A stretch of DNA of 64,000 nucleotides from Planococcus halotolerans (GTDB lineage Bacteria; Bacillota; Bacilli; Bacillales_A; Planococcaceae). This document shows positions 1-64,000 of the stretch, in pieces. The notes under the pieces were generated by a model. The model was not told the DNA's origin. It saw only the letters and a list, made by a program, of their open reading frames with translations, and made no database searches. The DNA lies in NCBI RefSeq assembly GCF_003289955.1, contig NZ_QLZR01000004.1, positions 1 to 64,000 on the forward strand. Reading direction: 5' to 3'. The position numbers and the translations under genes are program-made. Numbering within the stretch: the stretch's first letter is position 1; each line of letters opens with the position of its first letter.

Positions 1-9
1 ATTGACCAT
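1..9 (-). CDS. 5' end of a minus-strand gene leaving the left edge
   Basis: Read on the minus strand, an AGAAGGAGG Shine-Dalgarno sequence (about 16-24) is followed after about eight bases by ATG at 9-7. The gene begins Met-Val-Asn and leaves the window. Nothing about its function can be said from three codons. The spacing and the strength of the ribosome site are the only evidence. It would be divergent from the potassium channel gene at 268. Confidence 0.6.
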
Positions 10-222
10 AAAAAAATCCTCCTTCTACTTAAATGTCATGCTTTTACGCATGCTTTTTAAGTATACCGGAGGTATTTATAACGGAAATATGTTTGTGGCT
101 CTCTACATCGCAAACGGTGGCTCTATCTTCCGCAATTGATGGATTAATTTTACGCATACGTGGCTCATTCACAGTGCAATATTCATTTTTCTGTATTCAT
201 CGAATCATGAAGTGTAAAAGGA

Positions 223-228
223 TATAAT
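223..228 (+). promoter_or_regulatory. Candidate -10 element upstream of the potassium channel gene
   Basis: A perfect TATAAT lies 40 bases before the proposed start of the channel gene. I do not see a convincing -35 element at the right distance, so this is only a candidate sigma-A promoter. The interval 10-267 otherwise holds no recognisable gene; an open frame at 33-227 lacks a ribosome site and family resemblance. Confidence 0.35.
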
Positions 229-267
229 AGTTAGAGAACATAGAAGAAGGTAAAGGGGGTAAAAGAA

Positions 268-1011
268 ATTAAAAAGCTTACAGTGATGTATGAAATTTTC
301 ATGTTTATCCTGGTAATTATTTCGCTTTTCTTCGCTTTTTCAGAAAATGACCAGCTTTTATTGTATGACAAAGTCATCTGGTTAATATTTGTTGCCGATT
401 ACAGCATCCGATTATGGCGTTCTGAGAAGCGTTGGAATTACATAAAGTCGCATCCATTTGAATTAATCGCAATCATTCCATTGGATTCTTTATTTCGTGC
501 TGCACGATTTGTAAGGATTTTTAGGGTTATTCGGCTTTTGGGCATTGGATCGAGATTCTTTAAACCAGTTTATGGTGTCCTGCAAACCAATGGGCTTGAT
601 AAATTACTGATTGTCACGATGATTCTGCTCTTTTTAATTCCGATACCCGTTATTATTGTTGAACCGGCTATCAATACTTTTCCTGATGCTCTTTGGTGGG
701 CAATCGTCACGACCACAACAGTAGGTTATGGTGATATTTCACCAACTACAGGACTGGGGAGAATACTGGCGGTAGTTTTGATGTTAGTAGGAATAGGCAT
801 AATCGGGACGTTCACCAGTGCTATAACCAGTTATTTAAGTAAGGAAAATAAAATGACACATGATAAAAAGGTGCTGCAGATTCTTCAGACAATCGAAGAA
901 ATTGAAGAGTTCGATGAAAAAGATGCCGAATTAATCCAGCTTTATCTCGAGCGTAAAAAGATGGTTTCCGAGGAAGTGGTTTTGAATAAAGAATATAACC
1001 CGCAACCTTAA
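268..1011 (+). CDS. Voltage-gated-type potassium channel protein (probable ATT start)
   Basis: Six-helix ion channel subunit of the plasma membrane. The first helices are near residues 7-25 and 30-50. An arginine-spaced S4-like segment (RAARFVRIFRVIRLL) follows near residues 82-97. The pore loop with the K+ selectivity filter TTTTVGYGD is near residue 150 and a last hydrophobic helix follows. The tail is charged and rich in Glu and Lys. The strongest Shine-Dalgarno sequence, AAAGGGGG at 252-259, is eight bases before an in-frame ATT at 268, giving (M)KKLTVMYEIF. The first standard in-frame start is GTG at 283, which lies too far from that site. The length of 247 residues suits this family. 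Family membership is clear; the ATT start is inference. Ion preference rests on the filter sequence only. Confidence 0.88.
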   Translation: MKKLTVMYEIFMFILVIISLFFAFSENDQLLLYDKVIWLIFVADYSIRLWRSEKRWNYIKSHPFELIAIIPLDSLFRAARFVRIFRVIRLLGIGSRFFKPVYGVLQTNGLDKLLIVTMILLFLIPIPVIIVEPAINTFPDALWWAIVTTTTVGYGDISPTTGLGRILAVVLMLVGIGIIGTFTSAITSYLSKENKMTHDKKVLQILQTIEEIEEFDEKDAELIQLYLERKKMVSEEVVLNKEYNPQP

Positions 1012-1085
1012 TTCGAATCGAATCAGGGTGATTGAATTTATGTTAATTTAATTTGCTGAAAAGAATATTGGTGAGGAGGCTGACT

Positions 1086-2003
1086 TTGAAAAATTTACAG
1101 TATACTTTGGTAGATGTATTTACTGACACTCCTTTTGGTGGAAACCAGCTGGCTGTTGTGGAAGGAAGAAACGATTTATCAACAGAAACAATGCAGAAGA
1201 TTGCCAGGGAGTTAAATCTTTCCGAAACGGTTTTTGTTTTTCCGCCGCAGAAAAGCGATAATACGAGGAAATTGCGGATCTTCACTCCGCAAATGGAATT
1301 GCCGATGGCAGGACATCCCACAATCGGAGCTGCTTATGTGTTAACTTCCGCTGGTGCAGTGCAGACAGAAGAAGGGCGAAATGAATGTGTATTTGAAGAA
1401 GAAGTCGGAGAAATACTTGTAACAGTTCTCAAAGAAGACGGTCGAATTGTGAAAGTAGAAATGAAGCAGCCTCTGCCTGTTTTCAATGAAAAGTTCGAGA
1501 ACAGAAAACTCGCTGCCGATCTTCTTTCTTTGACAGAAGCAGAACTTCATCCCGACCTGCCGGTTCAGCCTGTCTCCTCGGGCGTGCCATTTCTGTTTAT
1601 ACCGGTCAAGTCTCTTCAGGCAATTCGCCGAATCCAATTCAGGCTTGACGTTTGGGAGCAGCATTTCAAAGGGACACCGAATTTCCAACACATCTTCGCC
1701 TTTACCGCAGAAACGGAAAGTGCAGCAGCATCAGTTCATGGAAGAATGTTTGCTCCTGCAATGGGGATTTCCGAAGATCCAGCCACTGGGGGTGCAAGCG
1801 GTCCACTTGGTGCATATTTAGTCAAACACAAAATTCTGCCGAACGCTGAAAATGGCATATACAGCATTACAAGCGAGCAGGGATTTGAAATGGAACGCCC
1901 AAGTTTCATCGAAATCACCGTACATGGAACGCCTGATAATATTACAGAAGTAAAAATCGGCGGCAACTCAGTCACAATTGGAAAAGGTGAGTTGTTTATC
2001 TAG
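1086..2003 (+). CDS. PhzF-family isomerase-like protein
   Basis: A 305-residue PhzF-family protein, which adopts a diaminopimelate-epimerase-like fold with two similar halves. Visible family signatures are the N-terminal [20 protein letters not shown], the LSETVFVF segment with the conserved Glu, the [18 protein letters not shown] motif, and [19 protein letters not shown] in the second half. Members include PhzF of phenazine synthesis, but no phenazine genes are nearby and the substrate is unknown. The start is TTG 1086, placed six bases after GGTGAGGAGG; an upstream in-frame ATG at 1053 has no ribosome site. A strong terminator follows at 2049, so it appears to be a single-gene unit. Confidence 0.88.
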
Positions 2004-2048
2004 GTGAGTAAAGTTAGTGCTGAATGTTATATAGCGGCTGTTAATAAT

Positions 2049-2081
2049 CTTCCAACCGGACCACCGGCTGGAAGGTTTTTT
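2049..2081 (+). terminator. Intrinsic terminator after the phzF-like gene
   Basis: The stem CTTCCAaCCGG / CCGGcTGGAAG with a four-base loop is followed by a run of T. Confidence 0.85.
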
Positions 2082-2215
2082 GTATGCATGGACATTTTGT
2101 GAAGCAGCAGGAAAAAATTAAAATTATTTTCCAGAAACTCTTCCAATCGAACAGCTGTGTTTGCTAAACTGTTCTGAGGTTAAAGAAGAATTACAGAAAG
2201 TAGGATGAACTGGAA

Positions 2216-2809
2216 TTGCTGACGAAACTGCCGGTTAAAATAATTTTAGCTACTTTGATATTTCTTACAGGATTCAGCGGCTGTGCCGCTTATGATATTT
2301 GGACATACGCACAAACTTCCGAGCTGGTGAAAGCGGATGCCGCCATCGTTCTTGGAACGGCGGTTTGGGGAGATGAACCATCGCCGGTGCTCCGCGAGCG
2401 CATCAACCATTCGATCTGGCTCTATGAAAATGATTACGTAGACAAGATTATCTTCACCGGAGGCAAGACCAATGGTTCCGAATTGGCCGAGGCTGTGGTT
2501 TCCAAAAACTATGCGATGGCCCACGGCATTCCGGAAGAAAATATTTATATAGAAGACCGATCGATGGTGACGATTGAAAATTTCCGCTTTGTATCAGAAA
2601 TCGCTGAGTTGTATGAGCTGTCGGATTTTCTCGTAGTGAGTGATCCGCTGCATATGAAACGCGCAATCCAAATGGCGGAAGATACGGGCTTCGAGGCTTT
2701 TACTTCTCCGACCACAACATCTGAATACAACTCGTTGACATCAATTGTGCCGTTTTTCTTCCGTGAAGTCGGCGCTTATGTCGCTTATACGCTGTCATTC
2801 GGTGACTAA
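2216..2809 (+). CDS. DUF218 (YdcF/SanA-like) envelope protein
   Basis: A 197-residue protein with an N-terminal hydrophobic segment (residues 8-25) that should act as a signal or membrane anchor. A Cys follows in FSGC, which only loosely resembles a lipobox. The rest matches the DUF218 fold of YdcF, SanA and ElyC: ADAAIVLGTAVWGDEPSPVLRERI, then IIFTGGKTNGSELAEA, the ENIYIEDRSMVTIENFRF segment and FLVVSDPLHMKRA. SanA and ElyC of enteric bacteria affect envelope integrity, but the reaction is unknown. The start is TTG at 2216 with a weak GGA-rich site; no ATG serves better. Terminators lie on both sides, so it is likely transcribed alone. Confidence 0.82.
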   Translation: MLTKLPVKIILATLIFLTGFSGCAAYDIWTYAQTSELVKADAAIVLGTAVWGDEPSPVLRERINHSIWLYENDYVDKIIFTGGKTNGSELAEAVVSKNYAMAHGIPEENIYIEDRSMVTIENFRFVSEIAELYELSDFLVVSDPLHMKRAIQMAEDTGFEAFTSPTTTSEYNSLTSIVPFFFREVGAYVAYTLSFGD

Positions 2810-2821
2810 ATGGTCAAAATG

Positions 2822-2854
2822 AATCTCTTCCTGCCGGGAAGGGATTTTTTATTT
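2822..2854 (+). terminator. Probable intrinsic terminator
   Basis: The hairpin ATCTCTTCC / GGGAAGGGAT (with G-T pairs and a TGCC loop) is followed by TTTTTTATTTTTT, directly after the DUF218 gene. Confidence 0.7.
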
Positions 2855-2914
2855 TTTGGCTGAGAAAGTATAGCTGTTTTAATTCAAAGGTTCTTAAAAA
2901 AGAGTGTTGCACTG

Positions 2915-3035
2915 GCCAGACTCCAGCGCCCAGATTCTCTGGAACATAAGCCATTCTGGCTGTGCGGCTGAAAACACACCGCTTCGCCAGAGCGTCTTAT
3001 GCCTTTCGAATCTAAATGGGCGCTTCCGCTTTTCG
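2915..3035 (-). repeat. REP-like palindromic element, family R1, copy 1 (minus orientation)
   Basis: About 120 bp that match, in reverse, the elements at 39967, 46592, 46714 and 54243. The diagnostic ends are CCAGACTCCAGCGCCC on the left and GGGCGCTTCCGCTTTTC on the right. AGCGCCC pairs with GGGCGCT, and CATAAG with CTTATG, so the whole unit can fold as one long hairpin. It fills most of the gap 2810-3185, which holds no other gene. Confidence 0.85.
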
Positions 3036-3185
3036 AAAATTCCATTCATTATTTGCAGAAGTAAGTGGTATAGTAAAATAAATGCGGTGACTGCCGCAAT
3101 AAGCCGTATGGAGGAAAGGTTTAATTTTCTCAAATTAGGCAATGTTCTAGGGTAAAGACAATATTTGCGCGATGGAGGTGATTTG

Positions 3186-4163
3186 ATGCGTAAAAAGTAC
3201 AGGGAGTTGAAGCGAAAAGGCAATGTTGTCGTCTTTCCGACTACGATCAACCGTTTGCTGACAGAGGCTATGACACTTTTGAAACAGGAACGTTATGAAG
3301 AAGCGAGGGACGGCCTTTATCAGGTGCTTACCTACGAACCGGAGCATCCGGCTGCGCTGGGAGCTTATTCCTACTGTCTCTATGAGCTGGGGGATTATGA
3401 TGAAGCGCTGGAAGTGTGCAGGGAATTATTGAAGGTGGGTCCGATTCACTACCTCGAGACGATGGAATTATACATAAGCATACTTATGCAGGTGCGTGAA
3501 TTCGAAGAAGCTGAACATGTGATCGAAGCGCTGATTGAGGAAAAGGTATTGCCGGAAGAGCGGTTGGAACAATTCCATTTGCTGAGGGATCTGAACGAAC
3601 GGATAGCATCCAAATCGATTGAAAAGATTGATGCGGATCAATATACGCCTGAAGCTTTTCTGTCTCTTAATCCATTTGAACAGGAACGCAAAGTGATGGA
3701 GTTGCCACCGTCCTCGTTTAAGCCGCTCAAGGATAAGCTGGTGGCGCTTGTTGAACATCCGGAGATCGATTTACTGGCGAAAACATACATATTATTTATC
3801 ATGCAACAGGAAAAGGTGGCAGCAAAGGTCAACATACATAAGTTCCACTATATTGGCGAGTTTAAGATCACAGACCTGCCAGATCCGCAACAGAGCCCGA
3901 GGGTGGCTGAAATCCGGGCAATTTTTGCGGAACAATTGGCGAAAGACCCGACACGGCTTGAAATGGCAAACGAACTTTTTGAACGGCATATCTATTTGTT
4001 TTATCCTTTCCTTATGGATGAGTACGACGGGAAAGAAGTGGCGGAAGCCTATATGTCCTATCTGGATTTATTGTTCACGGGAGAAATGGATGAGACAAGT
4101 GATGAAGACCTGCGAAATCTGCTGATACAGGCAGAAATGTGGTTTGAAATGCGCAACGGATAG
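3186..4163 (+). CDS. ysoA: TPR-repeat protein YsoA
   Basis: A 325-residue soluble protein with tetratricopeptide-like helical repeats, clearest at residues 25-95 (RYEEARDGLYQVLTYEPEHPAAL and the following DYDEALEVCRELLKVGPIHYL). TPR proteins act as protein-protein scaffolds; the partner is unknown. Position directly before tig and clpX matches B. subtilis ysoA, which supports the name. The start is ATG 3186, five bases after GGAGGTGAT; an upstream in-frame start at 3165 would place the ribosome site inside the gene. The C-terminal half is acidic and has no recognised catalytic motif. Confidence 0.85.
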   Translation: MRKKYRELKRKGNVVVFPTTINRLLTEAMTLLKQERYEEARDGLYQVLTYEPEHPAALGAYSYCLYELGDYDEALEVCRELLKVGPIHYLETMELYISILMQVREFEEAEHVIEALIEEKVLPEERLEQFHLLRDLNERIASKSIEKIDADQYTPEAFLSLNPFEQERKVMELPPSSFKPLKDKLVALVEHPEIDLLAKTYILFIMQQEKVAAKVNIHKFHYIGEFKITDLPDPQQSPRVAEIRAIFAEQLAKDPTRLEMANELFERHIYLFYPFLMDEYDGKEVAEAYMSYLDLLFTGEMDETSDEDLRNLLIQAEMWFEMRNG

Positions 4164-4169
4164 AAATAG

Positions 4170-4197
4170 TTGAACCTCGTTTCATGTGTGATATAAT
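4170..4197 (+). promoter_or_regulatory. Sigma-A promoter of tig
   Basis: TTGAAC (4170-4175), a 16-base spacer, then TATAAT (4192-4197), 68 bases before the tig start and just after the stop of ysoA. Confidence 0.7.
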
Positions 4198-4264
4198 ATT
4201 GAAGTTGTCAAAATTCGTATAAACGTATGAATGACTTTGTAAAAAATGTTTGGAGGGCTTATAT

Positions 4265-5548
4265 ATGTCAGCAAAATGGGAAAAGCAAGAAGGTAACACA
4301 GGAACACTTACAGTTGAAGTTCCAGCAGAAGAAGTAAATGCCGGACTGGACAAAGCGTTCAAGAAAGTCGTAAAAGAAATCAACGTACCAGGATTCCGCA
4401 AAGGGAAAATGCCGCGCCAAATGTTCGAAAAACGTTTTGGTGTCGAATCTCTTTACCAGGATGCTTTGGACTTCATCTTGCCGGATGCTTATGCAAACGC
4501 AGTTGAAGAAGCGGGAATCAACCCAGTTGACCGCCCTGAAATCGATATTGAAACAATCGAAAAAGGCCAGCCGCTTGTATTCACTGCTAAAGTGACAGTT
4601 AAACCGGAAGTTGAGCTTGGCGAGTACAAAGGCCTTGAAGTTGCAAAACCGGATACTGAAGTGACTGACGAAGAAATCGAAGAAAAATTGAAAGAAAACC
4701 AAGAGCGTTTCGCTGAACTTGCTGTTAAAGAAGACGAAGCGATCGTAGAAGGCGATACTGCAGTTATCGACTTTGAAGGATTCGTCGACGGCGAAGCTTT
4801 TGAAGGCGGAGCAGGAAGCGACTACTCTCTTGAAATCGGTTCTAATTCATTCATCCCAGGCTTTGAAGAGCAATTGGTAGGCGTTAAAGCTGGAGAAGAA
4901 AAAGAAGTTGAAGTATCTTTCCCTGAAGAATACCACGCTGCTGAACTTGCAGGTAAAGCTGCAACTTTCAAAGTGAAGGTAAATGAAGTGAAAGGGAAAG
5001 AACTTCCTGAATTGAACGATGATTTCGCTAAAGAAATCGACGAAGAAGTTTCAAGCCTTGATGAACTGCGCACAAAAATGAAAGAAGCGGCTGCAGCTGA
5101 AAAAGCTTCAAATGCTGATGCAGCTTTGCGCGATGAATTGGTTCAAAAAGCAGCTGAAAACGCAACAATCGATATCCCGCAGGCAATGATCGATTCAGAA
5201 ATGGATCGCATGATGCAGGACTTCGAACAACGCTTGACTCAACAAGGTATGAACCTTGAGCTTTACTTCCAGTTCTCAGGACAGGACGAAGCAGCTCTTC
5301 GCGAACAGATGAAAGGCGACGCAGAAACTCGCGTACGTGTATCATTGACTCTTGAAGCGATTGCACAAGCTGAAAACATGGAAGTTACTTCTGAAGATAT
5401 CGACAAAGAACTTGAGAAGATGTCTGGCCAATTCAACATGGATGTTGAGCAGATCAAAGCAGCACTTGGCGGCACTGAAATGCTTGAAAACGATATCCGC
5501 ATGCAAAACACTGTTGAATTCCTTGTAGAAAACGCTAAAATCAACTAA
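4265..5548 (+). CDS. tig: Trigger factor, ribosome-bound chaperone and peptidyl-prolyl isomerase
   Basis: A 427-residue protein of usual length. The N-terminal ribosome-binding domain includes the loop signature [11 protein letters not shown] near residues 44-54, which docks on ribosomal protein L23. The middle FKBP-type isomerase domain starts around residue 150 ([22 protein letters not shown] ... [10 protein letters not shown]). The rest is the helical C-terminal chaperone domain. It meets nascent chains at the exit tunnel. Start ATG 4265 follows TTTGGAGGGC; an in-frame ATG at 4250 precedes that site and is rejected. Codons are strongly biased, as expected for a highly expressed gene. It has its own promoter and terminator. 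Confidence 0.98.
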
Positions 5549-5577
5549 TATTGCAGAACACATAAGTTTCAAAAAAA

Positions 5578-5606
5578 ACAAGGCGCGGAGACGCGCCTTG
5601 TTTTCT
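5578..5606 (+). terminator. Intrinsic terminator of tig
   Basis: A perfect ten-base stem ACAAGGCGCG / CGCGCCTTGT with a GAGA tetraloop, followed by TTTCT. Confidence 0.92.
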
Positions 5607-5664
5607 CTACATAGAAGATTTTTGATTTCACATAGGCTATGAGCAGCTGGGCGAATCTAATTAG

Positions 5665-5693
5665 TTGCTCAAAGCTATAGAATCTTGTAAGAT
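5665..5693 (+). promoter_or_regulatory. Probable sigma-A promoter of clpX
   Basis: TTGCTC (5665-5670), a 17-base spacer, then TAAGAT (5688-5693), about 25 bases before the clpX start. No CtsR heptad repeat is visible. Confidence 0.55.
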
Positions 5694-5718
5694 TATGGCT
5701 TGAATAGGGGTGAATACA

Positions 5719-6990
5719 TTGTTCAAATTTAATGACGAAAAAGACCATCTAAAATGTTCATTCTGTGGCAAACCACAAGAGCAGGTTCGTAAACTGGTTG
5801 CAGGACCGGGTGTATATATTTGTGACGAATGTATTGAGCTTTGTACGGAAATCGTAGAAGAAGAGCTTGGTACGGATGAAGCAGTTGAATTCAAGGAAGT
5901 GCCAAAACCGAAGGAAATCATGGATATCCTCGGAGGCTATGTAATCGGCCAGGATAAAGCGAAAAAATCGCTTGCTGTTGCTGTTTACAATCACTACAAA
6001 CGCGTCAATTCGCAAAGCAAGATAGATGATGTTGAGCTTTCCAAGTCGAACATCGTATTGATCGGACCTACAGGAAGCGGTAAAACTCTATTGGCCCAAA
6101 CTTTGGCCCGCATCCTTAATGTTCCTTTCGCTATCGCGGATGCAACATCTCTGACGGAAGCCGGCTATGTCGGTGAAGATGTCGAGAACATTCTGTTGAA
6201 ACTGATTCAGGCCGCGGACTATGACGTTGAACGCGCTGAAAAAGGGATCATCTATATCGATGAAATCGATAAAGTGGCCCGTAAATCAGAAAACCCGTCA
6301 ATCACACGTGACGTGTCGGGTGAAGGCGTTCAGCAAGCCTTGCTGAAAATTCTTGAAGGTACAACTGCAAGTGTTCCCCCGCAAGGCGGACGCAAGCATC
6401 CTCATCAGGAATTCATCCAGATCGACACGACGAATGTCCTGTTTATCGTGGGTGGTGCCTTTGACGGAGTAGATCAAATCATCAAACGCCGTCTCGGCAA
6501 TAAAATCATCGGTTTCGGTGCAGACCCGAACAAAGAAGAGCTTGACGAGAAATCATTGCTCAGCCAATTGATTCCTGAAGACTTGCTTAAATTCGGTCTG
6601 ATCCCTGAGTTCATCGGCCGTTTGCCAGTATTGGCAAGCCTTGAACAGCTTGATGAAAATGCATTGGTACAGATTTTGACTGAACCGAAAAATGCTTTGA
6701 TCAAGCAATATCAGAAAATGATGGAGCTTGATGGCGTTGAATTGACGTTTGAAGACGAAGCACTTGTGGAAATCGCAAAACTTGCGATTGAACGTAAAAC
6801 TGGTGCCCGTGGACTACGCTCAATTATCGAGAACATCATGCTTGATGTAATGTTCGACTTGCCTTCGCGTGAAGACATTGTTGAGTGTGTCATTACAAAA
6901 GAGACGATTACCGATAAAGTTCAGCCAAAACTCATCTTGGAAGATGGCTCTGAATACATTGCAGATAATAATGAGAAAACATCCGCATAA
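5719..6990 (+). CDS. clpX: ClpX, ATPase subunit of the ClpXP protease
   Basis: AAA+ unfoldase that feeds substrates to ClpP. Visible in order: the N-terminal zinc-binding domain with CSFCGKPQ and CDECIELC (residues 11-40), Walker A GPTGSGKT, Walker [10 protein letters not shown], the pore-loop region, the ClpP-docking IGF motif ([10 protein letters not shown]), and the sensor-2 GARGLR. The protein is 423 residues, as usual. Start TTG 5719 gives [17 protein letters not shown] and follows AGGGGTG by six bases. An in-frame GTG at 5710 overlaps that site. The partner clpP is not in this window, which is normal for Bacillales. Confidence 0.98.
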
Positions 6991-7001
6991 TTTAGGATGA
7001 T

Positions 7002-7057
7002 ATGGGCTGACTCAGATTGTGCACATCCGCGCGGTCTGGGCTCAGTCCATTTTTTTG
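7002..7057 (+). terminator. Intrinsic terminator of clpX
   Basis: A long stem, ATGGGCTGACTCAGA against TCTGGGCTCAGTCCAT with one bulge and G-T pairs, is followed by seven T. Confidence 0.8.
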
Positions 7058-7087
7058 GCTTTATATTCTTATATATAGTTAATAAAC

Positions 7088-7250
7088 GATATTCCGCAAA
7101 ACAGCTTTGCTTTCCTGGGGGCTTGCGCTGAGCTAACTCGTGCTCGTTACACTTCGCCCGAGTGGATCTCAGCACTTCGCTCGTAACGGAGTTGGAAAGC
7201 CAACTCCGTTACTGTTCCCCTGGGAGTCTTCGCTGTTTTGCTCCATATCT
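7088..7250 (+). repeat. MITE-like element, family M, copy 1
   Basis: A 163-bp unit bounded by inverted ends: GATATTCCGCAAAACAGC on the left and the complement of GATATGGAGCAAAACAGC on the right (15 of 18 identical). The interior is palindromic, with CGAGTGGATCTC and a stem-loop around GGAGTTGGAAAGCCAACTCC. The same interior class recurs at 56096 and 59912. It sits between clpX and lon, where spore-formers carry lonB. It encodes no protein. The lon -10-like TATAAT at 7273 lies just outside the right end. Confidence 0.85.
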
Positions 7251-7320
7251 AAGTGATTTCAACTTCTCTTTATATAATAGTTTGTAATTAAAGAAACACA
7301 TTCCCGGAGGTGGCTTATAG

Positions 7321-9648
7321 ATGGCTAAGAAGAAAGTTACAAAACGAGTGCCTTTATTGCCGCTGCGCGGACTTCTTGTTTTCCCGACTATGGTTTTGCA
7401 TATAGATGTCGGACGCGAGCGTTCGGTGGCTGCATTGGAACAGGCATTATTGGAAGACAATATTGTTTTCCTTGCAACTCAGAAAGATATCAGTGTCGAG
7501 CAGCCTGAAAAAGAAGATCTTCAGAAAATCGGCACGCTGGCATACGTAAAACAGATGCTGAAGTTGCCGAATGGCACAATCCGTGTGCTGGTCGAAGGAC
7601 TGGAACGCGGTCAGTGGAAGTCTTATGAAGAAGAAGAGAACTTCCCGGTTGTGGAAGTGACTTCGTTCCCTGACGAAACTGAGCGGGATGCTGAGCAGGA
7701 CGCGTTGATGCGTTTGTTGGTTGAGCATTTCGAGAAGTATACAAAAGCGTCGAAAAAAGTAACGAATGAAACCTATAAAACGGTAGCGGATATTGAAGAA
7801 CCAGGCCGCCTGGCGGATATGGTTGCATCACATCTGCCGCTGAAAATGGCCGGTAAACAGGAAGTCCTTGAGACTTTCGACATCAGCAAGCGTCTTGAAA
7901 TGCTGATTGGCCGTTTGCACAATGAACACGAAGTCATCGATTTGGAGAAACGCATCAATCAGCGTGTCAAAAAAGCGATGGAGCAGACTCAAAAAGAATT
8001 TTATTTGCGCGAGCAGATGAAAGCAATCCAACAGGAACTGGGCGATAAAGACGGCAAAACGGGTGAAATTTCCGACTTGAAAAAGCGGATTGACGCAGCC
8101 GGTATGCCGGAATCGACGAAAAAGACGGCGCTTAAAGAGCTTGACCGTTACGAAAAACTGCCTTCTGCAGCAGCGGAAAGCGGCATTATCCGTAATTATA
8201 TCGAGTGGCTCGTGACGATTCCGTGGTCTGAGAAAACGGAAGACCGTTTGGATATCAAATACGCAGAGGAAGTTTTAAACCGTGACCATGACGGATTAGA
8301 GAGCGTCAAAGAACGCGTCCTTGAATATTTGGCTGTCCAACAGATGACGAAATCACTGCGCGGCCCAATCCTTTGCCTTGTCGGACCACCAGGAGTCGGT
8401 AAAACGTCCCTGGCGAAATCGATCGCCGAATCACTTGATCGCAAATTCGTCCGCATTTCACTTGGGGGAGTTCGCGATGAATCCGAAATCCGCGGCCATC
8501 GCCGTACTTATGTCGGCGCAATGCCAGGCCGGATTATCCAAGGGATGAAAAAAGCGGGGACGGTCAATCCGGTATTCCTGCTTGATGAAATCGAGAAAAT
8601 GTCGAATGATTTCAGAGGCGATCCATCATCAGCAATGCTGGAAGTGTTGGATCCGGAACAGAATAATTCATTCAGCGACCATTATATTGAAGAAACCTAT
8701 GATCTTTCGAATGTGCTTTTCATTGCGACAGCGAATGATCTCAGCTCAATTCCTGGACCGCTGCGCGACCGTATGGAAGTAATTTCGATTGCGGGCTACA
8801 CGGAAGCGGAGAAAACGCAGATTGCAAAAAACCATTTGGCACCGAAGCAATTGGAAGAACACGGATTAACAGCTGAACAATTGCAGTTTACAGATGAGGC
8901 TTTATTGTCTATCGTCCGTTACTACACAAGGGAAGCCGGAGTCCGCGGACTTGAACGCCAACTGGCTTCAATTTGCCGGAAAGTGACCAAGCAGATCGTG
9001 TCGAAAGAGACGGAAGCTGTGGAAGTTACGGAGAAAGAAGTCGAGGAGTATCTCGGCAAACGCAAATTCCGTTACGGCATGGCTGAAACGGAAAACCAGA
9101 TCGGTGTTGCAACAGGACTTGCTTATACAACAGTCGGCGGGGATACACTGCAGATTGAAGTATCGCTGTCACCGGGCAAAGGCAAATTGCAATTGACCGG
9201 TAAACTGGGAGATGTCATGAAGGAATCGGCGCAGACAGCTTTATCGTTTGTCCGTTCAAGAGCCGAATCGCTTGGCCTTGATCCGAATTTCCATGAATCC
9301 CAGGATATCCACATCCACGTTCCGGAAGGTGCTGTTCCAAAAGACGGCCCATCAGCGGGTGTGGCCATCGCGACAGCTTTGGTGTCTTCATTATCTAAAC
9401 GGCCAATCCGCCGTGAAGTGGGGATGACCGGGGAAATTACTTTGCGCGGCCGCGTATTGCCGATTGGCGGCGTGAAGGAAAAAACATTGAGCGCACACCG
9501 TGCAGGGCTCACTACTATCATTTTGCCGAAGGACAACGAACGTGACATCGAAGATATTCCGGAAACAGTCCGCGAACAATTGACGTTCAAATTTGTATCC
9601 GAAGCAGACGAAGCGCTTGAAATCGCTTTAGAAGGAGTAAACAAATGA
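7321..9648 (+). CDS. lon: ATP-dependent protease Lon (LonA type)
   Basis: A 775-residue cytoplasmic AAA+ serine protease. The N-terminal substrate-binding LAN domain starts with [20 protein letters not shown]. The ATPase has Walker [16 protein letters not shown] and Walker [11 protein letters not shown] near residues 356 and 420. The C-terminal protease domain carries the catalytic Ser in [15 protein letters not shown] and the Lys in [17 protein letters not shown] 7321 follows CCCGGAGGTGG. The stop overlaps the engB start (ATGA), so the two are translationally coupled. The forespore paralogue LonB, normally between clpX and lonA in Bacillus, is absent. Confidence 0.98.
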
Positions 9649-10226
9649 AAGTTAATAACGTAGAACTTGTAATCAGTGCCGTCCGTCCGGATCAGTATCC
9701 GGAAGACAGCCTGCCGGAATTCGCTTTAGCAGGACGTTCAAATGTTGGTAAATCTTCATTTATCAATAAAATGATCGGCCGCAAAAGCATGGCACGTATT
9801 TCCTCGAAACCCGGCAAGACGCAGACACTGAATTTTTATAAGATAGAAGAAAAACTATTCTATGTGGATGTTCCCGGCTACGGCTATGCCAAAGTTTCAA
9901 AAGGTGAACGTGAAGCATGGGGCAAGATGATCGAACGCTACATCACTGACCGCGAACCGCTTCGCGCAGTGATTCAGATTGTCGATCTTCGCCACCCGCC
10001 AAGCCGCGACGATATCGCAATGTATGATTTCATGAAGCATTTCGGTATTCCGTGCATCATCATCGCGACGAAAGCGGATAAGATTCCAAAAGGCAAATGG
10101 GACAAGCACAAGAAAATTGTCCGCGACACGCTGGAGATGGAGAAAACCGATCCATTGATCGTCTTTTCTTCCGAGACAGGACTCGGCAAAGACGAAGCCT
10201 GGAAAGAAATCGAAAGCAGAATGTAA
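9645..10226 (+). CDS. engB: Ribosome-biogenesis GTPase EngB/YsxC
   Basis: A 193-residue TRAFAC GTPase needed for assembly of the 50S subunit. G1 is [12 protein letters not shown]2/G3 are [11 protein letters not shown] and [11 protein letters not shown]4 is IIATKADK and G5 is [11 protein letters not shown] 9645 overlaps the lon stop codon by four bases. The lon-engB pairing is conserved in Bacillales. A strong terminator follows. Confidence 0.97.
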
Positions 10227-10234
10227 GAAGGATG

Positions 10235-10260
10235 AGCGCAGCTGAGGCTGCGCTTTTTTT
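10235..10260 (+). terminator. Intrinsic terminator of lon-engB
   Basis: The stem AGCGCAGC / GCTGCGCT with a TGAG loop is followed by seven T. Confidence 0.92.
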
Positions 10261-10287
10261 ATGTAAAAAAAGGATTGGCAAGGGATT

Positions 10288-10334
10288 GGGCGGGGTTCGC
10301 CCCGCCCACTGGGCAGTCCGCGGTTGCGGACTGC
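10288..10334. repeat. Two adjacent perfect GC-rich hairpins
   Basis: GGGCGGGg-ttcg-CCCCGCCC (10288-10307) is followed at once by GCAGTCCGC-ggtt-GCGGACTGC (10313-10334). Neither has a run of T long enough to be a normal terminator. They lie 77 bases before the phased array at 10411. Confidence 0.8.
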
Positions 10335-10410
10335 TTTCAAAAGGGATGTCTTTTCTTTTAAGGATAACGATTGTGGTGGAGGTGCCGGCTGATCCGGTCA
10401 ATTTTCACCT

Positions 10411-10512
10411 GAGTGATCATAGAACTGTTTGAGTGATCATAGAATCGTTTGAATGATCATAGAATCGTTTGAATGATCATAGAACCCCGAAAAGTGATCA
10501 TAGAACTGGCGA
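10411..10512 (+). repeat. Phased short-repeat array, family A, locus 1 (5 units)
   Basis: The core GTGATCATAGAA (or ATGATCATAGAA) begins at 10413, 10433, 10453, 10473 and 10494, a 20-base period with one 21. The 6-9 base spacers differ. A period of 20 cannot keep a reading frame, so the repeat is not coding. The rest of the gap 10335-10590 shows nothing else recognisable. Confidence 0.92.
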
Positions 10513-10596
10513 ACCACTCAAATCCCCCCGAAAAACCGCGCACAGCCCCATTTTAACCCCCAAGTAAACTGACAAATTCGAATACGAGCGTAATCC

Positions 10597-10625
10597 TTGT
10601 CCTACAATTTCCCCAGTGCTAGAAT
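10597..10625 (+). promoter_or_regulatory. Sigma-A promoter of the hem operon
   Basis: TTGTCC (10597-10602), a 17-base spacer, then TAGAAT (10620-10625). The PerR box begins five bases after the -10 element. A second possible -10, TATACT at 10703, lies nearer hemA but has a poor -35. Confidence 0.65.
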
Positions 10626-10629
10626 TAGA

Positions 10630-10644
10630 TTATAATCATTATAA
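10630..10644. promoter_or_regulatory. Perfect PerR box controlling hemAXCDBL
   Basis: TTATAATCATTATAA is an exact 7-1-7 palindrome and equals the known Bacillus PerR consensus TTATAATNATTATAA. It overlaps the transcription start expected from the promoter at 10597, so PerR bound there should repress. B. subtilis hemA is a known PerR target, with repression lifted by hydrogen peroxide. Confidence 0.88.
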
Positions 10645-10749
10645 ATAAACATACTTCATTGCTTGTTCACAATTTCGGAGGCTTATAAAGCATTGTTGGT
10701 GGTATACTTATATATATGAAATATGGAACGTGAAAGGTGTTTTGAACCC

Positions 10750-12126
10750 ATGCATACATTAGTAGTCGGGGTAAACTACCGCTCTGCACCCGTGGAGATC
10801 CGTGAAAAATTATCGTTTATCGAAAACGAACTTCCACAGGCCATGCAGGCTTTAAATAAACAAAAAAGCGTATTGGAGAACGTCATCGTATCAACGTGCA
10901 ACCGCACAGAGATTTACGCGGTGGTCGATCAGCTCCATACAGGCAAATACTATGTGAAGCAATTCCTGGCGGATTATTTTGATATTCCGCAGGAGTCGTT
11001 TTCGCAGTATTTATTTGTCCATGAAAAAGATGAGGCGGTCGAGCATCTATTCCGTGTAACTGCCGGGATCGATTCAATGGTGCTTGGTGAAACGCAGATT
11101 CTTGGACAGGTGAAGGGCAGCTTCCTTGCCGGACAGGAAATCGGCACGACGGGTACGGTTTTCAACCAATTATTCAAACAGGCAGTAACGCTTGCCAAAC
11201 GGGCGCATTCGGAAACAGCGATCGGCGAGAATGCCGTATCGGTTTCGTATGCGGCAGTTGAACTTGGCAAGAAGATTTTTGGCACGCTTAAAAACAAGCA
11301 CGTTGTCATCCTGGGCGCCGGCAAGATGGGCGAACTGGCAATCAAAAATCTTCAAGGCAGCGGAGCGGACCGGATTACGGTCATCAACCGCACATTTGAA
11401 AAAGCGGAAGTTCTTGCTGACAAATTCGGCGGCAAAGCGAAGCCGTTAAATGAATTGCAATGTGCATTGCTGGATGCGGATATTTTGATTTCATCAACAG
11501 GTGCTCAGGATTTCGTTATCGACCTTGAATTGATGCAATTCGTTGAGAAATTGCGCAAAGGCAAGCCTTTATTCCTTGTGGATATTGCTGTGCCGCGTGA
11601 TATGGATCCGCGCATCGGCGATTTGCCGAATGTATTCCTTTACGACATCGATGATATGCAAGGCATCGTTAACGCCAATCTGGCGGAACGCGAACGCGCT
11701 GCGACTCAAATCGTCTCCATGATTGATAAGGAAACGGGTCAATTCAATGACTGGCTGACGACTCTTGGCGTGGTTCCGGTGATTTCCGCATTGCGTGAAA
11801 AAGCACTTGGCATCCAGGCGGAAACGATGGCGAGCATCGAGAACAAGATGCCGGACCTGACTGACCGTGAGAAAAAAATCTTGAACAAACATACAAAATC
11901 GATCATCAACCAATTGCTGAAAGAGCCGGTCTCTCAGGCAAAGGAAATGGCCGGTTCACCGAAATCTCGCGAACAGCTCCAGTTGTTCCAGCAGATTTTC
12001 GGAATTGAAGAGGAAGTGCAAGTACAGATCGAGCAGCAGTCAAAAGCTGCTATGGTCAAAGCTGAAAAAGCTGCGGAAGATAAACAAAAGCAGCAACAAC
12101 AGGAATCACCCGGATATTCATTTTAA
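10750..12126 (+). CDS. hemA: Glutamyl-tRNA reductase
   Basis: First committed step of C5-pathway haem synthesis: reduces Glu-tRNA to glutamate-1-semialdehyde with NADPH. The catalytic Cys is in [23 protein letters not shown] (about residue 50). The motif [17 protein letters not shown] follows, then the nucleotide-binding [11 protein letters not shown], and a C-terminal helical dimerisation domain. The last 30 residues are a Gln/Lys-rich tail. The protein is 458 residues. ATG 10750 ([20 protein letters not shown]) follows AAAGGTG; an upstream in-frame ATG at 10723 overlaps that site. First gene of hemAXCDBL. Confidence 0.97.
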
Positions 12127-12210
12127 TCGGTTGGAAAGAGGCGTTTTCGAATCTATATGTTAAAATGTAGAGACGAAACGCCTTTTACTATGGAAATGAA
12201 GGGGAATGGG

Positions 12211-13041
12211 ATGGCTGATATAACAATGGCAAGGCTGCATGAAGCTATGGTTATTCTATATGCTGTCAGCCTTGTTTTTTATTTTTTGGATTATGTATAT
12301 AAAGAGAAAAAAGCGGCAAAAATAGCGATGTCGCTGCTTGGCGGCGTCTGGGTGCTTCAAACGGTGTTTCTTGTGTTTTATATCATAGAAACACAGAGGT
12401 TCCCGGTGCTTACGCTATTTGAAGGCATTTATTTTTATGCCTGGCTGCTTGTCACGGTGTCGCTCGTACTCCGGATATTCTACCGATTCGATTTTGCAGT
12501 GTTCCTGATCAATATCATCGGATTCATCTTCATGACGATTCATACATTCGCGCCGGTTCAGATTGAGCGATCGCCGGTCGGGGAATCGTTGATTTCCGAA
12601 CTATTGCTCATTCATATCAGTTTCGCGATTCTATCATATGCAGCATTTTCACTGTCATTCGTCTTTTCGCTGCTCAATCTGCTGCAATATCGGCTGTTGA
12701 AACGGAAAAAATGGACGAAACAATGGAACAGCCTGCCATCACTCGGCCAAACCGAAAAAGGGATGTCGATTTCGATCGGCGTCGGCATTTCACTGCTGTT
12801 CGTGTCCCTGGTACTTGGCCTGCAATGGGCGTACATAGCGCTCTTTGATTTCTCGATTTTCGATTTGAAGATCATCGGTTCATTTATACTTGTGGTCGTC
12901 TACAGTGTAATCCTGTGGCGCCATCAAAAAGGCACGTTGAATGGCATGTCCTATTCACTGGCCCATATTTACGCATTTTTAGTGCTGCTGATTAATTTCT
13001 TCCTCGGCAGCCGTTTATCGGAATTTCATTTTTGGTATTAA
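12211..13041 (+). CDS. hemX: HemX, integral membrane regulator of HemA
   Basis: A 276-residue protein with about eight transmembrane helices, related to the CcsA/ResC cytochrome c assembly family. In B. subtilis HemX lowers the cellular amount of HemA; that role is taken from the family. ATG 12211 gives [29 protein letters not shown], which aligns with the B. subtilis start; GGGGAATGGG precedes it. Earlier in-frame ATGs exist but add no family-like sequence. It sits between hemA and hemC, as in Bacillus. Confidence 0.93.
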
Positions 13042-13058
13042 GGAAAGGTAGGATTCAT

Positions 13059-13988
13059 TTGAGAAAAATCGTTGTAGGATCTAGAAGAAGTAAGCTTGCT
13101 TTAACGCAGACAAATCAGTTCATCGATAAATTGAAGGCGGCAGGAGCCCCTTTTGAATTTGAAATAAAAGAAATCGTCACTAAAGGCGACCGCATTGTGG
13201 ACGTAACCCTTTCGAAAGTCGGAGGCAAAGGTTTATTCGTAAAAGAAATCGAACAGGCGCTATTTAACAAAGAAATCGATTTTGCCGTACACAGCATGAA
13301 AGATATGCCATCGGTCCTTCCTGAAGGGTTCGTCATCGGCTGTGTGCCGGAACGCGAAGATCCGCGTGATGCTTTTATTGCCAATGGCCACGTGAAATTC
13401 ATGGATCTGCCAGTTGGCGCGAAAGTCGGAACAAGCAGCCTGCGCCGCAGTTCGCAGTTATTGTTGATACGTCCGGATCTGGATATCCAGTGGATCCGCG
13501 GCAACATCGATACCCGCCTAGGAAAATTGGAATCCGGTGAATTCGACGCCATCATTTTGGCGGCTGCCGGCTTGAAACGCATGGGCTGGAAAGACGATAT
13601 CGTTACTGAATTCCTTAGCATCGAAGAATGTCTCCCGGCGATCGGCCAGGGTGCTTTGGCGATTGAATGCCGTGAAGACGACATGGAATTACTCTCAGAA
13701 CTTGCGAAAATCAATGATGAAGAAACGATGCTTGCGGTTAACGCGGAACGTAAATTCCTGAAAGATATGAACGGCAGCTGCCAGGTTCCGATTGCGGGCT
13801 ATGCGACTGTCACTGAAGGTGAAATCACGTTTACAGGATTGATTTCCTCACCGGAAGCTGACCAGGTCTATAAAGAAACAGCAACAAGTAAAGATCCGAT
13901 TGAAGCAGGGCGCATCGTTGCTGATAAAATCAGCGAACAAGGCGGCTATGACCTGATCCAGCGTGTCATTGCTGAGAGCAATGTGTAA
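13059..13988 (+). CDS. hemC: Hydroxymethylbilane synthase (porphobilinogen deaminase)
   Basis: Condenses four porphobilinogen molecules. The N-terminal [20 protein letters not shown], the [10 protein letters not shown] loop, the arginine-rich [11 protein letters not shown] and [11 protein letters not shown], and the dipyrromethane-cofactor Cys in [12 protein letters not shown] are all present. Start TTG 13059 follows AAGGAAAGGTAGG. The protein is 309 residues, full length. Its 3' end overlaps the hemD start by eight bases. Confidence 0.96.
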
Positions 13989-14682
13989 CAACGAAAAATC
14001 GCTCGAAGGAAAAACAATCGTTTTTACAGGTTCAAACTTTCCGGAAGAAGCTGCCGGTAAAGTCGAAGAGCTCGGAGGCCAGGCCATTTACCTGCCGCTT
14101 ATAGAAACTTCGATCCGCCAGACGGATAAACCGGATTTCACTGATTACAGCTGGCTCATTTTCACGAGCCGCACAAGTGCGGAAGCATTTTGCCAGCTGC
14201 ATGCGGACGATGTACCGCACATTGCGGCTGTCGGTGAAAAAACGGCGGAAGTTCTTCAGAACAACGGTTATCGTGTGGATTTTATTCCGAGCGTTTACAG
14301 TGCCGACCGTTTTGTCGAGGAGTTCCCAGCTGCGGCGGACGGCCAGAAATGTTTATTCATCAAAGGTGCTTTGGCTAAAAACACCATTGCGAACATGCCT
14401 TTGCCGGTGGATGAATGGGTCATTTACGACACAGAACTGAAATTGGAAAATGCAAAAGCATTATCCCAAATGAAACAACAAACGATTATCTTTGCCAGCC
14501 CCTCAGCTGTTTCGGCTTACCGGAAAGCGGGAGGGGATTGGAGGGATATAGAGGTTGCGGCAATCGGCCACGTAACCGAAAAGGCGATCAAGGATGCAGG
14601 CGGGCATATCGATTTTATCCCCGCCACCTATACGTATTTGGACGTCGTCAATGAAATAGCGAAAGGAAGATGTAAACAATGA
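13981..14682 (+). CDS. hemD: Uroporphyrinogen-III synthase
   Basis: Closes and inverts ring D of hydroxymethylbilane. Family sequence is always weak; here KTIVFTG near the N-terminus, [24 protein letters not shown], and the second-domain [11 protein letters not shown] and IGHVTEKAI support it. ATG 13981 lies inside the hemC stop region, which implies coupled translation; an in-frame GTG at 13963 is further inside hemC and has no ribosome site. The stop overlaps the hemB ATG by four bases. The protein is 233 residues. Confidence 0.9.
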
Positions 14683-15659
14683 AAGACTTGAAATTCAACC
14701 GCCACCGGAGATTGCGCGGATCCGCGAATATTCGTGCCATGGTGCGTGAAACTGGACTTTATAAAGAAGATTTCATCTACCCGATTTTCGTCGTCGAAGG
14801 CGAAAACGTCAAACAGGAGATTTCGTCAATGCCTGGCGTCTATCATTTTTCAATGGACCGCCTAGGTGAAGAATTGGACGAAGTCGTCGATTTGGGGATA
14901 CCTTCAGTCATCCTGTTCGGTGTGCCGAACGACAAGGATGCTGTCGGTTCCGAAGCTTATCATGACCACGCCATCACACAGGAAGCCATCCGTTTCGCGA
15001 AAGAACGCCATCCGGAATTGCTGGTCATCGCTGATACATGCCTTTGCCAGTATACAGACCACGGCCATTGCGGCGTTATCGAAGACGGCGTCATTTTGAA
15101 TGACGAGTCGCTCGACCTGTTGGCACGCACAGCTGTATCCCAGGCGAAAGCGGGAGCGGACATCATCGCTCCATCGAACATGATGGACGGTTTTGTGGCA
15201 GCAATCCGCTACGGGCTGGACCAGGCTGGATTCCAGAACATTCCGATTATGAGCTATGCAGTGAAATATGCGTCGGCCTATTATGGCCCATTCCGCGAAG
15301 CTGCTCACTCAACGCCCCAATTCGGTGACCGCAAAACCTATCAGATGGACCCTGCCAACCGCCTCGAAGCGCTACGTGAAGCCGCTTCAGATGTGGAAGA
15401 AGGAGCCGATTACCTGATGGTCAAACCGGCATTGTCGTATTTGGACGTTGTCCGTGAAGTTCGCGACAACTTCAATTTGCCAATCGTTGCTTATAACGTT
15501 TCCGGCGAATACGCCATGGTCAAAGCCGCGGCTTTGAACGGATGGGTCGACGAAGAGAAGATCGTCCTTGAAACATTGCTCAGCATGAAGCGTGCTGGAG
15601 CTGATATTATCATGACGTATCACGCGAAAGACGCGGTACGCTGGCTGGAGGGGAAATAA
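14679..15659 (+). CDS. hemB: Porphobilinogen synthase (ALA dehydratase)
   Basis: Joins two 5-aminolevulinate molecules. The RHRRLR start region, the metal-binding cysteine cluster [15 protein letters not shown] near residues 118-132, the Schiff-base lysines in [19 protein letters not shown] and [12 protein letters not shown], and the C-terminal region are complete. The cysteine cluster marks the Zn-binding class. The start follows AAAGGAAGATG and overlaps hemD. The protein is 326 residues. Confidence 0.97.
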
Positions 15660-16946
15660 ATGGCATACGAAAAATCTACAGCAGCATTTGATGAAGCGAA
15701 AGGCTTGATGCCGGGCGGTGTTAACTCACCTGTCCGAGCATTCAAATCCGTAAATATGGATCCGATTTTCATGGCTTCCGGCAGCGGCGCCACAATCACG
15801 GATATCGACGGCAATACGTATATTGATTATGTCTTATCTTGGGGTCCGCTTATTCTGGGGCACGCACAACCGGACGTAGTTGCAGCAATCAAAGAGACAG
15901 CGGAACTCGGCACTTCATTCGGAGCTCCAACTGTCCTTGAAAATGAAATGGCGAAACTTGTAATGGACCGTGTTCCTTCCATCGAAATGGTGCGCATGGT
16001 GTCTTCCGGTACGGAAGCGACGATGAGCGCATTGCGTGTGGCACGCGGCTTTACAGGACGCAATAAAATCCTTAAATTCGAAGGATGCTATCACGGCCAC
16101 GGCGACAGCCTGTTGATCAAAGCAGGTTCCGGCGTTGCGACACTGGGTCTTCCGGATTCACCGGGAGTGCCAGCGTCAATTGCACAGAACACGATCACTG
16201 TTCCTTATAACGATTTGGAAAGTGTACGCCACGCATTCAAAGAGTTCGGCGACGATCTTGCAGCGGTAATCGTTGAACCGGTTGCCGGCAATATGGGCGT
16301 TGTTCCGCCAAACGAAGGCTTCCTTCAGGAACTGCGCAACCTGACGACTGAAAACGGTACTGTTCTTATCTTTGATGAAGTCATGACCGGTTTCCGTGTC
16401 GGATATAATTGTGCACAGGGCTATTACGGCGTGACGCCTGACATGACTTGCCTCGGCAAAGTTATCGGCGGCGGACTTCCGGTCGGTGCATTCGGCGGAC
16501 GCCGTGAAATCATGCAGCAGGTTGCACCAAGCGGTTCAATTTACCAGGCAGGTACGCTGTCAGGTAACCCGCTCGCAATGCGTGCAGGCTACGAAACATT
16601 GTCACGTTTGTCTGAAGACAGCTACACGACATTCATCGAACGCGGCGACCAGCTTGAAAAAGGTTTCCGTGAAGCCGCAGAGAAATACAATATTCCGCAC
16701 ACAGTAAACCGTGCGGGCTCGATGATCGGTTTCTTCTTCACAAACGAAGAAGTGGTTGATTTCGAATCAGCGAAAACATCCGATCTGGACCTGTTCGCAG
16801 ATTATTATAAATTGATGGCAGAAGAAGGCATCTTCCTGCCGCCGTCCCAGTTTGAAGGCATGTTCCTGTCGACAGCTCATACAGAAGAGCATATCGCCAA
16901 AACAGTGGAAGCATTCCACAACGTCTTTGCAAAACTGGCACGTTAA
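15660..16946 (+). CDS. hemL: Glutamate-1-semialdehyde 2,1-aminomutase
   Basis: PLP-dependent enzyme making 5-aminolevulinate. The [13 protein letters not shown] opening is typical. [17 protein letters not shown] binds the cofactor phosphate, [12 protein letters not shown] holds the Asp that pairs with the PLP ring nitrogen, and [17 protein letters not shown] holds the Schiff-base Lys. The ATG directly follows the hemB stop, with GGAGGGG before it. The protein is 428 residues. Last gene of the operon; the next Bacillus genes (spoVID, ysxE) are missing. Confidence 0.98.
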
Positions 16947-16960
16947 TAGAAGTGAGAGAC

Positions 16961-16988
16961 AGCCGGAGAACGTTCTCCGGCTGTTTTT
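16961..16988 (+). terminator. Terminator of the hem operon
   Basis: A perfect AGCCGGAGAA / TTCTCCGGCT stem with a two-base centre, followed by GTTTTTGTTTG. Confidence 0.92.
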
Positions 16989-17016
16989 GTTTGTGGATAA
17001 ACTATGCTTAAAAGTC

Positions 17017-17142
17017 GATATTCTGCCAAACAGCTACTCTTTCCAGCGGGCTCCCGCCCAATCCTCCTCGTCCGCTGCGCTCCCTGCGGTGTATCGGTCG
17101 TGTCGCAGAGCCGCAGGAGTCTTCGCTGTTTTGCTCCATATC
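17017..17142 (+). repeat. MITE-like element, family M, copy 2
   Basis: A 126-bp unit with the family ends GATATTCTGCCAAACAGC and the complement of GATATGGAGCAAAACAGC. Its GC-rich interior differs from the class seen at 7088 but keeps the closing CAGGAGTCTTCGCTG. It lies between hemL and the AbrB-family gene, in the interval where Bacillus has spoVID and ysxE. Confidence 0.8.
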
Positions 17143-17244
17143 TCTGGTTATTTTTCATTATGGTATGAGTATTATTTGTTTGGTACTTTTAAATAATGCA
17201 TAGAGTCAGAATACCGGTAGTATCGTAGCTAAATCTCGGTTTTG

Positions 17245-17378
17245 TCGCTTTTCGCCTGCGAAAAGCTTGTAATCGGGTTTTACCATGTAAGGAAAGGGCA
17301 GATTACAGGACTTCGTCCGAAAGTGCGGAGAGGAGGGAGCAGCCGGTGGATCTGGCTGCTCTTTTTTCATGAATAGGG
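17245..17378 (+). ncRNA. Putative structured small RNA, copy 1 (no known family assigned)
   Basis: Features in order: hairpin GCTTTTCGCcTGCGAAAAGC (17248-17267), a possible distant pairing of TGTAATC (17269-17275) with GATTACA about 25 bases later, a GGA-CTTCG-TCC stem-loop, a purine-rich stretch (GGAGAGGAGGGAGC), and a strong terminator GAGCAGCC / GGCTGCTC followed by six T. A nearly identical copy starts 291 bp later. Substitutions between copies mostly avoid the stems. Between TGTAATC and GATTACA only unpaired-looking sequence is seen. I do not recognise an Rfam family. It has no open frame with a ribosome site. It could instead be a leader or attenuator remnant. Confidence 0.5.
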
Positions 17379-17390
17379 AGTAAAAAGTAG

Positions 17391-17510
17391 CGAGTGATCA
17401 TAGAATCTCCGGAGAGATCATAGAAACGTTTGAGTGATCATAGAATCATTTGAGTGATCATAGAATCGGCTGAGTGATCATAGAATCCTCTGAGTGATCA
17501 TAGAATATCC
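17391..17510 (+). repeat. Phased short-repeat array, family A, locus 2 (6 units)
   Basis: The core (G/A)TGATCATAGAA begins at 17394, 17414 (as GAGATCATAGAA), 17434, 17454, 17474 and 17494, a strict 20-base period. Spacers vary. It follows the terminator of RNA copy 1. Confidence 0.93.
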
Positions 17511-17535
17511 TACAGCCATTTTGAAGTCAGCACTT

Positions 17536-17669
17536 TCGCTTTTCGCCAGCGAAAAGCTTGTAATCAGGTTTTGCCATGTAAGGAAAGGGCCGATTACAGG
17601 ACTTCGTCCGAAAGTGCGGAGAGGAGGGAGCAGCCGGTGGATCTGGCTGCTCTTTTTTTATGAATGGGG
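17536..17669 (+). ncRNA. Putative structured small RNA, copy 2
   Basis: Direct repeat of 17245-17378 at an offset of 291 bp, with the hairpin GCTTTTCGCCaGCGAAAAGC, the TGTAATC/GATTACA pairing, the GGA-CTTCG-TCC loop and the GAGCAGCC/GGCTGCTC terminator. The change CTGCG to CAGCG falls in the loop of the first hairpin. The downstream sequence up to the first array core is also duplicated. Confidence 0.5.
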
Positions 17670-17681
17670 AGAAAAGAGTAG

Positions 17682-17800
17682 CGAGTGATCATAGAACCCC
17701 AATGAGTGATCATAGAATCTCCTGAATGATCATAGAATCGAATAAGTGATCATAGAATCGAATAAGTGATCATAGAACCCCAAAAAGTGCTCATAGAATT
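17682..17800 (+). repeat. Phased short-repeat array, family A, locus 3 (6 units)
   Basis: Cores begin at 17685, 17706, 17726, 17746, 17766 and 17787, with periods of 21, 20, 20, 20 and 21. The last core is AGTGCTCATAGAA. With locus 2 it forms a 291-bp tandem unit of RNA candidate plus array. It ends 71 bases before the AbrB-family gene. Confidence 0.92.
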
Positions 17801-17870
17801 TTTCACCGCCCGCAATTTATCTGTTAGGATATAGAGATAGGCTATATTGCGAAAGAAGGTAGAGTTAGTT

Positions 17871-18920
17871 TTGAAATTATTGCGTACAGCGCTGGTTGCG
17901 GTTGTTGCCGGCTTTATTTTTCAGCAAATCGGCATGTTTTTGCCGTGGCTGCTCGGACCGATGATTGCGCTGTTAGTGCTTCGGCAGGTTACGGAGATGG
18001 AATTTTATTGGCCGCGTATATTCCGCACGGTCGGATTAATTTTACTGGGCGTCATGATCGGGGCATCGTTTACGCGTGAGTCGGTGCTGCTGATGTGGGT
18101 GGATTTGCCGTATATGCTGTTTATGACGGTGTCTGTTATAATCGCCGCATTATTATTCGGACTCTTGTTCAGCAAGATGGCCAACGAATCGCTGCAGTCG
18201 AGTCTGCTAGGGTCGATGCCGGGCGGCTTATCGCAGATGGTGCTGATTTCGGAAGAAGTCAATAACGCCAACGTCACCGTCGTGTCGGTGATGCAGACGT
18301 TCCGGATTTTCCTGGTGGTGACAATTGTGCCGCTGCTGACAACTTTCTTGGCCGGCAGGGAAGCATCCAAAATTGCGGAGACTCCCGCCGTCTCCTTTTC
18401 ACCCATAGCATTTACAGCCGCCATCATTCTCGGCATCATCTTTTATTTGTTAATGAAGCGTTTTTCATTCCCCGCAAAAGAGCTATTGGCACCCGTACTC
18501 GTCATGGCTATCGTCCAGTCATTCACCGGCGCCACACTTATCGAGATGCCGCCGCTTCTCACAATCCTGGCCCAGCTGCTCGTCGGTGCGCATCTCGGCC
18601 TGCAGATGGAGAAACTGCGGGAGAATATGAGCATGAGGCTGGCGTTTGCGATTGTGGTCAATAACGTTTTGCTCATCGCGTTCACGGTTTTGATTGCTTA
18701 TATCTTATCCGCGCTTCTTCCGGAATACCTGTTCCTCGATTTCTTCCTGAGTGCGGCACCCGGCGGTATGGCCGAGATGGGGATTACGGCGCTCGCTGCC
18801 GGTGCGGATGTTGCACTCATCACAAGTTTCCATCTGTTCCGCCTGTTCTTTATTTTATTGCTTGCGGCGCCTGCAGTGGCGTATGTGCTGAAAAAACTTG
18901 ACGCTAAAACAGGAAATTGA
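17871..18920 (+). CDS. AbrB-family integral membrane protein
   Basis: A 349-residue protein of about ten transmembrane helices made of two similar halves; each half has a gly-rich GMFLPWLLGPMIALL or MPGGLSQM / APGGMAEMGITALAAG motif near a helix break. This matches the AbrB duplicated-domain family once called ammonia monooxygenase regulators. It is unrelated to the transcription factor AbrB. The transported substrate is unknown. Start TTG 17871 (MKLLRTALVAVVAGFIF) follows GAAAGAAGGTAG; an in-frame TTG at 17847 lies before that site. Its last codons overlap the valS leader promoter. Confidence 0.82.
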   Translation: MKLLRTALVAVVAGFIFQQIGMFLPWLLGPMIALLVLRQVTEMEFYWPRIFRTVGLILLGVMIGASFTRESVLLMWVDLPYMLFMTVSVIIAALLFGLLFSKMANESLQSSLLGSMPGGLSQMVLISEEVNNANVTVVSVMQTFRIFLVVTIVPLLTTFLAGREASKIAETPAVSFSPIAFTAAIILGIIFYLLMKRFSFPAKELLAPVLVMAIVQSFTGATLIEMPPLLTILAQLLVGAHLGLQMEKLRENMSMRLAFAIVVNNVLLIAFTVLIAYILSALLPEYLFLDFFLSAAPGGMAEMGITALAAGADVALITSFHLFRLFFILLLAAPAVAYVLKKLDAKTGN

Positions 18921-18927
18921 GTACAAT
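18898..18927 (+). promoter_or_regulatory. Sigma-A promoter of the valS T-box leader
   Basis: TTGACG (18898-18903), an 18-base spacer, then TACAAT (18922-18927), overlapping the 3' end of the AbrB-family gene. Confidence 0.65.
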
Positions 18928-18933
18928 GGATTT

Positions 18934-19182
18934 AATCAGATACTGATGCGTTGAAGAGGATAGTAGAATGTGCGTGCATTTCAGAGAGGAAACCGAGTGG
19001 TGAGAGGTTTTCATGGACCAGCATTTGAATGTCACCTCCGAGCAGATTCCGTGAACACGAGTAGCGGAACCCGGATGCGAATCCGTTATCGAACTTGAGA
19101 GCCAGGCTTTTTTCTGCCTGTGTATAAAGGTGGTACCGCGAAAACTCCTTCGTCCTTTAAGTAGAGACGACAGGAGTTTTTT
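18934..19182 (+). promoter_or_regulatory. T-box riboswitch leader of valS
   Basis: A T-box transcription-antitermination leader that senses uncharged tRNA-Val. The invariant T-box sequence AAGGTGGTACCGCG is at 19127-19140 and pairs in the antiterminator. The competing terminator is AAAACTCCT / AGGAGTTTTTTT (19141-19182). A GTC valine codon at 19031-19033, in the sequence GAATGTCACC on the 3' side of stem I, is the likely specifier. The gene directly downstream is valS, which agrees. Confidence 0.93.
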
Positions 19183-19277
19183 TGTACCCTTTTTTAAGCT
19201 CAAGAAGGTGCTTCAACCCATCAAAACCAAGCGCTATGGCAATAAAACCCGCAGCGACTAGAAGAGGAGGAATCTCT

Positions 19278-21911
19278 ATGACAGAACAGATGTCGACCAA
19301 GTATGATCCACAATCGATTGAAAAAGGGCGTTATGATTGGTGGATTGACAACAAGTATTTTGAAGCAAAACCCGAAAGCAGTAAAACGCCGTATACAATC
19401 GTGATTCCGCCGCCGAACGTAACAGGCAAGCTGCACCTTGGCCACGCCTGGGATACGACGCTGCAGGACATTCTGACGCGCATGAAGCGCATGCAGGGAT
19501 ACGATGCTCTATGGCTGCCGGGCATGGACCACGCCGGCATCGCGACACAGGCGAAAGTTGAAGGCAAGCTGAAAGAAGAAGGGAAATCACGTTATGATCT
19601 TGGACGTGAAACTTTTCTTGAGGAATCATGGAAATGGAAAGAAGAATATGCGGGGCATATCCGCCAGCAATGGTCGAAACTCGGTCTTGGCCTTGATTAT
19701 TCACGCGAACGTTTTACATTGGACGATGGCTTGTCGAAAGCGGTTCGTGAAGTATTTGTTAAATTATACGAGAAAAAATTGATCTACCGCGGCAAATACA
19801 TCATCAACTGGGATCCGGCGACAAAAACTGCGATTTCGGATATTGAAGTTATCTATAAAGATGTACAGGGCGGATTCTACCATATGCGCTACCCGTTGAC
19901 AGACGGCAGCGGGCACATTGAAATCGCGACGACTCGTCCAGAAACGATGCTCGGCGATACAGCGGTGGCGGTTCACCCGAAAGATGAGCGCTACAAGCAT
20001 TTGATCGGGAAAACCGTAACACTGCCGATCATCGGGCGCGAAATGGAAATTGTGGCGGATGATTATGTCGACATGGAATTCGGAAGCGGCGCGGTGAAGA
20101 TTACACCGGCTCATGACCCGAATGACTTTGAAATCGGCAATCGCCATAATCTTGAACGCGTATTGATTATGCATGAAGATGGCACAATGAATGAAAACGC
20201 CGGCAAGTACGAAGGCATGGACCGCTTCGAATGCCGCAAGCAAATTGTTAAAGACCTACAGGACATGGATGTTTTATTCAAAATTGAAGAGCATTTGCAT
20301 TCCGTTGGGCATTCAGAACGCAGCGGGGCAGTTGTTGAGCCCTATCTGTCGACGCAATGGTTCGTTGACATGAAGCCGCTGGCACAGAAATCGGTGGATC
20401 TGCAGAAAGACGAAAACGGCGTCAATTTCGTGCCGGAACGTTTTGAGAAAACGTATCTGCACTGGATGGAAAACATCCGCGATTGGTGTATTTCACGCCA
20501 ATTATGGTGGGGCCATCAGATTCCTGCCTGGTATCACAATGAAACCGGTGAAATCTATGTAGGACACGAGGCGCCGGAAGACGCTGAAAACTGGACGCAG
20601 GACGAAGACGTTCTGGATACGTGGTTCTCATCAGCGTTATGGCCGTTCTCGACGCTTGGCTGGCCGGAAGAAAATGATGAGCTGAAGAAATACTATCCGA
20701 CAGACGTGCTCGTTACGGGCTACGATATCATCAATTTCTGGGTATCACGCATGATCTTCCAAGCGTTGGAATTCACAGAAGAAAAACCGTTTGACGATGT
20801 ACTGATCCACGGTCTTGTCCGTGATGCCGAAGGGCGCAAGATGTCGAAATCACTCGGCAACGGCGTTGACCCAATGGATGTCATCGAGCAATACGGCGCC
20901 GATTCACTGCGCTATTTCCTGGCAACAGCTTCATCGCCCGGCCAGGACCTTCGCTTCTCGATGGAGAAAGTAGAGAGCGTTTGGAACTTTGCCAATAAAA
21001 TCTGGAATGCTTCCCGATTTGCATTGATGAACATGGAAGGCATGACATACGAGCAAATCGATCTCAGCGGCAAAAAATCTGTAGCCGATTCATGGATCCT
21101 GACTCGTCTCAATGAAACAATTGAACAAGTGACGTCGCTTGCTGAACGCTATGAGTTCGGTGAAGTGGGCCGCCTGCTTTATAACTTCATCTGGGATGAT
21201 TTCTGTGACTGGTACATCGAGATGGCGAAATTGCCGTTATACGGGGAAGATGAAGACGCGAAGCGGATGACGCGTTCCGTTCTTGCTTATGTACTCGACA
21301 ACACGATGCGTTTATTGCATCCATTAATGCCATTCATCACGGAAGAAATCTGGCAGAACCTGCCGACGCAAGGCGAGTCAATCACTATTGCCGAGTGGCC
21401 GAAAGTGGATGAGTCATTGTCTGACCAAAGCCAGTCGTCGAGCATGAAACTGTTGGTGGATGTAATTAAATCCGTACGGACAATCCGCGCTGAAGTTCAG
21501 TCGCCGATGAGCAAGAAAGTGCCATTGACGATTTCAGCGAAAGACGCGGAAACGCATCGAGTGCTTGAAGCGAACTCCGCTTACATCGAACGTTTCTGCA
21601 ACCCGGAAACATTGACGATTGGGCAGAATATCGAAGCTCCTGAAAAATCCATGTCGGCTGTAGTATCCGGCGCTGAATTGTTCATGCCGCTGGAAGGCCT
21701 GATCGATATCGATGCAGAGCTTGCGCGTTTGAATAAAGAGCTTGAGAAATGGGCGAAGGAAGTTAAGCTTGTTCAAGGGAAACTGTCGAACGAACGCTTT
21801 GTTTCGAAAGCGCCGGAAGCGGTTGTTGCAGAGGAACGCGCGAAAGAAGCGGACTATCTGGAGAAACACGCGACGGTTGAGAAGCGCATTGAGGAATTGA
21901 AGAATCTTTAA
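19278..21911 (+). CDS. valS: Valyl-tRNA synthetase
   Basis: An 877-residue class I synthetase. The HIGH motif appears as [15 protein letters not shown] and the KMSKS motif as [11 protein letters not shown]. The CP1 editing domain ([17 protein letters not shown]) that hydrolyses Thr-tRNA-Val lies between them. The C-terminal coiled-coil arm ([17 protein letters not shown]) is complete. ATG 19278 follows AAGAGGAGG; the longer in-frame extension to 19182 would run through the leader and is rejected. Expression is set by the T-box upstream. Confidence 0.98.
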
Positions 21912-21917
21912 GTAACA

Positions 21918-22032
21918 GATATTCCGCTAAACAAGTATGCGAAAATAGGTGCTCCTGCATCGCTACGCTACTTCGTCGCAAAGAGTTGCTCTCGCTGGCT
22001 TCGACCAACTCTTCGCTGTTTAACTCCATATC
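21918..22032 (+). repeat. MITE-like element, family M, copy 3
   Basis: A 115-bp member with ends GATATTCCGCTAAACAAG and a right end matching TCTTCGCTGTTTAACTCCATATC. The interior GTGCTCCTGCATCGCT...CGCT.CTTCGTCGCAAAG is shared with the copy at 40630, not with copies 1, 5 or 6. Confidence 0.78.
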
Positions 22033-22072
22033 TTTGGAGATTTCTCAGTAATAAAAGAGATAGTAATAAAAA

Positions 22073-22119
22073 AAACCCCGATCAACTTCTTAATTTATAG
22101 AAGTTGATTGGGGTTTTTA
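22073..22119. terminator. Strong, probably bidirectional terminator after valS
   Basis: AAACCCCgATCAACTTCT / AGAAGTTGATtGGGGTTTTT with an eight-base loop; A-rich on one side and T-rich on the other. Confidence 0.88.
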
Positions 22120-22226
22120 AAATTGCTTAAAAGTTAGTAGATTTGTGGACAGAAGAGTCAGATCACTTAGATTGCTAGCTGGAAATATTAACTAAAATAA
22201 ATTCTAATTTCAACAAGTATTAAAAT

Positions 22227-22340
22227 AGAAAGTATTTCAGCCAAATTGGAAAGTAATCAGGCTGATTTGGAAAGTATTTAGGTGCAAATAGAAAGTATTT
22301 TAAGTGATTTGGAAAGTAAGTCCAAATATTGGAAATACAA
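22227..22340 (+). repeat. Phased short-repeat array, family B1 (6 units)
   Basis: The core TGGAAAGTA (variants AGAAAGTA, GGAAATAC) recurs with aligned positions at 22227, 22248, 22269, 22290, 22311 and 22331: four periods of exactly 21 and a last one of 20. Spacers are AT-rich and differ. Confidence 0.85.
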
Positions 22341-22407
22341 TTTGAGATTTGAGCTCAGACTAGCGAATATAAGCTCCTTTATTTATAAAACTACATCTTA
22401 AAAAACG

Positions 22408-22510
22408 TAATGGACAGTAAGTGAAGCTTAATGGACAGTATTCAACCTCTAATGGACAGTTTTTGATGCATAACGGACAGTATTGCACCTGTAACGGACA
22501 GTATATCCAA
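22408..22510 (+). repeat. Phased short-repeat array, family B2 (5 units)
   Basis: The core TAATGGACAGTA or TAACGGACAGTA has its TGGACAG/CGGACAG part at 22411, 22432, 22453, 22474 and 22495, exactly 21 bases apart. It is a different sequence from the B1 array 70 bases upstream. Confidence 0.9.
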
Positions 22511-22567
22511 TAAACTGGAAATTCCACTCACTTCTCTCGGTCCCAGACAAGCAATTCGAGCACCTTT

Positions 22568-22645
22568 CCGGGGAAAACCCGGACGGATCGGATGGTTCCC
22601 GCGCAGCGGCAACCATCCCAGGAACATTCGCCGAGGCGAATGTTC
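22568..22645. repeat. Cluster of three perfect hairpins
   Basis: CCGGG-gaaa-CCCGG (22568-22582), GGATGGTT / AACCATCC (22590-22618) and GAACATTCGCC-ga-GGCGAATGTTC (22622-22645) lie in a row between the B2 array and the 3' end of the minus-strand ATP-grasp gene. No T-run follows on either strand, so they do not look like ordinary terminators. Confidence 0.75.
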
Positions 22646-22685
22646 TTCAAACCAAGCCCTCGCGCTCTAGAAAAGAAGATTGATG

Positions 22686-23450
22686 TCAGGTATACTTCTT
22701 CTCAATATGCCGTACCAGCAATTCAGCTATATTTTCCTCATGCGTCTGGTAGAAGGAGCGGGCGCCGACTGGGTCTTCGATTTCATTGAAGAGGTGGCGG
22801 CCATCTTCCAGCAAAAGAAAGTCGATTCCGATATAGTCGGCTTTAACAGCACGGGCTATTTTCAACACTTGAAGTTCTTGAATGGAGTTTAATGCAAACC
22901 GTTCTACTTCGGCGCCGAGTGAAAAGTTTTTTTTGAAGGAAGAGTCCGAGCTGCGCTTAACCGCACCGACTACTTCATCACCGATGATATACACGCGGAC
23001 ATCAGCTGTATGTGAAACGACTGGCTGGAAAATCACTTCTGAAGCAAAAGCAGGCAATGCTTCAGCCGACTCCACAATCTCAACTTCCTGCCCGCCGTGG
23101 CCGTCGACAGTCTTAGCGACACACGGAAATTCCTGCGGTTCGCGGAATGTCGGTATGGATGGCACGCCGAGCAGCTGAAATAATTGATGGGACAGCCATT
23201 TATTATTGGCGATCCGGTTCACTTCCGCGCGGTTTACAATACGGACGCCTCGGTCTTCTAAAATTCTTGCTGCAACGGGACGCCTGCAGCGGAACAGCAC
23301 TGTCTGGTCTTTAAATTTCGCAACCAGGACATCTAACCCAGCTTCGTCCCAAGCGTCCCAGCAGACCAATTCGAACTCTGCAAATCGCTGCAGTTCCAGG
23401 ATAAAAGCTTCATTGCGCTTCGCGTCCAGGGTTTCGTACAATAGGATCAT
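22686..23450 (-). CDS. ATP-grasp ligase-like protein (second of a pair)
   Basis: A 254-residue soluble protein with an ATP-grasp fold. NKWLSHQLFQLLGVPSIPTF matches the start of the RimK-type ATP-grasp core. The P-loop-like glycine motif is DGHGGQEVEIVE, and Mg-binding acids lie in ADYIGIDFLLLEDGRHLFNEIEDPVG. It is shorter than RimK and the last motif, EIEDPVGARSF, replaces the usual E-x-N, with Asp where the family has Asn. Its ATG overlaps the stop of the upstream ATP-grasp gene by four bases. The two products probably act together, perhaps as a heteromer. Substrate unknown; peptide ligation is inference. Confidence 0.8.
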   Translation of the reverse strand: MILLYETLDAKRNEAFILELQRFAEFELVCWDAWDEAGLDVLVAKFKDQTVLFRCRRPVAARILEDRGVRIVNRAEVNRIANNKWLSHQLFQLLGVPSIPTFREPQEFPCVAKTVDGHGGQEVEIVESAEALPAFASEVIFQPVVSHTADVRVYIIGDEVVGAVKRSSDSSFKKNFSLGAEVERFALNSIQELQVLKIARAVKADYIGIDFLLLEDGRHLFNEIEDPVGARSFYQTHEENIAELLVRHIEKKYT

Positions 23451-24310
23451 CGCACGTCCTCCAGTATATAGGCGATCATGGCGTCCGCGACGTTGATGCC
23501 TGTGACGTTTAAGATATTGCGGATATGGGCTGCGGCATTCACTTCACAGACAAGCGGCTGTTCGTCGATATCGAACAATAAATCCACGCCGGCGAATATG
23601 GCTCCTGTGGCACGGGCGGCTGCAATGGCGATGACTTTTTGCTGTTCCGTCAATTCGATGGGGGAAGCTTCGCCGCCATTTGTGATGTTGGCGCGGAAAT
23701 CGGTTTTCGATTCACGGTACATGGCAGCGACGATTTCACCGCCGACAATATTGACTCGGATGTCCCGGCCACGGCTCGATTCCACGAATTCCTGAAAGAC
23801 GAAATCGATGCCGCGGAGCGCTTCCACTTTTTCATAAAATTGTTCTTCCGTTTCAATCAGATAGACTTTCATGCCGAACGAGCCGTGACCTTCTTTGATG
23901 ATCATCGGCAGGCCGAAGCGCTCGAGCACTTTCTCAAAATAACCCGATTTACGGATGGAGAAGGCGGGGTAGACTTTCGGTGCTATGATCGTTGCCGGCA
24001 TTGGCAGTCCGGCAGAAGCAAGTGCTATGTATTGCTTGGCTTTATTGTCACAGAGGTCGATGATTGCGGGATCGTTATAGACGGGGACGCCTCGGCTTTT
24101 CAGGAAATATCCGAGGAGGATATCTTTGTCGAGCATGACCGCAAAATCGGGCAAATCCATATCCGCCGACAGGTCCATTACGGCATCATTATTTTTCATG
24201 ATGCGGGCTCCGACACCGGCTCTTTCAGCAGCTTCCGCAACCAATTCTGCCTGGTCAATAAATTTTTCGGAGATTAAACTTCCATTATAAATGATCCAAC
24301 ATACGGACAT
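23447..24310 (-). CDS. RimK-like ATP-grasp ligase (first of a pair)
   Basis: A 287-residue ATP-grasp protein of the RimK/LysX type. DNKAKQYIALASAGLPMPATII opens the ATP-binding core; IIKEGHGSFGMKVYLIE is the glycine-rich loop; FQEFVESSRGRDIRVNIVGGEIVAAMYR and TGAIFAGVDLLFDIDEQPLVCEVNAAAHIRN carry the metal-binding D-E-N set. RimK enzymes ligate amino acids to protein or peptide C-termini. Start ATG 24310 is seven bases after AAGGTGG on the minus strand; the ATG at 24316 is too close to it. The gene diverges from folC. No amino-group-carrier protein is nearby, so a LysX role is not supported. Confidence 0.83.
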   Translation of the reverse strand: MSVCWIIYNGSLISEKFIDQAELVAEAAERAGVGARIMKNNDAVMDLSADMDLPDFAVMLDKDILLGYFLKSRGVPVYNDPAIIDLCDNKAKQYIALASAGLPMPATIIAPKVYPAFSIRKSGYFEKVLERFGLPMIIKEGHGSFGMKVYLIETEEQFYEKVEALRGIDFVFQEFVESSRGRDIRVNIVGGEIVAAMYRESKTDFRANITNGGEASPIELTEQQKVIAIAAARATGAIFAGVDLLFDIDEQPLVCEVNAAAHIRNILNVTGINVADAMIAYILEDVR

Positions 24311-24380
24311 TTCCATTCCACCTTCATGCTATACTTATAAAAAAATTGTATCATGTTTAGGAGCAGAAAAGAGGTTTTCG

Positions 24381-25571
24381 ATGATTACGGGACTTGATCG
24401 TTATAAAAATAAATGGCATATTGCATCCGACACATCCATTAAAGCGGGATTGGATGCAATTGAACAGGCACTTGCAGAATTGGGCAATCCGCATAAAAAT
24501 CAAAACTTTATACATATCGCCGGCACAAACGGCAAAGGATCTACAGCGGCGTTCATCGCCGCTATACTTATGCAGCATGGCAAGACAGTGGGCAATTTCT
24601 TTTCACCGGCTATTGAAGATGTGCACGACCAAATCCAAATCGACCGGGAACCAGTGAACGAAGAGGATTTTGATGCGGCATTTGAACAATTGTCCAAGAT
24701 ACTGACCCCCTTAACCGATTTTGAATTACTGACGGCGGCAGCTTATCTTGTATTTAATAGAAGAAAGCCGGATTTCACCATCATCGAAGCCGGCATGGGC
24801 GGCCGTTTTGACAGTACGAACGTCATCGATCCACTGATTTCCGTGATACCGAGCATTTCTTTGGAGCACACCAATTTCCTCGGGAGCACAATCGCGGAAA
24901 TTGCCTGGCATAAAGCTGGAATTATCAAAAAAGGGAAGCCAGTAGCAATCGGAGACCTTCCTGAAGAAGCCGAAAAGGTAATCAGTACCATAGCTAAAGA
25001 CATGTCATCGGAGATATTAAAGTCTAAAGACCTATATGAAGGCCCGTTAAAATTAAAAGGCCAGCACCAAAAAGCAAATGCCAGCTTAGCGTGGGTTGCA
25101 ACCGAAAAAATATTGAAAAACCAATTTAAAGAACAAATGGCAATAAAAGGTTTATCTCAAGCGGCAATCTCCTATCGCTTTGAAGAAGTCTTTCCAGATG
25201 TAATTTTCGACGGAGCACATAATGAGGCGAGTGTTGAAGCATTGATCGAAACGGTGAGAGAAATCTACCCAGACCGCGCAATACACGTAGTTATGGGCTT
25301 GTTGAAGGATAAAGATCATGAAGCGATCTTGCGGAAATTGGAAACGGTAAGCGATCATTTCACCTTCTTGGATTTTGAAAATGAACGTGCGTTACCAGCT
25401 AAGATTTTATTTTCAAAAAGTAGTAGTAAAATAAAGACAATTCTAAATCATTATGATATATTACCTGTATCTAGTAAAAATGAAGTGACAATAGTCACAG
25501 GTTCGCTTTACCTTTTAGCAATCCTGAGAAAACGGAATTATTCGATGTTTGAGCATTACAGACCCGATTAA
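24381..25571 (+). CDS. folC: Folylpolyglutamate synthase / dihydrofolate synthase
   Basis: Mur-ligase-family enzyme adding glutamates to folates. The P-loop HIAGTNGKGSTAAFIAAIL, the SPAIEDVHDQIQI omega-loop region, IIEAGMGGRFDSTNV, and the C-terminal-domain VIFDGAHNEASVEAL are present. At 396 residues it is a little shorter than B. subtilis FolC (about 430). ATG 24381 follows AAAAGAGG; an upstream in-frame ATG at 24291 lies inside the divergent gene. A TATACT at 24328 could be its -10. The gene normally follows valS directly; here 2.4 kb of repeats and two ATP-grasp genes intervene. Confidence 0.94.
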   Translation: MITGLDRYKNKWHIASDTSIKAGLDAIEQALAELGNPHKNQNFIHIAGTNGKGSTAAFIAAILMQHGKTVGNFFSPAIEDVHDQIQIDREPVNEEDFDAAFEQLSKILTPLTDFELLTAAAYLVFNRRKPDFTIIEAGMGGRFDSTNVIDPLISVIPSISLEHTNFLGSTIAEIAWHKAGIIKKGKPVAIGDLPEEAEKVISTIAKDMSSEILKSKDLYEGPLKLKGQHQKANASLAWVATEKILKNQFKEQMAIKGLSQAAISYRFEEVFPDVIFDGAHNEASVEALIETVREIYPDRAIHVVMGLLKDKDHEAILRKLETVSDHFTFLDFENERALPAKILFSKSSSKIKTILNHYDILPVSSKNEVTIVTGSLYLLAILRKRNYSMFEHYRPD

Positions 25572-25618
25572 TCATATTTCTTTGGCAATAGAGAGAACCT
25601 AGTAGGGGAGAAGTTGCT

Positions 25619-27322
25619 ATGGATAATCTACAGAAAAGAAAAGCAGTCCTTTGGATACTCTGGGTTCTCATTGTGCCACCGGGACTCTACCTGATATATC
25701 AATATTATCCACCGCCTGCCATATCTCCGGTTGATGCCGCCGCATATCTGGCCTTCTTTATCCTTGCCTGTCTCCTGCCAATGAATATTAACGGTGTGCC
25801 GACCTATCTGGTGCAATGGCTGACAGTTGCCGTCTTCCTGAAATTCGGCCTGTTTGCTGAAGTCATCCTATCCCAGATTACGATGTTGATTGTCATATTG
25901 CGTCTACGTACATCCGAAAGCCTGACTATCCGCATACCATTCAATTCAATGATGTTTTTTAGTATTTCCACGTTAGCTGGGATGACTTTTCTTCTTGCCG
26001 GCGGTGAAATAGGATCACTGGATTTGCTGCATATTTTAGCATACGGTTTACTGTTCCAAATTGTTTCGGTTGTCTCCAATCAGATGATTCTTTACTTTTA
26101 TGTCAGAAGCTTAGGAGAACATAAAGATTTCTTCTCGACCGATACCATTTGGGATTTCTCCATTACATTGCTGGTGTTTCCATTGGCTATCGCATTATAC
26201 ATTTCTGAAACCTATATCGGCTTGACGGCACTTCTGCTTCTCGGCATTCCGTTCTTTACGATGACCGCCATTATGCGCATGTATAATAACTCGGAAAAAG
26301 TAAACAGCGACTTGAAAAAAGCGGGGGAAATCGGCCATCAACTGGCAGCCCGTCTTTCATCAGATGAAGTGCTAGACCAATTCGTCATTCAGGTGAGCGA
26401 CCTTTTCCAGGCGGATTATGCCTATGTAATTGATTACCGGGACGGCAAGCTCCTGATGCTGAGAATGTTCGAGAACAATGAATTCCAACCGTTGAACGTT
26501 GAACCGGTTAAGTACAATCAAGGGATTGCCGGCAATGCCATTGTCAATAACAATTCCTATATCTATGACAGCAAAGCCCAGTGGAAGGGAATAGCAAGCG
26601 GTTATATGCCGGCCGATACGGAAAGCCTGATGGCGACACCGATTTCCCGGAACAATAGAATCGAAGGTGTGCTGGTACTTGGTTCAAAAAGTAAACACGC
26701 ATTCGTCCATCACCAGCTGCAGATTCTGGATATCCTGAGCACCTATTTTGCAGTGTCGCTGGAAAAAGCAGGACTGATCCAAAAAGCCATCGCGAAAAGT
26801 GAACGCTGCGGCCTGACGAAATTGTATAATTACCGTTACCTCGACGAAGCGCTTGAAAAGAGCATGGCGAAAGTCAAAAATGGCGAACTGCGCAATCTGT
26901 CAGTAGTCATGATGGATATTGACCGTTTTAAAGGGATCAATGATAAGTACGGCCACCAAAGCGGCAATGAAATCCTGGTAGCACTGGCAAACCTGCTGAC
27001 AGAGATTATTGGCAAAGAAGGAACCATCGCCCGTTACGGCGGAGAAGAGTTTGTTGTGCTGCTGCCGAACTACAGCAAAGAGCTTGCATTGTTATTTGCA
27101 GAAAACATCCGCAAGGAAATTGAAAAACGCGAATTCATGATTCAAAGCGATCTGGATGCCGACCGCAGCACGATTCCTATCAAAATCACCATGAGCATTG
27201 GCGTGTCATCCGCACCGGATGACAGTGACGACGGCATGGCAATGATACGCAACGCCGACCGCGCTCTATATATTGGAGCCAAACAGGCGGGGCGCAATAA
27301 AGTAGCAGCCTACACGAAATAA
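25619..27322 (+). CDS. Membrane diguanylate cyclase with GAF domain
   Basis: A 567-residue c-di-GMP synthase candidate. Residues 1-220 form about six or seven membrane helices. A GAF-like sensor domain follows at about 245-385 (LSSDEVLDQFVIQVSDLFQADYAYVID...). The C-terminal GGDEF domain has the metal-binding MMDIDRFKGINDKYGH and the active-site RYGGEEFVV, which predicts activity. No RxxD inhibitory site is obvious just before the motif. No EAL or PilZ gene is in the window. It directly precedes the type IV pilus locus, whose motility could be a target; that link is inference. ATG follows AGTAGGGGAG. Confidence 0.92.
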   Translation: MDNLQKRKAVLWILWVLIVPPGLYLIYQYYPPPAISPVDAAAYLAFFILACLLPMNINGVPTYLVQWLTVAVFLKFGLFAEVILSQITMLIVILRLRTSESLTIRIPFNSMMFFSISTLAGMTFLLAGGEIGSLDLLHILAYGLLFQIVSVVSNQMILYFYVRSLGEHKDFFSTDTIWDFSITLLVFPLAIALYISETYIGLTALLLLGIPFFTMTAIMRMYNNSEKVNSDLKKAGEIGHQLAARLSSDEVLDQFVIQVSDLFQADYAYVIDYRDGKLLMLRMFENNEFQPLNVEPVKYNQGIAGNAIVNNNSYIYDSKAQWKGIASGYMPADTESLMATPISRNNRIEGVLVLGSKSKHAFVHHQLQILDILSTYFAVSLEKAGLIQKAIAKSERCGLTKLYNYRYLDEALEKSMAKVKNGELRNLSVVMMDIDRFKGINDKYGHQSGNEILVALANLLTEIIGKEGTIARYGGEEFVVLLPNYSKELALLFAENIRKEIEKREFMIQSDLDADRSTIPIKITMSIGVSSAPDDSDDGMAMIRNADRALYIGAKQAGRNKVAAYTK

Positions 27323-27362
27323 GACTGGAAGCCGGAATTAACACCGGTTTTCAGTCTTTTTT
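27323..27362 (+). terminator. Terminator of the diguanylate cyclase gene
   Basis: GACTGgAAgCCGG / CCGGttTTCAGTC with a seven-base loop, then six T. The following 180 bases up to the first pilus gene are AT-rich and should hold the pilus promoter, but I cannot name its elements. Confidence 0.85.
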
Positions 27363-27541
27363 ACTATATAGGAAAAATAATTGGTAAATATTTAAGAAAA
27401 AATGCAGAAAAATATGCAAAAATATAGTGCAGAAAAAGAATATAAGTGTAATAATGTTAGTTATTAGGATTCACAACATAAGACATTCATAATTACCATA
27501 ATTAGTATTTCAACAATTATATAGTACATGGGGGGTTGGGA

Positions 27542-28126
27542 ATGAGGAAATGCTCAGGCAGCAATGAAAAAGGATTAACGCTCGTCGAAGTATTGGCAGC
27601 ACTGGTTATTCTGGGTATCTTGTTTGTCGGCATCATGACGATTTTCCCGCAGATGACATTGTTTAATGAAAAGACGGAAGCAAAATTGGATACCATGAAC
27701 TTGGCGAGGCAGGAGATGGCTAATATTAGTGATGGTACTTTGTGGGTGAGGGAATATGATTCTTCTCTTGGTGAAAATCCAGATTTTTTACAGGCGATTG
27801 GTCCCGTTGCTGGAACTGATATTAACATGAAAACTGTCATGTCCAGTCTATCTTATAATAAAAATACAGCAGATCCTGGAACAGCTGATTATGAACGCTT
27901 CTATAATACAAGTTCAGCAGACTACCTCTTCATTGCGGATGTTTATACTCAATGCGAACCATTTCCACCACCACCGGCAGCCGGCAGCTGTGAACCTACC
28001 GACTTGGTTAAGCTGCATAAGGTTCACTTGAAAGTTCTAATGGAAACTCAACCTGGAAGCGGAACTTACCGAGTCAGCAGCGAAACATTTTCATACATTC
28101 CTTACAAGGAGATCGACATTAAATAG
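27542..28126 (+). CDS. Type IV prepilin-like minor pilin (PilV type)
   Basis: A 194-residue type IV prepilin. The class III leader ends SGSNEKG, with cleavage before LTLVEVLAALVILGILFVG; the Glu is at +5 of the mature protein. A long hydrophobic alpha helix follows. Further on, CEPFPPPPAAGSCEP has two Cys around a proline-rich loop, probably a disulphide. ATG 27542 follows GGGGGTTGGG. It is the first gene of the pilus locus. As the first of three AT-rich prepilin genes it is likely a minor, priming or tip pilin; this is inferred from order, not shown. Confidence 0.88.
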   Translation: MRKCSGSNEKGLTLVEVLAALVILGILFVGIMTIFPQMTLFNEKTEAKLDTMNLARQEMANISDGTLWVREYDSSLGENPDFLQAIGPVAGTDINMKTVMSSLSYNKNTADPGTADYERFYNTSSADYLFIADVYTQCEPFPPPPAAGSCEPTDLVKLHKVHLKVLMETQPGSGTYRVSSETFSYIPYKEIDIK

Positions 28127-28143
28127 GAGGCTGGTGGAGGTTT

Positions 28144-28623
28144 ATGAACTTAAATCAAAGAGGCATCACACTCGTAGAATTAGTTGCAGCTCTGGCTTTG
28201 GTTTCCATCATAGCGGTGGCAGCCTGGACTACTTTAACGATTGGCATGAAACATGGTGCAGCCGAAACCAGCAAAACGATGTTGCAACAGGACGCTAATT
28301 TAGTAATTTCAAAGCTCTCGGCAGCTCATAGAATGAATGATTATTATTACCTTCAATTTGTTGGTGGTAATTTAGAAATTAAAACTTGTAATGATAAAGA
28401 TGATGGAAGTGTGGAATGCGATACTCTTTTTAGGAGAATAACTGACAATTCCTATCTTTACTCAGGAAGTATCAATGGAACGGATTTCTCAGCTTGGAGC
28501 AGTACAACTTTAATAGAACCCAAAAAACAGCATGTAAACTTCATCTTGAATGTAGCAGATCCCGTTAAAACTGCGAGAGCAGTAAATGTTAAAACGTCTT
28601 TAACCAGAATAATTACAAATTAA
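28144..28623 (+). CDS. Type IV prepilin-like minor pilin
   Basis: A 159-residue prepilin. The short leader MNLNQRG is cut before ITLVELVAALALVSIIAVAAW, with Glu at +5. Two Cys (CNDKDDGSVEC) may bridge. It follows the previous prepilin by 17 bases and has a strong AGGAGG-rich upstream region. The sequence is AT-rich and its globular part matches nothing I can name. Confidence 0.85.
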   Translation: MNLNQRGITLVELVAALALVSIIAVAAWTTLTIGMKHGAAETSKTMLQQDANLVISKLSAAHRMNDYYYLQFVGGNLEIKTCNDKDDGSVECDTLFRRITDNSYLYSGSINGTDFSAWSSTTLIEPKKQHVNFILNVADPVKTARAVNVKTSLTRIITN

Positions 28624-28646
28624 TTATTTGAAGGGAGTAAAAAAAG

Positions 28647-30140
28647 ATGAAGTTTATTAAAAACCAAAATGGTTATGCATTGTTGATTGTTTTATTGATG
28701 GTTGTTTTGTTTCTAGGATTATCCGCAACATTCATGGCAGGGTCTTTAAGTAATGCAAAGCAGGAAAAAACAGTAGACACTTCCAACCAGGCAGTTGCAT
28801 CAGCTGAAATGGGTGTGAAGTATTTTTCGACTGATTTTCAAAAAGAAATGGAATTGATTGAAGAAGAACTATGGAGAGTGACCCAAGAGAAAGTTAATGA
28901 GATTATTGCTTGTGCTCATACTACTGCATGTGATGAAGAGTCCGAAATTCTAGCTCGAACTGACTTACTTAATAAAGAAATGCGAGAGTTATATATAGAT
29001 TTAGTAACTAACAAAGTGAATGAGCTTAACTCCATAACTAATACCGAAGTTTCTCCATTTTCCGGAGATCCAATAAAATATACCATTGTATCGGCCAGTG
29101 ATGAAAAGTTGAATGCAGCAGGAGGACCAGCAATTGATGATAGTGATACAGCTTCAATTCGCGTGAATCTTGGAATGACAGGAACTTCAAAAGAAGTAAC
29201 AAAAGAATTAAACGCTATTTTTAAAGTCAAAGTGCCAGACTCTTATTTAGATAGCCAGGAGCTTTTGATAGTTAAGACCATTGCCAAAGAGAACTTAACG
29301 TATGAGAATGTTTTTTCGCCAGTTTGGCCGAGCACTATATGCACTGCAGAACTTTTAGCTAGTATTGCTGCTGGGAATCATGAAGGTTTGAATGAATGCA
29401 CGTTGGGTGAGGATCAGACGGTGAGTGAATTTATTGCACTTATTAAGAATGCAAATTTGAATCCAGCAGACTTTCGTGTATATGCATCTGATTTTGAAGA
29501 TAATGTTTGCGATAGTAATTGCAATACCCTAGATTTTGAAGGTATTGCTGTGGTGGTTCCTCCTGGACCGGGGGTAGAGAATAACTTAAATAATATGGAT
29601 AGTGCAAATTTGGTGATTGATGGTTATTTTGCAATTGGGAACAATATAAATAACTTATCAGGGACCATTAGTACACAAACAATTGTTCTTAGAGAACTTT
29701 ATACAGATAACAATATTCAGAATGTGGACAATACCAATTTACTGGTACTCGGAAACGCGACTGGAGATAATGCACGGCTGTATGTCAAGAACAACTTCTC
29801 ATTACTCAATAACTCAAAGCTTTGCATAGATATTGATCGGATATCTAAAAGTGATTTAGATGAATTGGCAAAGAAAATTACTATCCAGAACAGCTCATAC
29901 ATCATTTATTACACTAGTGATCCAGCAAATAAGAGTTTTGAATTGATGAAAAAAGAGGGAAACAATTACGTAGTTGATACAGTGCGTACAGACTTATATG
30001 TACAGCCAAGAGATACTTATGCTAATTTTCTAAGCACGTGCGGAGTAAGTTTAACTGACACGATAGAGGAATTGACGGATCTTCCAATCCCAAATACTCT
30101 TGACCCAGATTTCGAACTAGATGTAGATTACAATCCATAA
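28647..30140 (+). CDS. Large minor pilin-like protein (PilX/GspK-like)
   Basis: A 497-residue protein with a prepilin-like N-terminus, MKFIKNQNG then YALLIVLLMVVLFLGLSATFMAG. There is no Glu at +5, as in GspK and PilX-type components that sit at the pilus tip. The large exported part carries several Cys and many Asn- and Asp-rich stretches (NNLNNMD, NNINNLSG). The DNA is clearly more AT-rich than in pilB or pilT. An adhesive tip function is possible but not shown. It lies between the two small prepilins and the VanW-like gene. Confidence 0.75.
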   Translation: MKFIKNQNGYALLIVLLMVVLFLGLSATFMAGSLSNAKQEKTVDTSNQAVASAEMGVKYFSTDFQKEMELIEEELWRVTQEKVNEIIACAHTTACDEESEILARTDLLNKEMRELYIDLVTNKVNELNSITNTEVSPFSGDPIKYTIVSASDEKLNAAGGPAIDDSDTASIRVNLGMTGTSKEVTKELNAIFKVKVPDSYLDSQELLIVKTIAKENLTYENVFSPVWPSTICTAELLASIAAGNHEGLNECTLGEDQTVSEFIALIKNANLNPADFRVYASDFEDNVCDSNCNTLDFEGIAVVVPPGPGVENNLNNMDSANLVIDGYFAIGNNINNLSGTISTQTIVLRELYTDNNIQNVDNTNLLVLGNATGDNARLYVKNNFSLLNNSKLCIDIDRISKSDLDELAKKITIQNSSYIIYYTSDPANKSFELMKKEGNNYVVDTVRTDLYVQPRDTYANFLSTCGVSLTDTIEELTDLPIPNTLDPDFELDVDYNP

Positions 30141-30170
30141 AAGATACGATACACAAAGGGGGATTCACAT

Positions 30171-30596
30171 ATGATCCAAATCTTCATCACCGTCATAGCA
30201 GCGGCAATCATCCTGCCGCTTGCTTACTTCCAGTTTAAAGAGACTCCTCTTCCAAAGAGAATGCTGATTGCAGGATCAATTGTCGCAGCAGCAATCGTTT
30301 CAGCTTTTCTTCAATTGTTTGAATTAGCATTTTATGTGCCGTTACTGGCGATAGTCGCAATTTCAATGATCGGAGCGATTGTTTACGCGAAAATCGATGA
30401 ATTGGAAAAAGCGGAAAAACGGCGCATGGCTGAAGAACGCAAAGAAAAGCGCCAAAAGACTGTTCATGTGGAAACAGGTTCTATAGAAGAAACTGCAACT
30501 TCAGCAAAAGCAGAAAGATCGCTTTACGATGAACCAGCACAAGAGAAGAAATCATTTGCCATGCAGACAATCGGTGTGGGCGGGGAGGAGCGTTAA
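30171..30596 (+). CDS. Small membrane protein of the pilus locus, function unknown
   Basis: A 141-residue protein with three hydrophobic segments at about residues 3-20, 30-50 and 52-70, then a highly charged, coiled-coil-like cytoplasmic tail (KIDELEKAEKRRMAEERKEKRQK). I recognise no family. ATG 30171 follows AAAGGGGG. One base separates its stop from the TTG of the VanW-like gene, which implies coupling. Confidence 0.7.
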   Translation: MIQIFITVIAAAIILPLAYFQFKETPLPKRMLIAGSIVAAAIVSAFLQLFELAFYVPLLAIVAISMIGAIVYAKIDELEKAEKRRMAEERKEKRQKTVHVETGSIEETATSAKAERSLYDEPAQEKKSFAMQTIGVGGEER

Positions 30597-30597
30597 G

Positions 30598-31965
30598 TTG
30601 GATAATCAAGTATTTGGAAAAACTTTACTGACAATCACTTCTTCCGCCTTTCTCGTCTTCGGCGTTGCCAACGCCGGATCGTTTGCTGCAGATAAATGGC
30701 TGTTCCCGGCTCAGGAGTTTGGGAGCAATACATATATCGGTACGACGGATGTATCTAACATGGAATTGACCGATGCACGCCTACTGTTCACAGGAAAAGT
30801 GGAATCATGGCGCTCGACTGCCGAACTGATGGTCACTTACCAGGATGTTACTGCATCATATCCTTTGGACAATGCGAAGATCTTATTGGATGAGACGGTG
30901 GCCAACGCGCAGACCGGCACACAGAATGATTTTGTCTTCGAGCTTTCGGAAGATTCAACGCGCACATTCCTGGAAAGACAATTTCCGGTATCAGTTTTTT
31001 CAGCAGCTGACATTACGTTAATCAATGAAAAGCTGGAATTTGCACTGCAATCAGGACAGGCAATGAGCCGTGTGACGATCAGTGATGACACCTTGGGTGT
31101 CAGCTATGAAACGGTTTCTGAAACGTCTTGGAGCCATTCCTTCACTAGCTCAGGTGCACAGGAAGTCGTCAAAGCTTTGAGCGATTACAAAATAGAAGCG
31201 GGTACTCAATTTTCATTCCTTGATTTTATCAATGAAATGCAGCCTGCTGATGTTACAGACGAAGACCTAACAGAAATCGCTTCTGCCATTTACGCTTCCG
31301 TATTAAAAACGAATTTCCTGGTCGACGAACGCAGCATAGGAGCAGCGGTGCCGACTTCGATTCCATTAGGACAGGAAGCTGCCATCAACCGGAATCTTGG
31401 AATCGATTTGGTATTTACGAATGTAAACGCCAGTGCATTCAATCTGCAATTATCAGCGGACGGTTCGCGCTTAACTACAAAAATCGCGGGCATGCCTTTT
31501 GTAAATACGTATGAAATTCTTACCGGCAGTGAGCAGGAACTGGAGCCGCGCTTAATCCGCCAATTCAGTGCATTCGTATCTTCCGGGAGAGTAGTGGAAG
31601 AAGAAGGCAGTGACGGCGTGATTGTCGAAGTAACCCGTGCTATCAAGTCGGACGGCAAGGAACTGAAAGTGGAAGCTGTTTCAACAGATTTCTATCCGCC
31701 AGTACACCGCATCGAAGTGTATCCGCTGACGAAAGCGGAAGCTCCGGCACCTGTGGCAAACCCGGATGGCACAATAACGAATCCGGACGGAACGATAACA
31801 CATCCTGATGGCACAATAAAAAATCCGGACGGCACAATCGTAATTCCAACTCCGACGACACCGCCAACAACTGATCCGGTAATTGATACCGATTTGGACG
31901 GCATACCGGATGATGAAGAGAAAGATCCAGATTATGATAAAGGTGGAAATCAGATTGATCCTTAA
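30598..31965 (+). CDS. Exported VanW-like protein with NPDGTI repeats and calcium-loop tail
   Basis: A 455-residue protein. A hydrophobic segment (residues 8-28) is a signal or anchor. Residues about 180-330 resemble the VanW domain: FSFLDFINEM, then IASAIYASVLKTNFLVDERSIGAAVPTSIPLGQEAAIN and NLGIDLVFTNVNASAFNLQL. The usual GGGICQ-type motif with Cys is degenerate. Near residues 388-415 a seven-residue repeat PDGTI(T/K/V)x occurs four times. The end, DTDLDGIPDDEEKDPDYD, is a thrombospondin-type-3-like calcium-binding motif. Start TTG 30598 follows GGGGAGGAG; in-frame ATG 30529 lies inside the previous gene. A cell-surface pilus accessory role is inferred from position. Confidence 0.75.
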   Translation: MDNQVFGKTLLTITSSAFLVFGVANAGSFAADKWLFPAQEFGSNTYIGTTDVSNMELTDARLLFTGKVESWRSTAELMVTYQDVTASYPLDNAKILLDETVANAQTGTQNDFVFELSEDSTRTFLERQFPVSVFSAADITLINEKLEFALQSGQAMSRVTISDDTLGVSYETVSETSWSHSFTSSGAQEVVKALSDYKIEAGTQFSFLDFINEMQPADVTDEDLTEIASAIYASVLKTNFLVDERSIGAAVPTSIPLGQEAAINRNLGIDLVFTNVNASAFNLQLSADGSRLTTKIAGMPFVNTYEILTGSEQELEPRLIRQFSAFVSSGRVVEEEGSDGVIVEVTRAIKSDGKELKVEAVSTDFYPPVHRIEVYPLTKAEAPAPVANPDGTITNPDGTITHPDGTIKNPDGTIVIPTPTTPPTTDPVIDTDLDGIPDDEEKDPDYDKGGNQIDP

Positions 31966-31987
31966 CCGTTATGAAGGGGGTGGGACT

Positions 31988-33646
31988 TTGGCAGTCAGAA
32001 GAAAGAAACTTGGCGATTTATTGATCGAACAAGGCCTATTGACCGAAGAAGAATTACTCAGCGTACTTGAAGGCAAGCAAACTGACCAGAAAATCGGGGA
32101 TGCTCTTTTGCAAAGAGGGATCATCACCGAGCAGCAATTGATCGAAACACTGGAAGTGCAGCTTGGCATCCCACACGTTACGCTTTACCGTTATCCATTT
32201 GACCCGAAATTATTTAATATGGTGCCCAAAGAAGTCGCCAAGCGGAAGATGCTTGTCCCGCTAAAACGGGAGAACGATAAATTATATATTGCGATGACCG
32301 ATCCGATGGATATCATTACGATAGATGATTTGCGTTTGACAACCGGTTTCAACATCGAACCGGCGATCGCGTCAAAAGACGATATCATGAAGACCATCGC
32401 GAAATATTACGACGAAGAATCCTACGATGACCTGCTGGACGAATTGCCGGAAGTGACGAAAGAGCAGCAGGAAGAACTGAATGATTTGGATGCGCCGATT
32501 GTGCGCCTCGTCAATCAGATTCTTTCCAACGCCGTGTCGCAAAAAGCGAGTGACGTCCATTTCGATCCCCAGGAAAATAAAGTCCTGGTGCGCTATCGCA
32601 TAGATGGTTCACTCCGAACGGAACGCACTTTGCCGAAAACGATGCAGCAAATGGTCACAGCACGGATTAAAATCCTGGCGAATCTGGATATCACCGAAAA
32701 CCGTATCCCGCAGGATGGACGCATCAAAACGAATGTCGACTTCCGGCCGATTGATCTCCGCGTATCTTCACTGCCGACCGTTTTCGGTGAAAAAATCGTT
32801 ATGCGGATACTCGATCTCAGCGCGAACCTGACCGATATCTCGAAACTTGGCTTTAACGATACGAATATGGAACGCTTCATGAGAGAAATCGAAAAGCCGA
32901 ACGGCATCGTATTGATCTCTGGTCCAACCGGTTCTGGTAAATCATCGACGCTTTATGCGGCATTGAACAAACTCAACAGCGAAGAAGTGAATATCATTAC
33001 GGTTGAAGATCCGGTTGAATATCAACTGGAAGGCATCAATCAGATCCAGGTAAACTCGAATGTCGGTTTGACATTTGCTGCAGGTCTCCGTTCTATTCTT
33101 CGTCAGGATCCCGACATCGTCATGGTAGGGGAAATCCGGGACAAGGAAACGGCGGATATTTCCATCCGTGCATCGCTCACAGGTCACTTGGTTTTAAGCA
33201 CGATTCACACGAATGATTCGATTGCTTCGATTACCCGTCTTATGGACATGGGCATCGAGCCGTTCCTCGTAACGGCTTCATTGAATGCTGTCGTGGCGCA
33301 GCGTTTAATCCGGAAAGTTTGCCGTGATTGCCGTACCGTCGAACCGGCTACTGTCCGTGAGAAAGAAATTTTCGCTAAGCGCGGCTTAACGATTGATGTA
33401 GTGGCCCGCGGCACCGGCTGCCCGCAATGTAATATGACCGGATATCGTGGCCGAATGGCGATTCACGAAGTGCTGGTTGTAGACGAAGCGATGAAAAATA
33501 TCATCAACAGAAACGGCACAGCGGCAGAAATTCGCGAAATTGCAGTGAAGAATAAAACTATCTTCCTGATCGACGACGGCTTATTAAAAGTGAAGGAGGG
33601 CATGACCAGCACGGAAGAAGTACTCCGCGTTGCGATTGCAGAATAG
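31988..33646 (+). CDS. pilB: Type IV pilus assembly ATPase PilB (GspE family)
   Basis: A 552-residue cytoplasmic extension motor. The N-terminal GspEII domain (KKLGDLLIEQGLLTEEELLSVLE) precedes the ATPase. Walker A is SGPTGSGKSSTLYAAL, the Asp box is NIITVEDPVEYQ, Walker B is LRQDPDIVMVGEIRDKETA and the His box is LTGHLVLSTIHTNDS. The zinc site is CRDCRTV...CPQCNMTG, typical of assembly rather than retraction ATPases. TTG 31988 follows GAAGGGGGTGGG; in-frame ATG at 31883 would overlap the VanW-like gene by 83 bases. Confidence 0.95.
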   Translation: MAVRRKKLGDLLIEQGLLTEEELLSVLEGKQTDQKIGDALLQRGIITEQQLIETLEVQLGIPHVTLYRYPFDPKLFNMVPKEVAKRKMLVPLKRENDKLYIAMTDPMDIITIDDLRLTTGFNIEPAIASKDDIMKTIAKYYDEESYDDLLDELPEVTKEQQEELNDLDAPIVRLVNQILSNAVSQKASDVHFDPQENKVLVRYRIDGSLRTERTLPKTMQQMVTARIKILANLDITENRIPQDGRIKTNVDFRPIDLRVSSLPTVFGEKIVMRILDLSANLTDISKLGFNDTNMERFMREIEKPNGIVLISGPTGSGKSSTLYAALNKLNSEEVNIITVEDPVEYQLEGINQIQVNSNVGLTFAAGLRSILRQDPDIVMVGEIRDKETADISIRASLTGHLVLSTIHTNDSIASITRLMDMGIEPFLVTASLNAVVAQRLIRKVCRDCRTVEPATVREKEIFAKRGLTIDVVARGTGCPQCNMTGYRGRMAIHEVLVVDEAMKNIINRNGTAAEIREIAVKNKTIFLIDDGLLKVKEGMTSTEEVLRVAIAE

Positions 33647-33649
33647 ACT

Positions 33650-34696
33650 ATGCTGACTACTACAACATTTATCGATAATGTTTTGACTGCAGCCAAGGAA
33701 TTGAATGTTTCCGATATCCATTTGACCACGGGTATCCCACCGGTTTTCCGGATGCATGGCACATTGCGCCGTTACGGAGAAGAAATTATCACACCTGATC
33801 ATTCAGAAGCTATCGGCAAAGCTATCATGCCGGAATCGTTATGGGAAACGTTCCTTGAAAAAGGAGAGATGGATTATTCCTACGCAATTGCTGGAGTCGG
33901 CCGTTACCGGGTCAACACTTTCCATCAGCGCGGCTCGATTTCACACGCATTCCGTGCGATTCCAACCGTGGTTCCGACAGTCGATGATTTGAAAATGCCG
34001 CAGATTTTAAAGAAACTGGCAGAAATTCATCAGGGACTTATCCTGGTAACTGGCCCTACTGGTTCAGGTAAATCAACGACGCTAGCGGCAATGATTCGTC
34101 ATATCAATGAAGAAATGACGAAACATATCATTACGCTGGAGGATCCGATTGAGTATCTTCATAGACACGGCACATCGATTATCGATCAACGCGAAGTCGG
34201 ATTCGATACGAACAGTTTTGCCAACGGATTACGCGCAGCGCTTCGACAGGATCCGGATGTAATTCTGGTCGGTGAGATGCGTGACCTGGAAACGATTATG
34301 ACCGCTATCACCGCCGCTGAAACGGGTCACTTGGTTATGGGTACGCTGCATACATCGAGTGCCGCTACAACAATCGAGCGGATTATTGACGTCTTTCCGC
34401 CAGAACAGCAATCTCAGATTCGGACGCAGCTTGGCGGTATTTTGAAAGCTGTTGTTGCTCAACGGTTATTGCCGACAGCAGATGGCAAGGGTCGAGTCGC
34501 TGCAACTGAAATCTTGATTTCAAATCCGGCAGTCGCCAACTTAATCCGTACAGAAAAAGTTCACCAGATACCGAACGTAATCCTGACCAACCGGGCAGCC
34601 GGTATGCATATGATGTCGACTTCCGTCCAGGAACTTTTGGCTCAAGGCAGGATAACCAGACAAATCGCTCAACCTTTCCTGGAAGGAGAGGAGTAA
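33650..34696 (+). CDS. pilT: Pilus retraction ATPase PilT
   Basis: A 348-residue hexameric ATPase that depolymerises pili. VSDIHLTTGIPPVFRMHGTL opens the PAS-like domain, Walker A is TGPTGSGKSTTLAAMI, Walker B DPDVILVGEMRDLETI, and the retraction-specific AIRNLIRE-like region appears as NPAVANLIRTEKVHQIPNVI. No zinc site is present, as expected. It starts three bases after the pilB stop; its weak ribosome site suggests coupling. Presence of PilT predicts twitching or retractile pili. Confidence 0.95.
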   Translation: MLTTTTFIDNVLTAAKELNVSDIHLTTGIPPVFRMHGTLRRYGEEIITPDHSEAIGKAIMPESLWETFLEKGEMDYSYAIAGVGRYRVNTFHQRGSISHAFRAIPTVVPTVDDLKMPQILKKLAEIHQGLILVTGPTGSGKSTTLAAMIRHINEEMTKHIITLEDPIEYLHRHGTSIIDQREVGFDTNSFANGLRAALRQDPDVILVGEMRDLETIMTAITAAETGHLVMGTLHTSSAATTIERIIDVFPPEQQSQIRTQLGGILKAVVAQRLLPTADGKGRVAATEILISNPAVANLIRTEKVHQIPNVILTNRAAGMHMMSTSVQELLAQGRITRQIAQPFLEGEE

Positions 34697-34697
34697 G

Positions 34698-35909
34698 ATG
34701 GCGCGATTTAAATATGAAGGAAGAGACCGCAAGCGAATACGGGCCGGCGTTGTAACCGCTGGCAACCGCCGTGAAGCGATTGAACAGCTGCGCGATCAAG
34801 GTGTACGAGTTATCGAAATCCGTGAAATCGCCGCTACAGCGCTGCAAAAAGATATTGTTATAGGGAATCCAGTCAAACGCGATCAGTTCATTATGTTCCT
34901 GCGCCAGTTTTCAACATTGATGCGAGCGGGTGTGACGATTGTCGATTCTGTAAAGATTCTGTCGCAACAAGTAGAATCGAAAGCGCTGCGCAAAACTTTG
35001 GTCAATATTGATGAAGATTTACGGAAGGGAAATTCTCTGTCGGATTCACTCCGCAAGCATCCAAAAATTTTCGAACCGCTGACAATTAACTTGATAAAAG
35101 CGGGAGAATTATCGGGGAATATTGATGAGTCTCTTGATAGGCTTGCTACTTACTACGATAAAGCGTATCAGACAAGACAAAAAGTTAAATCCGCAATGTC
35201 TTATCCATTGGTGGTAGGAGTGCTCGCAATAGGCGTAGTTATTTTCCTTTTATCTTCCATTGTTCCGATGTTCGCTGAAATGTTCGAAGGCTTTGGCGGC
35301 GAATTGCCGATGCTTACTCAGATAGTAATGTTGGCAAGTGATCTTGTCCAGCAATACTGGTATCTTCTTGTTCTTGCTGGATTTGGAATTGCGGCAACAA
35401 TTTGGATGATGAAACGGAATGAACAGGGCAAAATGATACTAGATACTTTGCTCCTCAGAATGCCGATTTTCGGCCGTATGTTGAAAAAATCTGCACTTGC
35501 ACGTATGACGAGAACGTTGAGTTCACTGTTTTCCAGTTCTGTGCCGATTCTTCAGGCATTGACGATGGTTGAAAAAGTTGTGGGCAACGCAGTTATGTCA
35601 AAAGTGATTCTTGCTGCCAGAGATAACCTTGAACGTGGTGGTTCCTTAACTGAGCCCATGAAAAATCACTGGGCGTTTCCACCGCTGATTCCACACATGA
35701 TATTAATCGGAGAACAGACCGGATCACTGGACCATATGCTAGATAAAGTAGCCGATTTCTACGAGAAAGAAGTGGAAGCGGAAACCGATCGCCTTAAAGC
35801 TTTAATAGAACCACTGATGATTGTTGTTCTGGCGGCGTTAGTAGGGACTATTGTCATGTCTATTATGCTACCTATGTTTGAAATGTTTCAAAATATTGAC
35901 AACATGTAG
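34698..35909 (+). CDS. pilC: Pilus inner-membrane platform protein PilC (GspF family)
   Basis: A 403-residue membrane protein with two GspF domains (residues about 65-190 and 270-395), each with FLRQFSTLMRAGVTIVDSVKIL or ARMTRTLSSLFSSSVPILQALTM, and three transmembrane helices (near 170, 220 and 375). It couples PilB and PilT to pilin movement. The ATG follows GGAGAGGAG and lies one base after pilT. Confidence 0.95.
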   Translation: MARFKYEGRDRKRIRAGVVTAGNRREAIEQLRDQGVRVIEIREIAATALQKDIVIGNPVKRDQFIMFLRQFSTLMRAGVTIVDSVKILSQQVESKALRKTLVNIDEDLRKGNSLSDSLRKHPKIFEPLTINLIKAGELSGNIDESLDRLATYYDKAYQTRQKVKSAMSYPLVVGVLAIGVVIFLLSSIVPMFAEMFEGFGGELPMLTQIVMLASDLVQQYWYLLVLAGFGIAATIWMMKRNEQGKMILDTLLLRMPIFGRMLKKSALARMTRTLSSLFSSSVPILQALTMVEKVVGNAVMSKVILAARDNLERGGSLTEPMKNHWAFPPLIPHMILIGEQTGSLDHMLDKVADFYEKEVEAETDRLKALIEPLMIVVLAALVGTIVMSIMLPMFEMFQNIDNM

Positions 35910-35962
35910 TTTGTTTTTGACTATATTATTTAAAAATAATGTAAAAATATCGAAAAAATGTG

Positions 35963-35990
35963 TTGCGTTATTTCCAGCTATTGCTATACT
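35963..35990 (+). promoter_or_regulatory. Sigma-A promoter of the major pilin gene
   Basis: TTGCGT (35963-35968), a 16-base spacer, then TATACT (35985-35990), 52 bases before pilA. This allows the pilin to be made in larger amounts than the rest of the machine. Confidence 0.65.
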
Positions 35991-36041
35991 AAAGATGTAC
36001 TCATAAAGTACTAAAAAATTAGGACAAAGGGAGGAAATGAA

Positions 36042-36506
36042 ATGAAGAAATTTTTGAAAAAGAAATTGGGCAATGAAAAAGGTATGACGCTGATCGAGCT
36101 TTTGGCAGTAATCGTAATTTTGGCGATTATCGCAGCAATCGCGATTCCGGCGATTGGGAATATTATTGAGAATAGTAGAGTTGGAGCGGTAAAATCAGAT
36201 GCTATAAATGTTATGGCAGCAGCTGATTTATATTTTACTGATGGGAATACAGGAACTGTAGTGACCATGACTCAGTTAAAAGCTGGAAAGTATTTAGATA
36301 ATGGAGGTTCATTTGAAGCCGCTGGAGCCGCTGAACCTTCTGTTACAAGAGCTACTACTACGACGCCTGCTTCTATAGGCGGTACTGGCGTAGCTGGTAA
36401 TGTGAAAATTGTTTTCACAACCGCTACAAGAGCAAATATTAACGCTGTGAAAAATAGTGATAGAAACCAAACTGCAGGGACCCCTGTCGTAGTAACTGTA
36501 AATTAA
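36042..36506 (+). CDS. pilA: Type IV major pilin (prepilin)
   Basis: A 154-residue prepilin. The leader ends LGNEKG, cut before MTLIELLAVIVILAIIAAIAIP, with Glu at +5 and the classic long helix. The C-terminal half is small, Thr-, Ala- and Gly-rich, and has no Cys, so no disulphide-bounded D-region. ATG 36042 follows GGGAGG. The separate promoter and small size suggest it is the main subunit. Confidence 0.92.
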   Translation: MKKFLKKKLGNEKGMTLIELLAVIVILAIIAAIAIPAIGNIIENSRVGAVKSDAINVMAAADLYFTDGNTGTVVTMTQLKAGKYLDNGGSFEAAGAAEPSVTRATTTTPASIGGTGVAGNVKIVFTTATRANINAVKNSDRNQTAGTPVVVTVN

Positions 36507-36528
36507 ATAATCTCTAGGAGCTGATCGA

Positions 36529-37467
36529 ATGGCCTTATCGTTTTTATCGAGAAAAACGCGCGTTGCGACCATTACAATAGAAGAAGATGCAATTCGCCAT
36601 GTCGATTTGAAATCGGTCGATCCGCTTCAATTGAGCCTAGCCGAGGAGTATCCACTCCCGGCGGGTGTCATTGAAGACGGTAAAATTGTAAATTTCGACG
36701 AGCTTGGCTCGGTACTCGATAAGGCTGTCAATCAGTGGGGTCTCACCAAAAAGTCAGTCCGATTCCTCGCCCCTGACGAATTTGTTATTATCCGCAAAGT
36801 ACCTTACCCCGATGACGTTGCAGCTGATGAATTGAAGGGCCATTTCTTCATTGAAATCGGCTCGACGCTTTATCTTCCTTTTGAAGATCCCGTTTTCGAT
36901 GTGGTACCTTACCATCCCGAATCGGACAATCCCGAAGCGATCATCATCGCTTCGAAAGAATCGGTCGTCCATGATTTTGAGCGGGCATTCAGCGATTCAA
37001 AACTGGTGCCAGTTGTAGCGGATATCACGCCGCTTGCCTTATACCGTTTGGCATATCTGCAGCATGACATTTCAGAAGATGACCATATTATGATTATCGA
37101 TGTGCACGGTTCTAAAATGACAGTCTCCATCTTCCATGAACATTTTCCTTTATTTATGCGACCGGTCGATTTATCGGAATTTAATTCTCTTGGCGGTGAT
37201 TCATCCGCATTAATGGACGTCATCATTTCCGAAACTGAGAAGTTAGCCAATTTCTATCGCTACAATATGAATGAAGGCGAGAGCGGAATAACGAAAATCA
37301 TCTGCAATGGCGAATTTGAAGAATGGTACACATTCCAGGCCCGTTTTGAAGGGCGCTTTTCAATTCCGGTATCACCGATTGTTCTAAAACCCATCACTAC
37401 CGAACATGGCGACAGCGTCTCCGGACGTTTCAACCGTGCCATCGGTCTAGCGCTGAAAGAGGTGTGA
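36529..37467 (+). CDS. pilM: Pilus assembly protein PilM (actin-like)
   Basis: A 312-residue cytoplasmic protein of the PilM family, with an actin/FtsA-like ATPase fold. The EDAIRHVDLK opening is followed by the region KKSVRFLAPDEFVIIRKVPYP, which is typical of the family, and by the late phosphate-loop-like MIIDVHGSKMTVSIF. PilM binds the N-terminal tail of PilN (INLLP), encoded next. Sequence similarity to classical PilM is moderate. Confidence 0.85.
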   Translation: MALSFLSRKTRVATITIEEDAIRHVDLKSVDPLQLSLAEEYPLPAGVIEDGKIVNFDELGSVLDKAVNQWGLTKKSVRFLAPDEFVIIRKVPYPDDVAADELKGHFFIEIGSTLYLPFEDPVFDVVPYHPESDNPEAIIIASKESVVHDFERAFSDSKLVPVVADITPLALYRLAYLQHDISEDDHIMIIDVHGSKMTVSIFHEHFPLFMRPVDLSEFNSLGGDSSALMDVIISETEKLANFYRYNMNEGESGITKIICNGEFEEWYTFQARFEGRFSIPVSPIVLKPITTEHGDSVSGRFNRAIGLALKEV

Positions 37468-37471
37468 CCAT

Positions 37472-38218
37472 ATGTTAGTTGATATTAATCTATTGCCGCA
37501 GAAGGAGCGGGATCGCCCCGCCTTCCTCATTGCGGCGCTTTCTGTTTTACTTCTTGGTCTGGTCGTCTTCGCAGCGCTGTTCTTCATGGCAAAATCGGAG
37601 AAGACCGAACAAGCGGTACTGGCGGCGCAAAGCGCTGAACTTGCCACGCAGCAAGCCGAAATTCGCGCGCAGCTTGAAGCTACTGCAGGTTTGAATGAAG
37701 AGCAGCAACTGAAAGCGACTGTCGATTGGGCGGAAAGCTATCAATATGACACAATTCCTTTATTGGAAGAGTTGGCAGCATTGCTTCCTGCACGCGGATT
37801 CTTTGATCAGATTGGTTTCGCTGAGCCGAATACGGCTACATTAACTGTCCAATTCGACGCAACGCGTGATGCGGCCTATTATCTGGCTCAATTAAAAGGA
37901 TCGGAGCTTCTTGATTTTGCTTCATTGGACTCAGTTGAAAGTCAAAGTGACTTGTTAACTGAAGATGAAGAAGGCGAAACTAAAAATGAAGATGAACCAA
38001 TCGAAACGCCGAGATATCTCGCTACATATACATTGGTATTCGTAGATGACCGCCTGCCGGTGCTTGACGCAGAGGGCAATATCATCGAGGAGCCGGTGGA
38101 AGAAACACCAGCTGCTGACGCGGAAGAAAATGTTGAAGCGGATGTAGATGTGGAAGTCGAAGTTATCGAAGAAACCGAAACCACTCCAGAAGAAACGGAG
38201 GGGGATACAAATGAGTAG
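37472..38218 (+). CDS. pilN: Pilus alignment protein PilN with acidic tail
   Basis: A 248-residue bitopic protein. The N-terminus MLVDINLLP is the PilM-binding motif, followed by one transmembrane helix (residues 19-41), a coiled coil and a ferredoxin-like domain. After residue about 150 it is acidic; the last 45 residues are almost all Glu, Asp, Val and Thr (EADVDVEVEVIEE). A similar motif occurs in the next gene. Its stop overlaps the PilO start by eight bases. Confidence 0.85.
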   Translation: MLVDINLLPQKERDRPAFLIAALSVLLLGLVVFAALFFMAKSEKTEQAVLAAQSAELATQQAEIRAQLEATAGLNEEQQLKATVDWAESYQYDTIPLLEELAALLPARGFFDQIGFAEPNTATLTVQFDATRDAAYYLAQLKGSELLDFASLDSVESQSDLLTEDEEGETKNEDEPIETPRYLATYTLVFVDDRLPVLDAEGNIIEEPVEETPAADAEENVEADVDVEVEVIEETETTPEETEGDTNE

Positions 38219-39149
38219 TTTGACGAAGAAACAGAAAGAGAATGGGTTAATTGCGTTAGCTGTTGTATTCCTTTTGGCAATATCCGCTTACGCTTATTTC
38301 ATGGTCTATACGCCGGCCAAAGAAGCAAGGTTAATGGCGGAACAGACATTTAAATCTGAACGCGAAGTGCTGATGGCCTTGCAGGAGCAAGTAAAAGCAT
38401 TGCCGGAAGAAGAGCGCGTCTCGACCGCTGAATTGCAGCAACGCGTTTCAGTCGAGCCGTTATCTGAATTGATCGTGCTGCAATTGGAGCAGGCGGAATT
38501 GTTGTCGCGTTCACAAGTGAAATCACTTCAGATTGCAGAGTCGCCGCTTGAGTTATTGACGCCTGTTGAAGGCATTGAAAACGTACAGAAAATCCAGACG
38601 ACGGTTGCTTTTGAAACAGATGACTATGCTGGTATTACAAAATTCATCAAAGAAATTGAATCTATGAAACGCATTCTGATTATCGATTCAATCGATTTTG
38701 CTTCAAACGGTGAAGTGACGACTGTCGAGGCGGAAGACGATATTCTGGAAGTCACGTTAAGCTTCTCGGCATTCTACCGTCCTGACTTGATCGCGTTGGC
38801 TGATACATTGCCGAAAGTCGATGCGCCGCCACCAGCCAATAAAGTCGATCCGTTGCCGAAAAATGATGGCGTCGATTTGGCTAAGGCTGAGGATAAAGAT
38901 GAAGCCTCTGATGTGGAAGTTGATGTCGATGTAATGGTCGATGGTGAAGCTTCAGCTGAATCGAATGACCAGGTGGCTGGCACACAGACTGCCAAAGCCC
39001 ATAAAGTGGTCAAAGGCGATACGCTGTTTTCGATTTCGGAGAAATATTATGGCGACCGCAGTGGAGTCGATTTGATCCGAAAAGCTAATAACATGACGGA
39101 CTATATCGTAAAAACCGGGACAACATTAACAATCCCTGAAAAACCTTGA
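38211..39149 (+). CDS. pilO: PilO-like pilus protein fused to a C-terminal LysM domain
   Basis: A 312-residue protein. A short cytoplasmic N-terminus, one helix (residues 11-29), a coiled coil (about 35-85) and an alpha/beta domain fit PilO, the PilN partner. An acidic linker with VEVDVDVMVDG follows, then a LysM domain at about residues 263-310 (HKVVKGDTLFSISEKYYGDRSGVDLIRKANN...TTLTIP). LysM binds peptidoglycan GlcNAc chains, so this protein could anchor the machine to the wall; classical PilO lacks it. ATG 38211 follows GGAGGGGG. A terminator follows. Confidence 0.85.
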   Translation: MSSLTKKQKENGLIALAVVFLLAISAYAYFMVYTPAKEARLMAEQTFKSEREVLMALQEQVKALPEEERVSTAELQQRVSVEPLSELIVLQLEQAELLSRSQVKSLQIAESPLELLTPVEGIENVQKIQTTVAFETDDYAGITKFIKEIESMKRILIIDSIDFASNGEVTTVEAEDDILEVTLSFSAFYRPDLIALADTLPKVDAPPPANKVDPLPKNDGVDLAKAEDKDEASDVEVDVDVMVDGEASAESNDQVAGTQTAKAHKVVKGDTLFSISEKYYGDRSGVDLIRKANNMTDYIVKTGTTLTIPEKP

Positions 39150-39181
39150 AAGGAGAAATCATCATGATTTCTCCTTTTTTC
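39150..39181 (+). terminator. Terminator after the pilO-like gene
   Basis: AAGGAGAAATC-atcat-GATTTCTCCTT followed by T. It separates pilD from the rest of the locus or lets only some transcripts through. Confidence 0.85.
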
Positions 39182-39208
39182 TAAATTTATAAAGTGATGA
39201 GGGTTCCT

Positions 39209-39964
39209 ATGACAATTACTTATACAGCATTCTTCTATCTTTTTGGTCTTGTGTTCGGTTCATTTTTCAATGTTGTGGGCTTGCGTGTGCCGAAAAAGGA
39301 ATCGATTGCGTTTCCGCCTTCTCATTGCACATCGTGTGACCGACGGCTGACGGCACTTGATTTGGTGCCGGTATTTTCCTTCTTATTCCTGAAAGGAAAA
39401 TGCCGCGGCTGCGGTGAGAAAATCCATTGGGTGTATCCATTAATGGAATTTATTGCAGCTGGTTTGTTCGCACTATCGTTTTGGCATTTCGGCTTTACGC
39501 CTGAACTGATTGTCGCGATTTTATTCGTATCGATGTTAGTTATCATTACGGTATCGGATATCGCTTATATGCTCATTCCGGACAAAGTTTTGCTGCCGTT
39601 TGGAATCGCATTGCTCGGCTTGCGATTCTTTATACCACTCGATCCGTGGTGGGACAGTTTACTTGGTGCCGCAACAGGCTTCCTGATCCTTTTGCTAATT
39701 TCGGTTGTATCGAAAGGCGGAATGGGTGGCGGCGACATCAAATTGTTCTTCGTCATCGGACTGGTGCTCGGCACTGGCGGAACATTGATGACGCTGTTCT
39801 TCGCTTCGTTGATCGGAGCAATTGTCGGAATAATTGTTCTGCGTGTTACTAAGCAAGGGCGTAAAACACCGATTCCGTTTGGTCCGTCGATAGCAGCGGG
39901 TGCTGTTATTGTTTATTTCTACGGCGAGCCTCTGTTGAGTTGGTATATGAATTTGTGGATGTAA
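39209..39964 (+). CDS. pilD: Prepilin peptidase / N-methyltransferase
   Basis: A 251-residue membrane aspartyl protease that cuts the prepilin leaders. The N-terminal methyltransferase-type domain has paired cysteines CTSCDRR and CRGCGEK. The catalytic Asp are in TVSDIAYMLIPD and GGGDIKLFF (GxGD). Seven or eight helices are seen. Start ATG 39209 follows TGAGGG; in-frame starts at 39194 and 39197 overlap that site. In B. subtilis the competence peptidase comC lies at this place after folC, so this gene may serve both pilus and competence prepilins. Confidence 0.94.
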   Translation: MTITYTAFFYLFGLVFGSFFNVVGLRVPKKESIAFPPSHCTSCDRRLTALDLVPVFSFLFLKGKCRGCGEKIHWVYPLMEFIAAGLFALSFWHFGFTPELIVAILFVSMLVIITVSDIAYMLIPDKVLLPFGIALLGLRFFIPLDPWWDSLLGAATGFLILLLISVVSKGGMGGGDIKLFFVIGLVLGTGGTLMTLFFASLIGAIVGIIVLRVTKQGRKTPIPFGPSIAAGAVIVYFYGEPLLSWYMNLWM

Positions 39965-39966
39965 AA

Positions 39967-40085
39967 CGAAAAGTGTATGCGCCTGTTCAGCTCTGAAAGG
40001 CATAAGACGAACTGGCGAAGTGGCGTCTTTCCAGCCACATAGCCAGAGTGGCTTATGATCCGAAGAGCTACGCAGAAGTCTGGAC
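39967..40085 (+). repeat. REP-like element, family R1, copy 2
   Basis: About 119 bp: GAAAAGTGTATGCGCCTG...AGCTCTGAAAGGCATAAGACG ... GGCTTATGATCCGAAGAGCT...AGTCTGGAC. The outer stem is weaker here than in other copies. A terminator hairpin follows at once. Confidence 0.82.
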
Positions 40086-40089
40086 AAAA

Positions 40090-40122
40090 AACTCCCTGGA
40101 AATAACTTTCCAGGGAGTTTTT
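40090..40122. terminator. Bidirectional terminator between pilD and the DUF5658 gene
   Basis: AACTCCCTGGAAA-taac-TTTCCAGGGAGTT, with A-run left and T-run right, placed between convergent genes. Confidence 0.88.
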
Positions 40123-40133
40123 GAGTGGAGTTT

Positions 40134-40454
40134 TTAGATGAATAAAAATGGGAGCCAATACATATGAAGAACGAGAATCATGGTGTAGAGCACATTTGCG
40201 AAAATGAATGTGTAGCGCCAGAACGTTTTGCGTATGCCGGCGAAGGTCGTGAACAGTAGGCCGAATAGACAAATAGACAAAAATAGTTTAATGCCAAGAA
40301 TCGTGAAAGGAGCAAATGAACTTAATAAGGGATTGGCTTCGGTAACGAGTCCTTGGCTCAAGCCAAGATAAGTCAGGATGCCATCAAGGCCGTTTAATAT
40401 AATCAGAAGCCAAATGTATTTTTTTAAGGGAGCCCTGTTATCAGGGATTGGCAT
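40134..40454 (-). CDS. DUF5658-family small membrane protein
   Basis: A 106-residue protein with three hydrophobic helices, matching the DUF5658 pattern: LNGLDGILTYLGLSQG...EANPLLSSF...IKLFLSICLFGLL...NVLYTMILVLHMYWL. Function unknown. Start ATG 40454 follows GAGGTG on the minus strand; the longer frame beginning with GTG at 40463 uses that same GTG inside the ribosome site. Gene on its own between pilD and a MITE-like element. Confidence 0.78.
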   Translation of the reverse strand: MPIPDNRAPLKKYIWLLIILNGLDGILTYLGLSQGLVTEANPLLSSFAPFTILGIKLFLSICLFGLLFTTFAGIRKTFWRYTFIFANVLYTMILVLHMYWLPFLFI

Positions 40455-40629
40455 GTTTTGCACCTCGTTTCGTGGGCAGAGTTTTGTAGTGAATTAGCAC
40501 AAATTTGTTTAAATGACTCTTTTTTGCTCTTGTAACTGACATACCCGTACAAGTTGGAAGATAGACATGAAAAATTATCCATAATTTTTTGGGCAGTTTT
40601 TAGATTTCTGTTTATTGATAGCAAATAAA

Positions 40630-40779
40630 GATATGAAGTTAAACAGCGAAGACTCCTGAGGGAGCAAGCGAAGTGTGCGGCTAAACAACCGTGCTCCTGC
40701 ATCGCTCCGCTGCTTCGTCGCAAAGACTTAGCCTCGCATTGCGTCGGCTAATGTCTTCGAAGCTGTTTTGCGGAATATC
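40630..40779 (-). repeat. MITE-like element, family M, copy 4 (reverse)
   Basis: A 150-bp member, reversed: starts GATATGAAGTTAAACAGC and ends with the complement of GATATTCCGCAAAACAGC. Its interior (GTGCTCCTGCATCGCTCCGC...) is of the class in copy 3. The remainder of the gap 40455-40629 holds nothing else I recognise. Confidence 0.8.
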
Positions 40780-40792
40780 AATTATTAAATCT

Positions 40793-40828
40793 AAAAAAGC
40801 CAACCCAGAAAAATCTGAGTTGGCTTTA
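40793..40828 (-). terminator. Terminator of the AbgT-family gene
   Basis: On the minus strand, AAAGCCAACTCAG...CTGGGTTGGCTTTTTT forms a stem followed by T. Confidence 0.85.
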
Positions 40829-40837
40829 TTCTTATCC

Positions 40838-42364
40838 TTAATTATTATAATGCAACGGTGAGCCAGGTCCGAGATCGAGACCAAGCATCATCCAGATGAT
40901 CAGCATGATGGTCCATACAATCGCAAAGATGATCGAGTACGGGAACATGACCGAAATCAATGTTCCGATTCCCATCTTCTTATCGTATTTCTGTGCAAAC
41001 GCGATGATGATCGCGAAATACGTCATCAGCGGCGAAATGATGTTCGTCGTTGAATCCGCGATGCGGTAAGCCATCTGCGTGAGCTCCGGCGAATAGCCGA
41101 GCTGCATCATGATCGGTATGAATACCGGTGCCATCATCGCCCATTTCGCCGACGCTGAGCCGATGAACAGGTTGATGACGCCAGTGATGAAGATGAAGCC
41201 GAGAATCAGCGGGATGCCGGTCAGGTTTGCACCTTCAAGGAATTCTGCACCGTAGACGCCGATGACCATCCCCATGTTTGATTCGGAGAAGTAGGCAACG
41301 AACTGTCCGGCAGTGAACGCCAGGACGATGAACATTCCCATTGAGGCCATCGTGTCAGTCAGGTGGCTGGCAACATCTTTATCATTCTTGATGTTCTTCG
41401 TGGCGATTCCGTAGAACAGCCCAGGGATGAAGAACAGGATGGTGATGATCGGAACCAGTGACGACATGAACGGCGATTGGACGATGCCGCCGTCTTCGCC
41501 GCGCAGTGCGCCATTTTCCGGAACGATCAGCATGGCAAATGCAGCTGCAGCGATAAGGAATGAAATCGCAGCCCACAGCATACCTTTCTTTTCTTCGGCG
41601 CTAAGGCCAGTCAATTCTTCGCGGTACTCGCCTTTGTATTCACCAAGACGCGGTTCGACGATTTTTTCAGTAACGAATGCACCGGCAATCGTCAGAACAA
41701 ATACCGAAGCGATGATGAAGTAATAGTTCATCGCGATGTTCATGCCTTCCGCATACGCCGGGTCGATGATCGCCGCAGCGGCAATCGTCAGTTCACCAAG
41801 CATCGGGTCGGTTGCCGACAGTAGCAAGTTGGCACTGAATCCACCGGATACACCGGCAAACGCAGCAGCAAGACCGGCAAGCGGATGGCGGCCGAGCGCA
41901 GCGAATATTACTGCACCAAGTGGAGGAAGGACAACATAGCCTGCGTCAGATGCGACACTCGACATGATACCGGCGAATACAAGTCCTGCCGTAATCAGGA
42001 AACGGGGAACGGACAATACGAATCCGCGCAGCATGGCGCTGATTAACCCTGTGCGTTCTGCGATTCCGATTCCGAGCATTGTTGCCAGAACGACGCCGAG
42101 CGGTGCGAATCCGATGAAGTTATCAACCATGCTGGTGAAGATATACTGGATACCTTCCGCGTTCAACAAGTTTTTAACTTCGACCATCTCGCCTTCCTGT
42201 CCGGGGTGTTCGACCGAGATGCCGAAGCTCGAAATGATGGCTGACAGCACCAGCACGAGCAGGGCAAGCAAGGCGAATAAAGTTACAGGATGCGGAAGTT
42301 TATTGCCTGCAAATTCGATTCCGTCCAGAAACTTCTGGAAGAACCCTTTTCGCTTTTTTTCCAT
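40838..42364 (-). CDS. AbgT-family transporter
   Basis: A 508-residue membrane protein of the AbgT family, with about nine to twelve helices. Family features are GIEFAGNKLPHPVTLFALLALLVL, IAERTGLISAMLRGF, SSVASDAGYVVLPPLGA, and the late GSASAKWAMMAPVFIPIM and RIADSTTNIISPLMTYFA segments. E. coli AbgT takes up p-aminobenzoyl-glutamate, and other members export sulphonamides. With no abgAB genes nearby the substrate is open. The ribosome site AAGAGGTAG is clear. An inverted repeat lies upstream (42393-42419). Confidence 0.92.
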   Translation of the reverse strand: MEKKRKGFFQKFLDGIEFAGNKLPHPVTLFALLALLVLVLSAIISSFGISVEHPGQEGEMVEVKNLLNAEGIQYIFTSMVDNFIGFAPLGVVLATMLGIGIAERTGLISAMLRGFVLSVPRFLITAGLVFAGIMSSVASDAGYVVLPPLGAVIFAALGRHPLAGLAAAFAGVSGGFSANLLLSATDPMLGELTIAAAAIIDPAYAEGMNIAMNYYFIIASVFVLTIAGAFVTEKIVEPRLGEYKGEYREELTGLSAEEKKGMLWAAISFLIAAAAFAMLIVPENGALRGEDGGIVQSPFMSSLVPIITILFFIPGLFYGIATKNIKNDKDVASHLTDTMASMGMFIVLAFTAGQFVAYFSESNMGMVIGVYGAEFLEGANLTGIPLILGFIFITGVINLFIGSASAKWAMMAPVFIPIMMQLGYSPELTQMAYRIADSTTNIISPLMTYFAIIIAFAQKYDKKMGIGTLISVMFPYSIIFAIVWTIMLIIWMMLGLDLGPGSPLHYNN

Positions 42365-42392
42365 TTAATCTACCTCTTTTCAAAAGTTAAAC

Positions 42393-42419
42393 TTCCTATT
42401 CATTATTTCGAAATAGGAA
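42393..42419. promoter_or_regulatory. Inverted repeat upstream of the AbgT-family gene, candidate operator
   Basis: TTCCTATT (42393-42400), 11 bases, AATAGGAA (42412-42419), starting 29 bases before the AbgT start codon. Its size suits a dimeric repressor. The following gap up to 42751 shows only a weak promoter for maf. Confidence 0.4.
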
Positions 42420-42695
42420 ATTTCAGAAATTAAAATCCGTTACCATTGTATAGGTTTATAATCACGGAATAAAGGCTTTTGAAGAAGTATTAATAATGGG
42501 AAAAATGAATAATGTTTTATTGTTTTGACAATGGAACCAAAATGGAAATTATGTGATTAATTCAAAAGAAGAAGCATCAGCATGAATTTACGAAATCCCA
42601 AAAATGAAACCAGCATTGCCGCTGGATAATTTTTTCATATGCAGCAAATCTCATTTTTGAATGGTCCATAGGCCGCAAAAACTGTTTTTCGCAGT

Positions 42696-42725
42696 TTGAA
42701 TTGTCCGTTCGGGAGGTGGTATTCT
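42696..42725 (+). promoter_or_regulatory. Possible sigma-A promoter of maf-radC
   Basis: TTGAAT (42696-42701), an 18-base spacer, then TATTCT (42720-42725), 27 bases before maf. The match is weak. Confidence 0.35.
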
Positions 42726-42751
42726 TAAGGAAAGAAAAAGGAGGCGTTTTT

Positions 42752-43360
42752 ATGTATTTCAAAGCCCAACAACCAGTCATCCTGGCATCGCAGTCGCCGC
42801 GAAGAAGCGAATTGCTCGAGATGCTCGGATTTGATTTCCGTGTGATTCCAAGCAAAAAGGAAGAGCCGAAACCGGAACAATTCCAGAATGCGCTGAACTA
42901 TGTCCTGAATTGTGCAGAAGTGAAAGCGGCGGATGTTGCGATAAAGAATCCGGATGCCGTGGTGATCGGTTCCGATACTGTCGTCGTATGCGACGGTGAA
43001 ATCCTGTTGAAGCCTGAAGACAAAAAGCAGGCGATAGAGTACCTGCACAAACTTTCCGGCCGCAGCCATGAAGTGATTACGGCAGTTTCAGTGAAAGCAG
43101 GAAACAGCGGGATGCAATTTCACGAAACGACGGAAGTGACATTTTTCGATTTGCCGGATAGCTGGATCGAAGCTTATACGAATACGGACGATCCTTACGA
43201 TAAAGCGGGAGCTTACGGCATCCAGACGCTGTCGGGTTTATTTGTCGAGAAAATCAATGGTGATTACAATGCGGTAGTCGGGCTGCCAATTGCCCGTTTG
43301 GCGAGGAAACTTTCAGACGCCGGTTGGATCAGCCTGTCGGGGAGCCGTGTCGAATGCTGA
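42752..43360 (+). CDS. maf: Maf-family nucleotide pyrophosphatase
   Basis: A 202-residue nucleoside-triphosphate pyrophosphatase. The ILASQSPRRSELLEMLG motif, the catalytic region VIGSDTVVVCDGEIL and the downstream YDKAGAYGIQT are present. Maf removes non-standard nucleotides (dTTP/UTP class) and its overproduction blocks septation in B. subtilis. ATG 42752 follows AAAGGAGG; an in-frame start at 42701 has no ribosome site. The stop overlaps the radC start. Confidence 0.95.
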   Translation: MYFKAQQPVILASQSPRRSELLEMLGFDFRVIPSKKEEPKPEQFQNALNYVLNCAEVKAADVAIKNPDAVVIGSDTVVVCDGEILLKPEDKKQAIEYLHKLSGRSHEVITAVSVKAGNSGMQFHETTEVTFFDLPDSWIEAYTNTDDPYDKAGAYGIQTLSGLFVEKINGDYNAVVGLPIARLARKLSDAGWISLSGSRVEC

Positions 43361-44046
43361 AAGAACAGACATTGATGATTCGTGACGTCAACACAGCAGA
43401 CCGGCCGCGTGAACGGCTGATCAATCAAGGGGCCACGAGCCTGTCAAACCAGGAATTAATCGCCATCATGCTGCGCACCGGCACAAGGCAGGAGTCTGTC
43501 CTGCATTTGTCGAACCGCGTGCTCAATCATTTCGAACAGATCCAGCAACTGAAAGACGCCAGCATTGAAGAACTTACTTCGATTAACGGCATCGGCCAGG
43601 CGAAGGCTGTGCAATTACTCGCTGCTGTCGAACTTGGCCGCCGCCTTTCCTCCAAACAGACGGATGCTAAATTCACCATCCGTTCTCCAAAAGATGCCGC
43701 CTCTTATTTGATGGCGGATATGACTTCACTCAAACAGGAACATTTCGTTGTGTTATTTCTAAATATAAAAAACCAGGTTTTGCATAGACAGACAATATTT
43801 GTCGGAAGTTTGAACGCCAGCATCGTCCATCCGCGTGAAATTTTCAGGGAAGCGGTGCGCCGTTCTGCTGCCTCGATCGTCTGCGCCCATAATCATCCAT
43901 CCGGCAATCCCGCCCCGTCGCCTGAGGACATCGCGGTCACGAAGCGGCTGATGGAAGCCGGGAGCATCGTGGGCATTGAGCTTTTGGACCATATCATTAT
44001 CGGGGACCATCAATTCATATCTTTAAATGAAAAGGGATATATGTAG
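43354..44046 (+). CDS. radC: RadC-family JAB-domain protein
   Basis: A 230-residue protein with an N-terminal helix-hairpin-helix (TSINGIGQAKAVQLLAAVELGRR) and a C-terminal JAMM/MPN+ domain with the metal motif CAHNHPSGNPAPSPEDIAVT. Despite the name, a direct repair role is doubtful in current knowledge. ATG 43354 sits inside the maf stop region; the earlier in-frame ATG at 43324 is deeper inside maf. Confidence 0.95.
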   Translation: MLKEQTLMIRDVNTADRPRERLINQGATSLSNQELIAIMLRTGTRQESVLHLSNRVLNHFEQIQQLKDASIEELTSINGIGQAKAVQLLAAVELGRRLSSKQTDAKFTIRSPKDAASYLMADMTSLKQEHFVVLFLNIKNQVLHRQTIFVGSLNASIVHPREIFREAVRRSAASIVCAHNHPSGNPAPSPEDIAVTKRLMEAGSIVGIELLDHIIIGDHQFISLNEKGYM

Positions 44047-44072
44047 CACTGTTACTTTCTTTACTTTTCAGC

Positions 44073-44078
44073 TATAAT
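44073..44078 (+). promoter_or_regulatory. Candidate -10 element of mreBCD
   Basis: TATAAT lies 58 bases before mreB; the -35 (TGTTAC at 44050) is poor. Confidence 0.4.
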
Positions 44079-44135
44079 AAGTAGTATTGTGTAAACTCTA
44101 TGGCTTATTGGCATATAAAGAAGGGAAGAATTCAC

Positions 44136-45164
44136 GTGTTTGGAATGGGATCAAAAGATGTAGGAATCGACTTAGGAACTGCTAACACTTTAGTATTTAT
44201 TAAAAATAAAGGGATTGTTCTCAGAGAACCATCCGTTGTCGCAAAAAATACGCAAACTGGCGAAATCGTCGCTGTCGGAAACGACGCGCGCAATATGATC
44301 GGCCGTACACCTGGCTCCATCGTGGCAATCCGCCCGATGCGCGATGGCGTTATCGCTGATTACGATACAACAACTGCTATGATTCAATATTATATGAAGG
44401 AAGCGATGAAAAAAGTTGGAGGGTCGATGAAAAAGCCGAACGTCATGATTTGTGTTCCTTTTGGAATCACTTCTGTTGAACAGCGCGCAATCATCGATGC
44501 ATCCCGCCAGGCTGGCGCTCGTGAAGCATTCACGATTGAAGAGCCGTTTGCAGCCGCAATCGGTGCAAGTTTGCCGGTTTGGGAACCAATGGGCTCAATG
44601 GTCGTCGATATTGGTGGAGGAACTACCGAAGTTGCAGTCATTTCACTTGGCGGCATCGTAACGAGCGAATCCATCCGTGTTGCCGGGGATGCGATGGACC
44701 AGGCAATCACGCAATATATCCGTAAAACGTATAACCTGACAATCGGTGAACGTACAGCTGAAAACATCAAGATGGAAATCGGCGCTGCACGGGTTACAAC
44801 ACCTGAAGAAAAAGCAGTCAAGATGGATATCCGTGGACGTGACCTGTTGACAGGTTTGCCGAAAACGATTGAGATTTCTTCGGAAGAAATCGCTGAAGCT
44901 TTGAAGGAATCCGTTCTTTCTATTATAGAAGGCGTTAAGAAAACGCTTGAAACGACTCCGCCGGAATTATCGGCTGATGTCATGGAACGCGGAATCGTTC
45001 TTACCGGAGGCGGCGCTCTCCTTAAAAATCTCGACAAAGTCATTTCGGATGAAACTCAAATGCCGGTACTTATTGCAGAGAACCCGCTGGATTGCGTGGC
45101 AATCGGCACAGGGAAAGCACTTGACAATATTGATCAAATCCGTCGCATGCAATCAACTAAATAA
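44136..45164 (+). CDS. mreB: Actin-like cell-shape protein MreB
   Basis: A 342-residue actin homologue that guides side-wall synthesis. [14 protein letters not shown] is phosphate loop 1, [18 protein letters not shown] phosphate loop 2, and [15 protein letters not shown] the adenosine motif. Start GTG 44136 gives [17 protein letters not shown], which matches MreB N-termini and its membrane-binding Phe; GAAGGGAAG precedes it. The in-frame ATG at 44100 lacks a site. Presence of mreBCD suggests rod growth, though some cocci keep it. Confidence 0.97.
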
Positions 45165-45178
45165 GGAGGATTGCTGCC

Positions 45179-46066
45179 ATGTCTAGGTTCTTTTCGAACA
45201 AGCGGCTAATTCTGTTAATGCTCGGGGTTATCCTTCTCGTAGCATTAATTTCCTATTCCTTGCGGGATCGCGACAATGTATCCTTTCCGGAACAAATCAT
45301 TAAAGACACTGTGGGTGCGGGACAATCCTTATTTTCCGGCCCGGCGCATTTTGTAACAGGCATTTTCGACAACGTTGATTCACTCTTGAATACATATAAG
45401 GAAAATCAGCATTTGAAAGGCCGTCTGGAAGAATTTGCGGCAGTGCAGGCGGAAGTAACCGACCTGCGTTCGGAGAACGGTCAATTGAAGGAAATCGTCG
45501 GCAAAGAAGCCGACCTGCGGGATTATAACCCGATCCAGTCAACCGTCATTGCACGGAACCCGGATCAATGGGAAGAAAAAGTTATTTTGAATAAAGGCGA
45601 AACGGACGGGGTCAAATTAAACATGGCGGTTATGACAGCACAAGGCCTGATCGGCAAAGTGAGTCTTGTGACCGACTTAACTTCAACTGTTGAACTGATT
45701 TCGACGCAAAATCCTAATTACCGGGTTTCTGCTATGGTGATCGGTGGGGAAGAGGGCGTCTTCGGTTTGATCGAAGGCTACGACGCTGAACGCCGTGAAT
45801 TATTGCTGAAACGAATCGACGCTGAAATTGAACTTGAAGTTGGCCAGCAGGTCGTCTCAAGCGGTCTTGGCGGCATTTTCCCGAAAGGCCTGGTCATCGG
45901 CGAAATTACGGAAATCACAATCGATGAATTCGGTCTGACGAAACTGGCTTACGTCAAACCGGCAGCCGATTTCACTTTGTTGAACCATGTCATGATCGCT
46001 GATCGTGAAATGCCTGAAACAGATGGCGAAGACAATGGCGCTGCAGCAGAGGAAGAAGGATCATGA
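45179..46066 (+). CDS. mreC: Cell-shape protein MreC
   Basis: A 295-residue bitopic protein: helix at residues 10-27, coiled coil about 65-105, then the beta-barrel region (VIARNPDQWEEKVILNKGETDGVKLNMAVMTAQGLIGKV) that binds class B PBPs. An acidic Glu-rich tail ends it. GGAGG precedes the ATG. The stop overlaps mreD by four bases. Confidence 0.95.
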   Translation: MSRFFSNKRLILLMLGVILLVALISYSLRDRDNVSFPEQIIKDTVGAGQSLFSGPAHFVTGIFDNVDSLLNTYKENQHLKGRLEEFAAVQAEVTDLRSENGQLKEIVGKEADLRDYNPIQSTVIARNPDQWEEKVILNKGETDGVKLNMAVMTAQGLIGKVSLVTDLTSTVELISTQNPNYRVSAMVIGGEEGVFGLIEGYDAERRELLLKRIDAEIELEVGQQVVSSGLGGIFPKGLVIGEITEITIDEFGLTKLAYVKPAADFTLLNHVMIADREMPETDGEDNGAAAEEEGS

Positions 46067-46587
46067 TCCGCTATATCCTCCCGCTCATCGCCCTCGTCCT
46101 GTTTTTCCTTGAACCCGTCTTTGGATTATTTTCCCCGTTGCAGCTTGACGGGGATTATTATTATATTGTGCCTCGTTTTTTATTGATGTTCCTGATCTTC
46201 GTAACGGTCTATTATGATGCCAAACATGCAATGTTCTATGGATTATTTTTCGGCCTCTTGTACGATGTCTTTTTCATTGATATTATTGGACTATATTCAT
46301 TCTTGTATCCGATGATGTGTCTTATCGCCGGTTACATCGTCAAGTCGGTGCACCGGAATTTAGTCGTTGCAACCTTCCTGACACTGGTCCTGACAGCACT
46401 TTTCGAATTTATGCTGTATTTATTCTTTTCATTTATTTCCATGACTTCAATGCCAGTGAATATTTTCCTGACCTCCCGATTGCTGCCGACAATGATTGCA
46501 AATTCATTATTCCTGGTCATGCTTGGCTGGGCTTTTAAATCAGTGATCGTCGCCCGCTTGATTGAACGGGAAAATAGTAAAGCTTGA
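46063..46587 (+). CDS. mreD: Cell-shape protein MreD
   Basis: A 174-residue membrane protein with five or six helices, e.g. RYILPLIALVLFFLEPVFG and FGLLYDVFFIDIIGLYSFLYP, matching the MreD family. It begins inside mreC and ends the mre operon just before two tandem REP-like elements. Confidence 0.93.
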   Translation: MIRYILPLIALVLFFLEPVFGLFSPLQLDGDYYYIVPRFLLMFLIFVTVYYDAKHAMFYGLFFGLLYDVFFIDIIGLYSFLYPMMCLIAGYIVKSVHRNLVVATFLTLVLTALFEFMLYLFFSFISMTSMPVNIFLTSRLLPTMIANSLFLVMLGWAFKSVIVARLIERENSKA

Positions 46588-46591
46588 TTTA

Positions 46592-46713
46592 CAGAAAAGC
46601 GGAAGCGCCCGTTCAGCTCCGAAAGACATAAGACGGATCAGCGGAGCGGCGCACCTTGCCGCAGAGCTGAGATGGCTTATGATCCGAGGAGTTGGGCGCT
46701 GGAGTCTGGACAC
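46592..46713 (+). repeat. REP-like element, family R1, copy 3
   Basis: A 122-bp unit starting CAGAAAAGCGGAAGCGCCC and ending GGGCGCTGGAGTCTGGACAC. AGCGCCC/GGGCGCT, AGCTCC/GGAGTT, CATAAG/CTTATG and CAGC/GCTG pair in nested order, so it folds as one long hairpin. The next copy follows without a gap. Confidence 0.92.
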
Positions 46714-46834
46714 CAGAAAAGCGGAAGCGCCCGTTCAGCTCCGAAAGACATAAGACGGATCAGCGGAGCGGCGTACTTTGCCGCAGAGCTGAGATGGCTT
46801 ATGATCCGAGGAGTTGGACGCTGGAGTCTGGACA
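46714..46834 (+). repeat. REP-like element, family R1, copy 4 (tandem)
   Basis: Nearly identical to copy 3; I count about three substitutions, which points to a recent tandem duplication. One of them weakens the outer stem (GGACGCT for GGGCGCT). Together the copies fill most of the gap between mreD and minC. Confidence 0.92.
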
Positions 46835-46914
46835 GGAAAACGCCATTTCAGAAGCTTTCTTAAATTAAAAAATAAACTTTAATATTATTGATTGAAAGCG
46901 CAGGTGACGCATTT

Positions 46915-47583
46915 TTGAAGAATCTTGTCTATATAAGAGGAACGAAAGAAGGCCTTGTGCTGCAGCTCGACGACCAGTGTGCCTACACGGACATGCTAAA
47001 CGAACTGAAAGCCAAGGTTTCGGACCCTGCGCTTGATGGCAGCGCCGAAGTGCAGCTCCATCTGGGCTATCGTTATTGTACCGAAGCCCAATACAAGGAA
47101 ATTGTCGCAACCATCCAGAACAATTCGCATCTGCGGGTATCAAAGATGCGGAGCGAAGTGATTTCCGTCGAAGAAAGCAATAAACGGATCCAGGAACGCC
47201 AGTCCGAGACGTATGTCGGCATTGTCCGTTCCGGGCAGGTAGTGAAAGCTGAAGGGGATCTCGTCGTAGTCGGCGACATCAACCCGAACGGCCGGGTAGT
47301 GGCCGGCGGCAATATCTACGTGCTGGGCCGTCTGAAAGGAATCGCCCATGCCGGTGCGTATGGCAACCGCGAGGCTGTCATTGCTGCATCCTGGCTGGAA
47401 GCGACCCATCTAATGATCGACGATCTGATTGAAACGATGACCGACGAATTGTCGGTGCTGTCTGAACAGCCGGAAATGGAATGTGCGTATATACATAGCA
47501 ACGGCCAGAACATCGTCATCGATCGTCTGCAGGAATTGCGGTATATCCGGCCGCAAATTTCAACGTTTAAAGGAGGAAGCTAG
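46915..47583 (+). CDS. minC: Septum-site protein MinC
   Basis: A 222-residue inhibitor of FtsZ assembly. The N-terminal domain starts MKNLVYIRGTKEGLVLQLDD; the C-terminal beta-helix that binds MinD is VVKAEGDLVVVGDINPNGRVVAGGNIYVLGRLKGIAHAG. Start TTG 46915 follows CAGGTGA; the in-frame start at 46888 has no site. Its stop is one base before the minD GTG. Confidence 0.96.
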   Translation: MKNLVYIRGTKEGLVLQLDDQCAYTDMLNELKAKVSDPALDGSAEVQLHLGYRYCTEAQYKEIVATIQNNSHLRVSKMRSEVISVEESNKRIQERQSETYVGIVRSGQVVKAEGDLVVVGDINPNGRVVAGGNIYVLGRLKGIAHAGAYGNREAVIAASWLEATHLMIDDLIETMTDELSVLSEQPEMECAYIHSNGQNIVIDRLQELRYIRPQISTFKGGS

Positions 47584-47584
47584 T

Positions 47585-48385
47585 GTGGGAGAAGCAATCG
47601 TTATAACATCAGGTAAGGGAGGCGTCGGTAAAACGACGACAACCGCCAATCTCGGCACTGCATTGGCTCTTCAGGGGAAAAAGGTTTGCCTGATCGATAC
47701 CGATATCGGTCTGCGCAATCTTGATGTTATTCTTGGTCTCGAAAACCGCATCATCTATGACCTTGTCGATGTTCTAGAAGGCCGCTGCAAAGTGCACCAG
47801 GCTCTCGTAAAAGACAAGCGCTTTGAAGATATGCTTTATTTATTGCCAGCCGCCCAGACGGTTGATAAGAACGCCATCAATCCTGAGCAGATGAAGGCAC
47901 TTGTGACGGAACTCAAGAAAGATTACGATTTCGTCATCATCGACTGTCCTGCGGGCATCGAGCAGGGCTATAAAAATGCCGTAGCCGGTGCTGACCGCGC
48001 CATCGTCGTCACCACGCCTGAAATTTCAGCCGTGCGCGACGCCGACCGCATCATCGGCCTGCTCGAGCTCGAAGAAAACATCGAGCCGCCAAAACTCATC
48101 ATCAACCGCATCCGCCAGCATCTTATGAAAGCCGGCGAAGCCCTTGATATCAACGAAATCACGACCCACCTGTCCATCGACCTCCTCGGCATCGTAGCCG
48201 ATGACGAAAGCGTCATCTCCAGCTCGAACCGCGGCGAACCCGTCGTCATGAATCCGGCCAATCCGGCTGCCATGGGCTACCGCAACATCGCGCGCCGCCT
48301 TCTCGGCGAATCCGTGCCGCTGATGACGATGGATAAACAGAACACTGGTGTGTTTTCGAAGATTAAAGCGATTTTTGCTAAATAA
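47585..48385 (+). CDS. minD: Septum-site ATPase MinD
   Basis: A 266-residue ParA/Mrp ATPase. The deviant Walker A GKGGVGKTTT, switch regions DTDIGLRNLDVILGLENR and VIIDCPAGIEQGY, and the C-terminal amphipathic membrane-targeting helix GVFSKIKAIFAK are all visible. GTG 47585 follows AAGGAGG at the minC end. In B. subtilis spoIVFA and spoIVFB come next; here they are absent. Confidence 0.97.
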   Translation: MGEAIVITSGKGGVGKTTTTANLGTALALQGKKVCLIDTDIGLRNLDVILGLENRIIYDLVDVLEGRCKVHQALVKDKRFEDMLYLLPAAQTVDKNAINPEQMKALVTELKKDYDFVIIDCPAGIEQGYKNAVAGADRAIVVTTPEISAVRDADRIIGLLELEENIEPPKLIINRIRQHLMKAGEALDINEITTHLSIDLLGIVADDESVISSSNRGEPVVMNPANPAAMGYRNIARRLLGESVPLMTMDKQNTGVFSKIKAIFAK

Positions 48386-48510
48386 ATTCTATTTGAGACT
48401 TTTGAAGATAAAAGTGATAAAAATTTTACTTGAGATTTTCGAAGTTCAAAGCGTTAAAATTCTACTTGAGACTTTCGAAGACAAAATGATAAGAATTCTA
48501 CTTGAGACCC
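48386..48510 (+). repeat. Longer-period repeat array, family E (3 full units and 1 partial)
   Basis: The unit ATTCTACTTGAGACTTTCG plus about 17 variable bases starts at 48386, 48423, 48459 and 48495 (periods 37, 36, 36). It begins at the base after the minD stop codon and its last unit runs into the terminator. An open frame through it is not supported by any ribosome site. Confidence 0.85.
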
Positions 48511-48536
48511 CCGCAGAAGATTGCGGGGGTTTTTTG
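48507..48536 (+). terminator. Terminator of minCD
   Basis: ACCCCCGCA / TTGCGGGGGT stem with a short AGAA loop, followed by six T. Confidence 0.92.
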
Positions 48537-48662
48537 TGGATTTTTGGAAAGAGTCAAATTGGCAACATAGAGTTTATCTAATGCTCTTATAGAACCGAAG
48601 CGAATTTACAAAATATTTTATTGAATAAATACTAAAGCTCGAATAACGAAAAGGGGTGCAGG

Positions 48663-49601
48663 TTGGACGTGCAAATGCTGAAGGGGATGGTTTTATTTGA
48701 TAGATTGCCGGTGAGGCATGCGGCAAAAGACAAAGTGTTCGGTGAAGTGAAGAGGTCGTTGGCGGGAGCGGCGGGAGAGAAGCGGACAGCGGAATTGCTG
48801 GAGCGGGAATTGGATCTCGCGGAGAAGGCGAAGATTTTTCGCGGCGTGTGGCTACCTTATATGGATGGCTTTGCTCAAGTGGATGTTCTGTTGCTGCACC
48901 CGAATTTTATATGTGCGCTCGAGGTGAAGAATATGGTGGGCGAGTTCTATTTTGATAAAGATAATTTTCAATTTTATCGAATAGTCGATGGGCGAAAAGA
49001 AGGCATGCGCAATCCGGAGTCGCAGCTGCACCGCGCAGTCAAAGCGACCGAGAAGTTTTTCGGATTTAAAGTTCATGGCACCATCGTTATGTCTAGCCGC
49101 TCGGGAAGAGTCGCCGTACCGCCGAAACTCTATCCGGTCATCGCGCTCGACTATCTGCCGTTTCATATCGAGAAGATGGTGGACCCTCTTTTATCGTTCG
49201 ACGTTGAAGGTCTTGAGGGTTTAGTGCGGCGTAGCCGCGGGCAATTCAACGGTCCTGATCTTTTGTTGAAGCATAAGCTGACGAGGGATTGTTTGGAGGT
49301 GGGGGTTCGGTGTTTGGGGTGTCGTAGGGTAATGTGTGAGTGGCGGGATCGTAAGTGGCGCTGCAGTTATTGTGGATCTATATCTTCGAACGCTCATGAG
49401 TTTGCGCTGCAGGAATATACAATATTGTTTGGGAGTGAATTGACGACAGAATTCGCATATAAATGGCTTGGGATAAAAGATAAGTATGTTCTGTATCGCC
49501 TGTTGGGAAATTGCACCATTAAAAGTAACAAAAGAGGGACACGCTATATTATTGAAAACAGGAGCCTATTAATTGACCATTTTAAGGAGATTTATTCGTG
49601 A
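48663..49601 (+). CDS. NERD-domain protein with CxxC zinc ribbon
   Basis: A 312-residue protein. The NERD (nuclease-related) domain spans about residues 35-150: GAAGEKRTAELLERE, then the nuclease-like D...E-K signature in MDGFAQVDVLLLHPNFICALEVKNMVGEF. A putative zinc ribbon follows, CLGCRRVMCEWRDRKWRCSYCG (residues about 218-239). Function is unknown; DNA processing is an inference from the fold. TTG 48663 follows AAAAGGGGTGCAG. It lies where Bacillus has spoIVFAB, between two repeat arrays. G-rich codon stretches (GGAGGTGGGGGTTCGG) differ from its neighbours. Confidence 0.82.
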   Translation: MDVQMLKGMVLFDRLPVRHAAKDKVFGEVKRSLAGAAGEKRTAELLERELDLAEKAKIFRGVWLPYMDGFAQVDVLLLHPNFICALEVKNMVGEFYFDKDNFQFYRIVDGRKEGMRNPESQLHRAVKATEKFFGFKVHGTIVMSSRSGRVAVPPKLYPVIALDYLPFHIEKMVDPLLSFDVEGLEGLVRRSRGQFNGPDLLLKHKLTRDCLEVGVRCLGCRRVMCEWRDRKWRCSYCGSISSNAHEFALQEYTILFGSELTTEFAYKWLGIKDKYVLYRLLGNCTIKSNKRGTRYIIENRSLLIDHFKEIYS

Positions 49602-49696
49602 CCGCACCTCAAAAGGGAATAACCGCACCTCAAATGAAGATTTCCGCACCTCAGACAGCTATTTCCGCACCCCAGAGCATTCAACCCGCATCTCAG
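49602..49696 (+). repeat. Phased short-repeat array, family C (5 units)
   Basis: CCGCACCTCA (variants CCGCACCCCA and CCGCATCTCA) begins at 49602, 49623, 49644, 49665 and 49686, exactly 21 bases apart. It starts at the base after the NERD stop. Because 21 is a multiple of three an open frame passes through it, but there is no ribosome site and no codon logic. Downstream to 49880 is AT-rich DNA with nothing else recognisable. Confidence 0.92.
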
Positions 49697-49884
49697 AAAT
49701 GAATATGCATAATATTTCCAGCCGGAAGCTAACTTTTCAACAACTTCACCACCAATTCCGACCTGTTCAGTTCTCAACCAGCTCATTTCTGTTCAAATCT
49801 TATTCATTTCTTCCTAAATCAAATCCATTTTTATTTAAATCATTAAAATCGTTAACCAATACCCACTCAATCCGACAATATCTA

Positions 49885-49912
49885 TTGACGCGGCCTACTC
49901 CGGCGTGATACT
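49885..49912 (+). promoter_or_regulatory. Sigma-A promoter of the rplU operon
   Basis: TTGACG (49885-49890), a 16-base spacer, then GATACT (49907-49912) with an extended TG, just upstream of the L21 leader. Confidence 0.7.
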
Positions 49913-49919
49913 ATTTTAA

Positions 49920-50030
49920 TGTTATGTTTGTAGCGCACCTGTGCTACAACCGCTCGAACCGGGTCAGCAAGCATTCGCAGCAATGTGGATCACCTGGATA
50001 GGCGAGTCTTAGTCTAAGAGGAGGTGCAAG
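49920..50030 (+). promoter_or_regulatory. Ribosomal protein L21 leader
   Basis: A structured 5' leader matching the L21 leader of Firmicutes in position and motifs: the GTAGCGCACCTGTGCTAC hairpin, CCGCTCGAACCGGGTCAGC, ATGTGGATCACCTGGATAGG, and GCGAGTCTTAGTCTAAGAGG next to the ribosome site of rplU. It is thought to let L21 regulate its own operon. Confidence 0.85.
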
Positions 50031-50033
50031 GAT

Positions 50034-50342
50034 ATGTACGCAATTATTGAAACTGGTGGTAAACAGATCAAAGTTGAAGCGGGTCAGGAGATCTACGTTG
50101 AGAAATTGAACGGAGAAGCTGGTGACACGATCACATTTGACAAGGTTCTATTTGTAGGTGGAGATGACACTAAAGTGGGTGTTCCTTTTGTTGAAGGAGC
50201 TACTGTTACAGCTAAAGTTGAAAAACACGGCAAACAGAAAAAAATCACTGTCTTCAAATACAAAGCTAAAAAGAACTACCGTAAAAAGCAAGGTCACCGT
50301 CAACCATACACAAAATTGACTGTTGACGCGATCAACCTGTAA
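50034..50342 (+). CDS. rplU: 50S ribosomal protein L21
   Basis: A 102-residue protein of usual length starting [17 protein letters not shown], with the RNA-binding C-terminus [20 protein letters not shown]. The strong site AAGAGGAGGTGC precedes it. First gene of rplU-prp-rpmA. Confidence 0.99.
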
Positions 50343-50344
50343 GA

Positions 50345-50981
<637 letters not shown>

Positions 50982-50989
50982 TAAAAACG

Positions 50990-51018
50990 AAAAGGGCTGC
51001 TTTCGCAGTCCTTTTTCT
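50990..51018 (+). terminator. Terminator after rpmA
   Basis: AAAAGGgCTGC-tttc-GCAGtCCTTTTTC. It separates rpmA from spo0B-obg. Confidence 0.82.
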
Positions 51019-51084
51019 TTTTTAGGAATTTCACGAATAAAATTGGTATACTGAAAAAAGAAGAAAGTTTAGGACGTGAGTGTA

Positions 51085-51600
51085 ATGGATGACTCGATTA
51101 CGGTGGCACAAGCGCTTCGGCATGCGCGCCACGATTTCTTGAATGAGCTTCAATTGATTCAGATGAAACTTGATCTTGGACGTGGGCAGGACGTGAAATC
51201 GATAATTCGATCGCGTGCCGAAGCGGCTGTGCAGCTGAACAGGCTGTCAGCGCTTAAGATGCCGGCGGCCGAACATTGGCTGCTGACGGCAGAATGGCGT
51301 TTTCCGGAGTTTCGTTTCCATTTGGAATGCCTTGCGCAAGCGGGGATCACCACAAAAGATGCAGCATTTGCCGACTGGCTGGAACAGTTTTTCTCCAGCC
51401 TGAAGGAGCAGGCGGATACTGCATCGGACATCAGCTGCCGAACAGTATTGAAAGAACAGCAATCCGATTTTGAAATCGGATTGGATTTGAACGGAAACCT
51501 GCCGGACACCCAGTTGCCGGAGGTTCCGGGTTTATTGGCACGGAAAGAGATTGCAGCAGACAGCTTAAAAATAATTGTCAGCGCAAAGATGGAGGGATAA
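51085..51600 (+). CDS. spo0B: Spo0B-like phosphotransferase
   Basis: A 171-residue protein. The phosphorylated His lies in [15 protein letters not shown] (about residue 16), the Spo0B histidine signature; a degenerate kinase-like C-terminal domain follows. In Bacillus Spo0B passes phosphate from Spo0F to Spo0A. Place between rpmA and obg supports the name. It is shorter than B. subtilis Spo0B (192). ATG 51085 is preferred to GTG 51076, which is too near AGGA. Sporulation genes are missing at several other expected places, so its partner may differ. Confidence 0.82.
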
Positions 51601-51601
51601 T

Positions 51602-52891
51602 ATGTTTGTCGATCACGTAAAAGTTTATGTTAGAGGTGGCGACGGCGGGGATGGCATGGTAGCATTCCGCCGCGAGAAATATGTACCGAACGGCGGACCA
51701 GCCGGCGGTGACGGTGGTAAAGGCGCGAACGTAGTCTTTATCGTACAGGAAGGTTTGCGCACGCTGATGGATTTCCGCTATAAACGGATATTCAAGGCTG
51801 ACCGCGGAACACATGGCATGAGTGCCAATAAACACGGTGCTAAAGCTGAAGATTTGGTTATCGAAGTTCCACCGGGCACAGTTGTAAAAGATGCTGATAC
51901 CGGCGAAACGATTGCTGACCTGGTTGAACACGGCCAAACAGCGGTTATTGCAAAAGGAGGACGCGGAGGACGCGGGAACTCGCGCTTTGCGACACCTGCC
52001 AATCCGGCACCAGAACTATCTGAAAAAGGTGAACCAGGATTTGAGCGCAACGTCATTCTGGAATTGAAAGTTCTTGCAGATGCAGGGCTTGTCGGATTCC
52101 CAAGTGTCGGGAAATCGACTTTATTGTCAGTCGTTTCCGCTGCCAAACCGAAAATTGCCGAATATCATTTCACGACAATCGTGCCTAACCTCGGAATGGT
52201 TGAAACGGAAGACCAGCGCAGCTTCGTTATGGCTGATTTACCTGGACTGATCGAAGGCGCTCACGAAGGAATCGGCCTTGGCCATCAATTCCTGCGCCAT
52301 ATCGAACGGACACGCGTCATCGTCCATGTCATCGATATGTCCGGTCTGGAAGGCCGCGATCCTTACGAAGATTATGTAACAATCAATGAAGAATTAAAAC
52401 AGTACAACATGCGTTTGACGGAGCGTCCGCAATTAATCGTTGCGAATAAAATGGATATGCCGGATTCGGAAGAAAACCTTGAAGCGTTCCGCAAGAAATT
52501 GCCGGAAGATGCACGGGTTTTCCCAATATCTGCACTTAGCCGCCAAGGCTTGAACAATCTATTATTCGCCATCGCGGATCTTCTTGAAGTAACATCGGAA
52601 TTCCCGATGATCGATGATGAAACTGACGAATCAGAAAGTGCAGTACTTTACCGTCACGAATCGGACAGCGATGGGTTCTCAATTTCACGCGATCCGGACG
52701 GTGCTTATGTAATCAGCGGCTATGCCATCGAGCGTCTGTTCAAGATGACCGACTTCTCGCGTGAAGATTCAATTCGCCGATTTGCCCGCCAGATGCGCGG
52801 CATGGGAATTGATGATGCGTTGCGCGAAAAAGGTGCTGAAGACGGCGACACAGTTCGTTTGCTTGAGTTTGAATTCGAATTTACTGAGTAA
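51602..52891 (+). CDS. obg: Obg/CgtA-family GTPase
   Basis: A 429-residue GTPase of ribosome assembly and stress signalling. The glycine-rich Obg fold ([28 protein letters not shown]), G1 [12 protein letters not shown]3 [13 protein letters not shown]4 ANKMDMP and G5 ISALS are present, with a C-terminal OCT domain. ATG 51602 follows GGAGGG at the spo0B end. Confidence 0.98.
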
Positions 52892-52908
52892 ATCTGGAGG
52901 GGACATGG

Positions 52909-53361
52909 ATGAAGGATATTTCAGAACAGCGGTATTTTTTGGTGCGCGAAGATGTTTTGACCGAGGCGATGCAAAAAACGCTGGAAGTCAAAAAGATGCT
53001 GCAGCGCGGTAACATTTCCATACTCGATGCTGTGGAAAAGACCGGCTTGTCCCGATCTGCTTTCTATAAATACCGGGACGCTGTTTTTCCTTTCCATTCC
53101 ATTGTCAAAGAACGGATCCTGACGGTTTTCCTACAATTGGAGGACCGGACGGGGACGCTTGCCACATTGCTCGAAGCAGTTGCCCAAGCTGGATGCAATA
53201 TATTGACGATCCATCAGACGATTCCCATCCAGGGGCGTGCCAATGTCACGCTTTCGCTGGATGTGACGGCGATGGAGCAGGAGCTTGATGTCTTTTTGCA
53301 GCAGCTGAAAAAACTCGATTTCGTCGAGTCGGCAGATGTGGTATCAAGCGGATCATTTTAA
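52909..53361 (+). CDS. pheB: ACT-domain protein PheB
   Basis: A 150-residue protein with an N-terminal helix-turn-helix-like segment (ISILDAVEKTGLSRSAFYKYRDAVFPF) and a C-terminal ACT domain (ILTVFLQLEDRTGTLATLLEAVAQAGCNILTI). Orthologous to B. subtilis PheB (YszB), of uncertain role. It sits between obg and pheA. GGAGGGG precedes the ATG. Confidence 0.93.
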   Translation: MKDISEQRYFLVREDVLTEAMQKTLEVKKMLQRGNISILDAVEKTGLSRSAFYKYRDAVFPFHSIVKERILTVFLQLEDRTGTLATLLEAVAQAGCNILTIHQTIPIQGRANVTLSLDVTAMEQELDVFLQQLKKLDFVESADVVSSGSF

Positions 53362-53376
53362 TTTGGGAGTGGTTTG

Positions 53377-54240
53377 ATGGCTGAGCAGCAGACGAAAAAA
53401 CGAATTTCTTTTTTGGGACCGGACGCTTCGTTCACCCATTTAGCGGCATTGAAGGCATTTCCGGACAGTGAATTGATTGCCTATACGACAATCCCGGAAT
53501 GCATTGAAGCAGTAGCGGAAGATAAAGTCGATTATGCAGTGGTGCCGCTCGAGAATGCACTTGAAGGCTCGGTGCCGCTGACGATCGATTATTTGTTCCA
53601 TGAAGTGCAGCTTTACGTGACGGCGGAAGTGCTGTCGCCGATCGAGCAGCATTTGATGGTTCACCCGGATAACGCGGAATCGGATGCATTCGAAGCGATT
53701 TATTCGCATCCGCATGCTTTGGCGCAATGCCATAAATTCCTTTATTACACTTACAAAAACACGCCGCTTGAGCAATACAGCTCGACTTCGGCTGCGGCCA
53801 AAATGGTCAGCGAACTGCCGGAGCGAAATATTGCAGCGATTGGCAATGAATTCTCGGCCGAAAAATACGGCCTGCACATTGTCCACCGGGAAATCCATGA
53901 TTTCCATTTCAATCACACACGTTTTTTCGTGCTGTCGAAAACGAACCATCAACTGGAGAATCCTGCTCATAATGAGGAAGTGAAAACGACGTTGATGATT
54001 TCCCCGCCGAAAGACGACCGTTCGGGTGTCCTTCACCAAGTGCTTTCCGTATTCGCCTGGCGCCAGCTCAACTTGAGTAAAATCGAGTCGCGGCCGCTGA
54101 AGACGGGTCTCGGAAATTACTTCTTCATCGCCGACGTGATGGATGACGAAATGTCGCCGATGATGCAGGGAGCTTTCATGGAACTTGCGGCTCTAGGCTG
54201 CACAGTGAAAACGCTGGGCTCGTATTACACGTATGAATGA
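53377..54240 (+). CDS. pheA: Prephenate dehydratase
   Basis: A 287-residue enzyme making phenylpyruvate for phenylalanine. The catalytic domain starts RISFLGPDASFTHLAAL, with VPLENALEGSV and the T-R-F site in NHTRFFVLSK. The ACT domain has the Phe-binding ESRPLKTGLGNYFFIAD, so feedback inhibition is expected. ATG 53377 follows GGGAGTGG. Confidence 0.97.
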   Translation: MAEQQTKKRISFLGPDASFTHLAALKAFPDSELIAYTTIPECIEAVAEDKVDYAVVPLENALEGSVPLTIDYLFHEVQLYVTAEVLSPIEQHLMVHPDNAESDAFEAIYSHPHALAQCHKFLYYTYKNTPLEQYSSTSAAAKMVSELPERNIAAIGNEFSAEKYGLHIVHREIHDFHFNHTRFFVLSKTNHQLENPAHNEEVKTTLMISPPKDDRSGVLHQVLSVFAWRQLNLSKIESRPLKTGLGNYFFIADVMDDEMSPMMQGAFMELAALGCTVKTLGSYYTYE

Positions 54241-54242
54241 AT

Positions 54243-54363
54243 CAGAAAAGCGACAGCGCCCGTTAAGCTCTGAAAGGCATAAGACGGAACAATGAAGTGG
54301 CGGTTTTTGCCACGTAATTGGACCGGCTTATGACCCGAAGAGCTGGGCCGCTGGAGTCTAGAC
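54243..54363 (+). repeat. REP-like element, family R1, copy 5
   Basis: About 121 bp: CAGAAAAGCGACAGCGCCC ... AGCTCTGAAAGGCATAAGACGG ... GGCTTATGACCCGAAGAGCT ... GCTGGAGTCTAGAC. It starts two bases after the pheA stop and a terminator follows it. Confidence 0.88.
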
Positions 54364-54369
54364 ATAACG

Positions 54370-54408
54370 AAAGCTCCGCTGCCGGATTGGCAGCGGAGCT
54401 TTTTTCTG
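54370..54408 (+). terminator. Terminator of obg-pheB-pheA
   Basis: AAAGCTCCGCTGCC-ggatt-GGCAGCGGAGCTTTTTT. Confidence 0.92.
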
Positions 54409-54431
54409 TTCTAAGAGCTTTGGAATGAAAA

Positions 54432-54488
54432 GCCTTCGCGGATGCGAAGGCTCCCTTAAAAGATTGGAGTTTTCGCTACGCGAAAACT
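54432..54488. repeat. Two perfect TTCGC/GCGAA hairpins
   Basis: AGCCTTCGC-ggat-GCGAAGGCT (54431-54452) and AGTTTTCGC-tac-GCGAAAACT (54468-54488), 35 bases before the family D array. No T-run follows. Confidence 0.75.
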
Positions 54489-54522
54489 TCCGCTTGGGAT
54501 ACTAGGATATAGAAAATATTGC

Positions 54523-54583
54523 TTGCCGATCATAAACAGGTGGTAGCCGATCACAAATCATCGGTAGCCGATCATAAAAGCTA
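54523..54583 (+). repeat. Phased short-repeat array, family D (3 units)
   Basis: GTAGCCGATCATAAA (first unit CTTGCCGATCATAAA, second with CACAAA) has CCGATC at 54526, 54547 and 54568, exactly 21 bases apart. The GATCATAAA part resembles the family A core GATCATAGAA. Confidence 0.85.
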
Positions 54584-54646
54584 AAATCATTCTAAAAGTC
54601 GGGATTACTTTACTCTTCAAGCAACAAATCCTCCCCGAAAAAGAAG

Positions 54647-54676
54647 AACCCATGAATCTTTAACAGATTCATGGGT
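54647..54676 (-). terminator. Terminator of niaR
   Basis: On the minus strand, ACCCATGAATCTgttaaAGATTCATGGGTTCTTCTTTTT forms a stem followed by a pyrimidine-rich tail. Confidence 0.75.
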
Positions 54677-54689
54677 AAAACACCTAATT

Positions 54690-55223
54690 TTACTCACTTT
54701 CCTCCAGTAAATACCCAGCTGCTCTCATATCATTCATTGCCTGCTCGAGTATGGCGACATTCGGTGCGGTGATGGTATGCAGATGCAAGCCGTCGGTCAA
54801 TTCCAGCAGATAGCTGGCGCCGGTTTCGCGGACGCGCTGCATGAACATGTCGACTTCGCGTCTAGATGATACATGGATGCCGGCTGTCAGTTCACCGTAG
54901 ACAGGATGTTCAATCGATACGTCTTTGACGGTTACACCGGCATCGACGAGAACGTATAATTCGTCCTGTGTATCTTCCGGCTTGTGGAAGCAAGCCAGTA
55001 CGCGGTAAAGGTCGTCATCTGCAGTTTCACGCATGTACAGATAGCCTTGGCTGGTGGCGATGATCGGTTCGCCTTTCGCTTTCAATAAAGTCATGTCACC
55101 GACAATAACCTGGCGCGATACACCCATAAGTGATGCAAGCTCGCCGCCTTTTAATGGATCAGCCGTTGCTTTCATTTTGTCCAGCAGCATTTGCCGGCGC
55201 TGTTCTCCGGGAATTTTCTTCAT
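54690..55223 (-). CDS. niaR: Transcriptional repressor NiaR (YrxA)
   Basis: A 177-residue regulator of NAD synthesis and niacin uptake. The HTH_11 domain (residues 5-60, GGELASLMGVSRQVIVGDMTLL) is joined to the 3H domain, named for three conserved His; HPVYG, GIHVSS and LHLHTI are seen. Nicotinic acid is the corepressor in B. subtilis. Place after pheA matches yrxA, but nifS-nadBCA are not adjacent here. Two exact TTTATTTCGTC repeats flank its promoter. Confidence 0.92.
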   Translation of the reverse strand: MKKIPGEQRRQMLLDKMKATADPLKGGELASLMGVSRQVIVGDMTLLKAKGEPIIATSQGYLYMRETADDDLYRVLACFHKPEDTQDELYVLVDAGVTVKDVSIEHPVYGELTAGIHVSSRREVDMFMQRVRETGASYLLELTDGLHLHTITAPNVAILEQAMNDMRAAGYLLEESE

Positions 55224-55237
55224 AAGGGATCCCTCGC

Positions 55238-55295
55238 TTTATTTCGTCATATTTCCATTTTAACACGGCGCAATTGCCAGCGGGTTTATTTCGTC
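55238..55295. promoter_or_regulatory. Paired direct repeats between niaR and ruvA, candidate operator
   Basis: TTTATTTCGTC occurs at 55238-55248 and again at 55285-55295, 47 bases apart, covering the likely niaR promoter on the minus strand. Confidence 0.4.
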
Positions 55296-55313
55296 TAAAG
55301 GCGCCGGATATGC

Positions 55314-55319
55314 TATAAT
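55314..55319 (+). promoter_or_regulatory. Candidate -10 element of ruvA
   Basis: TATAAT, 31 bases before ruvA. No clear -35. Confidence 0.45.
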
Positions 55320-55349
55320 CATAGAGTTGAATTGAAGGGGAGAAAGCAT

Positions 55350-55949
55350 ATGTACGATTACATAAAAGGGCGGGTTACGCGAGTGACGCCTGAATATTTA
55401 GTGATAGAGCAGCAGGGGATCGGCTGGCAGATTTTTGCTCCGAATCCGTATTCGTTCGGTTCGGATGAGCTGCAGGTATTTTTGCATCACCACGTCCGCG
55501 AAGACGCCCAATTATTATTCGGTTTTCCGACTCTCGAGCAGCGCGAACTTTTCCGCAAGCTGATCTCAGTTTCGGGCATCGGTCCAAAAGGCGCATTGGC
55601 CATCTTAGCAAGCGGCCAGCCGCAGCATGTCATCGAAGCGATCGAACGGGAAGATGAGTCGTATCTCGTCAAATTCCCGGGCGTCGGCAAGAAGACGGCA
55701 CGCCAGATGATCTTGGATCTGAAAGGCAAACTCGCAGAATTCTTCGGCGATCCGTTTGATGACAATAAAGAAACGGGCGGCCTGTTGTCCGGTGAAGACA
55801 ATGAACTTGAGGAAGCGATGCTGGCTCTTGGTGCACTCGGCTATTCCGAACGCGAAATCAATAAAGTCAAACCGAAGCTCAAGGATATGGATCTGAACAC
55901 GGAAGCTTATATGAAGAAGGCTTTGCAGTTATTGCTGAAGCAGAATTGA
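55350..55949 (+). CDS. ruvA: Holliday-junction-binding protein RuvA
   Basis: A 199-residue junction-binding tetramer. The OB fold starts MYDYIKGRVTRVTPEYLVIEQQGIGWQI; tandem helix-hairpin-helix motifs are LISVSGIGPKGALAIL and LVKFPGVGKKTARQMIL; the C-terminal domain that binds RuvB ends the protein. ATG 55350 follows GAAGGGGAG. Normally followed at once by ruvB; here a 337-bp repeat-filled gap separates them. Confidence 0.97.
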   Translation: MYDYIKGRVTRVTPEYLVIEQQGIGWQIFAPNPYSFGSDELQVFLHHHVREDAQLLFGFPTLEQRELFRKLISVSGIGPKGALAILASGQPQHVIEAIEREDESYLVKFPGVGKKTARQMILDLKGKLAEFFGDPFDDNKETGGLLSGEDNELEEAMLALGALGYSEREINKVKPKLKDMDLNTEAYMKKALQLLLKQN

Positions 55950-55975
55950 TTTTAGAATAAGTATTCTATTTATAT

Positions 55976-56064
55976 CGCTTCGGCGCTTAGGACAAAGCTC
56001 CCGCAATAAGCCGAGAAAACCATTCGTCTTATTGCTTCGCTCAGTCCATTGACGCGCCTACGCT
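55976..56064 (+). repeat. Palindromic element, family P, copy 1
   Basis: An 89-bp unit CGCTTCGGCGCTTAGGACA ... GCAATAAGCCGAG...CGTCTTATTGC ... CAGTCCATTGACGCGCC. The centre folds as GCAATAAG/CTTATTGC. A second, reversed copy is at 60089. Both copies lie next to a family M element. Confidence 0.8.
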
Positions 56065-56095
56065 AAATCAGTAGCTTAATATGAAAGAGCATCAT

Positions 56096-56227
56096 AGATA
56101 TGGAGCAAAACAGCGAAGACTCCCAGGCGACCAAGCGAAGTGACGAGATCCACTCGGGCGAAGTGAAACGAGTCCGAGTTAGCTCGGCGCAAGCAGCCAG
56201 GAAAGCGAAGCTGTTTTGCGGAATATC
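56096..56227 (-). repeat. MITE-like element, family M, copy 5 (reverse)
   Basis: A 132-bp member, starting GATATGGAGCAAAACAGC and ending with the complement of GATATTCCGCAAAACAGC. The interior (GAGATCCACTCGGGCG...GAGTTAGCTCGGCGCAAGC) is of the class of copies 1 and 6. It separates ruvA from ruvB. Confidence 0.88.
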
Positions 56228-56286
56228 GGCTTTTAAATAACTTTTTATTCATATAAGAAACATAAACAATAAAGGAGGTGCAGACC

Positions 56287-57281
56287 ATGGAAGAACGGGT
56301 GATAGGAAGCGAAATTTCCGAATTTGATGAGCGTTTTGAACAATCGTTGCGTCCACAATATCTGTCCCAGTATATCGGGCAGCACAAAGTGAAGCAGAAT
56401 CTTGGGATTTTCATCGAAGCGGCGAAAATGCGCGAAGAAAGCCTGGACCATGTGCTGCTCTACGGACCTCCGGGACTCGGCAAGACGACGCTGGCAGCGG
56501 TCATCGCCAACGAAATGGAAGTTGGCGTCAAAATGACAAGCGGCCCGGCAATTGAACGTCCGGGTGATCTGGCGGCGATTGTTTCTTCTTTGGAACCCGG
56601 AGATGTTTTATTCATCGATGAGATTCACCGTCTGAACCGCTCGATCGAAGAAGTGCTATATCCGGCAATGGAAGATTTTTGCCTGGATATTGTAGTCGGC
56701 AAAGGACCGACGGCGCGTTCTGTGCGCCTCGATTTGCCGCCTTTCACCTTGATCGGTGCAACGACGCGGGCAGGTGCTTTATCCGCGCCGCTTCGTGACC
56801 GATTCGGTGTGCTTGCACGCCTCGATTATTACGACACTGAAGCATTGACTGAAATTGTTGTCCGCAGTTCGAAACTGTTTGAAGCGGATATCGATCCGAA
56901 TGCCGCTGTTGAGATTGCACGGCGCTCACGCGGAACACCGCGTATAGCGAACCGTTTGTTGAAGCGGGTACGCGATTATGCGATGGTGCGCGGTACTGGC
57001 TCGATTACAATGGACATGGCGGATCAGGCTTTGGAGATGCTGCAGGTCGACCCGCTTGGCCTGGATCACATCGACCATAAACTGATCACCGGTATGATTT
57101 CACGTTTCCGCGGTGGACCGGTCGGACTGGATACGATTGCAGCCAGCATCGGGGAAGAGTCGACGACGATTGAAGACGTCTATGAACCGTACCTGCTGCA
57201 GATCGGATTTATCCAGCGGACCCCGAGAGGCCGAACTGTCACAGCCACAGCCTACGAACATTTTAAATTGGAGATGCCTGA

Positions 57282-57285
<4 letters not shown>
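56287..57285 (+). CDS. ruvB: Holliday-junction helicase RuvB
   Basis: A 332-residue AAA+ motor. Walker A is [16 protein letters not shown], Walker [13 protein letters not shown], sensor 1 [18 protein letters not shown] and the C-terminal winged helix [18 protein letters not shown] 56287 follows AAAGGAGGTG. The stop overlaps queA. Confidence 0.98.
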
Positions 57286-59502
<2,217 letters not shown>

Positions 59503-59537
59503 GACACAGATAGAGAGTGAAAGGGGGAATATGAATA

Positions 59538-59813
59538 ATGGAAACTTTAGTTGCTTTATCACCTTTACTTCTAATGTTCGTTTTGATGTGGTTCTTTATT
59601 ATCCGCCCAGCGCAGAAGCGCCAGAAGGCTACGGCCAACATGCAGTCTGAATTGAGACGTGGCGATCGTATCGTTACGATCGGGGGACTTCACGGCACGA
59701 TTGATGCTGTGGATGATGCAACAATCTACATCACAGTTGCGGACGGTACTCGTATGCAATTCGAACGCCAGGCAATTGCCCGCGTTGTGGATCAGGCAAA
59801 AACGACAGTCTAA
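59538..59813 (+). CDS. yajC: Preprotein translocase subunit YajC
   Basis: A 91-residue protein with one N-terminal helix (LLLMFVLMWFFIIRPAQKRQK) and the soluble region LRRGDRIVTIGGLHGTI typical of YajC, a SecDF-YidC associated protein. GGGGGAAT precedes it. A terminator follows. Bacillus has spoVB nearby; none here. Confidence 0.96.
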   Translation: METLVALSPLLLMFVLMWFFIIRPAQKRQKATANMQSELRRGDRIVTIGGLHGTIDAVDDATIYITVADGTRMQFERQAIARVVDQAKTTV

Positions 59814-59820
59814 GAAATCT

Positions 59821-59849
59821 TCGCCTTCGAACTGAAGGCGATTTTTTTT
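59821..59849 (+). terminator. Terminator after yajC
   Basis: TCGCCTTC-gaact-GAAGGCGATTTTTTTT. Confidence 0.9.
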
Positions 59850-59911
59850 AGAGATAATTCACGGATTGTTCAAACAAATAAAAAATAGTTAAATAAATAA
59901 TTTAAATACAC

Positions 59912-60072
59912 GATATTCCGCAAAACAGCTCAGCTTGCCTGTGGGCTTGCGCTGAGCTAACTCGGCCTCGTTGCACTTCACCCGAGTGGATCTCATCACT
60001 TCGCTCGAAACAGAGTTGGAAAGCCAACTCCGTTTCTGTTCCCCTGGGCGTCTTCGCTGTTTTGCTTCATAT
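59912..60072 (+). repeat. MITE-like element, family M, copy 6
   Basis: A 161-bp member closely resembling copy 1, including GGAGTTGGAAAGCCAACTCC-like stem (here AGAGTTGGAAAGCCAACTCC). Ends are GATATTCCGCAAAACAGC and the complement of GATATGAAGCAAAACAGC. Confidence 0.88.
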
Positions 60073-60088
60073 CTGTAGAGAGTTCTCT

Positions 60089-60177
60089 AGCGCAGGCGCG
60101 CCCCAGGACTGGCCGGAGCAATAAGACGAGTGGTCTTCTCGGCTTATTGCGAGAGGCTTGTCCAAAGCGCCGAAGCG
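60089..60177 (-). repeat. Palindromic element, family P, copy 2 (reverse)
   Basis: Reverse copy of 55976-56064, with GCAATAAGACGAG...CTCGGCTTATTGC at its centre and GGACTGG / GGCTTGTCC towards the ends. It lies just upstream of comN. Confidence 0.8.
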
Positions 60178-60225
60178 GTGTATATATACTATTTCTTTAT
60201 TCAACTGATAAATGAGGGAAAAACC

Positions 60226-60540
60226 ATGCCGAAATATACCGAGCAATATGATGTCGTATTGCCATTCTTAAAAAGTAAATGTGAGGAATTCCAGTTTTCC
60301 GATTACGATACATTTACACCGGAAGATATTTGGCAATATTTGATTAAGAAGAAATGGCGCAAGAAAGATATCGGCGATATGCCGCTGCATGAAATGGTCA
60401 ATGAAATCATGGAAATGAGGGCTTCGGAATTTGTGGCTTATCACCAGATTGAAGGCTTTAAGGGAGACAATTGGTTTTCAGAAGGGAATTCCGATGATCT
60501 GGAACAGCTGCTTCGGCCCACCCAGAAAAAACCAAAATGA
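60226..60540 (+). CDS. comN: ComN-like post-transcriptional regulator
   Basis: A 104-residue protein matching the ComN (YrzD) family: EQYDVVLPFLKSKCEEFQ, TPEDIWQYLIKKKWRKKDIGDMPLHEMVNEIM. In B. subtilis ComN controls comE mRNA and meets DivIVA at cell poles. ATG 60226 follows ATGAGGG; the in-frame extension from 60130 overlaps the repeat and is rejected. Position before secDF matches B. subtilis. Confidence 0.88.
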   Translation: MPKYTEQYDVVLPFLKSKCEEFQFSDYDTFTPEDIWQYLIKKKWRKKDIGDMPLHEMVNEIMEMRASEFVAYHQIEGFKGDNWFSEGNSDDLEQLLRPTQKKPK

Positions 60541-60542
60541 AT

Positions 60543-60571
60543 TTGACACGCTTTGATGCGTGTTTCATAAT
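60543..60571 (+). promoter_or_regulatory. Strong sigma-A promoter of secDF
   Basis: TTGACA (60543-60548), a 17-base spacer, then CATAAT (60566-60571). The spacer holds a small inverted repeat, ACACGC / GCGTGT. Confidence 0.8.
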
Positions 60572-60611
60572 GAAGTTGCTGTGTTTTAGATAATGAGGAG
60601 GAACTATACAT

Positions 60612-62888
60612 ATGAAAGCAAGAGGTCGTATAATAGCCTTTTTCTTACTGGTCATTGTACTGTTAGGAATGATTGGCACCACAAGCTTACCGATAGCTAA
60701 AGACATTAAATTGGGACTGGATCTTCAAGGTGGTTTTGAAGTCCTTTATGAAGTCCAGCCATTGAATGATGGACCGGAAATCACGAATGAGATCTTGTCT
60801 GACACGACGGACGCGTTAATGAACCGGATCAACGTTCTTGGTGTCAGCGAGCCGGTCATCCAGATTGAAGGCGATGATCGGATACGGGTGCAGCTGGCTG
60901 GTATAGAAGATCAGTCAGAAGCGCGGGAACTTCTGTCAACGGAAGCGAACCTTACATTCCGTGATGCAGATGATAATTTGCTGATGGATGGCTCTGACCT
61001 TAAAGAAGGCGGAGCGACGGGGACATTTGATGAAAATGGTCAGCCGATCGTATCGCTTGAACTGAAAGATCCAGGGAAATTCGCTGAAATTACAGGCGAA
61101 ATTTCACAGCGTCCTCCTGGAGAAAACGTTTTGGTCATCTGGATGGACTTTGAAGAAGGCGAGGATTCTTACCAGGAAGAACGGATGGAGGCAGATCCGA
61201 AATTTGTTTCGGCTCCGACTGTCAGCCAGCGAATCAATTCACCAAGCGTCCAGATCACAGGTTCTTTCACTGTTGAAGAAACCCAAAACTTTGCGGGTAT
61301 CCTGAATGCCGGTGCATTGCCGGTTGAACTGGAAGAAATCTATTCCACTTCTGTAGGCGCCCAGTTCGGGGAAGAAGCTTTGGATAAAACGACCTTTGCC
61401 GCTGCAATCGGTATCGGCCTCGTGTTATTGTTCATGCTTGTGTTCTATCGTTTCCCTGGGGTTATTGCGTTCATTACTTTGTCGGTATATGTCTATTTGA
61501 TCCTATTGATATTTGTATGGATCGGCGGGGTACTGACTTTACCGGGTATCGCAGCAATCATGCTCGGTGTCGGTATGGCAGTTGATGCCAATATCATCAC
61601 ATACGAGCGGATCCGCGAGGAAATGCGGACAGGTAAATCCGTTAAGGATTCGTTCCGCATCGGTGCACGTTCATCGTTCTCGGCTATCATTGATGCCAAC
61701 GTAACGACGCTTCTTGCGGCAGCTGTATTGTTCTATTTCGGTACTAGTTCTGTTAAAGGATTTGCGACTCTATTGATCATCTCGATTCTTGCCAGCTTTA
61801 TCACAGCGGTTTGGGGATCACGTCTATTGCTTGGGCTTTGGGTCCACAGTGGATTCCTCGACAGCAAATTCGGCTGGTTCGGTTTGAAACCCGATAAAAT
61901 CCATAGTCCTTCTGAAGAGAAAGAGATTACGGATTTGACTACACCGTTCGACCGTTATGACTTTGCCGGCAACCGCAATAAATTTTTTGCCGCGTCACTG
62001 GCATTGATTGCGGCGGGAGCAATTGTGCTTGGACTGTTCCAGTTGAATCTGGGAATTGACTTCTCTGGTGGTACGCGAGTTGAAGTAACTTCTGATTCGG
62101 CGCTTAGCCAACAGGAAGTTGAAGAGTTCCTTGAAGAGGCGGGTTATCCTTCGGATGACGTGGTTATTTCCGGAGATCAATCCGATATCGGCGTTGCCCG
62201 TTATACGGATGACTTCTCACAGGATCAAATCGACGAATTGACACAGGCTGCGATGAATGAGTACGGACAGAGACCAAACGTCTCCACTGTTTCGAATCAA
62301 GTTTCCATTGAGCTTGCCCAAAATGCCTTATATGCATTGGCGATTGCCGCTCTTGGCATCATCATCTATGTAGCCTTCCGTTTTGAATGGCGCATGGGTG
62401 TTGCATCCATTGTGGCGTTGATTCACGATACGTTCTTCATCGTAGCGGTATTCAGTCTCCTGCGTCTGGAAGTCGATCTCACATTTATCGCGGCGGTTCT
62501 GACGATAGTCGGTTATTCGATAAACGATACGATTGTTACGTTTGACCGGATCCGTGAAAATATGAAACGGATGAAGAAAATCGAGACAGTCGAACAATTG
62601 GAGAACGTTGTCAACGTTTCCTTGCGCCAGACGCTTGTCCGTTCGGTGAATACCGTCATGACGGTTGTGCTGGTTGTTCTTGCGCTTCTGATTTTCGGTG
62701 CACCTTCCATCACGAACTTCTCGATCGCATTATTGATCGGTTTGATTGCCGGAACTTATTCATCCATCTTCATCGCAGCCCAGTTGTGGCTAGTGCTTAA
62801 GAAGAAGGAACTGAATAAAAAAGGCCCGATCGATGTAGAGAAGAAAGAACAGGAAACAAAATGGGGTTCTGACGAGCCTGTTGTGTAA
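60612..62888 (+). CDS. secDF: Fused protein translocase subunit SecDF
   Basis: A 758-residue RND-type membrane protein that uses the proton gradient to pull exported chains. The SecD half starts with a helix and DIKLGLDLQGGFEVLYEV, and has GVGMAVDANIITYERIREEM. The SecF half has LGIDFSGGTRVEV and VGYSINDTIVTFDRIRENM. Twelve helices and two periplasmic-type domains are expected. The fusion is normal in Bacillales. GAGGAGG precedes the ATG. Confidence 0.98.
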   Translation: MKARGRIIAFFLLVIVLLGMIGTTSLPIAKDIKLGLDLQGGFEVLYEVQPLNDGPEITNEILSDTTDALMNRINVLGVSEPVIQIEGDDRIRVQLAGIEDQSEARELLSTEANLTFRDADDNLLMDGSDLKEGGATGTFDENGQPIVSLELKDPGKFAEITGEISQRPPGENVLVIWMDFEEGEDSYQEERMEADPKFVSAPTVSQRINSPSVQITGSFTVEETQNFAGILNAGALPVELEEIYSTSVGAQFGEEALDKTTFAAAIGIGLVLLFMLVFYRFPGVIAFITLSVYVYLILLIFVWIGGVLTLPGIAAIMLGVGMAVDANIITYERIREEMRTGKSVKDSFRIGARSSFSAIIDANVTTLLAAAVLFYFGTSSVKGFATLLIISILASFITAVWGSRLLLGLWVHSGFLDSKFGWFGLKPDKIHSPSEEKEITDLTTPFDRYDFAGNRNKFFAASLALIAAGAIVLGLFQLNLGIDFSGGTRVEVTSDSALSQQEVEEFLEEAGYPSDDVVISGDQSDIGVARYTDDFSQDQIDELTQAAMNEYGQRPNVSTVSNQVSIELAQNALYALAIAALGIIIYVAFRFEWRMGVASIVALIHDTFFIVAVFSLLRLEVDLTFIAAVLTIVGYSINDTIVTFDRIRENMKRMKKIETVEQLENVVNVSLRQTLVRSVNTVMTVVLVVLALLIFGAPSITNFSIALLIGLIAGTYSSIFIAAQLWLVLKKKELNKKGPIDVEKKEQETKWGSDEPVV

Positions 62889-62902
62889 TAAGTTTATAAA
62901 GG

Positions 62903-62946
62903 AAATGGAACAGGGTATAGTAAAAATGACCCTGTTCCATTTTTTA
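62903..62946 (+). terminator. Terminator of secDF
   Basis: AATGGAACAGGGT / ACCCTGTTCCATT stem, then six T. Confidence 0.92.
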
Positions 62947-62969
62947 TATTCAGAAAGGAGTTGTACGAT

Positions 62970-63359
62970 TTGAAAATACAATGGCTATTACTGATCGCAC
63001 TTATTTTTGCAGTTATCATCGCAGCCTTTGCAGTCGTCAACGTCGACGCTGTGCCAGTAAATTATATTTTCGGAGAAGCTGAATTCCCGCTGATCCTGGT
63101 CATTCTGGCTTCTGCACTGCTCGGGTTCCTGTTGAGCGGAGTAGTGGCGCTCGCACGAGGTTATACTTTACAGCGCAAAGTAAAATCCCTGCAGAAGGAA
63201 ATGGCGGTAAAGGAATCATTGATTGCTACGCAGCAAAATGAAATCGCCGAGTACCAGAAAGCGGGCGTCTCCCCGGATGCGCAGGTCGTTACGAGCGATG
63301 AAGTGACGCGGGATGAACGTGTTGAAAATTACGAAGAAAAACCGCGGAATAATTATTAA
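62970..63359 (+). CDS. LapA-family membrane protein (YrvD-like)
   Basis: A 129-residue protein with two helices (residues 3-25 and 40-62) and a coiled-coil tail, matching the LapA/DUF1049 family (FAVVNVDAVPVNYIFGEAEFPLILVILASALLGFLL). Function uncertain. Start TTG 62970 is ten bases after AAAGGAG; the TTG at 62961 is too near. Placed between secDF and recJ as in B. subtilis (yrvD). Confidence 0.88.
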   Translation: MKIQWLLLIALIFAVIIAAFAVVNVDAVPVNYIFGEAEFPLILVILASALLGFLLSGVVALARGYTLQRKVKSLQKEMAVKESLIATQQNEIAEYQKAGVSPDAQVVTSDEVTRDERVENYEEKPRNNY

Positions 63360-63364
63360 ACAAG

Positions 63365-63396
63365 AAACCTTTCGGCAATTGCGCCGAAAGGTTTTT
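63365..63396 (+). terminator. Terminator before recJ
   Basis: AAACCTTTCGGC-aattgc-GCCGAAAGGTTTTTG. Confidence 0.9.
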
Positions 63397-63414
63397 GTCT
63401 GCCGTTTTTTCTTG

Positions 63415-63420
63415 TATAAT
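63415..63420 (+). promoter_or_regulatory. Candidate -10 element of recJ
   Basis: TATAAT 24 bases before recJ; no good -35 is seen, as a terminator precedes it. Confidence 0.4.
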
Positions 63421-63443
63421 GAATCAGTGAGGAAGTGACTGAT

Positions 63444-64000
63444 ATGATAGAATCCAAAAAAAGATGGCGTTTAACAGAGCCCGACGAGCAGGCAGTCCGG
63501 GACATCCAACAGGAATTATCCCTTTCTTCTGTGCTGGCGAAAATCCTCGTGACTCGGGGAATCCGTACGGCAGAAGAAGCGCGCGCGTTTATGGCGACGG
63601 ACGTTTCGGCCATACATAATCCTTATTTGATGAAAGATATGGACATCGCAGTGGAGCGTATCCGCAGAGCTGTCGATAACCAGGAAAAAATAATCGTATA
63701 CGGAGATTATGACGCGGATGGTGTAACGAGCACCGCCGTCATGATGACTGTTTTGCAGGATTTGGGAGCGGATGTTTCATTCATGATCCCAAACCGTTTT
63801 AAACATGGCTACGGCCCAAATAAAGAATTGTTCCAGCAGGCATATGATAAAGGCGCGAAATTGATTGTCACGGTCGATAACGGAATTTCCGGCATCGAAC
63901 AGGTGGATTTCGCTGTCGAACTTGGCATGGACGTAATCATCAGCGACCATCACGATATCGGTGAAACCATGCCGAATGCATTGGCGATTGTCCACCCGCG
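63444..64000 (+). CDS. recJ: Single-stranded-DNA exonuclease RecJ (5' part, leaves the window)
   Basis: The first 185 codons of RecJ, a 5'-3' exonuclease of the DHH family used in recombination and mismatch repair. Motif I is VYGDYDADGVTSTAVM near residues 77-92, LIVTVDNGISG follows, and motif III is ISDHHDIG near residue 172. The frame stays open to the window edge. ATG 63444 follows GAGGAAGTG. The rest is beyond base 64000. Confidence 0.95.
   Translation, partial: MIESKKRWRLTEPDEQAVRDIQQELSLSSVLAKILVTRGIRTAEEARAFMATDVSAIHNPYLMKDMDIAVERIRRAVDNQEKIIVYGDYDADGVTSTAVMMTVLQDLGADVSFMIPNRFKHGYGPNKELFQQAYDKGAKLIVTVDNGISGIEQVDFAVELGMDVIISDHHDIGETMPNALAIVHP

What the first reader, a model, noticed from the sequence alone, without database searches (positions are those of the whole stretch)
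10411..54583. Several unrelated short-repeat arrays share one geometry: 20-21 bp, two turns of DNA
At 10411, 17391, 17682, 22227, 22408, 49602 and 54523 a 9-15 bp core recurs three to six times at 20 or exactly 21 bp. The cores are unrelated (GTGATCATAGAA, TGGAAAGTA, TAATGGACAGTA, CCGCACCTCA, GTAGCCGATCATAAA), but the period is shared. The spacers differ, and family A's 20-bp period excludes coding. A two-turn period puts every core on the same face of the helix, as expected for cooperative protein binding or DNA bending. All lie in intergenic DNA and all cores were read on the + strand. I know of no described system with changing cores and a fixed period.
Basis: partly seen in the sequence, partly recalled or inferred. 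Interest (0 to 1): 0.88.

Follow-up and report, generated by a model that had tools for sequence, protein, structure and literature searches.

The report
Nuclease-like proteins with matching repeat arrays
The seven short repeat arrays appear to be landing sites for a family of nuclease-like DNA-binding proteins, each with its own recognition word and usually its own array right beside its gene, a pairing I found no description of.

Summary
In detail: the window holds exactly seven core arrays at 20-21 bp; simulated windows average 0.05. A 464-kb sample of this Planococcus-type genome has 16 noncoding arrays, 14 at 20-21 bp. What unites the different cores is a protein family. Array D starts at the stop codon of a 312-aa NERD-domain protein (48663-49601). 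Homologues (PD-(D/E)XK nuclease fold, zinc ribbon, C-terminal winged-helix-like domain) occur in 234 of 261 genomes searched, 10 in this genome. Of 114 distinct proteins, 105 have an array of at least three copies within 450 bp, versus 11 of 279 and 0 of 494 control genes. Protein clades largely have their own cores. Among 329 close protein pairs, core similarity follows the winged helix (partial rho 0.47, 0 of 999 permutations) and not the rest of the protein (0.005, 462 of 999). So the arrays are most likely binding sites of paralogous NERD proteins, the period is the family's footprint, and solo arrays are dispersed or orphaned sites. Readers for A, B, D and E are in this genome; C's was found only in relatives. 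Binding, cutting and benefit are inferred.

The parts
48663..49601 (+). NERD-zinc ribbon-winged helix protein, 312 aa (predicted reader of core D); lies between a MinD-like ATPase gene and the ribosomal L21 gene
   Evidence: Pfam NERD 3.7e-14; homologous to the array-flanked protein of L085, 6e-19; AlphaFold2 pLDDT 94.6; MinD-like and L21 frames also present in 24 of 24 D-type loci, 20 distinct places
48882..48929 (+). codons of the PD-(D/E)XK-type residues D74, E87, K89
   Evidence: equivalent columns: D 68 of 68, K 68 of 68, E or D 64 of 68 genus proteins
49311..49373 (+). zinc ribbon C217-C220...C234-C237
   Evidence: four Cys conserved in 68, 65, 68 and 67 of 68
49392..49550 (+). winged-helix-like domain, predicted reader of the core
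   Evidence: models; tracks core in close pairs
49602..49695 (+). array D, 5 x CCGCACCTCA at 21 bp, cis array of the NERD gene
10413..10505 (+). array A1, 5 x GTGATCATAGAA at 20-21 bp; reader gene at G000:C16:126117 (L085), itself flanked by two A arrays
   Evidence: at the same place in three relatives
17394..17505 (+). array A2, 6 x GTGATCATAGAA at 20 bp
17685..17798 (+). array A3, 6 units (last a variant) at 20-21 bp; A2 and A3 lie in a tandemly duplicated intergenic stretch
22225..22321 (+). array B, 5 x TTGGAAAGTATTT at 21 bp; reader gene at G000:C1:168337 (L317/L425) with three degenerate B units after its stop
22408..22505 (+). array C, 5 x TAAYGGACAGT at 21 bp; none of the ten readers of this genome has a C array, readers with C arrays are in relatives (L339, L351, L420, L421)
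54525..54578 (+). array E, 3 x GCCGATCATAAA at 21 bp; reader gene at G000:C13:47376 (L314) with a 5-copy E array

Best explanation
The arrays are binding-site arrays of a family of paralogous chromosomal proteins made of a NERD (PD-(D/E)XK-type) nuclease domain, a zinc ribbon and a C-terminal winged helix. Each paralog reads its own core of about 10 bp through the winged helix; the shared 20-21 bp step is the family's footprint, so that copies sit on one face of the DNA. A reader normally has a cis array, often starting at or soon after its own stop codon and sometimes also upstream; the same core occurs as solo arrays between unrelated genes. Shown by computation: the geometry, the tight gene-array linkage, cores that go with protein clades, and co-variation of core with the winged helix. 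Inferred: direct binding, autoregulation through the cis array, and use of the nuclease centre (nick or cut at arrays followed by recombination) to add, lose and spread units, so that the system persists as an inherited reader-plus-repeat population that works like REPIN-RAYT with a different enzyme.
Confidence: 0.75

Rival explanations
1. Host regulon or nucleoid sites: the NERD proteins are domesticated DNA-binding proteins, the nuclease centre is not used on arrays, and solo arrays set expression or folding of neighbouring genes.
For: Arrays sit at the same places in several species, e.g. engB-hemA with flanks 84-98% identical; the D reader is kept between MinD-like and L21 genes.
Against: Genes next to A arrays are unrelated; array orientation to the upstream gene is mixed, 9 same and 3 opposite in this genome; unit number and spacers change freely between orthologous arrays.
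Confidence: 0.3
2. Ends of IS21/Tn7-type transposons left behind as solo arrays.
For: IS21 elements in the same genus have 3-4 terminal repeats at 20-22 bp, and IstA needs two direct repeats per end (PMC10122671, passages). Two IS21 loci (L066, L074) repeat TCCGCA(C/A) at 22 bp, which resembles the start of core D, and other IS21 ends hold CGGACA, as core C does.
Against: No IS21 transposase (E<=1e-20) or Mu-transpos_C domain (E<=1e-5) in this genome; neighbouring A arrays point the same way; no array of cores A-E was found at the 30 IS21 loci examined, whose units have a second box in those read; NERD genes, not transposases, sit beside the arrays.
Confidence: 0.03
3. Iteron-like decoys against plasmid or phage replication proteins.
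For: Iterons share this geometry and change core with the replicon (recalled). A phage protein named nuclease-related domain protein is the best match of the fold among viral models.
Against: B/C and A arrays found no plasmid match; the D reader had no match in PLSDB plasmids at 1e-10 and the A reader none in INPHARED phages at 1e-6 (one protein each); the five viral loci read for A and D look like unrelated repeats; seven viral hits for C were not read.
Confidence: 0.05
4. Neutral variable-number tandem repeats.
For: Unit number varies and some arrays show tandem duplications of 40-bp pairs.
Against: Cores are near-invariant while spacers in the same units are near-random; gene linkage and reader-core co-variation.
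Confidence: 0.02

Closest known systems
REPIN-RAYT (REP sequences with TnpA-REP)
   Same: A vertically inherited gene with its own dispersed repeats, repeats also found in genomes without the gene, gene not seen on plasmids (REPIN side: PMC8049555, passages)
   Different: REPINs are inverted REP pairs that form hairpins and are handled by a tyrosine transposase; here direct repeats at a two-turn step with a PD-(D/E)XK-type protein, and about ten specificities in one genome
NERD-domain proteins (PF08378), e.g. SmdA; PglW (recalled; weak match 0.032 of one reader)
   Same: NERD domain
   Different: SmdA is a staphylococcal membrane protein and its authors state that the role of NERD in bacteria had not been studied (PMC9040797, passages); no array link in what I saw
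IS21 transposon ends
   Same: direct repeats at 20-23 bp, cores differing between elements
   Different: end pairs around istA/istB, a DDE transposase (recalled)
Plasmid and phage iterons (recalled)
   Same: helically phased tandem sites for a dedicated protein
   Different: replication origins; here chromosomal, beside nuclease-like genes

Membership tests
NERD (PF08378) | domain match above curated cut-off | tested here: met
   53.6 bits against cut-off 22.1 for the window protein; 52.2 for the L085 protein
PD-(D/E)XK nuclease superfamily | fold | tested here: met
PD-(D/E)XK nuclease superfamily | D...(D/E)xK residues | tested here: met
   D 68, K 68, E or D 64 of 68
PD-(D/E)XK nuclease superfamily | nuclease activity | not testable with these tools
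   needs purified protein
IS21 element | istA/istB between inverted terminal arrays | tested here: not met
   0 transposase matches in this genome at 1e-20; neighbouring arrays in direct orientation
REPIN-RAYT | dedicated protein plus dispersed repeats | tested here: met
   by linkage and co-variation, not by binding
REPIN-RAYT | tyrosine (HUH) transposase | tested here: not met
   protein matches NERD and a PD-(D/E)XK fold
REPIN-RAYT | inverted REP pairs forming hairpins | tested here: not met
   copies are direct repeats; core A does contain the 6-bp palindrome TGATCA
Iteron replicon | replication initiator next to the array | tested here: not met
   NERD genes beside the arrays; no Rep among the neighbours scanned

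The most novel reading that the evidence does not exclude
A new class of intragenomic reader-and-repeat system: NERD proteins nick or cut at their own arrays and seed and renew them by recombination, while the winged-helix end of the gene and the array right behind it move together as a cassette, so that a reader can change its recognition word and its sites in one step. One family of bacteria would then hold dozens of natural DNA specificities on a single nuclease scaffold.
Probability: 0.35. Interest if true: 0.95.

Novelty: categorically new. Interest (0 to 1): 0.9.

Why it matters
It gives a large, little-studied protein family a likely DNA target that can be read straight from the genome, and turns unexplained intergenic repeats into sites with a named partner. 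Because each gene usually sits beside its own sites, dozens of reader-core pairs can be tested for a DNA-recognition code. It also offers a second case, unrelated to RAYTs, for asking how small repeat populations are kept in bacterial genomes.

Tried and rejected
IS21 ends were my first idea, because IS21 in this genus shows 20-22 bp terminal arrays; dropped for lack of a transposase here, of inverted pairs and of matching arrays. Mu-transpos_C domains: 7 of 46 genus genomes, not this one; the loci that search returned were not read. Plasmid/phage iterons: no matches or unrelated-looking repeats; the seven viral hits for C were not read. A regulon: neighbours unrelated. Strand against replication: 9 of 12 A arrays have positive local GC skew on their strand, not a rule. 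Array density against reader number in random samples was too weak to use. Promoter scan upstream of one reader: nothing. Defence models, 4 proteins scanned: only weak matches (Cas12f 0.01, PglW 0.032); NCBIfam no match near a cut-off. Foldseek alone gave no PDB match at E<=0.001 for either model. Papers: searches listed nothing that by title or abstract ties NERD to repeat arrays; only open-licence PMC papers were searched, several searches listed only the best rows, and papers other than the three whose passages I read were seen as listings only. Matches of the A pattern outside Planococcaceae (21 loci read by eye, two of them Sporosarcina) look like chance or coding repeats, save a Vibrio array (L128) and perhaps a two-unit case in an Acetobacteraceae assembly (L148).
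Full report
THE OBSERVATION. The seven arrays exist as described. A blind detector run over the whole window for periods of 18-24 bp returns exactly these seven; 20 simulated windows gave one cluster in all. In 464 kb of the same genome (window plus 400 kb) 16 noncoding arrays were found with periods searched from 13 to 60; 14 lie at 20-21 bp, while ten simulated noncoding controls gave 0-2 of any period. Array D is hidden from that count by a probably false reading frame. The 15 arrays, D included, carry cores A (3), B (1), C (3), D (2), E (1), CGCACATAAA (2), CCGCAACTAAA (2) and CGCGCATAA (1) (assigned by eye, two on the other strand). Samples of G001, G014 and G018 (100 kb each) held none.

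ANATOMY OF THE ARRAYS. Over 144 inner units of family A from five genomes, exact or not, 11 of 12 core positions have at most 0.36 bit of entropy and 7 of 8 spacer positions 0.9-1.9 bits (similar figures for mostly exact units). C and D units look alike in this respect, but were picked by the core. Family A gives 56 core-pair hits in this genome and occurs in 11 of 46 genomes of the genus. Arrays sit at the same places in relatives, for example engB-hemA in this and three other species with flanks 84-98% identical, yet unit number and spacers differ. The last unit is often a variant. Neighbouring genes are unrelated in function.

FINDING THE PARTNER. Two A arrays flank a 312-aa gene (L085), and array D starts at the stop codon of a 312-aa gene in the window. 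Both are NERD proteins and homologous (6e-19). A profile of such proteins matched 41 of 46 genus genomes (E<=1e-20) and 234 of 261 genomes when the order was searched, 16 of 19 genera; the genomes listed are all of one family (E<=1e-25). This genome has 10; five genus genomes (G019, G028, G035, G041, G042) have none at 1e-10. The D reader lies between MinD-like and L21 genes in 24 of 24 D-type loci, 20 distinct places.

GENE-ARRAY LINKAGE. In the genus 64 of 74 gene copies (some loci repeated) have a strict array within 500 bp; outside it 47 of 51 (two of them the same place, some fragments). By eye eight of the ten genus misses carry degenerate arrays; L313 has only a trace and L345 is a broken copy. 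Over 114 distinct proteins of at least 285 aa, 105 have a core with three or more copies within 450 bp; 6 have none and 3 have two. Control genes: 11 of 279 in 400 kb of this genome and 0 of 494 in eight other samples; by the strict rule 22 of 328, 2 of 72, 0 of 68 and 0 of 66. With periods searched from 13 to 60, 132 of 163 reader-side arrays lie at 20-21.5 bp, 28 at twice that and 3 elsewhere; in that setting 90 of 114 readers have a 19-22 bp array, and 24 do not (some called at the double period, some missed); the median distance from stop codon to array is 35 bp, and 22 of 86 start within 10 bp.

ONE CORE PER READER. The tree largely groups proteins by core (104 proteins, by eye). In this genome 9 of 10 paralogs have recognisable, mutually different cis cores. 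Core distance and protein distance correlate over 105 proteins (rho 0.284, 0 of 999 permutations), still for pairs more than 60% different (0.126, 0 of 999). In 329 close pairs the winged-helix distance explains the core (partial rho 0.471, 0 of 999) and the rest of the protein does not (0.005, 462 of 999). Over all 5460 pairs both contribute (0.186 and 0.156). Near-identical proteins with different cores differ mainly at the C-terminal end: L316 against the second reader of L336 differ in a tight patch in the predicted recognition helix; L317 (GGAAAGTA) against L339 (GGACAGTA) differ at 30 of 249 positions before and 38 of 80 after the zinc ribbon, whereas L317 against L348, which share a core, differ at 64 of 249 and 18 of 79 (ten pairs chosen by hand; not every pair is so clear). 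The winged-helix end of the gene and the array behind it are adjacent, so they could be exchanged together; that is inference.

PRESENCE AND ABSENCE. Of 46 genus genomes, 28 have at least three readers and A, C or D pair hits; 16 have fewer than three and none; 2 (G022, G025) have readers but none of these hits, and they do have readers with cis arrays, several with other cores. Spearman correlation 0.76; relatedness is not corrected for. All 11 A genomes and all 17 D genomes lie within the 28 C genomes; the backward control of pattern C matched once each in G021 and G026. Random samples of G006, G008 and G012 (5-7 readers) held no 20-21 bp array in 80 kb each, so solo arrays are sparse there; G019 and G028, without readers, each held one irregular array, of period 43 and 19.

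ORPHANS. None of the ten readers of this genome has a C array, although C arrays are common here; the close relative (82% identical to the G029 copy) of its B reader carries C in G029, G017 and G021. A arrays persist in G017 and G021 without an A reader.

HOW IT MOST LIKELY WORKS. Shown: geometry, linkage, specificity pairing, retained nuclease residues, persistence in place with unit turnover. Inferred: the protein binds the array through the winged helix, one unit per two turns; the cis array gives autoregulation; the nuclease centre acts at arrays and recombination renews or spreads units. The evidence does not decide between a selfish repeat population and a host-useful binding system.

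NOVELTY. In what I searched (listings) nothing links NERD proteins to repeat arrays; passages of the SmdA paper state that the role of NERD in bacteria had not been studied (PMC9040797). In working principle the closest case is REPIN-RAYT (PMC8049555, passages), but enzyme, repeat form and number of parallel specificities differ, so it is not a member.

Noticed in passing
L128:1553-1672: Vibrio sp. S9_S30 has a six-unit, 20-bp array with core close to CGATCATAGAA and no NERD match (1e-3) within the 8 kb held.
   Followed up: partly
window 17260-17390 and 17540-17680; L085 after both arrays: A palindrome like CGCTTTTCGCCTGCGAAAAGC recurs beside several arrays; possibly a separate dispersed repeat or terminator.
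   Followed up: no
window 46592-46834: Two near-identical 122-bp tandem copies (97%) just upstream of minC.
   Followed up: no
L063, L072, L074, L075, L076: IS21 elements of this genus carry 3-4 end repeats at 20-22 bp of two-box form, against the two repeats per end described for IS21.
   Followed up: partly
L084:2663-3634: An Abi_2 family gene lies next to a family-A array.
   Followed up: no
L262, L290, L333, L340: These readers of the CGCACATAAA clade have S in place of the catalytic E/D, hinting at loss of cutting with reading kept.
   Followed up: no
L432:10104-10238: G019, without any NERD reader, has an irregular CGCACATAAA-like array, possibly a relic.
   Followed up: no
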